DNA of 64,000 nt from Streptomyces sp. NBC_01591 (GTDB lineage Bacteria > Actinomycetota > Actinomycetes > Streptomycetales > Streptomycetaceae): NCBI RefSeq assembly GCF_035918155.1, contig NZ_CP109327.1, positions 496,001 through 560,000 on the forward strand, written 5' to 3'. Both the position numbers and the translations under genes were made by a program. Of the stretch, positions 1 through 64,000 are shown in pieces. Below the pieces are notes generated by a model that saw only the letters and a program-made list of their open reading frames with translations, was not told where the DNA came from and did no database searches. How positions within the stretch are numbered: the first letter of the stretch is position 1; each line of letters starts with the position of its first letter.

Positions 1-1836
1 TTCGCCGCTGATGCGTACCTTGGTGTGGGGCGGTGAGAACTGTGCGGCGTTCTCGATGAGTTCGGCGAGCAGGTGGGTGAGGTCGGCGACGGCGGCGCCC
101 TTCACGGCGGCGTCGGGGAGTTGCCGCAGCTCGATCCGGGCGTAGTCCTCGATCTCGGACACGGCGGCCCGTACGACGTCGGTCAGGGGTACGGGCATGC
201 GCCAGGCGCGTCCCGGTGCCGCACCGGACAGGATGATCAGGCTCTCGGCGTGCCGCCTCATCCTGGTGGTGAGGTGGTCGAGCCGGAAGAGATCGCTCAG
301 TTCGTCGGGGTCGTCGGCGCGGCGTTCCATGCTGTCGAGGAGGTTGAGCTGACGGTGGACCAGCACCTGGCTGCGCCGGGCCAGGTTGACGAAGACTCCG
401 GAGATGCCGTCGGCGAGTTCGGCCCGTTCGACGGCTGCGCCGAGGGCCGCCCGGTGCACGGTGCCGAGCGCCTCGGCGACCTGGCCGATCTCGTCGTGGG
501 CGGCCGGGCCCTGCGGAGCCTCGGCACCGATGTCGAGCTCCTCACCGGACCGTAGCCGTTGCATGGCCCGGGGCAGTTTGCGGCGGGCGACCTCCAGGGC
601 GCTGTTGCGGAGGCTGATGAGTTCGACGACGAGTGACCGGCCGATGCGTACGGAGATCACCAGGGACGCCGCGACGGCGACACAGCCGAACAGGACGGCG
701 GCTCCGGACGGGGTGAAGAGTCCTCGGGCGAGCGGGGTGGAGCGGTCGGCGGCGTGCTGTCCGGCGCTGGTGCCGATGGTGCGGGTCTCGCTCCGGACGC
801 GACCGGCTGCTCGTTCCCAGTCGTCGGCCGGAACGGCCCGCGCGGCCCTGCGTCCGGCGGGTGCGGCGAGCACCCTGTCCTCGGCTGCCTGGATCCGTCG
901 GTGGGCGGGGCCCGCGGTGAACCTCTGCCAGGCGGCCCGCTCGGTGGCGGGCAGGTCCTCGCCCGCGGTCTCGGTGAGGTCCCTCCGGGTTGCCACCGCG
1001 CCGGTGAACAGGCGCAGTTGGTCGCCCCTGAGCGTTCCGGTGCGTGCGGCGGTGGCCAGCAGGGCGTCCTCGCGGGCGAGCATCTCGTCGGCGCGGGCGA
1101 GTTCGAGCAGTACGCGGGCATCGGAACCGCCTGCGTCGTCCTGGATTCCGGTGAGTGCGCCGGAGACTCCCAAGGCCACGGAGACGGCCGCCGTGTACCG
1201 GTCGTACGCGGCGTTCACAGCGCGTGCGTCACCGTCCGCATCGCTCGCTTCGCTGTTCACGTTCACATCTCCCTCGTTGCCCTTCTCGGCGCGCAGACGC
1301 CGGGTGAGGCCGAGGAATCGGTCGAGCCGGTCAGCGACCGCGGACGGAACGTTGCCGGTGTCGGCGATGGTGTGGGCGCTGTCCAGCCTCAGGGCGGCGA
1401 GCACCCTGTCGGTGCGTCCGGTCCGGCGTTCCAGCTCCGCGGCCTGGGCACTGCTGGGTGCCGCGAGCTGGAGCATGGCCTCCCGGCGCTCGCTCTGGAG
1501 CGCCGCGACAGCGGCGGATATCGGGGCCCGGACCTCCTCGTCGACCCGCTGCAGCTGGCGGAGCCGTGCCACGTCCTGGGCAGTGGTGACGGTGGCGAAT
1601 CCCCACAGGGCGAGCAGCGAGACAACGGGCACCATCAGCAGCGAGATGATCTTCGCGCGTACGGTCCTGGGCCGAAGCGTCCACCGTCCTAGCGGTGCGG
1701 ACGGAGCTGGTGACAGCAGCGGTCGCAGGTCGTGCTCGGCGCTCTCGTCGGCCGGTGGGCCCGCGTGTGCGCGGCGTCCGCGCGGCGGCTGGGCGGCCGA
1801 CGCACCGGTTTCCGTGGTCGTGCGGGGTGGGCGCAT
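1..1836 (-). CDS. Sensor histidine kinase, nitrate-sensor type (3' end outside window)
   Basis: This is a membrane sensor kinase read from an ATG at 1836, with GAGGAGG just upstream; 612 codons lie inside the window and the C-terminus runs off the left edge. Residues 1-60 are a basic, proline-rich cytoplasmic tail. A first membrane segment lies near 62-84, followed by a long helical extracytoplasmic domain rich in R/E/A, as in NIT-type sensors. A second membrane segment starts at about FTPSGAAVLFGCVAVAA, followed by a HAMP-like linker. A DHp-like stretch carries the candidate phospho-accepting His in LFRLDHLTTRMRRH. The ATPase N-box (ELIENAAQFSPPHTKV) is present just before the edge; the G-boxes are missing. 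In Streptomyces such kinases often head 'conservon' operons with roadblock, DUF742 and small GTPase proteins, which would lie to the left. The MHYT gene is 58 nt upstream on the same strand. The ligand cannot be told from the sequence. Confidence 0.88.
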   Translation of the reverse strand, partial: MRPPRTTTETGASAAQPPRGRRAHAGPPADESAEHDLRPLLSPAPSAPLGRWTLRPRTVRAKIISLLMVPVVSLLALWGFATVTTAQDVARLRQLQRVDEEVRAPISAAVAALQSERREAMLQLAAPSSAQAAELERRTGRTDRVLAALRLDSAHTIADTGNVPSAVADRLDRFLGLTRRLRAEKGNEGDVNVNSEASDADGDARAVNAAYDRYTAAVSVALGVSGALTGIQDDAGGSDARVLLELARADEMLAREDALLATAARTGTLRGDQLRLFTGAVATRRDLTETAGEDLPATERAAWQRFTAGPAHRRIQAAEDRVLAAPAGRRAARAVPADDWERAAGRVRSETRTIGTSAGQHAADRSTPLARGLFTPSGAAVLFGCVAVAASLVISVRIGRSLVVELISLRNSALEVARRKLPRAMQRLRSGEELDIGAEAPQGPAAHDEIGQVAEALGTVHRAALGAAVERAELADGISGVFVNLARRSQVLVHRQLNLLDSMERRADDPDELSDLFRLDHLTTRMRRHAESLIILSGAAPGRAWRMPVPLTDVVRAAVSEIEDYARIELRQLPDAAVKGAAVADLTHLLAELIENAAQFSPPHTKVRISGE

Positions 1837-1894
1837 GGCCTCCTCGTTCCGAGTGTGGTGCTGGGTGTGTCGCGATTGCCGGGCCGCGGCCGTT

Positions 1895-2770
1895 TCAGGG
1901 GGCGACGACGGGCGATGTGTCGTGGTCGCCGATGTCGCCGCCTCGTTCCTGGCGGGCGGGTCGCCGCCCGGTGAAGCCCCGCGCGTCAGCGATCGGGCCC
2001 GTGTCGGCGGGTCCTGCGGCACGTTCGGCGAAGACGTAGGCGGCGCGTTCCCTGGCTGTCGGGGAGAGCGCGACGAATGCCGAGGTGAGGAAGAGATACG
2101 AGCCGAGGCCTACGGCCAGGGGAAAGATGAACTGCATGGTGGTGGCGCCGGGCAATTCGTCGCCGGAGGGTACGACCTGCGCGGAGACCGCGAGCATTCC
2201 GGTGTAGTGCATGCTGCTGACCGCGGCGCCCATGACGAGGGAGGCCGACGCGACGGCCCGGGACGACTTGATGTTGAGTGCCGCCCACAGGGCCGCCGTC
2301 GCCGCAGCGACCGCGATGACGACGGAGAGTGCGACCCGCAGCGGGTTGTAGTGGATCGTGCCGTGCAGACGAAGTGCCGCCATGCCCAGGTAGTGCATGC
2401 TGGCGACGCCGATTCCGGTGGCGAGCCCTCCGAGCAGCAGCGCCCGCGTCCGGTCGCGGCTGTAGCCGACGGCGAAGACGCCGCCGCCGACCACCACCAT
2501 GGCGCCGAGCAGGCTGAGCAGGGTCAGCGGCACGTCATAGCGGATGTCGGTGCCGTTCACGCCGAAACCGAGCATCGCGATGAAGTGCATGGTCCAGATG
2601 CCCGAACCGATGGCGGATGCGGCCGTGATCAGCCAGTTGCGGCGCGAACGGCCGGTCGTGTCGAGAGCGCGCACGGTGCAGCTCAGGCCGAGTGCCGCGC
2701 CGATGCATGCCATCACGTACGACAGCGCGGGTGTCAGCCAGCCGAAGGTGGCGTGGTCCAGGTGTCCCAT
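1895..2770 (-). CDS. MHYT-domain integral membrane sensor protein
   Basis: This 291-residue protein has seven predicted membrane helices and three MHYT-type motifs: TMHFIAM, SMHYLGMAAL and SMHYTGMLA. In this family the Met/His residues on the outer membrane face are proposed to bind a metal, probably copper, and to sense a diatomic gas or redox state. There is no GGDEF, EAL or kinase domain attached. The C-terminal tail (about 50 residues, rich in R/G/D) is cytoplasmic and disordered-looking, so the protein must signal through a partner if it signals at all. The histidine kinase starts 58 nt downstream on the same strand and co-transcription is plausible. No clear Shine-Dalgarno precedes the ATG at 2770. 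The family call is firm; the physiological role is not. Confidence 0.85.
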   Translation of the reverse strand: MGHLDHATFGWLTPALSYVMACIGAALGLSCTVRALDTTGRSRRNWLITAASAIGSGIWTMHFIAMLGFGVNGTDIRYDVPLTLLSLLGAMVVVGGGVFAVGYSRDRTRALLLGGLATGIGVASMHYLGMAALRLHGTIHYNPLRVALSVVIAVAAATAALWAALNIKSSRAVASASLVMGAAVSSMHYTGMLAVSAQVVPSGDELPGATTMQFIFPLAVGLGSYLFLTSAFVALSPTARERAAYVFAERAAGPADTGPIADARGFTGRRPARQERGGDIGDHDTSPVVAP

Positions 2771-2941
2771 GGATCGGGGACGCTAGCCGCGATGGGGGCG
2801 CGCGCCAGGGGCGCATTTCGAAAGCTGCCGGAATATGACAGAGAGAGGTTGCCGAACGATCGGCCAGTGCTCGAGCACGCACCCCATTTCCCGATGTTTC
2901 GCTCTGTTTCGCTCAATCGGCAACTACGCGATCATGTCTGT

Positions 2942-3541
2942 ATGGCCGACGACCACACACACGTCCAGGAGTTCTTCACAGCGCGCGCAGCGGACTGGGA
3001 CACCCGCTTCCCCGACGACGGGCCCGCCTACGACGCCGCCGTCGACTCCCTCGCACTGAGCCCGGGGGATGCGGTGCTCGACGCCGGCTGCGGCACGGGG
3101 CGGGCACTGCCCGCCCTGCGGGCGGCGGTCGGGACGCAGGGCACGGTCCTGGGCGTGGACCTCACGGCGGCGATGCTGGAGTCGGCGGTACGGGCGGGGC
3201 GCGACCGCGAGGGGACGCTGCTCCTCGCCGATGTCGCCCGTCTGCCCTTGAGGTCGCGGACGCTCGACGCGGTGTTCGCGGCCGGGCTGCTCTCCCATCT
3301 GTCGCACCCCGGTCCGGACCTGGCGGAGCTGGCACGAGTGGTGCGACCGGGCGGGCGGCTGTCGCTCTTCCACCCCATCGGGCGGGCCGCCCTCGCAGCA
3401 CGCCACGGCCGCCGGATCACGGACGACGATCTGCGGGCCGAACACAACCTCCGCCCGTTGCTGGCGCGTTCGGGCTGGCGGCTCGATGCGTACACCGATG
3501 AGGACGACCGCTTCCTCGCCCTCGCCGCACGGACGTCCTGA
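2942..3541 (+). CDS. Class I SAM-dependent methyltransferase
   Basis: This is a 199-residue Rossmann methyltransferase. Motif I is VLDAGCGTGRALP, the acidic ribose-binding residue follows in VLGVDLTAAML, and motif II/III is LLLADVARLPL, followed by AVFAAGLLSHLSHPGPDLAELARVVRPGG. This is the Methyltransf_11/25 layout used by small-molecule methyltransferases; nothing indicates the substrate. The ATG at 2942 is chosen because the typical N-terminus (DHTHVQEFFTARAADWDTRFP) begins directly after it, although the reading frame stays open far upstream, antisense to other genes. It is divergent from the MHYT gene and convergent with the next gene, so it is probably monocistronic. Confidence 0.85.
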   Translation: MADDHTHVQEFFTARAADWDTRFPDDGPAYDAAVDSLALSPGDAVLDAGCGTGRALPALRAAVGTQGTVLGVDLTAAMLESAVRAGRDREGTLLLADVARLPLRSRTLDAVFAAGLLSHLSHPGPDLAELARVVRPGGRLSLFHPIGRAALAARHGRRITDDDLRAEHNLRPLLARSGWRLDAYTDEDDRFLALAARTS

Positions 3542-3565
3542 CCTGCCCGCCCCGTACCTTCGCGC

Positions 3566-4468
3566 TCACTCCACCGGCGCGTCGGAGCGCCGGTTGTGCG
3601 GGACCGGACAACCGCCGACGCCCGGGAGCGGGAACGTGCCCAGCCCGGAGACCTCGTAGCCGTCCGGGTAGCCCTTGATCTCCGGGTTCTGCCGGGCGTA
3701 GTGCGGGGTGGAACGCGGCGGCAGGAGTCGCACCGCGCGTGCCCTCAGCCGCAGAGCGCCATGAGTGAGGTTGCGGGCCGCAGAGCCGGGGCGTTCGTAC
3801 CGGAACGCCCGCAGCAGGGAATCGTCGAGCAGCGCGAGGGCGACCTTCCGCGCGACGGGGGCCAAGGGGCGCGGGTACCAGGAGCCCATCAGGTCCAGGG
3901 TGGCGTCGGAGACGCGGCGCCCCCCTTCGTCCCAGCCGAAGTGTTCGGCCTCGTAGGTGTCGAGGGTGCGCTCGAAGTCCTCGTACGTCCGCGGCAGTTC
4001 CTTGATGCCCATGTGCGCGCCCAGGTTCCGGTAGTAGGCGGCGCACGCCCGCAGTTCGTGGTCGGAGAGCCGGCGCCAGCCGTAGTTGTCGAGCCAACGC
4101 TTCGGGGTGACGACGAAGGTGCACAGCACATAGCGCATGTCGTCATTGCTGATGTCGTAGCTGCGGTGCATCTGGTTGATCCGGCAGAGTGCCGTACGTC
4201 CCGAGTCGCTGTCGAAGCCGTGCTCCAGGACTGTGTCGAGGAGCAGTGCGGTGTCGTCGTAGCGCTTCTGTGAACGATCCGTCAGTTCGGCGGTCTGCGC
4301 GAGGAGTCGGCCGATGCTGGGTACGGCATAGGTGCGGTACAGGGCCAGTTCGAGCGCGCGGGTGATGTCCCAGGGAAACTCGTAGGTTGCCGTGATCCGG
4401 TAGATTCGAAGGAAGTCCTGCTCCGGATCGAGACGCTGAATCTCCTTCAGCCGGTCGTACCTCTTCAC
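3566..4468 (-). CDS. Oxygenase MpaB / DUF2236 family protein
   Basis: The product is 300 residues from a GTG at 4468, preceded by GAGGGGG at a good distance. An upstream in-frame extension exists but lacks coding character. The sequence matches the DUF2236/MpaB-like all-helical family: NQMHRSYDISNDDMRYVLCTF, WRRLSDHE, and a C-terminal GSWYPRPLAPVARKVALALL. Members related to latex-clearing protein bind haem b and cleave polyisoprene, and others act on fungal or plant metabolites, but most bacterial members are uncharacterised. No signal peptide is visible. The start is 110 nt from a divergent small gene. Oxygenase activity is a family-level expectation only. Confidence 0.75.
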   Translation of the reverse strand: MKRYDRLKEIQRLDPEQDFLRIYRITATYEFPWDITRALELALYRTYAVPSIGRLLAQTAELTDRSQKRYDDTALLLDTVLEHGFDSDSGRTALCRINQMHRSYDISNDDMRYVLCTFVVTPKRWLDNYGWRRLSDHELRACAAYYRNLGAHMGIKELPRTYEDFERTLDTYEAEHFGWDEGGRRVSDATLDLMGSWYPRPLAPVARKVALALLDDSLLRAFRYERPGSAARNLTHGALRLRARAVRLLPPRSTPHYARQNPEIKGYPDGYEVSGLGTFPLPGVGGCPVPHNRRSDAPVE

Positions 4469-4577
4469 CGCGCTGCCCCCTCGTATCGGCCGAAGGTCCA
4501 ACTCTACGTCGGCGGGGAATACCACAAGCAGGTACCAGCAAGTCACGCACTCACAGCTCCTCGGGAAGGCGGTCCCC

Positions 4578-4889
4578 ATGATCGACATAATCGGCAGCCT
4601 GCGGAAGGTTGTCGCCTCCGACCGCAAGGCAGGCCAGTCCGCAGCACCCTCCAAAGAGGACCGGCGCAAGCAGCACAATCTCTTCGAGGCGGCCGCCACC
4701 TTTGTCTCGGCGTCGGTGGAGGAGGATCAGGCACGGCTCGACGAAGCGAGCGGTTGGGTGTCGCCCGAGGCGCTCTCCTTCGGCGTCAGCGAGCTGGCCT
4801 GCCGGGCCGTCATCGCACTGGCCCGCGAGCGCGGCGAGTCGCCGCAGACAGTGGCCCGTACCCTGCTCGGTCTCCCCGCCGAACGATGA
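4578..4889 (+). CDS. Small conserved protein of unknown function
   Basis: This is a 103-residue soluble protein. The first 35 residues are charged and rich in K/D/S. The rest is predicted helical and contains SVEEDQARLDEASGWVSPEALSFGVSELACRAVIALARERG. Its codon bias is typical of a real Streptomyces gene and its translation is better than those of overlapping frames. It has no recognisable domain, membrane segment or metal-binding motif. It is transcribed away from the DUF2236 gene. I do not recognise a function. Confidence 0.6.
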   Translation: MIDIIGSLRKVVASDRKAGQSAAPSKEDRRKQHNLFEAAATFVSASVEEDQARLDEASGWVSPEALSFGVSELACRAVIALARERGESPQTVARTLLGLPAER

Positions 4890-5002
4890 GTGCCGTGCGC
4901 CGCACACGGAACTGACGTCTTCCCTTGTCAGGGCCTCGACGAGTGGGTTACTCACTCGTTAAGGTGCGCCGACGGACAACGACGAGGGACGAGGAGGGCG
5001 CC

Positions 5003-6094
5003 GTGGCCGCGCCGAACGACACGGTCGCCGACGACGACGCACTGTATGTGCTGACCGCGGTGCTGCTGACACCGGCGCAATTCCCGAGCGTCCTCGGTGA
5101 CGACTACCCGGCCGCCTGTGCGGCACTCGCCCTCGAACCTTACGCCGAGGGATACGGGCTGGTCCTCGGCCAGGACGGCAGTGGCGCGCGGTGGACCGTC
5201 GTCGTCGAGGACGTGTCGCTGGTCGCCGTCGCGATCGCGGCCTGGGACTGCGGCATGGACTACGACCTCTCTCCCGACGACCGCTCGGTGGTCTGCGCAC
5301 TGCCGGGCTGGCCCCTCCCGGTGGCGGTCGCCGCCCCGGGCGTGGCCGCGCCGCACGATCCGCTGCCGGACCCGGAGGCCGAGGGCACCGCTCCGGCGCC
5401 GCTGACACCGCCCGACACGGAATCGTGGGGACCGGCCCAGCGGCGCATGGGCGCGGACGAGATAGCGCATCAGTGGACCGCTTGGCGCGAGCAGATCGAC
5501 GACGAGGCGGCCTTCATCACCCCGGCGGGCACGGACGCTGCCGGGAGCGATGCCGAGCCGGAAGACCTGCCAGGGGCCGAAGCCGTCGCCGAACCTGACC
5601 CTGAACCTGAATCCGACCGTGAACCTGAGGTAGAGGTTCACGTTGAGGTCGATGTCGAGACCGGGCCTGAAGCCATCCGCCAATCCGAAGCGGGCGACGC
5701 CGCCGCGAAGGAGTCCGGGGAGGAGTCCCTGACCGAGTCCGGGAACGAGTCCCCGGTCGACTCCGGGAACGACCGGTCCGACGCCACCACCGCGAACCCG
5801 GCCACGGACGCGCCTTCCGGAGTGCACCCCGGTGTACGGCGGGCTCTCGCGCAGGCACACGGCTACGTCGGCACCCCGCCGCCACCCGGCCGCGTCCGGT
5901 CCTCCTTCGCCACGGACGATGCCCGAATGCTGCGCGTCGACGGCCCCGGCTGGTCCCTGGTCGCCCGGACCGACGACATCGCGTTCATCCTGCTGGACGA
6001 GGAGCCGGGCGAGGTGCTGCCGGTCGGTCGCGGCACCGAACTGCCGGGCTTGCTGAAGGCTCTGGACGCGCTTGCGGTACGACCGGCAGCCTGA
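5003..6094 (+). CDS. Conserved protein with acidic low-complexity linker
   Basis: This is a 363-residue protein from a GTG at 5003, with GAGGAGGG upstream; an in-frame start at 4925 is less likely. There are three zones. A compact N-terminal domain (about 10-115) has a hydrophobic/acidic pattern (LYVLTAVLLTPAQFPSVLGDDY). A linker of about 110 residues is very rich in Glu, Asp, Pro and Ser, with repeating EPDPEPE, ESGEES and ESGNES units. A C-terminal domain (about 290-363) contains MLRVDGPGWSLVARTDDIAFILLDEE. No catalytic motif or membrane segment was seen. The shape suggests two small folded domains tethered by a flexible acidic arm. Function unknown. Confidence 0.7.
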   Translation: MAAPNDTVADDDALYVLTAVLLTPAQFPSVLGDDYPAACAALALEPYAEGYGLVLGQDGSGARWTVVVEDVSLVAVAIAAWDCGMDYDLSPDDRSVVCALPGWPLPVAVAAPGVAAPHDPLPDPEAEGTAPAPLTPPDTESWGPAQRRMGADEIAHQWTAWREQIDDEAAFITPAGTDAAGSDAEPEDLPGAEAVAEPDPEPESDREPEVEVHVEVDVETGPEAIRQSEAGDAAAKESGEESLTESGNESPVDSGNDRSDATTANPATDAPSGVHPGVRRALAQAHGYVGTPPPPGRVRSSFATDDARMLRVDGPGWSLVARTDDIAFILLDEEPGEVLPVGRGTELPGLLKALDALAVRPAA

Positions 6095-6180
6095 CGCTCT
6101 CCCGGTTCGGCTCGGTGAACGAAAACGTCTCGTTTCCGCTCACCACCGCGGCTGTCCCGCTTAATACGGAGCCTTCCCTC

Positions 6181-6363
6181 TCAGCGGCCTATTTCCTTGC
6201 GGGTGATCCTGCGGAGCCTGCGTCGCTGACTGGGGTCCAGCAGCAGATACGCGATTGCCGGAACTCCGACCAGGACCAGCAACGACAGCCAGAAACCGAT
6301 GAACGGCATCAGGATGACCGCTACGACCACTCCCCCGATGGCGATCTTCGCGCTGTTCGACAT
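6181..6363 (-). CDS. Small two-helix membrane protein
   Basis: This 60-residue protein starts at ATG 6363 with GGAGG 9-13 nt upstream. Two hydrophobic stretches (IAIGGVVVAVILMPFIGFW and LSLLVLVGVPAIAYLLL) form a helical hairpin. They are followed by a strongly basic tail (DPSQRRRLRRITRKEIGR) that would sit in the cytoplasm by the positive-inside rule. Small membrane proteins of this shape are common in Streptomyces. No function can be assigned. Confidence 0.6.
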   Translation of the reverse strand: MSNSAKIAIGGVVVAVILMPFIGFWLSLLVLVGVPAIAYLLLDPSQRRRLRRITRKEIGR

Positions 6364-6484
6364 CGTCCACGCCTCCTTCGCGGCCCGAAGCCGCTTCTGC
6401 TGTGAGAACGCATGTGCGTGTCCATCGGTTCCAGCAGGCCGAGGACTCTCCTCAGGGCCGAGGAATCGCCCCAGGACCCGAGGC

Positions 6485-7594
6485 TCACCTCAGGGGTTCG
6501 CCGACCTCGTGCATGTGCTGGAGTGCCTGCCGGTAGGACTCGATCAGTCCGGTCTCCGCGTACGGCATCCCCAGTGCCTCGCAGTGGGCGCGCACCATGG
6601 GCTGCGCCAGGCGCAGGTGCGGGCGGGGCATGCTCGGGAAGAGGTGGTGCTCGATCTGGTAATTGAGCCCGCCGAGGAACCAGTCGGTGAGGATGCCGCC
6701 ACGTACGTTCCGCGAGGTGAGGACCTGACGCTGGAGGTGGCCCCAGCGATCGCCGTCGGGGTCGGGCATCTCCATGCCCTTGTGGTTCGGCGCGAAGGCC
6801 ATGCCCAGATGGAGCCCGAACAGCGCATGGTGCACCAGCGCGAAGACGATGGCCTTCCCCGGGGACAGGACGGTGAGCAGCAGCGTCGCGTAGAGGCCCA
6901 GGTGAGCGACGAGGAGCAGTCCCGAGAGAACTCGTTCCCGGGCGGGCTGCTGTCGCAGGTACTGGAAGCCGGAGACCTTCAGCGCGATGCCTTCCAGGAG
7001 CAGCATCGGGAAGAAGAGACGGGCCTGGTTACGGGTGAGCCAGCGGGCGAAGCCCTCACGCTGGGCCGCCTGCTTCTGGGTCCAGACGAGGGCACCGACA
7101 CCGACGTCCGGGTCCTTGTCGATGTGGTTGGGGTTGGCGTGATGGCGGACGTGCTTGTCGTTCCACCATGCCTCGTTCATGCCGAGCAGCAGGTTGGCGT
7201 GCACGAAGCCGATGGCGCGGCCCGCCTTGCGGGCGCCGGTTATCTGGGCGTGCCCGGCATCGTGTCCGACGAACGCGGTGCGCGACCAGAAGATCGCCAG
7301 CGGAAGTGCGAGCAGCAGGGTCCACCAGGTGTTGCCGAGGAGGACCATGCCCGTGATCACGGCGCCCAGTGCGAGCAGGTTGATGGCGATTCCTGCGGCG
7401 TACCAACCGGTTCGCCGCTCCAGGAGGCCCTGCCCCTTCACGGCCCGCAGCAGGGGCGCGAAGTCGCTTCCCTGAGCCGGAGCGGTTCCGGTGCCGACGG
7501 CACCTGCCGCACTTCCCGCTCCCGCACTTCCCGCTGCGGCACCTCCCGTACCCTCACGGGCACCTTCCGCTGCGGTGGCTATGGCCTGGGGCAT
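6485..7594 (-). CDS. Membrane fatty acid desaturase
   Basis: This 369-residue protein is a di-iron membrane desaturase that puts double bonds into acyl chains of lipids or acyl-CoA, so it likely tunes membrane fluidity. All three histidine boxes are present: HDAGH at 111-115, HVRHH at 148-152 and QIEHH around 313-317. The catalytic core is intact. Hydrophobic helices surround the boxes (TGWYAAGIAINLLALGAVITG and others). The first 45 residues are a Gly/Ala-rich low-complexity leader. ATG 7594 is chosen over a further upstream in-frame start because it has a GGAG site and the upstream codons look non-coding. It is divergent from the SNF2 gene, and the intergenic DNA carries a GC-rich palindrome. 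Confidence 0.9.
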   Translation of the reverse strand: MPQAIATAAEGAREGTGGAAAGSAGAGSAAGAVGTGTAPAQGSDFAPLLRAVKGQGLLERRTGWYAAGIAINLLALGAVITGMVLLGNTWWTLLLALPLAIFWSRTAFVGHDAGHAQITGARKAGRAIGFVHANLLLGMNEAWWNDKHVRHHANPNHIDKDPDVGVGALVWTQKQAAQREGFARWLTRNQARLFFPMLLLEGIALKVSGFQYLRQQPARERVLSGLLLVAHLGLYATLLLTVLSPGKAIVFALVHHALFGLHLGMAFAPNHKGMEMPDPDGDRWGHLQRQVLTSRNVRGGILTDWFLGGLNYQIEHHLFPSMPRPHLRLAQPMVRAHCEALGMPYAETGLIESYRQALQHMHEVGEPLR

Positions 7595-7686
7595 GACAAC
7601 TCCGGTCTCTGGAAAGCTGCGCTGACCTGTAGAAACGTAAGGGGACCGCGTATGCGGCAACCATGGCACCAACACCCGGGCTCTCC

Positions 7687-7716
7687 GGGGGTATACCCCC
7701 TCCCCCGGTAGGGGTG
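7687..7716. promoter_or_regulatory. GC-tract palindrome between divergent genes
   Basis: A perfect 14-bp palindrome (GGGGGTATACCCCC, 7687-7700) runs into a second C/G tract (TCCCCCGGTAGGGGT) in the 294-bp gap between the desaturase and the SNF2 helicase. The TACCCC...GGGGTA layout recalls operators of CsoR-type copper repressors, but no csoR gene is in the window. It may control the desaturase, whose start lies about 95 nt away. Confidence 0.4.
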
Positions 7717-7888
7717 CTGCCCACACCCAGGAGTGCAGCATGCCCTCCCGGCCGACAAATGATCAGGCATACCGGCGGATCCGGATGTGGCATGGATCAC
7801 GGCGATTCGCCTCACGGCCAGGGACTTCCGTGGGGTACCCTCGGCGACCCGGCCCCCACTAGTCAAATTTGAGGAACTCGGCATCACT

Positions 7889-10783
7889 GTGCACAGACTC
7901 CCTGCGGCAACGCTCTCCGAGATCTCCGCACTCTCCGCCTGCTCCGTGGTCTTCCTGCCCGGGGATCCCTCCCGTACCGGCCGAGTCGCCTTCTGGCACC
8001 CGGACGGCAGCAGCCCGCCCGATGCTCCCGGACATGTGGAGGAGCTGGCCGTCGTCGGCACCGACGCGCGGGCGTACGCCGTACCGGCACGATTGCTTCC
8101 GGTCCGCGACGCGCTGCCTGTCCTGACGCGTGCGCGCGCCTCGGCGCATGCCTCCGACGCAGCCGCGTTCTGGGGTGCGGCCACCATTCTCGCTCTCCAA
8201 CTCGCCGCCCGGGGCCTGCTGCTGCCGGGACTGAGCGCCACGGACCACGATGCCTGGCGGGCCGGTCCGCTGACCGCCGACGACCAGTCGCGGATCCGAA
8301 CGCTCGCGGCCTCGATGCCGCCGCTGGCCCACGCGGTGCCACTCGACGGGTCCGCGCAGCCCGTTCTGCTTCCCGAGCCGGAGCGGCTGCTGCGCGCGTT
8401 CCTCGACGCGGTGGCGGACGGTCTGCCCCGCACCCCCGCTGCGGCGTTCGCCGGCGGCGGCCCGGCATTCACCGTCGATAAACCACAGCACCTGCCCGGC
8501 CATCGGGCCTGGGCCACCGATGTCGCGGCCGGGCACGACGCGGGCGTCCGGCTCTCGCTCCGGGTGGAGATGTCCGGGCTCACCGCGCCGGACGAGGACG
8601 ACGGGCGGTCCGCCGGCCCCTCCTTCCGGGCCGTTCTGCAGATCCACAGTGTCAGTGATCCGACGCTGGTCGCCGATGCCGCCGAGGTCTGGGCGGGCGG
8701 CGCGCGCACTGCTGCGGCCTTCGGACCGCGCGCCCGGATGGATGTCCTGCTCGCGCTGCGCCGGGCCGCCCGCGCCTGGCCACCACTGTCGCCACTGCTG
8801 TCCGCCGCGGTGCCCGACTCCGTGGAGCCGGCCGACGACGAGCTCGCCGAACTCCTCGGCTCCGCCGGACGGGCACTGGCCGCGACCGGGGTCCAGGTGC
8901 ACTGGCCCAAGGAGCTGGCCCGCAAGCTCACCGCACGCGCCGTGATCGGGCCGCCCGACGACGAGGGGAACGAGGAGCGCGAGGGGGTCGCACGCACCGG
9001 TTCCGAGGCTCCTCCGCTCCTGTCGGCCGGCGCGCTGCTGACGTTCAACTGGTGGTTCGCGCTGGGTGATCAGAAGCTCAGCCGTGCCGAGCTGGACCGC
9101 CTGGCCGAGGCCAACCGGCCGGTGGTGCGACTGCGGGACCAGTGGGTGCTGATCGACCCCGAGGAGGCCCGGCGAGCCCGCGAGACCCAGGACCGCAAGG
9201 TCACGCCGATCGATGCGCTGGGTGCGGTCCTGACCGGTTCCACCGAGGTCGACGGGCAGCGGGTCGAGGTCCGGGCCACCGGCTGGCTGGAGCAGTTGCG
9301 CCGCCGGGTGGCCGACCCGGAGGCGGCCGGACAGCAGGGCGAGCCACAGCCGGTCGGCCCGCCCGAGGCCCTCGCCGCCACGTTGCGCGACTATCAGCTG
9401 AGGGGTCTGAACTGGCTGCACACCATGACCTCGCTCGGTCTCGGCGGCTGCCTCGCCGACGACATGGGTCTCGGCAAGACCATCACGCTCATCGCTCTGC
9501 ATCTGCACCGCCGGAGCATCGAATCGGCCGCCGGCCCGACGCTGGTGGTCTGCCCGACGTCGCTCATGGGGAACTGGCAGCGGGAGATCGAGAAGTTCGC
9601 GCCGGGTACACCGGTACGCCGCTTCCACGGCGGCTCACGCAGCCTTGCCGACCTGTCGGACGGCGAGTTCGTCCTCACCACGTACGGCACCATGCGGCTG
9701 GACGCGGCGAAGCTCGCGGAGATCCGGTGGGGCATGGTGGTCGCCGACGAGGCGCAGCACGTGAAGAACCCGTACTCGGCGACGGCCAAGCAGCTGCGGA
9801 CGATCGGCTCGCAGGCCCGGGTGGCGCTCACCGGTACTCCGGTGGAGAACAACCTCTCCGAGCTGTGGGCGATCCTCGACTGGACGACGCCCGGTCTGCT
9901 GGGGCGGCTCGGCACCTTCCGTACCCGGTACGCACGGACCGCGGAGGGCGGTGACCCGGCGGCTGCCGAGCGGCTCGCCGCGCTGGTGCGTCCGTTCCTG
10001 CTGCGACGTCGCAAATCCGATCCGGGCATCGCGCCGGAACTGCCGCCGAAGACCGAGACGGACCGCACGGTGTCGCTGACGTCGGAACAGACGGGTCTGT
10101 ACGAAGCGGTGGTGCGCGAGACGCTGGCCGCGATCTCCGGCGCCGACGGCTTCGCCCGACGCGGTCTCGTCGTCAAGCTGCTGACGGCGCTGAAACAGAT
10201 CTGCAACCACCCGGCGCAGTACCTGAAGGAGAACGAGCCGCGGATCGCGGACCGTTCGGGAAAGGTGGAGCTGCTGGACGAGCTGCTCGACACGATCCTG
10301 GCGGAGGATGCGAGCGTGCTCGTGTTCACCCAGTACGTGCAGATGGCCCGGCTGCTCGAACGGCATCTGGCAGCGCGCGAGGTGCGTACGCAGTTCCTGC
10401 ACGGCGGTACGCCCGTCGCGGAGCGCGAGGCCATGGTCGACCGCTTCCAGGCGGGCGAGGCCCAGGTCTTCCTGCTGTCGTTGAAGGCGGCCGGTACCGG
10501 TCTCAACCTCACCCGGGCCGGTCATGTCGTGCACTTCGACCGCTGGTGGAACCCGGCGGTCGAGGCGCAGGCCACCGACCGCGCGTACCGGATCGGCCAG
10601 ACCCAGCCGGTGCAGGTGCACCGGCTGATCGCCGAGGGCACCATCGAGGACCGGATCGCCGACATGCTGGCCCGCAAGCAGGGCCTCGCGGACGCGGTGC
10701 TCGGCTCCGGCGAGGCGGCGCTGACGGAACTGAGCGATGCGGAACTGGCCGATCTGGTGGAGCTGCGAGGGGGCACGCGATGA
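7889..10783 (+). CDS. SNF2/RAD54-family DEAD/DEAH-box helicase
   Basis: This is a large Swi2/Snf2-type ATPase, about 964 residues. The N-terminal half (about 1-480) is the actinobacterial SNF2-associated region. The motor follows: Walker A DDMGLGKT (about 525-531), DEAQ box near 620, LTGTPVENN, then the helicase C lobe with VFTQYVQMARLLERHL, AAGTGLNLTRAGHVVHFDRWWNP and the arginine-finger motif DRAYRIGQ. These enzymes move along double-stranded DNA and remodel protein-DNA complexes; bacterial roles include transcription recycling and repair. GTG 7889 is preferred. The frame is open back to a GTG at 7787, but those codons (CTA, AAA, TTT) lack GC bias. The stop overlaps the SWIM gene start (ATGA), so the two are translationally coupled. 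Confidence 0.92.
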   Translation: MHRLPAATLSEISALSACSVVFLPGDPSRTGRVAFWHPDGSSPPDAPGHVEELAVVGTDARAYAVPARLLPVRDALPVLTRARASAHASDAAAFWGAATILALQLAARGLLLPGLSATDHDAWRAGPLTADDQSRIRTLAASMPPLAHAVPLDGSAQPVLLPEPERLLRAFLDAVADGLPRTPAAAFAGGGPAFTVDKPQHLPGHRAWATDVAAGHDAGVRLSLRVEMSGLTAPDEDDGRSAGPSFRAVLQIHSVSDPTLVADAAEVWAGGARTAAAFGPRARMDVLLALRRAARAWPPLSPLLSAAVPDSVEPADDELAELLGSAGRALAATGVQVHWPKELARKLTARAVIGPPDDEGNEEREGVARTGSEAPPLLSAGALLTFNWWFALGDQKLSRAELDRLAEANRPVVRLRDQWVLIDPEEARRARETQDRKVTPIDALGAVLTGSTEVDGQRVEVRATGWLEQLRRRVADPEAAGQQGEPQPVGPPEALAATLRDYQLRGLNWLHTMTSLGLGGCLADDMGLGKTITLIALHLHRRSIESAAGPTLVVCPTSLMGNWQREIEKFAPGTPVRRFHGGSRSLADLSDGEFVLTTYGTMRLDAAKLAEIRWGMVVADEAQHVKNPYSATAKQLRTIGSQARVALTGTPVENNLSELWAILDWTTPGLLGRLGTFRTRYARTAEGGDPAAAERLAALVRPFLLRRRKSDPGIAPELPPKTETDRTVSLTSEQTGLYEAVVRETLAAISGADGFARRGLVVKLLTALKQICNHPAQYLKENEPRIADRSGKVELLDELLDTILAEDASVLVFTQYVQMARLLERHLAAREVRTQFLHGGTPVAEREAMVDRFQAGEAQVFLLSLKAAGTGLNLTRAGHVVHFDRWWNPAVEAQATDRAYRIGQTQPVQVHRLIAEGTIEDRIADMLARKQGLADAVLGSGEAALTELSDAELADLVELRGGTR

Positions 10784-12150
10784 GCGACGGACACGACGGC
10801 GACCGCTACGACGGCGGCGAGTACGAGAGCGACGGCAGAGACACCCCTGCCCCGGGACAGGAGCGGACCTTCGCCGCGATGCCGCCCGCACACGGCCGCG
10901 GCTTCGCTCGATCCTGGTGGGGCCAGGCATGGCTGAAGGCCCTGGAGGACACCGCGCTGGACGGCAAGCAGCTCAAGAAGGGGCGCAGGTTCGCCCGCGA
11001 GGGCCGGGTCGGTGCGGTCTCCGTGCGGCCCGGCCGCATCACCGCGGTGGTCCGGGACGGGGACTCGTTCACGTACCGCAGCGATGTGCTGCTCCAGGAG
11101 CTGAGCAAGGCCGAGTGGGAACGGTTCCTCGGCATGGCTGTCGAACGGGCCGGGCACATCGCGGCACTGCTGGACCGGGAGATGCCGCCGCACCTGGTGG
11201 AGGACGCGGCGGCGGCCGGGGTGGAGCTGCTGCCCGGGATCGGCGATCTGGACCCGGAGTGCACCTGTGACGCATGGGACCACTGCCCGCACACCGCTGC
11301 CCTGTGCTACCAGGTGGCGCGGCTGCTGGACCAGGACCCGTTCGTGCTGCTGCTGATGCGGGGGCGCGGTGAGCGGCGGCTCCTGGACGAACTGCAGGTC
11401 CGCATCGCGGCCCGCGCCGAGGGGCACGGGCCGTCCGGCCCGGCCGAACCCGCCGACGGGTCCGCGGCTGCGGCAGGAAAGGCCGACGACCTGGGCGTAC
11501 GGGCGGACGAGGCGTTCGCGGCCCGGGACATCCTGCCCCCGTTGCCCGCTTCTCCGCCGCTGCCTGCGGAGCCCGGCCCGGCGCCGTCGCTGGAGACGGA
11601 GACCGAACCGCAGGCCGGCGTCGATCCGGCGGCGTTGGAGTTGCTGGCGACGGACGGTGCGGCGCGCGCCCACCGGATGCTGTCCGAGGCTCTCTCCCCC
11701 GGCCACGAACGGCAGCCGCTGCCGGCCGGGCTGACACCGCAGCAGGATGCCGTACGGCTGGTCGCGGAAGCCCGGCCCGAGCCCTGGATCGCGAAGCGGC
11801 TGGCCACCGGTTCGGGGCGGCGACAGGCCGAGCTCGATGCGGCGGTGCGGGCGTGGCGGTACGGCGGGGCGGCCGCGCTCACCGTGCTCGAAGAGGAGTG
11901 GACGCCCGGTCCGGAGGCCCTGGCCAGGGCACGGGCCCGGCTCGCCGAGGCGTGGGAGGAGGGCGAGCGGCCCCGGCTGCGGTCGGCGGGCAATCGCTGG
12001 ACCGCGGTGGACGGTGGTGTGCAGCTCCGCTACGGGCGGGACGGGCGCTGGTGGCCGTACCGCAAGGAGGGCGGGCACTGGGTCCCGGCGGGTCCGGCGG
12101 ACGACGATCCGGCGGCCGCGCTGGGTGGCTCGGGCGTGGCGGACGACTGA
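10780..12150 (+). CDS. SWIM zinc-finger protein, partner of SNF2 helicase
   Basis: This 456-residue protein has its start overlapping the helicase stop. The SWIM motif CxCx(n)CxH is in PECTCDAWDHCPHTAALCYQ (around residues 164-176), a zinc-binding fold seen in proteins that work with SWI2/SNF2 ATPases and in DNA or protein binding. The N-terminus contains RSWWGQAWLKALEDTAL and RGRRFAREGRVG-like basic stretches. The middle (about 210-290) is Ala/Pro/Glu-rich and probably disordered. The C-terminal part (about 310-456) is helical, with a W-rich end (TAVDGGVQLRYGRDGRWWPY). The fixed pairing with SNF2 genes in actinobacteria implies a joint chromatin or repair role; the exact job is unknown. Confidence 0.88.
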   Translation: MSDGHDGDRYDGGEYESDGRDTPAPGQERTFAAMPPAHGRGFARSWWGQAWLKALEDTALDGKQLKKGRRFAREGRVGAVSVRPGRITAVVRDGDSFTYRSDVLLQELSKAEWERFLGMAVERAGHIAALLDREMPPHLVEDAAAAGVELLPGIGDLDPECTCDAWDHCPHTAALCYQVARLLDQDPFVLLLMRGRGERRLLDELQVRIAARAEGHGPSGPAEPADGSAAAAGKADDLGVRADEAFAARDILPPLPASPPLPAEPGPAPSLETETEPQAGVDPAALELLATDGAARAHRMLSEALSPGHERQPLPAGLTPQQDAVRLVAEARPEPWIAKRLATGSGRRQAELDAAVRAWRYGGAAALTVLEEEWTPGPEALARARARLAEAWEEGERPRLRSAGNRWTAVDGGVQLRYGRDGRWWPYRKEGGHWVPAGPADDDPAAALGGSGVADD

Positions 12151-12178
12151 GGGCCTCGTTCGTACGCCCCCGGCCGAT

Positions 12179-12230
12179 CGACGACGGACGGGCGGGGGCG
12201 ACCAGTGCCTCCCGCCCGCGCCCGTCGTCG
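12179..12230 (+). terminator. Probable terminator after SWIM gene
   Basis: CGACGACGG at 12179-12187 pairs with CCGTCGTCG at 12222-12230. The stem continues inward through imperfect GC-rich pairing (GGGCGGG with CCCGCCC). There is no U-tract, which is usual in high-GC actinobacteria. Confidence 0.5.
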
Positions 12231-12325
12231 TGTTCTGTCCGTGCGTTCAACTGGATGTCACCGTGCGTTGATGGCGAGGACGGAACCTGACGGCCGTCAG
12301 AGCTGTTCGTGCCCCAGGAGGCCCC

Positions 12326-13675
12326 ATGTCCGCGCGTGTTGTCCGTCGTTCCCTTGCCGTCGGCCTGCCGCTCGCTCTGCTCGGTACGGTGATCGCGGCC
12401 GGAACGGCAACCGGCGCGCAGGACCGGCACGAACGTCCGGAGCGTACGGCGCGGGTCACCGGGACCGCCGTGCTCGGCGACATCCCGCTGGCCGGCTTCA
12501 GCAACGGGCTGCTGCCGGGTACGGTCTCGGACGACCGCGGGGTGGAGCTCGGCGGCATCGGCAGCGACATCTATCCCGCGGGCCGCCGCGGCGAGTTCTG
12601 GACGGTCACCGACCGCGGACCCAACGGGCAGATCAAGATCGACGGGAAGAAGCGGCGCACCTTCCCCGTCCCCGGCTTCGACCCGGCGATCGTCAAGGTA
12701 CGGGTCAGCGGGAAGCACATCCGGGTGCTGAAGGCCATTCCGATCACCACCCGGTCCGGCGCCGCGGTCACCGGCCTGCCGAACCAGCGGGACCGCGACG
12801 AGGCCCCCTACACGTACGACGCGAAGACGCCGCTCGGCTACGACCCGAACGGTCTGGACACCGAAGGCATCGTCCGTGCCGCCGACGGCAGCTTCTGGCT
12901 CGTCGACGAGTACGGCCCCTCCCTGGTGCATGTCTCCGCCCGCGGCCGGGTACTGACCCGCTACGTGCCGCAGGGTCTCGGACTGACGGGCGCCGACTAT
13001 CCGGTGGTGGAGGCGCTGCCGGGCGTACTCCTGCACCGCAAGATCAACCGTGGTTTCGAGGGGCTGGCCCTCCTCCCGGGCGGTGATCTGGTGCTCGCCG
13101 TGCAGAGTCCGCTCTCGCTGCCGGACCAGGACGCGGGCGAGTCCTCGCGCAATGTGCGGCTCCTGCGCTTCTCGACGAAGAAGAGCGCGGTCACCGCGGA
13201 GTACGCCTACCGGTTCGACGCGGTGGATGTCGTGGACCCGGGCGAGGACGACACCTCCGAGCTGAAGATCTCCTCGGTCGTCGCGATCGGCCGGCACGAG
13301 CTGCTGGTCGAGGAGCGCACGGACAAAGCGGCCAGGCTGCACCGGGTGACGCTCCCGCACGGCTCCGGCATCCTGGGCTCCGCCTGGGACGACCCGGCGA
13401 CGTCTCCCTCGTACGAGGAACTCACCGACCCCTCGGCGTCGGGCGTACCGGTGCTCCGCAAGAGCCTGGTGGTCGACCTGGGCAAAGTCGCGGGCGTGCC
13501 CGGGAAGATCGAAGGGGTGGCGGTGACGGGCCGGGACACGCTCGCTCTCATCAACGACAACGACTTCGGGATGACTGACGGCGCCGAGGCATTCGACGCG
13601 AACGGCCGCCTGGTCGACAGCGGCATCGAGACGTCGGTGACGCAGCTGAAGCTGCCTCGCCCGCTGCGCGGCTGA
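12326..13675 (+). CDS. Secreted esterase-like/phytase-like beta-propeller protein
   Basis: This 449-residue protein has a Sec signal peptide: basic MSARVVRRS, hydrophobic LAVGLPLALLGTVIAAG, cleavage near ATGAQ. The mature part is a phytase-like (PF13449-type) propeller with typical pieces: GGIGSDIYPAGRRGEFWTVTDRGPNG, the LDTEGIVRAADGSFWLVDEYGPS block, FEGLALLPGGDLVLAVQSPL, and the C-terminal DTLALINDNDFGM. Members are often annotated as esterases or phytases, and acidic residues in the DTEG and NDNDF motifs may bind calcium; substrate proof is scarce. CAGGAG lies about 6 nt before ATG 12326. It stands alone between two terminators. Confidence 0.85.
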   Translation: MSARVVRRSLAVGLPLALLGTVIAAGTATGAQDRHERPERTARVTGTAVLGDIPLAGFSNGLLPGTVSDDRGVELGGIGSDIYPAGRRGEFWTVTDRGPNGQIKIDGKKRRTFPVPGFDPAIVKVRVSGKHIRVLKAIPITTRSGAAVTGLPNQRDRDEAPYTYDAKTPLGYDPNGLDTEGIVRAADGSFWLVDEYGPSLVHVSARGRVLTRYVPQGLGLTGADYPVVEALPGVLLHRKINRGFEGLALLPGGDLVLAVQSPLSLPDQDAGESSRNVRLLRFSTKKSAVTAEYAYRFDAVDVVDPGEDDTSELKISSVVAIGRHELLVEERTDKAARLHRVTLPHGSGILGSAWDDPATSPSYEELTDPSASGVPVLRKSLVVDLGKVAGVPGKIEGVAVTGRDTLALINDNDFGMTDGAEAFDANGRLVDSGIETSVTQLKLPRPLRG

Positions 13676-13694
13676 TCCACGGGCGTCGTTCAGC

Positions 13695-13735
13695 ATCCCG
13701 GTCCTCAGCGGCGAGTGCCCGCCGAGGGCCGGGAT
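13695..13735 (+). terminator. Imperfect hairpin terminator in a 309-bp gap
   Basis: ATCCCGGTCCTCAGC and GCCGAGGGCCGGGAT form a 15-bp stem with one mismatch and one wobble pair, about 20 nt after the phytase-like gene. The rest of the 309-bp gap to 13984 shows no gene and should hold the promoter of the next operon. Confidence 0.5.
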
Positions 13736-13984
13736 CGCCAACTCACCTGATCCGTATAGCACTTCGCCGTCCACGCACGCGGCCCACCGGGGCCGTTGAG
13801 CCCAACTGCCCGCCCCCGTACCGACGTCGCCGTACATTCCGGCGTACACCCGTTCCCACGGAGTCGATTTCGGCCCCTGCCGTCTTCCGCCACCCGCGCG
13901 GCGCCCGTACGGTAGGGCGCGCGAGACACTCGGCCGCACATCGGACAACACCTTCCGGTCATCGGACGCCAAGGGAGCCACGGG

Positions 13985-15016
13985 ATGGCGGGGGAATCGA
14001 GCAGCGGACTGTTACGCGATGCCATCGGGCTGCGCGAGGTGCTCGTCTTCGCCGTGCTGCTCATCGGGCAGGCCGGTTCCGACAACACCCTTTCGGTGTT
14101 CGGTACTTCGCACACCGCCGAGGAATTCGACGGCATAAGCGGGATCTTCGCAGGCTCCGTCTACACCGTGCTCGCCTTCGCGGGCTTCGAGGCCGCGGCG
14201 CCGCTCGCCGAGGAGACCGGGAACCCGCGGCGCACGATGCGGCGCGCGGTGCTCGGCGCGGCGCTCTCCATCGGCCTGGTGTACGTGCTGACCACCTATG
14301 CGATGTCGGTGTACTTCGGGCCCGACAGGTTCGCCGGCTTCGGTGGATCGGGGGCGGCCTCCTGGGAAGGTGTGGCCCGCGCCTCGTTCGGGCTGTTCTG
14401 GGTGCTGCTCTTCCTCGCCGTGGTCAACTCGACCGTGGCGAACGCCAACGCGTGTGCCAATGTGTCGACCCGAACAGCGTTCGCCCTCGGCCGCATCGGT
14501 GTGTTCCCGCAGGCCTTCGCGAGGCTCCACCCGCGGCGCCGCTCCCCCGTCACCGGCGTGGCCGTGCAGTTCGTGATCGCGGTCGGCGCGGCACTCGGGC
14601 TGGGTTTCGCCTATGACCCGGTGACCGCGTTCGTACTGCTGGCCACCGTGATCGTCACGGTGATCATCGGCGTGTACATCATCGTGAATCTGTCCTGTGC
14701 CGGTTACTTCCTGCGACGGCGTCGCGACGCCTTCAACCCTGTACTCCATCTCCTGTTCCCGGTGCTGGGCATCGCGGCTTTCGTCCCCGCGCTGCTGACG
14801 GCCGCCGGAATCCCGGCTTTCGGCTTCGTCTCCGAACTCAGCGCACCCGTCTCGTACGCCGGTCCGGTCGTCGGTGTCTGGATGCTGATCGGGATCGTTG
14901 TGCTGGCGGTGCTGCTGCGCAGGCATCCGGAGCGGGTGGCACAGACCGGACGGATCCATCTTGACGACACCCCGGCGCCGGCCGGGGAAGCAGAGACAGG
15001 AGCAGTACAGCCATGA
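13985..15016 (+). CDS. APC-family permease, apparently missing an internal N-terminal block
   Basis: This amino acid/amide-type permease has 343 residues against about 470-500 for the family. The first 20 residues (SSGLLRDAIGLREVL) look like a normal APC start. The chain then continues at once as VFAVLLIGQAGSDNTLSVFG, which normally lies near the middle of the protein; helices of roughly the first third are absent. From there the sequence is regular: FAGFEAAAPLAEETGNPRRTM, NSTVANANACANVSTR, then five or six further helices. Codon 10 is TTA (14012-14014), a bldA-type rare Leu codon. Its stop overlaps the acetamidase start, so it would import the amide substrate. Transport by this shortened form is doubtful. 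Confidence 0.75.
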   Translation: MAGESSSGLLRDAIGLREVLVFAVLLIGQAGSDNTLSVFGTSHTAEEFDGISGIFAGSVYTVLAFAGFEAAAPLAEETGNPRRTMRRAVLGAALSIGLVYVLTTYAMSVYFGPDRFAGFGGSGAASWEGVARASFGLFWVLLFLAVVNSTVANANACANVSTRTAFALGRIGVFPQAFARLHPRRRSPVTGVAVQFVIAVGAALGLGFAYDPVTAFVLLATVIVTVIIGVYIIVNLSCAGYFLRRRRDAFNPVLHLLFPVLGIAAFVPALLTAAGIPAFGFVSELSAPVSYAGPVVGVWMLIGIVVLAVLLRRHPERVAQTGRIHLDDTPAPAGEAETGAVQP

Positions 15017-16029
15017 GCGACCCCCGCATCCTGACCGTCCGCCCCAAGGAGGGTGAGTACGCCTGGACCTTCGGCGGAGCGGCTCCGGTCGCCCGTATCG
15101 AGCCGGGGACGTTCCTCGACGTGTACACGGAGGACTGCTTCGCCGGGCGGGTCCGCTCCGAGAAGGACCTGGTCTCCGAAGTCTGCGAGTTCCCCTTCCT
15201 CAACCCGCAGACCGGCCCCTTCCACGTGGTGGGTGCGGAGCCCGGCGACACCGTCGCGGTGCATTTCGTCTCCGTCGAACCGGCCAGGGACTGGGCCGCG
15301 TCGACGACCGTGCCGCTCTTCGGCGCGCTCACCTCCACCCATGCCACCGCGTCGTTGCAGGCTCCGCTGCCCGAGGTGGTGTGGATGTGGCAGCTCGACC
15401 GGGCGCGCCGCACCTGTCTGTTCAGTGCCCGGGACAGCGACATCCAGGTGGAACTGCCGATGGATCCGATGCACGGCACGGTCGGGGTGGCACCGGCGAA
15501 TCTGGAGGTACGGTCCGCGCTGGTGCCCGACGCACACGGCGGGAACATGGACACGCCCGAGATGCGGGCGGGTGTCACCTGCTACCTGGGCGTCAATGTC
15601 GAGGGTGCGCTGCTCAGTCTGGGGGACGGCCATGCCCGCCAGGGCGAGGGCGAGACCTGCGGAGTCGCCGTGGAGTGCGCGATGAACACGGTGGTGCTCG
15701 TCGAGCTGCTGAAGGGCGTCACCACTCCGTGGCCGCGCATCGAGTCCGACACCCATCTGATGTCGACCGGCTCCGCGCGCCCGCTCGAAGACGCCTTCCG
15801 GATCTCCCAGCTGGACCTGGTGCAGTGGCTCGCACGCGACTACGGCCTGTCCGAGCTCGACGCCTATCAGCTGGTCAGCCAGGCCGGTGAGGCTCCGCTG
15901 GCCAATGTGTGCGACACCAACTACACCTGTGTGGCGAAGATCCGCAAGGAGTGGCTGCCCGCAGGCGACCCCCATCGCGGGCTCCACCGCCACCTGCGGG
16001 AGACTGCGACGCTGCTGTCCAGCCCCTGA
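15013..16029 (+). CDS. Acetamidase/formamidase family protein
   Basis: This 338-residue FmdA/AmdA-family enzyme should hydrolyse short amides to the carboxylate and ammonia. Family signatures are visible: the metal/active-site region DPMHGTVGVAPA, the conserved AHGGNMDTPEMRAG block, and LGVNVEGALLSLGDGHARQGEGE, where His and acidic residues line the active site. No signal peptide is present, so it is cytoplasmic. It is translationally coupled (ATGA) to the preceding permease. The pair forms a small nitrogen/carbon scavenging unit. Confidence 0.9.
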   Translation: MSDPRILTVRPKEGEYAWTFGGAAPVARIEPGTFLDVYTEDCFAGRVRSEKDLVSEVCEFPFLNPQTGPFHVVGAEPGDTVAVHFVSVEPARDWAASTTVPLFGALTSTHATASLQAPLPEVVWMWQLDRARRTCLFSARDSDIQVELPMDPMHGTVGVAPANLEVRSALVPDAHGGNMDTPEMRAGVTCYLGVNVEGALLSLGDGHARQGEGETCGVAVECAMNTVVLVELLKGVTTPWPRIESDTHLMSTGSARPLEDAFRISQLDLVQWLARDYGLSELDAYQLVSQAGEAPLANVCDTNYTCVAKIRKEWLPAGDPHRGLHRHLRETATLLSSP

Positions 16030-16078
16030 CCCATCGCTTCCATCCGCGTCCCCAACCCCCTCCCCCACAGGAGTGTTC

Positions 16079-16672
16079 ATGCACCGCAGAAGGATTCTCC
16101 AAGGCGTCGCCGCGACGGCGGCCGCCGCCCTGATCCCGGCCTCCACCCGCGCCATGGCCGCCACGACCGCGGGCGACACGGACTATCCGCTCGCCCACTG
16201 GACGCCCGCCTCCACTTCCAACTACACGGCTTCGAGCCGCCCTTCGGCCTATCCGGTGCAGTACGTGATCATCCATGTCACCCAGGAGACGTATCCGAAT
16301 ACGATCGGGATCTTCCAGAATCCGGCGAAGCAGGTCTCCGCGCACTATGTGGTGCGTTCGGCGGACGGCTATGTCGCCCAGTGCGTCCGGGAGAAGAACA
16401 TCGCCTGGCATGCGGGCAATTGGGACTACAACACGCGCAGCATCGGCATCGAGCACGAGGGCTGGGTGGACAAGCCCTCCTACTTCACCGACGCGATGTA
16501 CGAGAAGTCGGCGCTGCTGACCGCTTCGGTGTGCGACCGGTACAACATCCCGAAGGACCGCGCGCACATCCTCGCCCACGCCCAGGTCCCCGGGACCGAC
16601 CACACCGATCCCGGCCCGAACTGGGACTGGGTGCGCTACATCCGCCTCGTCAATCTGTACTCGGCGGGCTGA
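16079..16672 (+). CDS. Tat-exported N-acetylmuramoyl-L-alanine amidase
   Basis: This 197-residue protein begins with a twin-arginine signal (HRRRILQGVAATAAAALIPAS, cleavage near RAMA). The mature part is an amidase_2/PGRP-like zinc fold: first zinc His in VIIHVTQE, then SAHYVVRSADGYVAQCVREKNIAWHAGN, and the second metal-site segment GTDHTDPGPNWDW. It would cut the bond between MurNAc and L-Ala in peptidoglycan outside the membrane. There is no SH3 or peptidoglycan-binding repeat. ATG 16079 follows CAGGAG. It sits about 50 nt after the acetamidase gene and could be read through from it. Confidence 0.9.
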   Translation: MHRRRILQGVAATAAAALIPASTRAMAATTAGDTDYPLAHWTPASTSNYTASSRPSAYPVQYVIIHVTQETYPNTIGIFQNPAKQVSAHYVVRSADGYVAQCVREKNIAWHAGNWDYNTRSIGIEHEGWVDKPSYFTDAMYEKSALLTASVCDRYNIPKDRAHILAHAQVPGTDHTDPGPNWDWVRYIRLVNLYSAG

Positions 16673-16788
16673 GGCGGGCTGACACACCTTCGCCACCCGG
16701 GGCCGATTACCCCGCGCGCCGCAGTTGTCGCAGCGGCCCGCTGCGACGACGATGGGGTGTGCACGAAGCCCCTGGACGGGAGGGTGAG

Positions 16789-18039
16789 TTGACGGATCCC
16801 TGGGTGGCGCTGGCAGCCGATACGGACCCCGGTGCACGGATCGGCCAACTGCGCCGCGCACACGAGGTGTTCACCACGGCGGGCCGGCTGGAGCGGCCGG
16901 TACGGGCGGTCGTCGGTGAGTCCTGGCGGCGCTCGGCGCGGGCCAGGGTCAGCCCGGACGGTGCGGCCCTGGTCGAGCTGGGCTCGGACGACCTCGGCCC
17001 GTACCGGGACGGGCATCCCCTGGCCCCCGCCATGCCGGTGATCCGTGAGCTGATGGGCGCCTACGCGACGGACGGGGAGCATCTCCTCGCGGTGTGCGAC
17101 GCGCACGGCAGACTGCTGTGGGTCGAAGGCCCCGCGGTGACCCGCCGGGCCGCCGGCCGGATGAACTTCGTGGAGGGTGCCCGCTGGGCCGAGTCGGCGG
17201 CCGGGACGAACGCGCCGGGTACGGCCATCGCCGTGGACCGCCCGGTGCAGGTCTTCGCCGCCGAGCACTTCCTGCGGCCGGTCCAGCAGTGGACCTGCGC
17301 GGCGGCCCCGCTGCACGACCCGCACACCGGACGGGTCCTGGGTGCCGTGGACATCACCGGCGGGGACCGGCTCGCGCATCCGCACAGCCTGGCGTTCGTG
17401 CAGGCGGTGGCGCGCGCCGCCGAGTCGCAGCTCGCGCTGCTGGCCCCCTCGCCGGCCGGTGAGACCGTTCGGCTCAGCGCGCTCGGCAGGGACGAGGCGC
17501 TGCTGGTGGCCGGAGGCCGCAGGATCCGGCTCAGCAGGCGGCACAGCGAGATCCTGGCGACGCTGGCCCGCCGTCCCGAGGGCCTCGGCGGCGACGAACT
17601 CCTCGTCGAGCTGTACGAGGACGAGTCGGTGACCCCGGTTACCTTGCGGGCCGAACTCTCCAGGCTGCGGCGACTGCTCGGTCCGGAACTGCTCCTCTCG
17701 CGCCCCTACCGGCTCTCCGCCCCGGTCGACGCCGATTTCGACACGGTGGCGCGCAGACTGGCGTCGGGCGCGGTGGCCGCTGCGCTCGGGGCCTACGCGG
17801 GCCCGTTGCTGCCGGGCTCGCAGGCACCCTCCGTCATCCGGCTGCGGCGGCGGCTCGAGGAGCAGCTGCGGGCGGCACTCATCGCACGCGGCGACCCGGG
17901 GCTGCTGGCCGACTGGGCGTACAGCCCTTGGGGCGAGGACGACCTCCCGGTCTGGGAGGCACTCGCCGCGGCCGTTCCCGCCGGGCAGCGCCCGGCACTG
18001 CTCGCCAGGGCCCGGGCGCTGAACGCCGAGCAGGGGTAG
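16789..18039 (+). CDS. GAF-domain transcriptional regulator
   Basis: This is a 416-residue regulator from a TTG at 16789, with GGGAGGG just upstream. Residues about 1-60 contain RPVRAVVGESWRRSARARV, the typical lead-in of AcoR/GAF regulators. A GAF domain follows (about 90-210; GAYATDGEHLLAVCDAHGRLLWVEG, NAPGTAIAVDRPVQVFAAEHF). The C-terminal half holds a winged-helix-like segment (RIRLSRRHSEILATLARRPEGL, LRAELSRLRRLLG) and a helical tail. There is no sigma-54 AAA+ domain. Such genes commonly precede an acetaldehyde or aldehyde dehydrogenase gene, as here (106 nt downstream), so it probably controls it. Confidence 0.82.
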   Translation: MTDPWVALAADTDPGARIGQLRRAHEVFTTAGRLERPVRAVVGESWRRSARARVSPDGAALVELGSDDLGPYRDGHPLAPAMPVIRELMGAYATDGEHLLAVCDAHGRLLWVEGPAVTRRAAGRMNFVEGARWAESAAGTNAPGTAIAVDRPVQVFAAEHFLRPVQQWTCAAAPLHDPHTGRVLGAVDITGGDRLAHPHSLAFVQAVARAAESQLALLAPSPAGETVRLSALGRDEALLVAGGRRIRLSRRHSEILATLARRPEGLGGDELLVELYEDESVTPVTLRAELSRLRRLLGPELLLSRPYRLSAPVDADFDTVARRLASGAVAAALGAYAGPLLPGSQAPSVIRLRRRLEEQLRAALIARGDPGLLADWAYSPWGEDDLPVWEALAAAVPAGQRPALLARARALNAEQG

Positions 18040-18057
18040 CCGCTCCCCCGCGACCCG

Positions 18058-18072
18058 TGCAACGGGGTTGCA
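18058..18072. promoter_or_regulatory. Inverted repeat upstream of aldehyde dehydrogenase
   Basis: TGCAAC-GGG-GTTGCA is a perfect 6-bp inverted repeat in the 105-bp gap between the GAF regulator and the dehydrogenase. It is a candidate operator for the GAF regulator. A possible -10-like TACCCT follows near 18087. Confidence 0.4.
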
Positions 18073-18144
18073 ACGTACCGCTGCCTACCCTCGCGCCGAG
18101 GGCCGTCCAATGGCGGGCGGCACCGGATCCGGGAGGCCACAGAG

Positions 18145-19668
18145 ATGACCCGTTACGCCGCGCCGGGCGCCGAGGGCGCCATCGTCTCGTACGAGTCCCG
18201 CTACGACCACTGGATCGGCGGCGCGTACGTTCCGCCCGCCCGTGGTCAGTACTTCGAGAACCCCAGCCCCGTCAACGGCCGCCCCTTCACCGAGATCGCC
18301 CGCGGTACGGCCGAGGACGTCGAGCTCGCCCTGGACGCGGCACACGCCGCGGCGCCCGCCTGGGGAGCCACGGCGGCGGGCGACCGCGCGGGGCTCCTCA
18401 ACAGGATCGCCGACCGGATGGAGGCCCATCTGGAGGAGCTCGCGGTCGCCGAGAGCTGGGACAACGGCAAGCCGGTGCGCGAGACCCTGGCGGCCGACAT
18501 TCCGCTGGCCATCGACCACTTCCGCTACTTCGCCGGTGCGTTGCGCGCGCAGGAGGGCTCGCTCAGCGAGATCGACGACGACACGGTCGCGTACCACTTC
18601 CATGAGCCGCTCGGCGTCGTCGCGCAGATCATCCCGTGGAACTTCCCGATCCTGATGGCCACGTGGAAGCTGGCGCCGGCGCTCGCGGCGGGCAACGCGG
18701 TGGTCCTCAAGCCGGCCGAACAGACCCCGGCCTCCATCCACGTGTGGCTGAAACTGGTGGCCGATCTGCTGCCGCCGGGCGTCGTCAACATTGTGAACGG
18801 CTTCGGAACGGAGGCCGGCAAACCCCTCGCCTCCAGCCCGCGCGTCGCGAAGGTCGCCTTCACCGGTGAGACGACGACGGGGCGGCTGATCATGCAGTAC
18901 GCCTCCGAGAACCTCAAGCCGGTGACCCTGGAACTCGGCGGCAAGTCGCCCAACATCTTCTTCGACGACGTGTGGAACGCGGACGACGACTTCCGCGACA
19001 AGGCCCTTGAAGGCTTCACCATGTTCGCCCTCAATCAGGGCGAGGTCTGTACCTGTCCGTCGCGCGCACTGATCCAGCGCGGGGTGTACGGCGAATTCCT
19101 GGAAGCGGGTATCGCCCGCACCGAACGGATCGTGCCCGGTCACCCGCTGGACACGGACACGATGATCGGCGCACAGGCCTCCGACGAACAGCTGAAGAAA
19201 ATCCTTTCATACCTGGACATCGGCCGGCGGGAGGGCGCGAAGGTCCTCACGGGTGGTGAGCGGATCGAGTACGACGGGGAACTGGCGGGCGGCTTCTACG
19301 TCCAGCCCACCATCTTCGAGGGTGACAACCGGATGCGGGTCTTCCAGGAGGAGATCTTCGGCCCGGTCGTGGCGGTCACGTCCTTCTCCGACTTCGACGA
19401 CGCGATCGGGACCGCGAACGACACGCTGTACGGCCTCGGGGCCGGCGTATGGACTCGCGACATGAACACCGCGTACCGGGCGGGCCGCGCCATCCAGGCG
19501 GGCCGGGTCTGGACGAACTGCTACCACGCGTACCCGGCACACGCGGCGTTCGGCGGCTACAAGCAGTCCGGGATCGGCCGCGAGAACCACAAGATGATGC
19601 TGGAGCACTACCAGCAGACGAAGAACCTCCTGGTGTCCTATTCGCCGAAGAAGCTCGGCTTCTTCTAG
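18145..19668 (+). CDS. NAD-dependent aldehyde dehydrogenase (ExaC/AcoD type)
   Basis: This full-length 507-residue aldehyde dehydrogenase oxidises an aldehyde, probably acetaldehyde, to the acid with NAD+. The coenzyme-binding [14 protein letters not shown] is present, with the general base Glu263 in LELGGKSPN and the nucleophile Cys302 in [11 protein letters not shown]. The C-terminal [22 protein letters not shown] motif is typical of the ExaC subgroup. There is no signal peptide. The GAF regulator upstream supports a role in alcohol/acetaldehyde use. A strong hairpin follows the stop. Confidence 0.93.
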
Positions 19669-19680
19669 ACGCAGAAAAAA

Positions 19681-19716
19681 GGGCGCCTGACCAGGCAAGA
19701 TACCCGTCAGGCGCCC
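19681..19716. terminator. Strong hairpin terminator
   Basis: A perfect 11-bp stem, GGGCGCCTGAC (19681-19691) and GTCAGGCGCCC (19706-19716), has a 14-nt loop and is preceded by AGAAAAAA. It follows the dehydrogenase stop by about 12 nt. The A-tract becomes a U-tract on the minus strand, so it can also terminate the integrase remnant. Confidence 0.75.
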
Positions 19717-19829
19717 TCCACGGCGCACGACCAAACGGTAAGGCGATACACGCCCTTGCTCCCGATACCTCCCACCAATATTCCAGCTCTGACCAGCCGT
19801 TCCGGGGCATTTCCGGGCCAAGGTCCCGC

Positions 19830-20297
19830 TCAGGCGCCCTCCGCGTCGCCCGTCAGCGTCTCCCACCGCTGCATGGACTCCTCGATCAGCCGGTTCACAT
19901 GGTTCCGCGCGTCGGCCAGGAACTTGGCGTAGTAGCGGAAGAGGACCTGCATGCTTTGTCCGGCTCGGCGCGCGCACTCGGCGGGGTCGACTCCGGAGGC
20001 CAACCAGAACGAGATGCCGGCGTGGCGCAGGTCGTAGGGGCGCTTCGCCAGCTCAAGGGAGTGCTCGTCAAGGGTGAGAGCGACGTCACGCACTCGCCCC
20101 CAGGTGATGCCGTACGCTGCGGCATCGATGTCCTCGATGGCGGACACCAGGTCTGGTGATCTCCCCGCACTGCGCCTTCGCCTTCCCTGGCGAACCCGCC
20201 GCCGTGGGCCAGGCGGCCGGGGGCGCTCCCGAAGGCTGCGGGTGACGTCGTCGTCCGGGTCGAGGATCCCGGACGCTGGATCACCGTACAGCGGCAC
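19830..20297 (-). pseudogene. Tyrosine recombinase (integrase) C-terminal fragment
   Basis: The last 75 codons of this 155-codon frame are the C-terminal catalytic part of an actinobacterial site-specific integrase: KRPYDLRHAGISFWLASGV (the RxxH box) and AGQSMQVLFRYYAKFL, with the nucleophilic Tyr region. The first half (rich in R/P/G) resembles no integrase, and the N-terminal and core-binding domains are absent. No intact tRNA gene or att duplication is visible beside it. It is read as the leftover of an integrative element. Confidence 0.7.
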
Positions 20298-20876
20298 GGG
20301 TGGGAGCAGCGGGCACGGACCGGGCCCGCCACGCAGAATCAGGGATCCGGCTCATCCAACAGGCACCCGAAGCCCGCCCGCCACCTCGCGTACGAAGCAA
20401 AACCTTCGGTCGCCTCGCACCGGCCCGGACACACCTGGCAGCCGGTGAACCCGAAGACTCCCGCCAGGAAACGGATCACGCCCTGGACCTCTGTTCGGCA
20501 CCATCAGTTCACACAGAGTCAGCGAACGGCGCACCGAACTGCACGACGAAGCACTCCCGTACGCCAGGAGCGTCCCGGCCATCGGTCTCCACGAACTCCC
20601 TCGGAGAACTGACGGCCTCGCTGATGCACCCGCCGCCGGCGCACTTGCCTCTGACGGCGGTCGTGGCTAGCTCCCCGTAGGCGGCCGCTTACCGCGCGGT
20701 TTATCCCCGCATACGGCCAGATATCACTCTGGTGCCGTAGGGCGGTCACCGGCTTCCCGGGCTGTTTCGGGCTCGGCTCGGTGAACGGGGTTGTGCAGGA
20801 CAGCTCCGTCGCTGTGATCACGGCGGCGCTCGTGCGTGGGGTTTGGCGGCGTCGGCCGCCCCGGGCCCCTTGCCGC
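20298..20876. other. Intergenic DNA with no convincing gene
   Basis: About 580 bp separate the integrase remnant from the SDR gene. Short frames exist on both strands but lack domain content and consistent codon bias. Base composition is slightly lower in GC than its neighbours. It is best seen as decayed mobile DNA. Confidence 0.5.
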
Positions 20877-21668
20877 TCAGATGGCCAGAATGCCGCCGTC
20901 CACCGCCACATAGCTGCCGGTGGCGAATGAGGAGCGGTCGCTCAGCAGCCACAGGGCCGCTTCCGCCACCTCTTGCGGCTCGGCCATCCGCTTTTGGATC
21001 TGGCGTGCGACGAATGCCTCCTCCAAAGCCGGGTTGGCCTCCACCGCCGCGTTGATCATTTCCGTCCGGGTGGTGCCCACGATCAAGGAGTTGACGCGGA
21101 TGCCGTACGCCCCGTATTCGGCGGCCGTGGCCTTCGTCAGGCCCAGGACGGCGTGCTTCGCCGCGACGTAGGGGGATGGTGCGCCGGTGGCGATGAGGCC
21201 CGCCGAACTGGCGGTGTTGACGATCGTCCCGTGGCCGGCTTCCAGCATGACGGGGATCTGACGGCGCAGACAGTTCCATGTCCCGCGTACGTTGACATCC
21301 ATGATGCGGTCGAAATCCTCTTCCGGCAGTTCGTGCGATCGGCCGAAGGTGGAGCCGGCGTAGCCGGCGTTGTTGAAGGCGCCGTCGAGGCGGCCGAAGC
21401 GTTCGATGGCCGTCGCGACGGCGCGCTCGACGTCGTCGGCCCGCGTCACGTCGCCGACGCTGCAGGCCGCTTGTCCGCCGGATGTCTCGATCTCGCGGGT
21501 GAGGTCCTTGAGCCGGTCTTCGCGGCGGGCCATGAGGACGACGGCCGCGCCTTCGGAGGCGAAGAGCCGCGCTGCGGCCTCGCCTATGCCGCTCGACGCT
21601 CCGGTGATCATCACGGTCCTGCCGGTCAGCAGGCCGGTGTTGTGCGCTGGGGGTGTCCAATCGTTCAT
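20877..21668 (-). CDS. Short-chain dehydrogenase/reductase
   Basis: This is a complete 263-residue classical SDR. The Rossmann motif TGASSGIG is at 22-29, NNAG at 99-102, the catalytic Ser around 154, and Tyr167/Lys171 are in the YVAAK box. The C-terminal AVDGGILAI is typical. The Arg in MARREDRL after strand 2 suggests NADP preference. Substrate unknown. It is the only intact gene in a 4-kb zone of integrase and transposase remnants, so it may have come with a mobile element. ATG 21668 fits the family start, although the Shine-Dalgarno is weak. Confidence 0.87.
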   Translation of the reverse strand: MNDWTPPAHNTGLLTGRTVMITGASSGIGEAAARLFASEGAAVVLMARREDRLKDLTREIETSGGQAACSVGDVTRADDVERAVATAIERFGRLDGAFNNAGYAGSTFGRSHELPEEDFDRIMDVNVRGTWNCLRRQIPVMLEAGHGTIVNTASSAGLIATGAPSPYVAAKHAVLGLTKATAAEYGAYGIRVNSLIVGTTRTEMINAAVEANPALEEAFVARQIQKRMAEPQEVAEAALWLLSDRSSFATGSYVAVDGGILAI

Positions 21669-22016
21669 GACGCGAGTAAACCTGAAGTAGCGGGCCGTCA
21701 CGCCACTTTCACCAGACGGGCGTTCGATTCGGTGATGTGGTGCGGGCTCGATGGCGCATCGTGCCCTCAGGGTTGCTGAGGGGTACGAGCACAATGTGTC
21801 TCGTTTGCCCGCGCAGCGGAGGCCGTGGAGGTTTGGCCCTGAGATGTTCTGGGGGTGTCCGATCGTGGTCCGTCCCAGTCCTTGTTCGTTCTGGGCGGGC
21901 CATTCGGCTCCCCGTTGGATCTGCGGCAGCCGTCCTGTTTCTCTCGCGGGGCCCCTGTGCGTTCAGTCAAGGTGGTGTTGATGTCAGGCGTGAGGGCGCC
22001 TGGCACTGTGGCTGTC

Positions 22017-22150
22017 ATGACTGATGAAGCGGCTGTTCAGCGGTCGGTTGGTGAGGGCATGCGTCCGTGCGACTTCTGCGGTGACCCGGTCGTGATCGAC
22101 TCGATCGACGAGTACGACTGTCCTGTGTGCGGTGAGCGTGATACGGATCA
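22017..22150 (+). pseudogene. Possible truncated zinc-ribbon small gene
   Basis: From the ATG at 22017 the frame encodes a short acidic start and two CxxC knuckles (CDFCG and CPVCG, about 20 residues apart), as in small zinc-ribbon proteins. At about 22150 it runs into the antisense side of the IS4-family remnant, where coding character is lost. It may be a host gene cut by the transposon, or chance. Confidence 0.3.
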
Positions 22151-22743
22151 GCCCGACGTAGCCGGCCGGGGCCTTGTTCGGGTCGAGGATCGTGGTGATG
22201 AGCCGGTAGACGCCCTCGTGGCCTGCGACGGTGTACTCCACCGCGCGTACCGGCACCCCGCGACGGGTGTGGTGGATGTCGCCGCGGTCGAAGATCTCGG
22301 GGAGGCAGAAGCCGTCCGGCAGTTGCTCAACCACGGGCAGCGCGAGGTCTTTGCGGACCCGCCACAGCAGGTCCGCCCCGGTCGCCGCGGCTCGGCACCA
22401 CAGGTCCACGCCGTCGAAGCCGCGGTCGGCCGGCAGCATCCCCTGCCGCAGGGATCCCAGGACCGCTCGGGCGGAGAATCTGCTCTCCGATGCGAAGAGC
22501 TGCCAGCGCGGCGTCGAAGATGACGTGGGTGCCGCACTTCACCAGGCCGACCATGCGGATCTGCGGGTAGCCGATGTCCTGTTCGCCCCGCCCGGACCGG
22601 GGAGGACGACCGAACGCCTCCGCGTTCGCCTTCGTGTCGGGCAGGTCGAACGTGGTCCCGTCGATCGCAATCAGCCGCCGGCCGCGGTAGAAGGCGCACA
22701 CCGCGCCTGGTGCGGCGACCGGACGGCACACCCGTTCCGGCAC
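22150..22743 (-). pseudogene. IS4-family transposase remnant
   Basis: Two minus-strand frames joined by a frameshift near 22440 give consecutive parts of a DDE transposase. The upstream frame has RRLIAIDGTTFDLPDTKANA (first catalytic Asp region), then YPQIRMVGLVKCGTHVIFDAAL. The downstream frame has LPADRGFDGVDLW (second Asp), ATGADLLWRVRKDLALPV, and ITTILDPNKAPA. The N-terminal about 100 residues and the C-terminal part with the catalytic Glu are missing. No terminal inverted repeats were identified. The element cannot move by itself. Confidence 0.75.
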
Positions 22744-23880
22744 GCTACCCGCAGCTCCTCGACCGGGGCTCTCCTCGAATCCCCGGAAGACCTTCTGCTC
22801 ACTTCTCGCATCCGGATCAGCATGCCCGTCCTCTGGCCGGCCCCGGACTCACCGACGCCCGGCCGTCGTCGACTCAACGGCGGAAGAACCTCGTGTCCGT
22901 GAGAGCGGATGCGGGAAGGGGAGCGAGGCGGCGTCGGCAGGTCCCGCCCGGTGGCTCTCAGCGTGCGAAGACCGGGCCGGTACAGGATGGTCCGCGGATC
23001 GGCGCAGTAGGGACGGGGGCGCCGGTGCGGAGCGGGGCGCGGCGGGTACCGGCCTGGAGGATCGCGGTGGCCCGCCGGGACGGGGCCGGGGGGCACGGTC
23101 GGTGGAGTCACGTGTGCGGCTGAATCGGCCACGAGCCCAAGATCACAGATGTGCTGAGGCCCCCGCATGGGGGACTGTCCCCCATATCCTCGGCCCCCTG
23201 GCCGGTGAGACAGAGGGGCGCACGGAGCGCCGCGGCGTCGGAGGACGGCCGGTCGCGGCCGTGCCGCCCGACGAGGCAGGTCAGCGGCGTGCGACCGGGT
23301 GCCGTCCGGCCGAGGGGCGCACGGGCAGGTGGTCAGCCCAGCGGGTATATGGGGGCATCCACGACGCACCATGGGGGAGGCACGCGACCCCGGCCGCCAC
23401 CACACGGCCCGGTCTGCCGCGCTTGCTTGTCGTGCAGGCCCGCAGGGCTTGGCCGGTCGCCCGATTACCTTAGGCACGCGGCGGCCTGACCGACCGTCCG
23501 ATCACACAGCGCTGCTACGGCCTGTGCAACCACCATCCGGTCGCGCCCGCCGACGGGCACGGAAGGCAACTCGTCGGCGGCCTGCGAACAGGACGGCGTG
23601 CGCGATGGTGTCCGGTCCGGTGTGCGCTCCGGCCGCGGGAGACCGGCTCGTCGAGGCGCGGGAGCCATCCGGGGGGATGTCTTCGCCCACCCCACGAGTG
23701 GTTGCCCCAAAGGAACTTGGGGGATCATCCCGCATCCGCCGTCGCTGCGGCACCCGCTCTACTGGTGTCCGGCTGGCGGGTTCCCGCGGTGACGTCCCGA
23801 AGGAGCGCCGCCGGTCCGAACTCGACTCGTGACCCACAGCCAACAGGTGCCGTACGACAAGACATACAGGAGCGCACGAC
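22744..23880. other. 1.1-kb region without a convincing gene, upstream of the cluster regulator
   Basis: Only short arginine/proline-rich frames without domains are found on either strand. The DNA contains several ATGGGGG motifs, including a perfect palindrome at 23167-23185. It should include the promoter of the LuxR-type gene; AGGAG lies about 9 nt before that ATG. Confidence 0.5.
23167..23185. promoter_or_regulatory. Perfect 19-bp palindrome (possible operator)
   Basis: ATGGGGGAC-T-GTCCCCCAT is a perfect inverted repeat with a single central base. CCCCCATAT at 23179-23187 recurs inverted as ATATGGGGG at 23347-23355, and ATGGGGGAG follows at 23371. The arrangement suggests a multi-site operator, about 500-700 nt before the regulator start. 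Confidence 0.4.
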
Positions 23881-24876
23881 ATGCGGACCTCTTTGGGTAT
23901 CGACTCCGTTGCACGGAGTGTGTACATCTCGATGGTCGACCGGCCCGGCGCGGAGGTGGCCGAGCTGGCCGCGCAACTGAAGGAGACCGAGGAAACGGTC
24001 CGGGGCGGGCTGGAGCGGCTGTCCGCCCTGCTGCTCGTCGTTCCGGGGGACTCCGCCAGCGGCTGGCGGCCGATCGATCCGGAGGTCGGACTGGCAGCGA
24101 TGCTCACCCGGCAGCAGGAGGAATTAGCCCGCCACCGGCTCCAGGTGGAGGGCAGCCGACTGGAGGTGACGCGGCTGCTGTCGGAGCGCGGGCGCGGCGG
24201 CCGGGAGAGCGTTCCGGACGTCAAGTGGCTGGCCGGCGCGGACGCCGTGTGGCGGCACATCACCTCTCTCGCCGATGAGTGCGCGAACGAATGGCTGACC
24301 GTCGGACCGGTCGAGCGGCCGGACGCGGCGGCCTTCGAGGCCGGCCACTCGCTGGACGAAATCCTGCGGCGACGCGGAACGCCCGCTCGCGCCATCGTGC
24401 TGGAGAGCGTCCGCAACGACCCCGAGGCGACGGAGCGCCTGCGCCGGAACGAGGAGTGCGGCGGCGCCGTCCGCACCCTGCCGTCGCTGCCGGTGTGGAT
24501 GATCGTCTCCGACCGCAGGCACGCCGTCGTGCCGGTCACGAGCGGCCGCAGCGTGGTCGGCGCGATGGCGTGCGGCGTCGAGTCGGTCACGGAAGCCTTC
24601 GCGACCCTGTTCGCCCGGCTGTGGAAGGAAGCCCTGCCGCTCGCGGAGGCACGCCCCCGTACCAGCGGCAACCTCTCCCTCCAGGAGCAGCACGTGCTCC
24701 GGCTGTGGGCGCAAGGGCTCACGGACGCGGCGGCGGCCCGCCGGATGGACGTCTCACTGCGCACGGTGCGCCGGCTCTCGGAGAAGCTGACCGACCGGTT
24801 CGGTGCCCAGAGCCGGTTTCAGCTCGGCGCCCTCGCGCTCGCCAGCGGCGGCATCCGCGCCGAGGACATGGCCTGA
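23881..24876 (+). CDS. LuxR-type cluster regulator with TTA codon
   Basis: This 331-residue regulator has three parts. The N-terminal part (about 1-75) looks like a TrmB/helix-turn-helix-like region (AELAAQLKETEETVRGGLERLSALLLV). A middle part has a helical coil (LTRQQEELARHRLQVEGSRLEVTRLL) and an alpha/beta region similar to phospholipase-D-like TrmB sensor domains. The C-terminal LuxR DNA-binding domain (about 263-325) has LSLQEQHVLRLWAQGLTDAAAARRMDVSLRTVRRL. Codon 82 is TTA. It is convergent with the NRPS genes at the cluster edge and is the likely pathway-specific activator. This architecture is frequent in Streptomyces peptide clusters. Confidence 0.85.
   Translation: MRTSLGIDSVARSVYISMVDRPGAEVAELAAQLKETEETVRGGLERLSALLLVVPGDSASGWRPIDPEVGLAAMLTRQQEELARHRLQVEGSRLEVTRLLSERGRGGRESVPDVKWLAGADAVWRHITSLADECANEWLTVGPVERPDAAAFEAGHSLDEILRRRGTPARAIVLESVRNDPEATERLRRNEECGGAVRTLPSLPVWMIVSDRRHAVVPVTSGRSVVGAMACGVESVTEAFATLFARLWKEALPLAEARPRTSGNLSLQEQHVLRLWAQGLTDAAAARRMDVSLRTVRRLSEKLTDRFGAQSRFQLGALALASGGIRAEDMA
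24124..24126 (+). promoter_or_regulatory. TTA leucine codon (bldA control point)
   Basis: Leu82 of the LuxR-type regulator is encoded by TTA, in the codon series GAA TTA GCC. In Streptomyces TTA is read only by the bldA tRNA, which accumulates late in growth, so translation of this regulator is probably tied to development. Confidence 0.85.
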
Positions 24877-24906
24877 ACCGTCCCACCTGGCGTGACCGGG
24901 CCGTGA

Positions 24907-24938
24907 GGGGCCGGACCTCGTCGCCGAGGTCCGGCCCC
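24907..24938. terminator. Bidirectional terminator between regulator and NRPS
   Basis: A perfect 14-bp stem, GGGGCCGGACCTCG (24907-24920) and CGAGGTCCGGCCCC (24925-24938), has a TCGC loop. It lies between the convergent LuxR-type gene and the first NRPS gene. Confidence 0.8.
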
Positions 24939-24962
24939 TTCGTGGTGTGGCAACGGGTGCGG

Positions 24963-33824
<8,862 letters not shown>

Positions 33825-34015
33825 CGTTCACTCCCCATCGTCAGGACATCGTCAGCGGTACAAGCGGTTCACGGGCGGCACGCCGTACGGCGCGCGGCGA
33901 GGGGCAGGGCGGGGGCCTCCGGGCGGGCCGGGGACCGTGCCGCCGACAAAACCGCGACCGCCGGCGCCGAACGTCCGCGACGAGCAGGCTAGGACGCGCG
34001 GACGCGCGACCCCAG

Positions 34016-34063
34016 TGGACACAAATGACGCCCCTCGGGATGGTCACAACTGCCCAGTGCCGC
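34016..34063. promoter_or_regulatory. Two copies of the cluster repeat in the divergent promoter region
   Basis: The 376-bp gap between the divergent NRPS (33824) and the mutase operon (34201) contains TGGACACAAATGACG and, 25 nt on, TGGTCACAACTGCCC. Both match the repeats upstream of the NRPS gene starting at 59355 (TGGTCACTTCTGCCC). The strand relative to the minus-strand NRPS genes is the same. The rest of the gap shows no gene and no recognisable B12 riboswitch. Confidence 0.6.
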
Positions 34064-34200
34064 TCGCGATCACCGCTGGCCACCATGGACGGCGTCACTA
34101 GTGCACAGCCCGGACGCCCCCACGGAGGGCGATTTCACGGGTACCCGGCCCGATCGCAGCGGTCGCGGCCCCATCACGGTGTCGAGAGGAAAAGCCGGTC

Positions 34201-34671
34201 GTGTACCCGCATCGCCAGCCCCCGGACAGCCCGCACCACGCAGTCCTGACCACCATCGCCTCGGACTCACACACCTGGAACCTGCTCTTCCTGCAACTGC
34301 TGCTCGAGGAACAGGGCTGGGAGGTCACCAATCTCGGCGCGTGCGTCCCGGTCGGCGTCCTGATCGAGGAGGCCACGGCCCGTACGCCCGGCCTCATCGT
34401 CGTCAGCACGGTCAACGGACACGGCGCCGAGGAGGCCACGGGCCTGGCCCGCGCGGTGCGCGCCGTGCCGGCGCTGGCCAGGGTGCCGCTCGTCGTCGGA
34501 GGCAAGCTGAACACCTCGGGCACCATCGCCCCGGACGTCCACGCCTCGCTCATCGACGCCGGCTTCGACGCCGTCCTGACCGGCGCGAACGCCGTCCCCG
34601 GACTGCTCGCCCTGCTCGACACCCTGCCCGAGCACCGGCACGGAAGGCCCCATGCCGATGCCGTCCGCTGA
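34201..34671 (+). CDS. Methylaspartate (glutamate) mutase small subunit, B12-binding
   Basis: This 156-residue cobalamin-binding Rossmann protein starts at GTG 34201 with GAGAGGA upstream. The B12 His motif appears as TIASDSHTWN (DxH kept; the usual following Gly is replaced, as in secondary-metabolite homologues). It is followed by EEQGWEVTNLGACVP, LIVVSTVNGHG and VVGGKLNTSG, which wraps the nucleotide tail. With the large subunit it should rearrange L-glutamate to (2S,3S)-3-methylaspartate by adenosylcobalamin radical chemistry. It is the first gene of the precursor operon and overlaps the next by 20 nt, as expected for stoichiometric subunits. Confidence 0.88.
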   Translation: MYPHRQPPDSPHHAVLTTIASDSHTWNLLFLQLLLEEQGWEVTNLGACVPVGVLIEEATARTPGLIVVSTVNGHGAEEATGLARAVRAVPALARVPLVVGGKLNTSGTIAPDVHASLIDAGFDAVLTGANAVPGLLALLDTLPEHRHGRPHADAVR

Positions 34672-35941
34672 ACCCGCCCCCGCCGGCGGCGCCTTCCACC
34701 GCTTCATTGCCGACGCCGCCCGCACCGGCAGCCTCGTCGTGCAGCCCCGTATGGGCTTCGCCGACCCCGCCCGGATGCGCACCGGCCTGATCGCCACCCG
34801 TGCCGCCGACGCCACCACCGTCGGCACCCTCACCCTGGACAGCTTCACCCGCGTCGGCGATTACGCCGCCGCCGCCCGCGCCGTCGCCCAGGACCACCAC
34901 CTCAACGGCTATCCGCTGGTCAGCATGCCCATCGAGACCACCACCGGTCTCCTCGACGGCGTCCACGGCCCCGGTTTCCCCGTCCAGGTACGGCACGGCT
35001 CCGCACAGCCCGGCCGGATCGTCGAAGCCCTCATCGCCGCCGGACTCGACGCCACCGAGGGCGGCCCTGTCTCCTACTGCCTGCCCTACGGCCGCACCCC
35101 GCTGGCCACCTCGGTCCGCGCCTGGGCCGAAGCATGCCGCAGGCTCGCCGCACTGCGCGAGGCCGGCACCGAACCGCACCTGGAGACCTTCGGCGGCTGC
35201 ATGCTGGGCCAGCTCTGCCCGCCCTCCCTGCTCGTCGCCCTCTCCGTCCTGGAAGCCATGTTCTTCCGCCAGCACGGCCTGCGCAGCATCTCCCTCAGCT
35301 ACGCCCAGCAGACCAGCCGCGAACAGGACGAGGAGGCCGTCCACGCGCTGCGCGCCCTCGCCGCCGACCAACTCCCGGACACCTCCTGGCACGTGGTCGT
35401 CTACGCGTACATGGGCGTCTATCCGGAGACCTGGGACGGTGCGCTGCGGCTCGTGGCGGACGCCGCCCGGCTCGCCGTGCGCACCGGCGCCACCCGGCTC
35501 ATCGTCAAGACACCGGCGGAGTCGGCCCGCATCCCCTCCGTCGAGGAGAACGTCATCGCGCTGGAGACCGCCGCCGCTGCCGCCCGCACCACGCGGCCGG
35601 CCGCTCCGCCGCCGTCCACCGGCATCGAGGCGGAGGCCCGCTCCCTCGTCGAGGCCGTCCTGAACCTGCACGACGACCTCGGCCAGGCCCTGATCCGCGC
35701 CTTCGCCCACGGCTACCTCGACGTCCCCTTCTGCCTGCACCCCGACAACGCGGGGCGCACCCGCAGCTTCATCTCCGACCGCGGCCGGCTGGAGTGGTCC
35801 CGCACCGGGTCGCTCCCGCTCGGCCGGCCCACCGCCGCACAGCCGTCCCGGCGGCTGACCTCGTCCGGACTGCTGCAAGCGCTCAACCACGTCAAGAACC
35901 GCTACGACGACCCCGCCGCCCGCCTCGACAGGGCGAGCTGA
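34652..35941 (+). CDS. Methylaspartate (glutamate) mutase large subunit
   Basis: This 429-residue TIM-barrel subunit is the catalytic partner of the B12 protein. Family blocks are visible: QPRMGFADPARMRTGL, VGTLTLDSFTRVGDY, GYPLVSMPIETTTG, the RHGS and GGPVSYCLPYGRTPL substrate-binding region, SISLSYAQQTSREQDEEA, and IVKTPAESARIPS. Length is in the range of secondary-metabolism mutases, slightly under the fermentative 480. ATG 34652 has GGAAGG upstream. Together the pair supplies 3-methylaspartate, a known nonribosomal building block in acidic lipopeptides and related compounds. No separate reactivating factor is in the window. Confidence 0.88.
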   Translation: MPMPSAEPAPAGGAFHRFIADAARTGSLVVQPRMGFADPARMRTGLIATRAADATTVGTLTLDSFTRVGDYAAAARAVAQDHHLNGYPLVSMPIETTTGLLDGVHGPGFPVQVRHGSAQPGRIVEALIAAGLDATEGGPVSYCLPYGRTPLATSVRAWAEACRRLAALREAGTEPHLETFGGCMLGQLCPPSLLVALSVLEAMFFRQHGLRSISLSYAQQTSREQDEEAVHALRALAADQLPDTSWHVVVYAYMGVYPETWDGALRLVADAARLAVRTGATRLIVKTPAESARIPSVEENVIALETAAAAARTTRPAAPPPSTGIEAEARSLVEAVLNLHDDLGQALIRAFAHGYLDVPFCLHPDNAGRTRSFISDRGRLEWSRTGSLPLGRPTAAQPSRRLTSSGLLQALNHVKNRYDDPAARLDRAS

Positions 35942-36021
35942 TCCGAGCGGCCCCCGCCCCGGTGCCCCTCCGCCACCGGTGGCTGGTGCCCCCGACCCGG
36001 CAACGACAGGACAGGACAGAC

Positions 36022-37035
36022 ATGACACTTCAGACGGATCTCCCGTCGGCGCCCGAGGCCGCCGCGTTGCCCTCACCGTTGGACCACCTGCGCGACCCGC
36101 GCACCCACGCGGCCTTGCGCATCCAGCAGGCACTCATGGCCGGTGCCCGTTCCTTCCTGCGCTCCGACGGCGCCGTGGAGATGGCCCACCCGGTCATCGG
36201 CCCCGTCACCGACCCGGGCTCGCGCGGCGCCAAGCAGGTCGACGTCGACTACTACGGCCACCGCTACAAGCTGATGACCAGCGCCATCCTCTACAAGCAG
36301 GCATCGCTGCTGGCCTTCGACCGCATCTTCCTCATCGCGCCCAACGTCCGCCTCGAACCCGTCGAGACCAGCAGCACCCACCGCCACCTCACCGAGTTCC
36401 GGCAGATCGACGTCGAGTACGCGGGCGCCACCCGGGACGATGCCATGGGCGTCGCTGAGCGGCTGGTCCGCCACGCCGTGACCACCGTCGTCGACGGGTG
36501 CGGCGACGACCTCGCCGTCCTCGGCCGCGACCCCGACGCCCTGCGCCGCCGCGTGGCCCGGCCGTTCGCCCGCGTCCCGCACGGCGAGGTCGTCGACGGT
36601 CTGCGCCGCGACGGGTACCCGCAGGCCGCCGGCACCGAGATCGAGTGGGAGGCCGAGGAGCGCATCTCCCGCCAGGCCGACGCCCCGTTCTTCATCGTCG
36701 GCTACCCCAAGGGCTCCCGCGGCTTCTACGACAAGGAGAGCACGGCCGAGCCCGGCACCCTGCTCAACTTCGACCTCATCGCCCCCGAGGGCTGCGGCGA
36801 ACTGTGCAGCGGCAGCGAACGCGAGTACGACTACGCGGCCCTGGTCACCCGGATGCGCGAAACAGGCGAGAACCCCTCCAAGTACGCCTGGTACCTCGAC
36901 GTCGCCCGGCACGGCATCCCCAGCAGCGCCGGCTTCGGCATCGGCCTGGAGCGCCTGACCCGCTGGGTCACCGGCCTGGACTCCGTCTGGCGGACCACAG
37001 CCTTCCCGAAGATCGCGGGGGTCGTGTCGCCGTGA
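36022..37035 (+). CDS. AsnRS-like catalytic core protein (possible asparagine-forming ligase)
   Basis: This 337-residue class II synthetase core related to AsnRS/AspRS has no N-terminal OB-fold anticodon-binding domain. Motif 2 is PNVRLEP...HRHLTEFRQIDVEY with the ATP-contacting Arg110. Motif 3 is GFGIGLERL (304-312). Truncated paralogues of this kind in archaea (AsnA-type) amidate free aspartate using ATP and ammonia. Sitting after the 3-methylaspartate genes, it may amidate aspartate or 3-methylaspartate, which fits four Asn-type adenylation pockets. Alternatives are activation of an amino acid for another transfer, or a resistance role. The start ATG 36022 follows CAGGACAG, and its stop overlaps the next gene. 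Confidence 0.75.
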   Translation: MTLQTDLPSAPEAAALPSPLDHLRDPRTHAALRIQQALMAGARSFLRSDGAVEMAHPVIGPVTDPGSRGAKQVDVDYYGHRYKLMTSAILYKQASLLAFDRIFLIAPNVRLEPVETSSTHRHLTEFRQIDVEYAGATRDDAMGVAERLVRHAVTTVVDGCGDDLAVLGRDPDALRRRVARPFARVPHGEVVDGLRRDGYPQAAGTEIEWEAEERISRQADAPFFIVGYPKGSRGFYDKESTAEPGTLLNFDLIAPEGCGELCSGSEREYDYAALVTRMRETGENPSKYAWYLDVARHGIPSSAGFGIGLERLTRWVTGLDSVWRTTAFPKIAGVVSP

Positions 37036-38258
37036 CCCAGCTGGCTGCACCCGGCCTGCCCGAGGACACCGTCCGCGCCCGGGCCCGCGACGGCGCCGCC
37101 GCCGTCTTCCCGCCCCTGAACAGCTACGGCACCGCCGTCTTCGGCGCCGCCCCCGAATCCGCCGGCGACGAGATCGACGGACTGCGCCTGGCCCCGCCCG
37201 TCTTCATGCCGGGCCGCCTGGCCAAGCTCATCGACCTCGGCCGCGAACCCCTCTACTCCGATGTCCGCCTCGATACCGCCCTCGGCGGCTTCACGGCTCC
37301 GCTGCCGGTCTACCTGTCGGCTCTCGGCTCCACCCACGTCACCGGCATCAGCCTCGCCCTCAGCCGCCAGGCCGGACGGCTCGGCATCCCCATGGTCATC
37401 GGCGAGAACGTCGCCCCCATGAACGGCTTCCGCTCCAGCGGCGACGACCACCGCAAGGGCCTGCTGGAACGCGTCCAGGCGTACTGCGAGGAACTCCCCG
37501 ACGGCGTAGGCGGCATCTGCGTCCAGCAGAGCACCGAGGACGCCGACTCCGAGGTCTGGAACCAGGTCTACAGCGACCCCGCCGTCACCGGCCTCCTGGC
37601 CACCGGCCGCCTCGGCTTCGAACTCAAGGTCGGCCAGGGTGCCAAGCCCGGCCTCGGCGGCCTCACCATGATCAGCGAAGCGGTCGCGGCCGACCTCGCC
37701 GGACAGTACGCCGTCGAACGGCTGGGCCCCAGCGCCTCTTCGATCCTGCGCTGCGCGAGCCCGGGCACCTTCACCGACGAGATCTTCCGCCGGCAGATCC
37801 AGCTCATGCGCAACAACTACCCACGCGCCCGCTGCTGGGTGAAGCTCTTCCCCGGCCGCGACATCGGCCAAGCCGCCACCATCGCCTGGGACGCCGGCGC
37901 CGACGCCGTCGCCGTCGACGGTGCCGAGGGCGGCACCGGCTGGGCCCCGACCGGCTTCCTCGGCCACGTCGGACTGCCCCTCTCCGAATGCCTGCGCCGC
38001 GTCGACCCCGCCGGCCGCACCCTCCTCGCCAGCGGACGTGTCTGGGACGGCATCCGCGCCGTGAAACTGCTCGCCCTCGGCGCCCGCGCCGTCGGCCTCG
38101 GCCGCGCCGCACTGATCGCCGCCGACGAGGACCCCGAGCACGGCCTCGAACGCCTGCTGGACGCCATGGCACTGGAATTGCGCATGGCTGTCAGCGCACT
38201 GGGCCGCTACGCGGCGGAGGAGACCGGCCCCGAAGACCTTTGGGAGCCCCGGTCATGA
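37032..38258 (+). CDS. FMN-type glutamate synthase-like protein
   Basis: This 408-residue protein matches the central FMN/synthase barrel of GltB. The glutaminase domain and the C-terminal beta-helix are missing. Signatures are KVGQGAKPGLGG (2-oxoglutarate/FMN loop), ISEAVA, DAVAVDGAEGGTGWAP and LLASGRVWDGIRAVKLLALGARAVGLGRA (FMN phosphate-binding end of the barrel). An iron-sulfur Cys cluster is not evident. It could reductively aminate 2-oxoglutarate with ammonia, or oxidise/reduce another amino acid. Starts and stops overlap on both sides (GTG 37032, TGA 38258), so it belongs firmly to the operon. A role in glutamate recycling is my inference from the neighbouring Dap genes. Confidence 0.72.
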   Translation: MTQLAAPGLPEDTVRARARDGAAAVFPPLNSYGTAVFGAAPESAGDEIDGLRLAPPVFMPGRLAKLIDLGREPLYSDVRLDTALGGFTAPLPVYLSALGSTHVTGISLALSRQAGRLGIPMVIGENVAPMNGFRSSGDDHRKGLLERVQAYCEELPDGVGGICVQQSTEDADSEVWNQVYSDPAVTGLLATGRLGFELKVGQGAKPGLGGLTMISEAVAADLAGQYAVERLGPSASSILRCASPGTFTDEIFRRQIQLMRNNYPRARCWVKLFPGRDIGQAATIAWDAGADAVAVDGAEGGTGWAPTGFLGHVGLPLSECLRRVDPAGRTLLASGRVWDGIRAVKLLALGARAVGLGRAALIAADEDPEHGLERLLDAMALELRMAVSALGRYAAEETGPEDLWEPRS

Positions 38259-39202
38259 TCTACGAACACACCTACGAGCTGGTCACCGACGACCTCTTCG
38301 TCCTGCTGCCCCGGATGGTGCCCGGCTCGGACCTCTTCCTGAAGATCGAGGGCCTCAACCCGGCCGGCTCCGTCAAGCTGAAGACCGCGCTGAGCCTCAT
38401 CGAGGACGCCGAGCACCGCGGCGTCCTCACGCCGGGCGCCCGCGTCATCGAGTCCTCGTCCGGAAACCTCGGTATCGCCCTCAGCTCCATCTGCGCCACC
38501 AAGGGCTACCGCTTCACCTGCGTCGTCGACCCGAACACCAACGCCACCAGCATCGATCACATGCGTGCCCTGGGCGCCGAGGTGGTCGTCGTCGACACCG
38601 TCGACGCCAACGGCGGCTTCCTCCAGTCCCGCATCGCCCACATCCGGCGCCACATCGAAGCGGACCCGACCGTGGTCTGGCTCAACCAGTACGCCAACCC
38701 GGCCAACCCGCGCGCCCATTACGAACAGACCGCGCGCACCCTGCTCAAGACGGTCCAGCATCTCGACTACCTGTTCATCGGCGTCGGCTCCACCGGCACG
38801 TTCGTCGGCTGCGCGCAATACCTGCGCGAGTTCTCGCCGCACACCCGGATCGTCGCCGTCGACGCCCTCGGCTCCGTCGTCTTCGGCGCCGCACCCGGCC
38901 CGCGACGCATCCCCGGGCTGGGCGCCAGCCGCATCCCCGAACTGTTCGAACCCGGCCTCGCCGACGACGTGGTACTGGTAGCCGAGGAGGACGCCATACG
39001 CGAGTGCCGGCTGCTCGCCCGCACCCACGGCCTGCTCACCGGCGGCTCCACCGGCTCGGTCCTGGCCGCCGTCCGCCGCCGCGCCGACACCATCCCAGCC
39101 GGCTCCCGCATCGCCGCGATCTCTCCCGACCTCGGCGAGCGCTACCTCGGCACGGTCTACAACAACGACTGGGTCGAGCGGAACTTCGGCGTCCCCACCT
39201 GA
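38255..39202 (+). CDS. sbnA: 2,3-diaminopropionate biosynthesis, SbnA-like PLP enzyme
   Basis: This 315-residue beta-family PLP enzyme belongs to the cysteine synthase/SbnA group. The PLP lysine lies in LNPAGSVKLKTAL, the substrate loop is SSSGNLGIAL, and the phosphate-binding Gly/Ser loop is GVGSTGTFVG. SbnA joins O-phospho-L-serine with L-glutamate to form ACEGA, an N-linked amino acid adduct. VioB- and CmnB-like enzymes in tuberactinomycin clusters are relatives. The SbnB-like gene directly downstream makes a housekeeping cysteine synthase unlikely. The start overlaps the preceding stop (ATGA). Confidence 0.86.
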   Translation: MIYEHTYELVTDDLFVLLPRMVPGSDLFLKIEGLNPAGSVKLKTALSLIEDAEHRGVLTPGARVIESSSGNLGIALSSICATKGYRFTCVVDPNTNATSIDHMRALGAEVVVVDTVDANGGFLQSRIAHIRRHIEADPTVVWLNQYANPANPRAHYEQTARTLLKTVQHLDYLFIGVGSTGTFVGCAQYLREFSPHTRIVAVDALGSVVFGAAPGPRRIPGLGASRIPELFEPGLADDVVLVAEEDAIRECRLLARTHGLLTGGSTGSVLAAVRRRADTIPAGSRIAAISPDLGERYLGTVYNNDWVERNFGVPT

Positions 39203-39227
39203 TCCCGCCCGCGAAAGGCAACCACCG

Positions 39228-40235
39228 ATGTCAACCTTCCACGTGATCGACGGCTCCGTTACCCAGGATGTCATCGACTCCGCGCCGTCGGACGTCCTGG
39301 ACCTCGTGCGGGAGACCTACCTCCAGCACAGCCGCGGGGCCACCGTGAACCCCAACAGCCACTTCCTGCGCTTCCCGCACGATCCCGGCGCCCGGATCAT
39401 CGCTCTGCCCGCCCACCTCGGCGGCGACACACCGGTCTCCGGCCTCAAGTGGATCGCCAGCTACCCGCAGAACGTGAGCCAGAACCTGCCGCGCGCCTCC
39501 GCCGTCCTCCTGCTGAACGACGCCGAGACCGGCTACCCGTTCGCCTGCCTGGAGGCGTCCGGCATCAGCGCCGCCCGCACCGCGGCATCCGCCGCGCTCG
39601 CCGTGGAGACCCTCGCCGACGGCGACAGCCCGAAGACGGTGCTCTTCGTCGGCGCCGGCGTCATCGGCCGGACCGTCTCCGACTTCCTCGCGGCGCGCGG
39701 CACCAACGTCCGCGAATGCCTGGTCCACGACCACGTCGACGCGTACGCCGAGACCTTCGCCGCCTACGCCGCCGGCACCCACGGCTGGCAGACCCGCACC
39801 GTGGCACAGATCGACGCGGCCCTGGCCACCGCCGACCTGGTCATCCTCGCCACCACCGCGCCGGCGCCCTGGCTGACGGACCGGCAGACCCTCGTGCCGG
39901 GCCAGCTCATCCTGAACCTGTCCCTGCGCGACATCCACCCCACCGTCATGATCAAGTGCCACAACGTCCTGGACGACATCGACCACTGCCTCACCGCGCA
40001 GACCTCGCCCCATCTGACGGAGATGGAGTACGGCACGCGCGACTTCATCGACGGCACGCTGGCCGACGTGCTGCGCGGCGATGTGACCCTGGCCCACGAC
40101 CGCCCCACCGTCTTTTCCCCGTTCGGCCTCGGCGTCCTCGACCTGGCCGTCGGCTACCACATCTACCGAACCGCCCTGCGCACCGGTCGCGCCACCGAGA
40201 TACCGGGTTTCTTCCCCGAGTTGAAGCGCTGGTGA
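39228..40235 (+). CDS. sbnB: 2,3-diaminopropionate biosynthesis, SbnB-like dehydrogenase
   Basis: This 335-residue protein is of the ornithine cyclodeaminase/mu-crystallin fold. The NAD-binding loop is VLFVGAGVIGRTVSDFL. The substrate region includes GLKWIASYPQNVSQNLPRAS, and NDAETGYPFACLEASGISAARTAA is typical. SbnB oxidatively splits the SbnA adduct into L-2,3-diaminopropionate and 2-oxoglutarate with NAD+. The start has GAAAGG upstream and lies 25 nt after the SbnA-like gene. It is the last gene of the six-gene precursor operon and is followed by a long hairpin. The Dap it makes is probably a building block of the peptide. Confidence 0.87.
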   Translation: MSTFHVIDGSVTQDVIDSAPSDVLDLVRETYLQHSRGATVNPNSHFLRFPHDPGARIIALPAHLGGDTPVSGLKWIASYPQNVSQNLPRASAVLLLNDAETGYPFACLEASGISAARTAASAALAVETLADGDSPKTVLFVGAGVIGRTVSDFLAARGTNVRECLVHDHVDAYAETFAAYAAGTHGWQTRTVAQIDAALATADLVILATTAPAPWLTDRQTLVPGQLILNLSLRDIHPTVMIKCHNVLDDIDHCLTAQTSPHLTEMEYGTRDFIDGTLADVLRGDVTLAHDRPTVFSPFGLGVLDLAVGYHIYRTALRTGRATEIPGFFPELKRW

Positions 40236-40259
40236 GCCGGGCGGCACTGGCCGCATCCT

Positions 40260-40321
40260 CCGACGCCCCGGTCTCACGCTCCCACCGAACACCTGGTGGG
40301 ACCACGAGACCGGGGCGTCGG
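40260..40321 (+). terminator. Long composite hairpin after precursor operon
   Basis: A 16-bp outer stem (40260-40275 with 40306-40321, CCGACGCCCCGGTCTC/GAGACCGGGGCGTCGG) encloses an inner stem TCCCACC/GGTGGGA. It lies 24 nt after the SbnB-like stop. The next 300 bp (40322-40620) show no gene. Confidence 0.75.
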
Positions 40322-40622
40322 CATGTGCGCCGAAAGGGGCAGGGAGGGAAATGTGGGAATACCGGGGTGGAGACGTCACCCGCAGCGGGGGCCCGGGGCA
40401 GCGCCGGGCAGGGAGACCCCGAGGCCCCGAAGCCCCGCGCCGCCCCGGGCCGACAGCGCGGGCCGAGCCCCCGCAGCGGCCTCCGTCCCCGGTGCACCGC
40501 GCGGTCCGGCCTGGCGGGTCGGGTGGAGCCCCGGTGGGGCCGGGTGATGAAGGGACCGAGCAGGGCGGCGCTCTCCCCAGGCCACGGCCACCGCCGCTCA
40601 CGGACGACGGCGAGCCGATCAT

Positions 40623-40662
40623 GACGAGGGGCCCACCACGTTTCCGTGGTGGGCCCCTCGTC
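40623..40662. terminator. Perfect 18-bp stem terminator
   Basis: GACGAGGGGCCCACCACG (40623-40640) pairs fully with 40645-40662 across a TTTC loop. It sits 38 nt from the end of the thioesterase-containing NRPS gene and blocks read-through between convergent operons. Confidence 0.85.
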
Positions 40663-40700
40663 GGCTCTGCCGGCTCCCGTACTCCGGCGACGATCCGCGG

Positions 40701-43700
40701 TCAGACCTGCAGCAGCTCCCGTTCCCGGTCGGCGCCGCCGGCCGGCACCGCCTCCCGCAACGCGGAGACCACGGCGTCCAGTTGCTCGTCGCCCCTGACC
40801 ATCTCCATGTGACGACCCGGCATCGCCCGCTGGGCCAGACCTGCCGGGTAAAGCCCGCGCCAGTGGGCGAGGTACCGGGCCTCCGGTACCTCGTCACCGC
40901 TGCCGTCGCGCACCGTGTCGCTGACGAACAGCGTCGCCCTGGCCACCGAGCGGCCGGGCCGGTAGGCGGCGAGCGAGCGCACCTCGGCCTCCAGCACCGC
41001 AAAGGGAAGCCACTCGTCGAGCGTGACCAGATCCTCGTCGAGGTTCATCTCCGGAGCCAGACGTCGCAGCTCCCGCTCCGTCGTGGCCCGTTCGGCACCG
41101 TGCTCGTCCTGACCACGGCGCCACAACTCGTTCACCCGGCGGTACACCTCGGCGTGTCGCTGGAAGCGGTCCCGCTGGTCGTCGCCGGTCACCGCCGGCT
41201 CCAGCAGGTACAGACCGGCCACCTCCTCCGGGGCCTGCACGCCCATCGCGTGTGCAATCACCGCGCCGGTCGACCATCCGAGGATGGTGCACGGGCCCGC
41301 GGGCCGCACACGGCGGATCTCCCGCCAGTACCGGTCCGCGATCGACTCGATCCCGACGAGCGGCGCCTCGTCCGCGTTCAGTCCCGGCGCCTGGACGCCG
41401 TACACGGTGCACCTGCCCGTCAGGCATCGTGCGAGAGCCCGGTACGGGTGGGTGCTGCCGCCGCCCGGGTGCACGCAGAAAAGGACGGGCAGCTCCGGGT
41501 CCGCCACGGACGACAGGAGCACCACCAGCCCGGCCGACTCCGCTTGCGGGACGTCCAGCGCGGCAGCCAACTGGGCCACCGTCGGCTGCCGCACGAACTG
41601 CTGGAGGGAGACGCCCAGACCGGCTTCCCGCAGCCGAGAAACCACCCGCACCGAGCTGATCGACTGTCCGCCCAGTTCGAAGAAGTTGTCGTGGATGCCG
41701 ATGGTGTCGACGCCGAGGACGTCGGACCACACGCCGGCGATGGTCTCCTCCGTCGAGTTCCGGGGTGCGGTGTAGGTGGTGGCGAGTTCGGGGCGGTGGT
41801 GGCCGGGCGCGGGGAGCGCCTTGGTGTCGACCTTTCCGTTGGGTGTCAGGGGCAGTTGGTCGAGGGGGACGTAGGTGCTGGGGACCATGTAGTCCGGCAG
41901 TTGCCGCTGCAGGTGCGTGCGGAGTTCGGACGCGTCGGGACTGTGTTCCGGGGCGGGCACGACGTAGGCGACCAGACGCTTGTCCCCGGGGGTGTCTTCG
42001 CGGGTGGTGACGGCGGTGGTGTGGATGTGGGGGTGGGTGTTGAGGGCGGCTTCGATCTCGCCGAGTTCGATGCGGTAGCCGCGCAGCTTGATCTGGTTGT
42101 CGATCCGGCCGATGAACTCGAGGGTGCCGTCGGGCCGCCATTTGACCAGGTCCCCGGTGTGATAGGTGCGCGGATCGGGACGGGGCGGGGTGAAAGGGTT
42201 GGGGGTGAAGCGCTGGCGGGTGAGGTCGGACCGGTTGTGGTAGTGCCGGGCCAGACAGATACCGCCCAGCAGGGCGTGGCCGGGGATGCCGACGGGGGCG
42301 GGCTGGTTGTGGTGATCGACGACGTAGGCGGTGGTGTTCGTGATCGGCCGGCCCAGCGTGGTGGTGCCCCCGTGCGGATCAGGTGCGGTCGTCAGGCTCA
42401 TCACGTTCGCCACCGAGCCCTCGGTCGCGCCGTACTCGTTGCTGAACGTCGTTTGCGTGCTGCTGGTGCTCAGGAGCCGGGCGACCAACTGCGGGGTGAG
42501 ATTCTCGCCGCCGGCCACGATGGTGGTGATGTGATGACGCGCGCTACGGGTCTCCAGATGCGCGGCAAGGACCTCCAGATGGGAAGGAGTGGCCTTGAGG
42601 AAACTGATCGGGGTATCGGTGCAGATCAGGTCGATCGCCGCGTCGAACGCCGTCTGGTCCGGTGCGGTGACGGGAATGACGAGCTGCTGGCCCTGGATGA
42701 GAGGCAGGAACAGCGCCGTGATCGTCAGATCGAACGTCACCGACGAATACAGGACCGAACCGATCCCGCCCGGGATGTGCGCGGGATAGTTCTGATCACA
42801 CCAGTGCAGATAATTCACGACACCCCGGTGCTCGAGAGCGACACCCTTCGGCTTGCCCGTCGAACCCGAGGTATAGATCACATAGGCCAGATCGTCCGGA
42901 GAGGCCAGCGGTTCGGGATCGGTGTCCGGACCGGCCGGCCACTGAGTGTCGACCAGGATGCGCTCGATCCCGCCGGGCAGCCGGTCGGCCAGACCGGAAC
43001 TGGTGATGATCAACGGCGTGCCGGTGTCCTCGACCATGTAGGTGATCCGGTCGGTCGGATAGTCCGGATCGAGAGGAACAAACGCGGCACCGGCCTTCAG
43101 GATGCCCAGCAGCGTGGCAATGAGATCGGGCGAACGGTCGAGACAGACAGCAATCAGGGTGTCTGCGGTGACACCGGTGCCGCGGAGGTGGTGGGCGAGC
43201 CGGTTCGCACGGGCGTTGATGTCACCATAGGTCCAACGACGCCCCCCATCCGTGACAGCAACCGCATCAGGACTGGCCGCGACACGCTCCTCGACGAGCC
43301 GATGAATGGTCACGGCGTCCGGATACGGACCGGTGACACCATTCCACTCGACCAGCACCTCCCGCCGCTCCCCCACCGTGAGCATATTGAGATCGCCGAT
43401 GCGTGCGCCGGGCGAGTCCACTAGGGAGGTCAGCAGGCTCTCGAGGTGTCCGGCCATGCGCTCGATCGTCTTCGCGTCGAACCTGCTCCGGTCGTAGACG
43501 AAGCGGAACTCCAGGGCCCGGCCCGCCGATACGACGAGGGTCAGCGGGTACCCGGTGCGCTCCACACAGTTGACCAGGCGCCGGGTCAGTCCCTCGGGGA
43601 AGTCAGACGGCTTCTGCACCACCGGGTAGTTCTCGAAGACGAGGATCGACCGGAACAGTGGCTCGCCGCGCGGGATCCTGCTGTGCTTCTGCACGTCGAC

Positions 43701-44686
43701 GAGGTGACAGTACTCCCACTGCCGCATCTCCAGTTGTTCGTCCTGGAGATCCCTCAGCCACTCGGAGACGACCAGGTCGCCCGTGAGCCGGCCGCGCACC
43801 GGCAGCGTGTTGATGAACAGGCCCATCATCGACTCGACGCCGGGCAGATCGATCGACCGGCCCGAGATGGTGGAGCCGAACAGCACCTCGTCCTGGCGGC
43901 TGTACCGTGAGAGCAGGACCGACCACAGGCCCTGCACCAGTGTGTTCATCGTGACGCGCTGGGACTTGGCGTAGTCCCGGGCCCGCGCGAACAGCTCTGC
44001 GGAGGCGCACACCTCGAACTCGCCGACTCCCGTGTCACCGGTGTCCCGGTCGATGTGCAGGGCGGTGGGCTCCGTGATGCCCGCCAGGTAGTCGGTCCAG
44101 AACGCCGCGGAGCCGTCGTCCTGCCGGGAGTTGAGCCACTCGATGTAGCGGCGGTAGGGGACGGTCGGCGGCAGTTCGGCGGAAGTGCCGCCGAACAGCG
44201 CGCGGTAGAGGGCGAACAGCTCCTTCTGGAGGATCTGCACACTCCAGCCGTCGAGGAGGATGTGATGGAACGACCAGACAACGATCCGGCGCTCCTCCCC
44301 CATCCGCAGCACGGTGACCCGGACCAGCGGGGCCCGTGAGAGGTCGAACCCCCGGTCCCAGTCCTCCGCCAGGAAGGTGCTCAGCCGCTCCTCCTGACCG
44401 GACAGGCCGCGCAGATCCCTCACTTCGAAGGGGAGGGGAGCTTGGCGCTGCACCACCTGCACCGGCTCCGACACTCCCTCCCACACGAACGCGCTGCGCA
44501 GGATCGAATGCCGGTCGACGAGCTGCTGCCAGGCGGCTCCGAACAGCGTCTCGTCGAAGGGTCCTTCGACCTCCTCCGTCATCTGCACCATGTACGGGCG
44601 CGTGTCGGAAGTGTCCTCCAGCGAGTGGTAAAGCATGCCGAACTGCAGGGGCGAAAGTCCGTAGACGTCTTCCACGTTGTGCGCAC

Positions 44687-44690
<4 letters not shown>
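40701..44690 (-). CDS. Terminal NRPS module C-A-T-TE
   Basis: This is a 1329-residue last-module synthetase. The C domain (about 5-435) starts NVEDVYGLSPLQFGMLYHSL and has HHILLDGWS, the D-acyl-accepting (DCL) style, consistent with the epimerase ending the preceding protein. The A domain (about 455-955) has pocket D-L-T-K-V-G-E-V-A, Asn/Asp-type. T has LGGQSISSV. The thioesterase (about 1070-1310) has the nucleophile Ser1140 in GWSTGA and a C-terminal GRHMEM His; it would release the product by hydrolysis or cyclisation. The start overlaps the upstream NRPS stop (ATGA), and the N-terminal 20 residues look like a communication-mediating acceptor. Its A domain DNA is nearly identical to two others in the cluster. 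Confidence 0.95.
41668..43388 (-). repeat. Near-identical A-domain repeat, copy 1
   Basis: This 1.72-kb segment of the terminal module (end of carrier back through the A domain to its N-terminus) is almost base-for-base the same as 49446-51166; the one difference I noted changes Glu to Gly (PAPEHSP/PAPGHSP). It is also the same as 46245-47965 except for two short islands. Confidence 0.9.
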
Positions 44691-52564
<7,874 letters not shown>

Positions 52565-52611
52565 GATGTTCCGTCCTCTTCGTCTTCTCGCGTGGGCAAT
52601 GGGCCGCTGTT

Positions 52612-55600
52612 TCAGGAAAGCTGTTCCTGCACGTCGAACAATTCGATGAGCTGTTGCTTGATGCCGATGACGGTCGACGACTGAAAAAGGCGTCGCAGGC
52701 CGATGCGTACTCCGGTCACCGACTCGACCTGATTGACGAGTTGGAGGGCGAGCAGGGAGTGCCCGCCGACGTCGAAGAACCTCTCGTGGACCCCTACGCG
52801 TTCGACGCCGAGCACGGCGGCCATGATCCCGGCGATCTCCGCCTCGATCTCGTCCCGTGGCGCGGTGTATCCGGCCGTGCTGTCGCCGTCGTTCCCGGGG
52901 GCCGGCAGTGCCGCGTGGTCGACCTTGCCGTTCCGGTTGAGCGGCAGTTCCGGCAGGATCGCGAACGCGGACGGCATCATGGCGCGAGGCAGGCGTTCGG
53001 CGGCCCACTCGCGCAGCGCGCCGACGTCCACCGTGGCGTCGGGCGCGGGCACGCAGTAGGCGACCAGCCGCTTGTCGCCGGGAGTGTCCTCCCGGACCAC
53101 CACCGCGCAGGCCCCGACCGCGCCGTGGGTGAGCAGCGTCGCCTCGATCTCGCCGAGTTCGACCCGGACGCCGCGCAGTTTCACCTGACGGTCGATCCGT
53201 CCCAGCAGGTCCAGTTCTCCGTCCGCGGTGAACCGGCCGAGATCGCCCGTGCGGTACATCCGGCCGCCGCGGAACGGGTCGGCGACGAAACGCTCGGCAG
53301 TGAGGTCGGGCCGCTGGTGGTAACCGCGCCCGACGCTGTCGCCACCGAGGTACACCTCGCCCAGCACACCCGCAGGCACGGGACGGCGGTCCGGGTCCAG
53401 GACGTACACGGTCTGGTTGACCATGGGACGGCCCGCGAAGACCGGTCCGGCCGGGTCCGTGCGCGAGGCCCGCCAGTACGTCGTGTCCACCGAGACCTCG
53501 GTGGCGCCGTACAGGTTGACGAGGTCACCGGGGAAGCTCTCGGTGAACCGGCTCACCAGCGTCGGCTGGAGCGGCTCGCCACTGGCGAAGGCGTACCGCA
53601 GGTGCGTGCAGTCCACGGGCCGTACCCGGGAGACGAACAAGTCCAGCAGGCTCGGCACGAAGTGCAGGCCGACCACGCGGTGGGCGCGCATCAGGCGGGA
53701 CACCTCGGCCATGTCGAGCCGGTCGGAGCCCGGCACCAGCACGACCGTGGCACCCTGCCACAGGGGCCAGAAGATCTCGTACGCCGACACGTCGAAGGAC
53801 AGCGGCGTGGCCTGGAGGAAGCCCTCGCCCGGAGCGATCGGGAACGCGTGCTGCATGCCGGCCAGGTAGTTGACCACTCCGCGGTGTTCGATGCGGACGC
53901 CCTTCGGGCGGCCCGTGGAGCCGCTGGTGTAGATCAGGTAGCACAGGTCGCCGGGGTCCGCGACGGGTTCCGGCGCGTCCGTGGGCAGAGTGTCCGGCAG
54001 GTCGGCGGGGCGGTCCACGGCCAGCAGGTCCGGACCGTCCGGCAGCAGGGCGGCGTGCGCGATGTCGGTGACGATCAGCGGCGCGCCGGAGTCCGTCACC
54101 AGGTACGCCAGCCGTTCCTCCGGGTGCTCCGGGTCGAGCGGGACGTACGCGGCACCGGCCTTCAGGATGCCGAGCAACGTCCACACCATGGCGGGCGAGC
54201 GTTCCAGGCAGACGCCCACGGGTACGTCCGGACCGATGCCCGGCACAGCGCGCAGCCGGTGGGCCAGACGGTTGGCCCGCTCATCGAGCTGACGGTACGT
54301 CAGACTGTCCGTGCCGCAGACGACTGCGACCGCGTCCGGGTCCTGTGCCGCCCGCTGCTCGAACAACCGGTGCAGTGTCGCTGCCGGGACGGGCGCGGCG
54401 GTGTCATTCCATTCGGTGAGGACACGGTGCCGCTCCCCCGCGTCCAGCATCTCCACCTCGGACAGCGCGCTGTGCGGGCGAATCGTGGCCGCGGCCAGCA
54501 GGTTGGTGAAGTGGCCGGCCAGGCGGCGCGCAGTGTCCTCGGTGAAGAGGTCGTCCGCGTAGACCACGGCGCCGTCCAGCGTGCCGTCCGCCGCCTCCGC
54601 GAGGTACATCGACAGGTCGAACTTGGCGTCCCGGACCGGGGGCTCGACGGGCTCCGCCGTCAGGCCCGGCAGGTTCCAGGCGTCCGCGCCCGGCATGTTC
54701 TGCAACGCGAACAGGGTCTGGAACAGGGGGTTGCGGGACAGGTCGCGGTCGGGGGCGAGTTCCTCCACGAGGCGTTCGAAGGGCAGGTCCTGGTGGTCGT
54801 AGGCACCCAGCGCGGCGTCCTTGACCCGGGCCAGCAGTTCGGCGAACGTCGGGTCGCCGGACAGGTCGGTGCGCAGGACGAGAGTATTGACGAAGAAACC
54901 GATCAGATCCTCCGTCTCGGCACGGTTGCGACCGGCGACCGGGCTGCCGACCGCGATGTCCCGCTGCCCGCTGTAGCGGGCCAGCAGCAGCTGGAAGACG
55001 GCCAGCAGGGTCATGAACAGGCTCGCGCCGCTCTCGGCGGACACCGCGCGGGCACGGGCGGCGACCTCGGCGGGCACCGAGAACCGGACCACCTCGCCCC
55101 GCCCGCCGCGCTCCGCCGGCCGCGCGTGGTCGGTCGGCAGCTCCAGCGGCTCCATTCCGCTCAACCGACCGCGCCAGTAGGAGAGTTGCCGATACAGCGG
55201 CGCACCGGACAGCCAGGCGCGCTGCCACACCGCGTAGTCGGCGTACTGCACGGGCAGCGGATCCGGTCCGGGCGTGCCGGAGCGGTCCGAGAGGGCTTCT
55301 GCGTACCGCGCGGACAGCTCGCGCACCAGCACGCCCACCGACCAGCCGTCGAAGGCGATGTGGTGCACGGTGACCGCCAGGACGTACTCCTCGTCGGCCA
55401 GCCGTACCAGCAGCGCGCGCAGCATCGGTCCGGTGCCGAGGTCCACCGGCCGCAGTCCGTCCTCGCGCAGCACCTCCGCCAGGGCGTCCTCGCGGGCAGC
55501 CGTGTCACCCATCCGGCGCAGGTCCCGTACCAGCATCCGCACCGGCCGCGCCGGGTCGATCAGCTGCGCCGGGGAGCCCGCCGCGTCCGTACCGAACCGG

Positions 55601-58600
55601 GTGCGCAGGATCTCGTGGCGCGCCACCACCGCGGTGAACGCGGCGTTCAGGGCGTCAGTGTCCAGGGGGCCGTGGATGCGGAAGGCGAAGGGCAGCAGGT
55701 ATTCGGCCCGACCCGGCTCCAACTGGTCCAGAAACCAAAGCCGTTGCTGCGCAAAGCTGAGTGGCGGCGGAGTGCTGTGGCGCGGCGCCGCCGGGATGCG
55801 GCCGGCCTCCGTGCCATCCATCTCCGTCACGGCCGCGGCCAACAGCGCCGAGGTCGGCGCGCTGAACAGCGTGCGCACCGGCACATCGGCGCCCAACCGC
55901 CGGCGCAGCCGTGACACGACCTGGGTGGCCAGCAGCGAATGCCCGCCCAGCGCGAAGAAGTCGTCGTGCACGCCGATCCGGTCGACGCCCAGCACCTCGG
56001 ACCACACCTCGGTCACCGTGCGTTCGATGTCCGTGCGCGGCTCGGTGTACGCGGCGCCCAGTCCGGACCGGTCGGAGGCAGGCGCGGGAAGTGCCCGGCG
56101 GTCGGTCTTGCCGTTCGGGGTGAGCGGGATGCGCTCCAGCGGCACGAACGCCGTGGGCACCATGTAGTCCGGCAGGTCGCGCTGGAGGTGGGTGCGCAGC
56201 GCGCTCGCGTCGAGGGGGCCCACGGGCACCACGTACGCCACCAGCCTCTGCACACCGGGAACGTCCTCGCGCAGCACGACGGTGGCGCCGGTGATCGTGG
56301 GGTGGGCGAGCAACGCCGTCTCGATCTCGCCCAGTTCGATGCGGTAGCCGCGCAGCTTGACCTGGTTGTCGGAGCGGCCCACGAACTCCAGCCGCCCGTC
56401 CGGCAGCCACCGGGCGAGGTCACCGGTGCGGTAGACGCGCCGCGGCGTGCCGTCCACGTCCACGACGGTGAACTTCTCGCCGGTCAGCTCGGGCCGGTGC
56501 AGATAGCCGCGGGCCAGCCCGGGGCAGCCGATCCACATCTCGCCCGGCACGCCCACCGGCACCGGCCGGCCTTGGCGGTCGACCACGAACACCTTCGCGT
56601 TGGCGACCGGCCGGCCGATCGGCACCCGGTCGACGGGACCGGTGATCTTGGCGGTCGTCGCCTCCTGCGCGGCCTCCGTGGGGCCGTAACCGTTGACCAG
56701 AGGCACCGCGCAGTGCCGGAACCACTGCCTGACCTGTTCCCGCTGGAGCGCCTCGCCGCCGAGCCGGACCAGTCGCAGCTGCGGGCCCAGCGCGTCCGGC
56801 CCGTCCAGGTCGGCGGCCAGTGCCCCGAACGCCGACGGGGTGAGCCATGCCACCGTGACCCGGTGCTCGCGCAGCGCCGCCGCCAGCCGGCCCGGGTCCC
56901 AGGTGTCGTCGCGCAGCACCAGACCCGCCCCGGAGACGAGCGGGGCGAACATCTGACCCACCGACGAGTCGAACGCGATCGAGGCGAACTGCAGGACCCG
57001 GTCCTCGGGCGTGAGCCCCAGCTCACGGCGTGTCTCCCGCATCCGCGCACGCAGCGCGCCGTGGGTGATCTGCACGCCCTTGGGGCGGCCGGTGGAACCA
57101 CTGGTGTAGATCACGTAGGCCACGTCGTCCGGGCCGGCCTGCGCCACCGGACCGGCGGAGGCGGTGTGCGGCCGCTCTGGCCAGTACCCGTCCAGCAGCA
57201 GCGTCGGCGTGTGGGCGGGCAGGCGGCCGGTGTGCGCGGACTGGGTGACGATCAGTGGGGCGCCGCTGTCCTCGACCATGTAGGCGAGCCGGTCCGTGGG
57301 GTACGCCGGGTCCAGCGGCACGTATGCCGCCCCCGACTTGTGGATGCCGAGCAGCGCGCACACCATGTCCGTTCCGCGGTCCAGGCAGACCGCGACCAGA
57401 GTGCCCGGCCCGGCACCGCGCTCGCGCAGCCGGCCGGCGATCCACTCGGCCCGCTCGTCGAGCTGACGGTAGGTCAGCCGGTCGGTACCGCAGGTCACGG
57501 CCGGCGCGTCGGGGTGGCGAGCGGCCTGCTCCTCGATCAGCCGGGTCACGGTCACCGTGTCCGGAGCGTCGGTGTCGGCCCCGTTCCACTCGCCGAGGAT
57601 CGTCCGGCGCTCGGCGGCGGTCAGCATCGGGAGCTCGGACAGCCGGGCGTCCGGGGTGGCGCAGGCGGCAGCCAGCAGCGTCTCGAAGTGCCCGGCGAGC
57701 CGCACCATCGTGGCTTCGTCGAACAGGTCGGTGGAGTACACGACGGTGCCGTCCAGAGCGCCGTCGGCGGCCTCGGTGGCGTAGAAGGTGAAGTCGAACT
57801 TGGAGTCCTGGGCGGACACGTCGAGCTGCCGCACGGTCAGGCCCGGCAGTTCCCAAGACCGGCTGTCGGGGGTGTTCTGGAGGACGAACATCGTCTGGAA
57901 CAGCGGATTGCGCGACAGGTCCCGCTGCGGGGCCAGCTCCTCCACCAAGCGTTCGAAGGGCAGGTCCTGGTGGTCGTAGGCGCCGAGCGCGGTGTCCTTG
58001 ACCCGGGCCAGCAGTTCGGCGAACGTCGGGTCGCCGGACAGGTCGGTGCGCATGACCAGCGTGTTCACGAAGAAGCCGATCACGTTCTCGATCTCGGCCC
58101 GGTTGCGGCCCGCGATCGGGGTGCCTACCGCGATGTCCTCCTGGCCGCTGTAGCGCGACAGCACCACCTGGAAGACCGCCAGCAGGGTCATGAACAGGCT
58201 CGCGCCGGTCTCCTGGGAGAGCCTGCGGGCGCCGTCGGTGGTCTCCGTCGGCACGCGGAAGGTGAGCATGGCACCGTTGCCGCTGCGCCGCGCCGGGCGT
58301 CGGCGGTCGGTGGGCAGCTCCAGCGGTTCGGTGCCGGCCAGTCGGGCGCGCCAGTAGTCCAGTTGCTCCGCCAGCACCTCGCCGGTGAACCACTGGCGCT
58401 GCCAGACCGCGAAGTCGGTGTACTGGAGGGGAGGTTCGGACAGGCCGGCGGCCATGCCCGCGGCCCGCGCGCCGTACAGCGCGGTCAGCTCCCGGGACAG
58501 CACCCCCGCCGACCAGCCGTCGAAGGCGATGTGATGCACCGTCATATAAAGCAGGTGTTCCTCGTCGGCCAGCCGGATCAGCAGCGCACGCACCATCGGT

Positions 58601-59355
58601 CCGGTGCCGAGGTCCATCGGGCGGAAGCCCTCGGTGTCCACGATCGCGGCGGCCGCCTCCTCGCGCGCGTCCTGTCCGGCGACGGACCGCAGGTCGTGAA
58701 CGGCGAGCGGCAGCGGCCGGGGTGGGTCGACGACCTGGCCGGGGTTGCCGTCCGCGTCGCTGGCGAAACGGGTGCGCAGCACCTCGTGCCGGCTCACCAG
58801 CTCCGACAGCGACGCGCGCAGCGCCGGGACGTCCAGCGGGCCGCGGATGCGCAGTCCCATGGGGATCAGGTACTCGGCCCGGCCGGGCTCCAACTGGTCC
58901 AGGAACCACAGTCGGTGCTGCGCGAACGACAGCGGCAGCGGACGTCCGTGCCGGGGCGCGCGGGGGATGACCGGAGCGTCGTCCGGAGCCCCGGCCGCCA
59001 CCAGGGCGTCCATGGCGTCCGTCGCGCCCTCGACATCGAAGTCGGCCGACTCGAACAGCCGGTGGGTCCGCATCAGAGCTTCCTCCGCGAGGAACGACGC
59101 CACCGCCCGCACCGTCAACGGCTCCGGCAGTGTTTCCGTGCCGAATTCCGAACCGAATTCCTCCGCGATCCGGCGTGCCATTTCCGCCGCCTGCGGGCGG
59201 GTTCCGCCGAGCCGGAAGAATTCGTCCTCCGACCCGGTCACCTCGGCGCCGAGTACCGCATTCCACACTGTTGCGATGCGGGCTTCCGCAGGAGAGAAAC
59301 CGCCCTGCTCGGCCCTCTGGCCGGAGGCCGCGGCCATCATCGGCTTCGTCGTCAT
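52612..59355 (-). CDS. NRPS, two modules: degenerate carrier-C-A-T-C-A-T
   Basis: This is a 2247-residue synthetase from ATG 59355. Residues about 20-92 look like a carrier domain (ARIATVWNAVLGAEV, DEFFRLGGTRPQAAEM), but LGGHS is LGGTR, so the Ser that carries phosphopantetheine is Arg; it may only dock. C1 (VHHIAFDGWSAG) is followed by A1 (about 590-1085; pocket about D-S-G-W-R-G-G-Q-E, matching no code I know) and T1. C2 (VHHIAFDGWSVG) is followed by A2 (about 1645-2135; pocket D-V-Y-H-F-S-L-V-D, close to the Ser code DVWHFSLVD, so Ser or 2,3-diaminopropionate) and T2 (VGGHSLLAL). It ends without TE or E and lies 47 nt before the next NRPS gene. It heads the second NRPS operon behind a tandem-repeat promoter. 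Confidence 0.93.
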   Translation of the reverse strand: MTTKPMMAAASGQRAEQGGFSPAEARIATVWNAVLGAEVTGSEDEFFRLGGTRPQAAEMARRIAEEFGSEFGTETLPEPLTVRAVASFLAEEALMRTHRLFESADFDVEGATDAMDALVAAGAPDDAPVIPRAPRHGRPLPLSFAQHRLWFLDQLEPGRAEYLIPMGLRIRGPLDVPALRASLSELVSRHEVLRTRFASDADGNPGQVVDPPRPLPLAVHDLRSVAGQDAREEAAAAIVDTEGFRPMDLGTGPMVRALLIRLADEEHLLYMTVHHIAFDGWSAGVLSRELTALYGARAAGMAAGLSEPPLQYTDFAVWQRQWFTGEVLAEQLDYWRARLAGTEPLELPTDRRRPARRSGNGAMLTFRVPTETTDGARRLSQETGASLFMTLLAVFQVVLSRYSGQEDIAVGTPIAGRNRAEIENVIGFFVNTLVMRTDLSGDPTFAELLARVKDTALGAYDHQDLPFERLVEELAPQRDLSRNPLFQTMFVLQNTPDSRSWELPGLTVRQLDVSAQDSKFDFTFYATEAADGALDGTVVYSTDLFDEATMVRLAGHFETLLAAACATPDARLSELPMLTAAERRTILGEWNGADTDAPDTVTVTRLIEEQAARHPDAPAVTCGTDRLTYRQLDERAEWIAGRLRERGAGPGTLVAVCLDRGTDMVCALLGIHKSGAAYVPLDPAYPTDRLAYMVEDSGAPLIVTQSAHTGRLPAHTPTLLLDGYWPERPHTASAGPVAQAGPDDVAYVIYTSGSTGRPKGVQITHGALRARMRETRRELGLTPEDRVLQFASIAFDSSVGQMFAPLVSGAGLVLRDDTWDPGRLAAALREHRVTVAWLTPSAFGALAADLDGPDALGPQLRLVRLGGEALQREQVRQWFRHCAVPLVNGYGPTEAAQEATTAKITGPVDRVPIGRPVANAKVFVVDRQGRPVPVGVPGEMWIGCPGLARGYLHRPELTGEKFTVVDVDGTPRRVYRTGDLARWLPDGRLEFVGRSDNQVKLRGYRIELGEIETALLAHPTITGATVVLREDVPGVQRLVAYVVPVGPLDASALRTHLQRDLPDYMVPTAFVPLERIPLTPNGKTDRRALPAPASDRSGLGAAYTEPRTDIERTVTEVWSEVLGVDRIGVHDDFFALGGHSLLATQVVSRLRRRLGADVPVRTLFSAPTSALLAAAVTEMDGTEAGRIPAAPRHSTPPPLSFAQQRLWFLDQLEPGRAEYLLPFAFRIHGPLDTDALNAAFTAVVARHEILRTRFGTDAAGSPAQLIDPARPVRMLVRDLRRMGDTAAREDALAEVLREDGLRPVDLGTGPMLRALLVRLADEEYVLAVTVHHIAFDGWSVGVLVRELSARYAEALSDRSGTPGPDPLPVQYADYAVWQRAWLSGAPLYRQLSYWRGRLSGMEPLELPTDHARPAERGGRGEVVRFSVPAEVAARARAVSAESGASLFMTLLAVFQLLLARYSGQRDIAVGSPVAGRNRAETEDLIGFFVNTLVLRTDLSGDPTFAELLARVKDAALGAYDHQDLPFERLVEELAPDRDLSRNPLFQTLFALQNMPGADAWNLPGLTAEPVEPPVRDAKFDLSMYLAEAADGTLDGAVVYADDLFTEDTARRLAGHFTNLLAAATIRPHSALSEVEMLDAGERHRVLTEWNDTAAPVPAATLHRLFEQRAAQDPDAVAVVCGTDSLTYRQLDERANRLAHRLRAVPGIGPDVPVGVCLERSPAMVWTLLGILKAGAAYVPLDPEHPEERLAYLVTDSGAPLIVTDIAHAALLPDGPDLLAVDRPADLPDTLPTDAPEPVADPGDLCYLIYTSGSTGRPKGVRIEHRGVVNYLAGMQHAFPIAPGEGFLQATPLSFDVSAYEIFWPLWQGATVVLVPGSDRLDMAEVSRLMRAHRVVGLHFVPSLLDLFVSRVRPVDCTHLRYAFASGEPLQPTLVSRFTESFPGDLVNLYGATEVSVDTTYWRASRTDPAGPVFAGRPMVNQTVYVLDPDRRPVPAGVLGEVYLGGDSVGRGYHQRPDLTAERFVADPFRGGRMYRTGDLGRFTADGELDLLGRIDRQVKLRGVRVELGEIEATLLTHGAVGACAVVVREDTPGDKRLVAYCVPAPDATVDVGALREWAAERLPRAMMPSAFAILPELPLNRNGKVDHAALPAPGNDGDSTAGYTAPRDEIEAEIAGIMAAVLGVERVGVHERFFDVGGHSLLALQLVNQVESVTGVRIGLRRLFQSSTVIGIKQQLIELFDVQEQLS

Positions 59356-59447
59356 GTGTCCACCAGTTCCTCGTCATCGACCGTTTGCGAAAACCCTCGG
59401 AAACTCAGCCGAATCCGATGCTCGCAGAGCGATCTGGAGGAGATAAC

Positions 59448-59533
59448 TGGTCACTTCTGCCCGTCGGACGTGGTCACTTCTGCCCGTCGGGCGTGGGCAC
59501 TTACGCCGGTCCGGGCGTGAACACTGCGCCCGG
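59448..59533. repeat. Tandem 23-24-bp repeats in NRPS promoter
   Basis: Units begin TGGTCACTTCTGCCC (59448), TGGTCACTTCTGCCC (59471), TGGGCACTTACGCCG (59494) and TGAACACTGCGCCCG (59518, partial). They lie about 93-178 nt upstream of the NRPS ATG at 59355. The spacing is about two helical turns, which suits side-by-side binding of a regulator. Related copies occur at 34016-34063. The other DNA between 59356 and 59649 shows no gene. Confidence 0.65.
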
Positions 59534-59649
59534 CCAGCGGAGTTCCGCTCACCGTGGCGGAGATCTGCCGTCCGGGCAGAGGCGGGGACGTGGAACCGGC
59601 GGCCGACGGGCGGTCCACCGCCCGGCCTGTGCCGGTCCCGTACCGCCGC

Positions 59650-61101
59650 TTACGCGGCTTCCTTGGCCGCCGCTTCCCCGGGAACCGAAGCGGTACCGGC
59701 CATGCTCCCGTTCCCGTGTTCGGTGCCGACAGGGCTCGCGTCGGACACCGTCCGCTTGCGCATGCCCGCCCACTCCCGGTTCAGGGCCGGCACACCGATG
59801 GCAACGAGGTAGAGCCCGCCCACGATCCACAGCGCGCCCGAGGTGCCCGCCACCGTCACCAGTCCCGCGCCCAGCAGCCCGCCGAAGGGGATGCCCGCCC
59901 AGGTGACGGCCTGAGCCAGCGTCTTGACCCGTCCCAGCAGCGGAGTGGGGATCAGTTCGTACGTCACGGCCCCCACGATCGGATTGACGAAGCCTGAGCC
60001 CAGGCCACCCACCGCCAGCACCACCAGCACCAGCCACAGGGGCGCCCCCGTGGCCATGGCCACGAAGCGCGGGACGCCGCCCAGCGTGAAGCCGATCAGA
60101 TAGACGGCACGCCGGGGCAGCCGCTCGGCCACTCCCGCGGCCACGAGCGCGGCGACGATCGATGTCGCGGCGAAGACGCTGACCACCAGGCCAATGGCTC
60201 CCGCACCGTTGCCCGTCTCCTTCGCCCAGACCGGCAGCAGCACCGACATGAACGCCTGGTCGAGCAGGTTGGTCACGGCGAGCATGCACACGATGGACCG
60301 CAGCAGCTTGGCGTCGCGCAGGAACACGGCGCCCTGACGCAGCCGCGAGAGATAGCCCTCGGCCTCCTCGACCGGCGTCTCGTGCGGCTCGGGCACCGGG
60401 TCGCTGAGGGTGGTGGAGACGATCAGCGCCGACACACCGAACAGGCAGGCGGTGATCCACAGGGCGTAAAGGCTGCCGAAGGAGGCGACGACCACACCGG
60501 CGACGGCCGGTCCGATGGTCGTCGCGGTCCGTTCGACCGCCGCCGACAGACCGGTCCCCCGTTCCAGCGGCACCCGGGCCGCGCGGGTGGCCGCGGGCAC
60601 GAAGAGCCCCTTTGCCCCGTTGGCCGGGCCGTCCGCCGCGCCGACCACGGCCAGCAGCCCCAGCAGCAGGCCGAAGGACAGGTGTCCCGTCAGGTAGAGC
60701 AACGGGGCGGTGGCCGTCGCGATGGTGGAAGCCAGGTCGCCGGCCACGCTGATGCGCTTGGGGCCGACCCGGTCGATGATCGGCCCCGCCAGCGCCTGGG
60801 CCACCACGTAGGGGACTATCTGACAGAAAGCGACCAGACCCGTCTTGCCGACGCTGCCGGTCGTCGTCAGGACGAACCAGGGCAGGGCGATCGAGAGCAC
60901 CCGATTGGCCGACAGGGACGCCGCGTTGGCCGACAGCATGCCGACCAGTCCGCGCAGGACCCGGGGCCCGTCGTCCGGGGCGTCCGAGGCGTCCGAGGCG
61001 TCCGAGGCGTCCGAGGCGTCCGAGGCGTCCGAGGCGTCCGAGGATGGTGTGCGTGTGCCACTGTCCGCCGCTTGCTGGGCGGCCGCGTGCCGAGAGGTCA
61101 T
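59650..61101 (-). CDS. MFS efflux transporter
   Basis: This 483-residue major facilitator of the drug-efflux/enterobactin-exporter (MFS_3) type has about 12 helices. Visible landmarks are VGPKRISVAGDL (loop 2-3 signature region), AVERTATTIGPAVAG and GFTLGGVPRFVAMATG. The N-terminal cytoplasmic tail holds seven Ser-Asp-Ala repeats coded by a 9-bp tandem repeat. The C-terminal tail is Ala/Glu-rich. The ATG at 61101 lies 5 nt after the ArsR-type regulator stop, so the two form an operon. It is the only transporter in the cluster and probably exports the peptide or protects the producer. Confidence 0.88.
   Translation of the reverse strand: MTSRHAAAQQAADSGTRTPSSDASDASDASDASDASDASDAPDDGPRVLRGLVGMLSANAASLSANRVLSIALPWFVLTTTGSVGKTGLVAFCQIVPYVVAQALAGPIIDRVGPKRISVAGDLASTIATATAPLLYLTGHLSFGLLLGLLAVVGAADGPANGAKGLFVPAATRAARVPLERGTGLSAAVERTATTIGPAVAGVVVASFGSLYALWITACLFGVSALIVSTTLSDPVPEPHETPVEEAEGYLSRLRQGAVFLRDAKLLRSIVCMLAVTNLLDQAFMSVLLPVWAKETGNGAGAIGLVVSVFAATSIVAALVAAGVAERLPRRAVYLIGFTLGGVPRFVAMATGAPLWLVLVVLAVGGLGSGFVNPIVGAVTYELIPTPLLGRVKTLAQAVTWAGIPFGGLLGAGLVTVAGTSGALWIVGGLYLVAIGVPALNREWAGMRKRTVSDASPVGTEHGNGSMAGTASVPGEAAAKEAA
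60982..61044 (-). repeat. 9-bp tandem repeat (Ser-Asp-Ala) in MFS gene
   Basis: Seven units of GTCCGAGGC, the last imperfect, encode (Ser-Asp-Ala)n near residue 20-41 of the transporter. A 9-bp unit keeps the frame when copies are gained or lost, so tail length may vary between strains. Confidence 0.85.
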
Positions 61102-61106
61102 CTTTC

Positions 61107-61721
61107 TCACTCCGAGTCGGTGGGGTGGGAGACGTGCCGGTCTGCGCTGGTGGGGAACAACTGGAACTGGAAGGCGACTCGCGCCGCGCCCTCGGGCAGC
61201 GGCGAACCTGCCGGTTCGGGCGAGGAGTTGCGTCGGCGGAGCAGTCGGTGGATCTCCGCCGACAGCTCTTCGGCCTCGGCCGGGGTGAGCGTGAGCACGT
61301 AGTCGCCGAAGTCCTGGGCGTCGCGCCACTCGGGCGACAGCGAGGTGGTCGCGTCGATGGCGGTCGTCATCGCGTCGGACCAGACCCGGCCGAGCGCCTG
61401 CAAGTAGGCGATGCCGAGACCGTCATCGCCCGCCAGCACCGAATCGTCCGGTACGACCGTGTTGACGTGCGCCGCCTGCCACCAGCGCTCACGACGGCTG
61501 CCCTGGGACGACGCCTCGACGATGAAGCCGTACTCGGCGAGCTGGCGCAGGTGATAGCTGGTCGCGCCGGTGTTCTGGTTCAGCCGCCGGGCGAGCGTGG
61601 TGGCCGTGGCCGGCCCCTCCGTCCGCAGGACCGTCAGCATCCGCACCCGCAGCGGATGTGCGACACCCCGCAGGTTACGAGCGGTCAGTTGCACTTGGGA
61701 GGGCTGCTCAGGAGGTTCCAT
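61107..61721 (-). CDS. ArsR-type winged-helix regulator
   Basis: This is a 204-residue regulator. The N-terminal winged helix is clear: NLRGVAHPLRVRMLTVLRTEG, TATTLARRLNQNTGATSYHLRQLAEYGFI, then the wing SSQGSRRERWWQAA. The C-terminal part (about 90-204) is helical and of the kind seen in Streptomyces ArsR-like proteins paired with MFS pumps. There is no CxC metal site, so metal sensing is unlikely. ATG 61721 is chosen; an in-frame TTG lies at 61742. It is co-transcribed with the transporter and preceded by 14-bp repeats, which suggests autoregulation. Confidence 0.85.
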   Translation of the reverse strand: MEPPEQPSQVQLTARNLRGVAHPLRVRMLTVLRTEGPATATTLARRLNQNTGATSYHLRQLAEYGFIVEASSQGSRRERWWQAAHVNTVVPDDSVLAGDDGLGIAYLQALGRVWSDAMTTAIDATTSLSPEWRDAQDFGDYVLTLTPAEAEELSAEIHRLLRRRNSSPEPAGSPLPEGAARVAFQFQLFPTSADRHVSHPTDSE

Positions 61722-61742
61722 GAGGCCCAAGGTAGATGACAA

Positions 61743-61784
61743 AGACTCCTGTGCACAGACTCCTGTGCACAGAAGTCTGTGCAG
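61743..61784. promoter_or_regulatory. 14-bp tandem repeat operator upstream of ArsR-type gene
   Basis: AGACTCCTGTGCAC occurs twice head to tail (61743-61756, 61757-61770), followed by a diverged third copy (AGAAGTCTGTGCAG). Each full copy runs into a TGTGCACA palindrome. The position, 22 nt upstream of the chosen ATG, fits a repressor site. Confidence 0.65.
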
Positions 61785-62084
61785 TCGAGGAGGTGGCTGA
61801 ATTCCGGCGGTACGCGGACTGATACCAGCGCCGACTCACGGCTGGGCTCCGTACCGCCGGAGGGACCTCTTCCTGTACGGCGCACGTAGAGGAACGGCAG
61901 CGCGCCGCGGTCGACCTCGGGGCGCCCGTCGGCCCCCCATGGCGCCGCCTCCGCTCACGGGGTGCCTGGGCTCCCGGAACACAGCGCGTGGTCGATGAGG
62001 GCGCCGGCCGCGTTCGCCCGGTCCAGGATGCGCTCCAGGCCCCCAAACCCTTCCTCGCCGATACCCTCTACGGCGAGGGCTCCC

Positions 62085-62438
62085 TGCAGCACCTGGAAGT
62101 CCACCACCGCGCACACGCCCGCGTCGAAGACGCGTATCCGCTGCGGCAAGACCACCGGCTTCGGCCGCTTCCCCTCCCGGCACTTCCACATCAACGCGGC
62201 CCGGCTCGAACTCGCGCCGACCGCTACCGACCCGTCCGCCTGGACGCAGACGCGGCTACTGGACGGCGAACCCGCCACCGCCGAGCCGAAAAAGCTGCGC
62301 TACCGGCTGCTGCACACAGCCGCCCGCGACGGCCGCCGACTCCACCTGCACGTCTTTGCAACCTGGCCCTGGCAGCACGAACTCATCAACGCGTTCACCC
62401 ACCTCACTGAGCCTTTGCAAACCTCACGTTATGCGTGA
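62085..62438 (+). pseudogene. IS1380-family transposase C-terminal remnant
   Basis: Frame 1 gives HHRAHARVED. After a small frameshift, frame 2 continues with GKTTGFGRFPSRHFHINAA, WTQTRLLDGEPATAEPKKLR and YRLLHTAARDGRRLHLHV, the standard C-terminus of IS1380-type transposases. The N-terminal two thirds are missing. About 290 bp before it (61785-62084) hold no gene. Confidence 0.78.
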
Positions 62439-62600
62439 TGGAGGACGAGGGCGGTCCGGACGATCGCGGTGATGCGTTTGGTGCTGCAGCGGAGCTTCCG
62501 TAGGGTGGCCGGCTCCCTGGTACACCTTGTCCGCCCAGCACTTCGGCTCGGCCGCGGCGAGCGCGTCGATGATCCCGCAGCTCACTCCTCACCCCCGACC
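62430..62600 (-). pseudogene. IS5-family transposase C-terminal remnant
   Basis: On the minus strand, IIDALAAAEPKCWADKVYQG is joined after an internal deletion to EPATLRKLRCSTKRITAIVR and TALVLHHA-stop (62430-62432). Both pieces are typical IS5-family transposase segments that normally lie about 50 residues apart. It touches the IS1380 remnant tail to tail. The region 62600-62947 shows no gene. Confidence 0.7.
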
Positions 62601-62947
62601 GGAACCAGCCCAGACGTGCGTTCAGCGACGGTGAGTTCGACAGACAGCCCGAGGGTCCTCCAGAGAAGGATGTCACCAACTGGCCGGACCGAGCATCCTG
62701 CGTCTTCACACAACACGGTCATGTGGACAGCAAAGCAGGCCGACTCCGAAGCGACCCGAAGCACCCCCGCAAACAGCAGCCCGTCCATGGCGAGTTGTCG
62801 CCACTCACGGATCCCGCTCTGCGACATTCGGGCATCGTGGGCAGCCCGACTGCGGGCAGGAGCCCCAGTGCCGTGCCGGCCGCCACCCGGCTGGCGAACT
62901 GTCCAGTCCACGCCGGCGCCAACACGGTAATGACGACACACAGCGGA

Positions 62948-63781
62948 TCAGCGCAGTCCGGCGAAGAGATCGTTCTCGGGTACGGCCGCGCCGGTGGCGT
63001 CCTTGACACGTACGAAGGTCTCCATGCCCATCAACTCGCCGAATCTCTCCTTGCCCATCTTGAGGAAGAAGATGTTCTCGCCCTGACTGGCGTGCGCGGC
63101 CAGCGCATCGAACTTCTGACCGCTGAATGCGGTGGTGTCCACCCATGTGGTGATCTCACCGTCGGGCAGGCCGATCTCGGCCATCGCGGCGGCCTCGGCA
63201 GGATCCGGTTCCGGCATGTCCTCGTGAAACTCGCGCATGGTCTCCCCGAACCGCTGCATCATCGAGCGAGGCATCGTCGTCCAGTACACCTTCGGTGTCA
63301 GCGCGGTCATCTCCAGCGCCGCCATCGTGATGCGGTGGGCCTGAATATGGTCGGGGTGGCCGTAGAAGCCGTTCTCGTCGTAGGTGACGACCACATCGGG
63401 TCGGTAGTGACGCATGAGTTCCGCAAGTCGGGCAGCACCTTCCTCCACGGGGGTCTGCCAGAAGGACCCGGGGGCGTCATTGCTCGGCCAGCCGATCATC
63501 CCGGAGTCGGCATAGTCCAGCGTCTCCAGATCGCTGACCTTCAGGACGTCACAGCTCGCCTTGAGTTCTTGGCGGCGCATCAGGGCGACGGCCGCCGGAT
63601 CGTGCCCGGGATCGCCCGGCTTGACACCCCCCGGCCCGTCACCGCAACCGCCATCGGTACACGTCACGAGAACCGTGCGGATGCCTTCCGCCGCGTACCG
63701 CGCGAGGACCCCTCCGGTTCCGGTGGCCTCGTCGTCGGGGTGGGCGTGTACTGCCATGAGCGTCAAGAGCCGGTCAATCAT
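62948..63781 (-). CDS. PIG-L/LmbE-family zinc deacetylase (MshB/Mca-like)
   Basis: This 277-residue protein has the two zinc motifs of the family: AHPDDE (residues 13-18, His14/Asp17) and HPDH (142-145, His145). These enzymes deacetylate N-acetylglucosamine moieties (MshB in mycothiol biosynthesis) or cleave mycothiol conjugates (Mca). The length and CTDGGCGDGPGG/LETLDYADSGM blocks fit the MshB/Mca branch, but the paralogue cannot be fixed by eye. ATG 63781 has AGGAGGAC at ideal spacing; an open extension upstream lacks coding bias. If it acts on mycothiol conjugates it could help detoxification. It is separated from the NRPS cluster by IS debris, so it is probably unrelated to it. Confidence 0.88.
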   Translation of the reverse strand: MIDRLLTLMAVHAHPDDEATGTGGVLARYAAEGIRTVLVTCTDGGCGDGPGGVKPGDPGHDPAAVALMRRQELKASCDVLKVSDLETLDYADSGMIGWPSNDAPGSFWQTPVEEGAARLAELMRHYRPDVVVTYDENGFYGHPDHIQAHRITMAALEMTALTPKVYWTTMPRSMMQRFGETMREFHEDMPEPDPAEAAAMAEIGLPDGEITTWVDTTAFSGQKFDALAAHASQGENIFFLKMGKERFGELMGMETFVRVKDATGAAVPENDLFAGLR

Positions 63782-64000
63782 GAAACAGTCCTCCTGCAGA
63801 AATACGGGTTGGTCCGAGGGCGCGACGGGCGTACCGCGACCCTGGGGCCCGGATCCTGGCGGGGCGGACACCCTTGCAGTCTCCGTGTCTCCCCGCTCGT
63901 ACGGCGCCGGTCCCTCGGTCGATGCAACCGTGCCAACCGGACCGCTGTTCCCGGCGCAGCCAATTGGCCTTTCAGGTCACGGCCGAACTCGGCATCGCCC
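63782..64000. other. Upstream region of deacetylase, no gene seen
   Basis: This should contain the promoter of the PIG-L-type gene. No complete reading frame with coding character begins here. Confidence 0.4.

Follow-up and report, generated by a model that had tools for sequence, protein, structure and literature searches.

Which peptide would be assembled by an actinobacterial cluster that combines glutamate mutase genes, genes for 2,3-diaminopropionate (Dap) supply and eight NRPS modules? The question is raised by positions 23.9-61.7 kb of a 64,000-nucleotide stretch of Streptomyces sp. NBC_01591 (contig NZ_CP109327.1), the whole of which is called the window. Pfam matches and domain placement bore out the preliminary description's count of four NRPS proteins, eight A domains, one epimerase (E) and one TE: the C, A and T matches on four long minus-strand ORFs give 3+1+2+2 = 8 A domains, and the C-A-T modules with one TE are those of a modular type I NRPS. 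The operon it had described, with glutamate mutase, AsnRS-like core, GltB-like core, SbnA and SbnB, was likewise recovered by profile matches, in the order MutS-MutE-AsnA-GltB-SbnA-SbnB. The first four of these genes are called the cassette below. The features are as follows.

23932..24876, plus strand: LuxR-type regulator (GerE HTH; Pfam GerE, 45-60% relatives in the five clusters read)
24963..33824, minus strand: NRPS-D, 2953 aa, (truncated C)-A-T-C-A-T-C-A-T (Pfam and pocket codes)
34201..34671, plus strand: MutS-like, B12-binding subunit of glutamate mutase (profile match below curated cut-off)
34658..35941, plus strand: MutE-like, catalytic subunit (profile match and glutamate-site residues)
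36022..37035, plus strand: AsnA, AsnRS-core asparagine synthetase (PRK06462 type) without tRNA-binding domain (NF005052; matches to AsnRS and archaeal AS-A in the PDB)
37032..38258, plus strand: GltB-like FMN TIM-barrel protein (profile, alignment and fold matches)
38255..39202, plus strand: SbnA, first Dap-synthesis enzyme (TIGR03945)
39228..40235, plus strand: SbnB, second Dap-synthesis enzyme (TIGR03944)
40701..44690, minus strand: NRPS-C, 1329 aa, C-A-T-TE (Pfam; TE motif GWSTG)
41947..43388, minus strand: A-domain repeat copy, module C1 (matched to B1 over 1441 bp)
44687..52564, minus strand: NRPS-B, 2625 aa, C-A-T-C-A-T-E (Pfam and domain placement)
46591..48085, minus strand: A-domain repeat copy, module B2 (DNA comparison of copies)
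49792..51286, minus strand: A-domain repeat copy, module B1 (matched to B2 over 1494 bp)
52612..59355, minus strand: NRPS-A, 2247 aa, (inactive T-like)-C-A-T-C-A-T (Pfam and motif reading)
59650..61101, minus strand: MFS exporter (relatives in 4 of the 5 clusters read)
61107..61694, minus strand: ArsR-type regulator (also present in Streptantibioticus)

The pocket codes were extracted by script, with code positions fixed by motif and not by structure alignment to 1AMU. They read DLTKVGEVG, DAWFLGNVV and DAWFLGNVL in NRPS-D (D1 to D3), DSGWRGGQE and DVYHFSLVD in NRPS-A (A1 and A2), and an identical DLTKVGEVA in B1 and B2 of NRPS-B and C1 of NRPS-C. Under the code-to-substrate rules we assume, D1 would take Asn and D2 and D3 a Leu-like residue, while DLTKVGEVA presumably lies one residue (A331) from an Asn code and DVYHFSLVD one residue from the usual Ser code. 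The scripted codes agree with the order Asx-X-X-X-(Dap/Ser)-Asx-D-Asx-Asx proposed earlier. Among the Asx pockets the reading is Asn rather than Asp: the window's Asx codes carry K278 and E322, which we take to be the Asn type, and H322 is absent from them. The third condensation-type domain of NRPS-B is C-terminal, after the last T, where an epimerase is expected; this place would fit an E domain, and from the place after E we infer that the first domain of NRPS-C is a D-accepting C domain. NRPS-A opens with an inactive T-like stretch, FFRLGGTRP. This stretch, the truncated first C domain of NRPS-D, the nearly identical triplicate A domain and the distribution of the cluster are additions to the preliminary description.

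The motif HHxxxDG was not found in the first 400 aa of NRPS-D in either the window or Streptantibioticus, and the Stackebrandtia relative of NRPS-D has no C domain ahead of its first A. Given that a usable first C domain is missing, NRPS-D is probably the initiator. Of the friulimicin, amphomycin and laspartomycin clusters, whose peptides contain Dap or Dab, that of friulimicin has a glutamate mutase pair like the window's. Synthesis in these three is started by a fatty-acyl ligase together with an ACP and a C domain that accepts lipids, whereas the window has a truncated first C domain, and no free-standing AMP-binding or ACP gene was found among the window genes scanned (all but 274-555, 4578-4889, 6181-6363, 19830-20147, 61955-62155 and the ORF at 1-2022); the starter set of a daptomycin/friulimicin-type lipopeptide was thus not found.

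In the cassette, the MutE and MutS profile scores (155.8 and 49.7 bits) both fall under the NCBIfam equivalog cut-offs (390.1 and 110). At the residue level, R31, R65, R112, E134, Y140 and Y144 of MutE match R66, R100, R149, E171, Y177 and Y181 of GlmE of the C. cochlearium glutamate mutase (6/6), positions that we took as its glutamate site (arginine claw and E/Y substrate residues). AsnA scores 411.7 bits on NF005052, above the curated threshold of 368, and its 337 aa align to the catalytic part of AsnRS only, the tRNA-binding domain being absent. It shares this AsnRS-derived core with the archaeal-type asparagine synthetase A (PRK06462); unlike that enzyme, it lies beside a glutamate mutase, and its substrate is probably methylaspartate.

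The GltB-like protein has the FMN-domain motif K-x-x-QGAKPG-x-GG of GltB, the large subunit of glutamate synthase (GltS), and we take MgsC of N-methylglutamate synthase to be a further relative sharing this domain. Unlike GltB, it is only 408 aa long, a Pfam scan found no glutaminase domain in it, and no invariant Cys, hence no invariant Fe-S cysteines, and no invariant His were found in 18 aligned GltB-like sequences; of the features of GltS, it keeps the FMN barrel. An AF2 model (mean pLDDT 77) was used for fold alone; no GltS chain was among the fold matches listed, which we do not count as excluding kinship with GltS. The folds match 2-hydroxyacid oxidases (GOX/LOX), but these use a catalytic histidine, and since the 18 sequences have no invariant His, this candidate was dropped.

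Among 199 genomes of the window's genus, the GltB-like protein occurs in 28, and a close AsnA in the same 28 (28/28). MutE is found in 27 of these 28 versus 54 of the 171 others (Fisher p=2.7e-11, uncorrected for relatedness). Of 93 loci with tblastn matches to both AsnA and the GltB-like gene, 92 have the two as neighbours on the same strand. Given the constant company of AsnA and the GltB-like protein, and the Asn-type pockets, 3-methylasparagine is a better guess than 3-methylaspartate and is the likely monomer of the cassette. The 3-methylaspartate supply named in the preliminary description thus probably stops one step early. Two kinds of apparent gene fusion were set aside: MutE and AsnA share one open frame in L038, L052, L088 and L095, which is not taken as proof because high-GC DNA leaves long open frames, and the stretch linking GltB and SbnA in an open frame of L021 is unlike either protein.

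The cluster is not strain-specific but common to several related actinobacteria. Some version of it is found in 19 of the 80 best loci, 15 with the cassette and SbnA/SbnB beside an NRPS-D relative and four variants. The cassette, SbnA/SbnB and NRPS-D relatives (77-98% identity) occur together in 13 other Streptomyces loci, which indicates that their co-location is not due to chance. All 19 family loci, and the window, hold an Asn-type code (K278, E322). Elsewhere, among 46 further cassette loci in which an A domain was matched, six showed an Asn-type or similar code (DMPKVGEVA in L073, a partial ---KIAEIG in L057, and DP[IV]RAEEVG in L054, L067, L071 and L090). The other 40 showed no Asn-type code in the stretch examined, many having DALHMGGIF or DALQMAGGF; hence, the cassette may yield something other than plain MeAsn, or pockets vary between families.

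That 3-methylaspartate itself is the monomer, with AsnA and the GltB-like protein serving another purpose, is very doubtful. Its precedents are friulimicin, for which a glutamate mutase pair supplies 3-methylaspartate (PMC9113097), and VinN, which binds 3-methylaspartate (PMC11253843). Against this, 54 of the 81 genomes with MutE (in eight the match is a distant one, its best E being worse than 1e-50) lack the GltB-like protein, and every Asx code in the window has E322, of the Asn type, and none H322. The vicenistatin cluster holds a MutS/MutE-type glutamate mutase (VinH/VinI). Unlike the window, the 40 fetched MutE loci of this macrolactam type have no AsnA or GltB-like gene in the stretch, and they show an Asn-type code in none and DYYPTTQR[VI], a code we take to resemble that of VinN, in 22.

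It is somewhat unlikely that AsnA and the GltB-like protein modify methylaspartate further, to an epimer, dehydro-amino acid, beta-hydroxamate or hydrazide. The near-constant adjacency of the two genes speaks for it, and so does the FMN barrel, which ammonia-dependent amidation does not need. So do L039, L048 and L051 (3/80 loci), which keep AsnA-GltB with no MutE found in the genome, where plain Asn would not require such genes, and Amycolatopsis orientalis (L077), where the cassette adjoins ATP-grasp, cupin and MetRS-like genes. However, the sequence names no second reaction, and an Asn-type pocket suits a plain amide. The DLTKVGEVA domains could instead load plain Asn, given their presumed single-residue distance from an Asn code, with the cassette product used only once or by A1, whose DSGWRGGQE has no assigned substrate; this is unlikely, since the compact relatives discussed next hold the cassette without an A1-type domain.

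Dap supply, as claimed in the preliminary description, is upheld, as SbnA (404 bits against 349.95 for TIGR03945) and SbnB (390.6 against 326.9 for TIGR03944) both exceed curated cut-offs. DVYHFSLVD is present in 5/5 of the fully read family clusters that carry SbnA, and is absent from Stackebrandtia, the one family cluster without SbnA/SbnB, so that the link is based on five clusters with and one without. Outside the family, L034 and L042 have the cassette, SbnA and SbnB but no DVYHFSLVD in their stretches; L042 shows DIWQATCDD. Compact versions in Actinomadura, Sphaerisporangium and Actinophytocola have the pockets DVYHFSLVD and DLTKVGEVA, to which Actinomadura and Sphaerisporangium add a separate A domain; this most simply assigns the cassette product to DLTKVGEVA and Dap to DVYHFSLVD. 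Judging from these codes, Dap is most likely loaded by the Ser-like A2 domain.

The three Asn-type A domains (B1, B2 and C1) are 98.2-99.9% identical in DNA. An assembly artefact was rejected, because AcH 505 and DHE7-1 hold three diverged copies each (89-94% and 92-97% alike within the genome, 75-77% and 82-84% against the window copies) and in ADI95-17 the repeat coincides with N-gaps in the scaffold. In a tree of 25 A domains caught by motif search, a subset of those in six clusters, the copies group by genome in 6/6 genomes, which is concerted evolution.

Domain order, pocket codes, gene co-occurrence, the conserved mutase site and this concerted evolution are best explained, with a probability of roughly 0.55, by an eight-module cluster with MeAsn and Dap supply that would make an octapeptide. 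Counting against it are the MutS and MutE scores under the cut-offs, the three loci with AsnA-GltB but no MutE found, the 40 cassette loci showing no Asn-type code, the lack of DVYHFSLVD in the stretches of L034 and L042, and the unassigned A1. NRPS-D would work first, then NRPS-A, NRPS-B and NRPS-C; NRPS-D would start on Asn without an acyl cap, as its first C domain is truncated, and the TE would release a predicted Asn-Leu-Leu-X-Dap-MeAsn-D-MeAsn-MeAsn, in which a MeAsn residue would equal Gln in mass (128.0586); protein order, release form and every monomer identity are predictions. MutS/MutE would convert glutamate to (2S,3S)-3-methylaspartate, whose beta-carboxylate AsnA would adenylate and then amidate to 3-methylasparagine, to be loaded by the DLTKVGEVA domains; SbnA/SbnB would make Dap for the DVYHFSLVD domain. 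The GltB-like protein may partner AsnA, by providing ammonia from glutamate or by editing methylasparagine.

That this peptide has been described before, which is compatible with this chemistry, is on the improbable side. With at least 15 of 80 loci holding the cassette and SbnA/SbnB beside an NRPS-D relative, some producer may have been studied; yet no compound of such make-up was recognised in a literature search covering few subscription journals. Lipopeptin A of Streptomyces sp. XY006 shares a "MeAsn", but this lipopeptide also contains Thr, Asp, Ser, Glu, HyGln and MePhe; the accessible portion of the source gives no gene cluster for it and does not state if C3 or N bears the methyl (PMC10172682).

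A wider reading, tentative and somewhat short of even odds as a whole, is that the cassette is an uncharacterised, widespread actinobacterial route to an amino acid of the beta-methyl asparagine type. In this route the FMN barrel of a pared-down glutamate synthase would either pass ammonia taken from glutamate on to the amide synthetase of AsnRS descent or borrow hydrogen to epimerise or dehydrogenate the cassette product, and repeated gene conversion would keep the cognate A domains of the window's family alike. If true, the four-gene cassette would flag residues of the 3-methylasparagine type in many peptide clusters of actinobacteria, both NRPS and apparently ATP-grasp, and make them searchable. 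The task of an FMN glutamate-synthase barrel beside an asparagine synthetase is a question for enzymology, and concerted evolution seems to have overwritten the specificity of one module, which is useful for A-domain swapping.

The window corresponds to G000:C1:496001-560000 of a 10.25 Mb genome. Genes were called with a codon-usage script and Pfam, which yielded the order LuxR, NRPS-D (minus strand), MutS/MutE/AsnA/GltB-like/SbnA/SbnB (plus strand), NRPS-C, -B and -A (minus strand), MFS and ArsR. This is the set of NRPS and supply genes given in the preliminary description, which was right and careful on this point. Among the genes scanned, the left flank presents an SNF2 helicase, an amino-acid permease, a formamidase-like protein and an aldehyde dehydrogenase, and the right flank a PIG-L deacetylase; given these neighbours on both sides, the cluster limits first set are about right. 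No MbtH match is present within the window, and four are found elsewhere in the genome. Among named organisms, Streptomyces atratus OK807 has the closest relative of the cluster seen, at 98-100% across SbnA, SbnB, the cassette proteins and the compared part of NRPS-D, and the genus of the window is accordingly taken as Streptomyces.

NRPS-D presents the architecture (truncated C)-A-T-C-A-T-C-A-T, and its residues 1 to ~220 match only positions 198-280 and 392-455, two parts of the second half of the Condensation model. Given that HHxxxDG is absent from this truncated C and from the Streptantibioticus NRPS-D counterpart, and that the Stackebrandtia counterpart has no C ahead of its first A, NRPS-D is likely the initiator, leaving the amino end free. 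A T-like stretch that has lost its serine (FFRLGGTRP in the window, FFVLGGND in Streptantibioticus) opens NRPS-A and is followed by C-A-T-C-A-T; NRPS-B is C-A-T-C-A-T-E and NRPS-C is C-A-T-TE. The placement of the truncated C, the E and the TE suggests the protein order D-A-B-C.

Pocket codes were extracted with an HMM built from the window's eight A domains, using motif-anchored columns instead of columns set via 1AMU alignment. None of the eight has an Asp-type pocket (H322).

Table. A-domain pocket codes; the classes follow the usual code-to-substrate rules.
Window D1: DLTKVGEVG, Asn-type
Window D2, D3: DAWFLGNV[VL], Leu-like
Window A1: DSGWRGGQE, no class assigned
Window A2: DVYHFSLVD, Ser-like, Y replacing W
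Window B1, B2, C1: DLTKVGEVA, Asn-type with A331
Streptantibioticus NRPS-D: DLTKVGEVG, DVWYHADVI, DAWFMGVVL
Streptantibioticus NRPS-A: DSGWRGGQE, DVYHFSLVD
Streptantibioticus NRPS-B: DAWFLGNVV, DLTKVGEVA
Streptantibioticus NRPS-C: DLTKVGEVA
L073: DMPKVGEVA
L057: ---KIAEIG (partial)
L054, L067, L071, L090: DP[IV]RAEEVG

A scan of genome contigs for the GltB-like protein found 217 relatives, the best 80 of which were used as loci. Fifteen of these 80 (L016-L029 and L032, most read in one stretch only) combine the cassette and SbnA/SbnB with a relative of NRPS-D (57-98%); a compact variant is found in L030, L031 and L046, and another variant in L047 (Stackebrandtia). Overlapping stretches allowed five more distant clusters to be read completely. 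Streptantibioticus has the same four NRPS as the window, while Actinomadura, Sphaerisporangium and Actinophytocola present DVYHFSLVD, DLTKVGEVA, a module without an A core, E, and then DLTKVGEVA-TE, with an extra separate A domain in Actinomadura (DGRSLSHIT) and Sphaerisporangium (DARLLAHIT). Stackebrandtia carries the cassette and lacks both SbnA/SbnB and DVYHFSLVD. Hence, counting the window, DVYHFSLVD occurs in 5/5 clusters with SbnA/SbnB and in 0/1 without. Against this link, DVYHFSLVD is absent from the stretches of L034 and L042, cassette loci that carry SbnA and SbnB and do not belong to the family. By elimination across the few clusters read, we infer that the cassette product would be taken by DLTKVGEVA and Dap by DVYHFSLVD.

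A side observation concerns L139-L144 and L145-L147. In Actinomadura, the neighbours of the compact NRPS include a LanM-type protein, a LanB-N protein that carries free A and T domains (Pfam), and a short peptide ending DTTCCGGSNSSISRTV. Sphaerisporangium presents look-alikes of these neighbours and a peptide ending DTTCCGGETSISRIV, and Actinophytocola a LanC-like protein and a peptide ending DTTCCPPQV; the compact-variant locus is possibly a mixed RiPP/NRPS one.

A protein search with the GltB-like sequence, which scored only the 7997 candidates with most words in common, matched 1327 proteins, the best 120 of which were listed. The fetched stretches of the best 80 loci contain AsnA in 80, MutE in 74, MutS in 72, and SbnA and SbnB in 20 each (identity >35%). 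Of the six without MutE in the stretch, three carry it at another place in the genome, and the genomes of L039, L048 and L051 have no MutE match despite AsnA and GltB-like. AsnA and GltB-like are same-strand neighbours in 92 of the 93 loci matching both, from a set of 95 that includes the window's own and short ones. In the window's genus, GltB-like is found in 28/199 genomes of a separate set, exactly those with a close AsnA (>=56% identity); more distant AsnA relatives (31-36%) are found without it. MutE is found in 81 of the 199 genomes (eight with only distant matches) and in 27 of the 28 bearing GltB-like (Fisher p=2.7e-11, kinship not corrected for), the sole exception, G152, being a 480-contig draft. 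These counts suggest that AsnA and GltB-like act as a pair, nearly always alongside glutamate mutase, which often occurs without the pair.

The window's genome has a second MutS-MutE-AsnA-GltB cassette (L013-L015, G000:C1:1508000-1567999), adjoining another large NRPS cluster with codes including DSYYWGVVF, DAYWWGGTF and DALQMAGGF. On the linear Streptomyces plasmid pSITFR-16a (L011), the cassette accompanies two NRPS genes, an ornithine carbamoyltransferase and a cysteine-synthase-like gene. In Amycolatopsis orientalis (L077) it stands beside cupin and MetRS-like genes, as in hydrazine-forming pathways. A carbamoyltransferase and ATP-grasp ligases also lie next to it there, and the fetched stretch has no NRPS match. 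Proteins of L052 have N-termini similar to those of L077 neighbour proteins. In L052 (7701-10004) and L088, a single open frame spans MutE and AsnA, which may be a fusion or a mere chance open frame.

The preliminary description proposed a 3-methylaspartate supply. Given the Asn-type pockets and the presence of AsnA with GltB-like, we have moderate confidence that the product is better called methylasparagine. Among the 80 loci, at least one Asn-type code is found in each of the 19 of the window's family. The fetched stretches of 46 of the 61 non-family loci contain an A-domain match, and six of these 46 present an Asn-type or similar code (K/R278 + E322; see table). The lack of such a code in the remaining 40/46 counts against methylasparagine, as do the three genomes without a mutase match. 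Among 40 fetched comparison loci whose stretches contain MutE and neither AsnA nor GltB-like, none has an Asn-type code, and 22 have DYYPTTQR[VI]. Methylasparagine as the cassette's general product is only partially supported by the codes beside it. Codes of the form D-[AG]-L-[QHWY]-x-[GA]-[GA]-x-[FL] recur near the cassette (L011-L013, L034, L036, L042, L048, L050, L054, L056, L060, L065, L067, L071, L081, L082, L084, L088, L090, L092-L094); this pocket, which we take to resemble that for beta-branched residues except for its polar/aromatic 278, is a candidate for taking the cassette product in other families.

Regarding the enzymes, MutE retains all of R66/R100/R149 and E171/Y177/Y181 of C. 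cochlearium GlmE, residues of the glutamate site, and MutS retains the D and H of the cobalamin motif DxHxxG, with G replaced by N; both score under the NCBIfam equivalog cut-offs. The GltB-like protein (408 residues; Pfam Glu_synthase and FMN_dh) is modelled by AF2 as an FMN-type TIM barrel (pLDDT 77, pTM 0.84), closest, among the matches listed, to glycolate and lactate oxidases, flavocytochrome b2 and type-2 IPP isomerase. Its 18-row alignment keeps K-x-x-QGAKPG-x-GG and has no invariant Cys or His. Since no domain or cysteines for onward electron transfer were seen, it may be an oxidase or a redox-neutral isomerase/epimerase, or it may free ammonia from glutamate for AsnA.

In the window, DNA identity among the B1, B2 and C1 A cores is 98.2-99.9% across 1500 bp, and B1 matches B2 without a mismatch over 1494 bp and C1 over 1441 bp. 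These cores have 66% G+C versus 72-75% in the other five A domains. In a tree of 25 A domains picked up through a motif search, those NRPS-B and NRPS-C copies that have DLTKVGEVA cluster by genome, not by protein, in 6/6 genomes (support 0.998-1.0). AcH 505 and DHE7-1 also have three copies each; similarity is 89-94% and 92-97%, respectively, between copies of one genome and 75-77% and 82-84% to those of the window; ADI95-17 has assembly gaps at the repeat site. Per 100 residues, NRPS-B identity to Streptantibioticus is 22-47% within the B1 A core (residues 601-900) and 56-82% outside it. Given that the low identity is confined to this core, where the Streptantibioticus pocket is Leu-like, the Streptomyces lineage seems to have overwritten the B1 module by copying the Asn-type domain into it.
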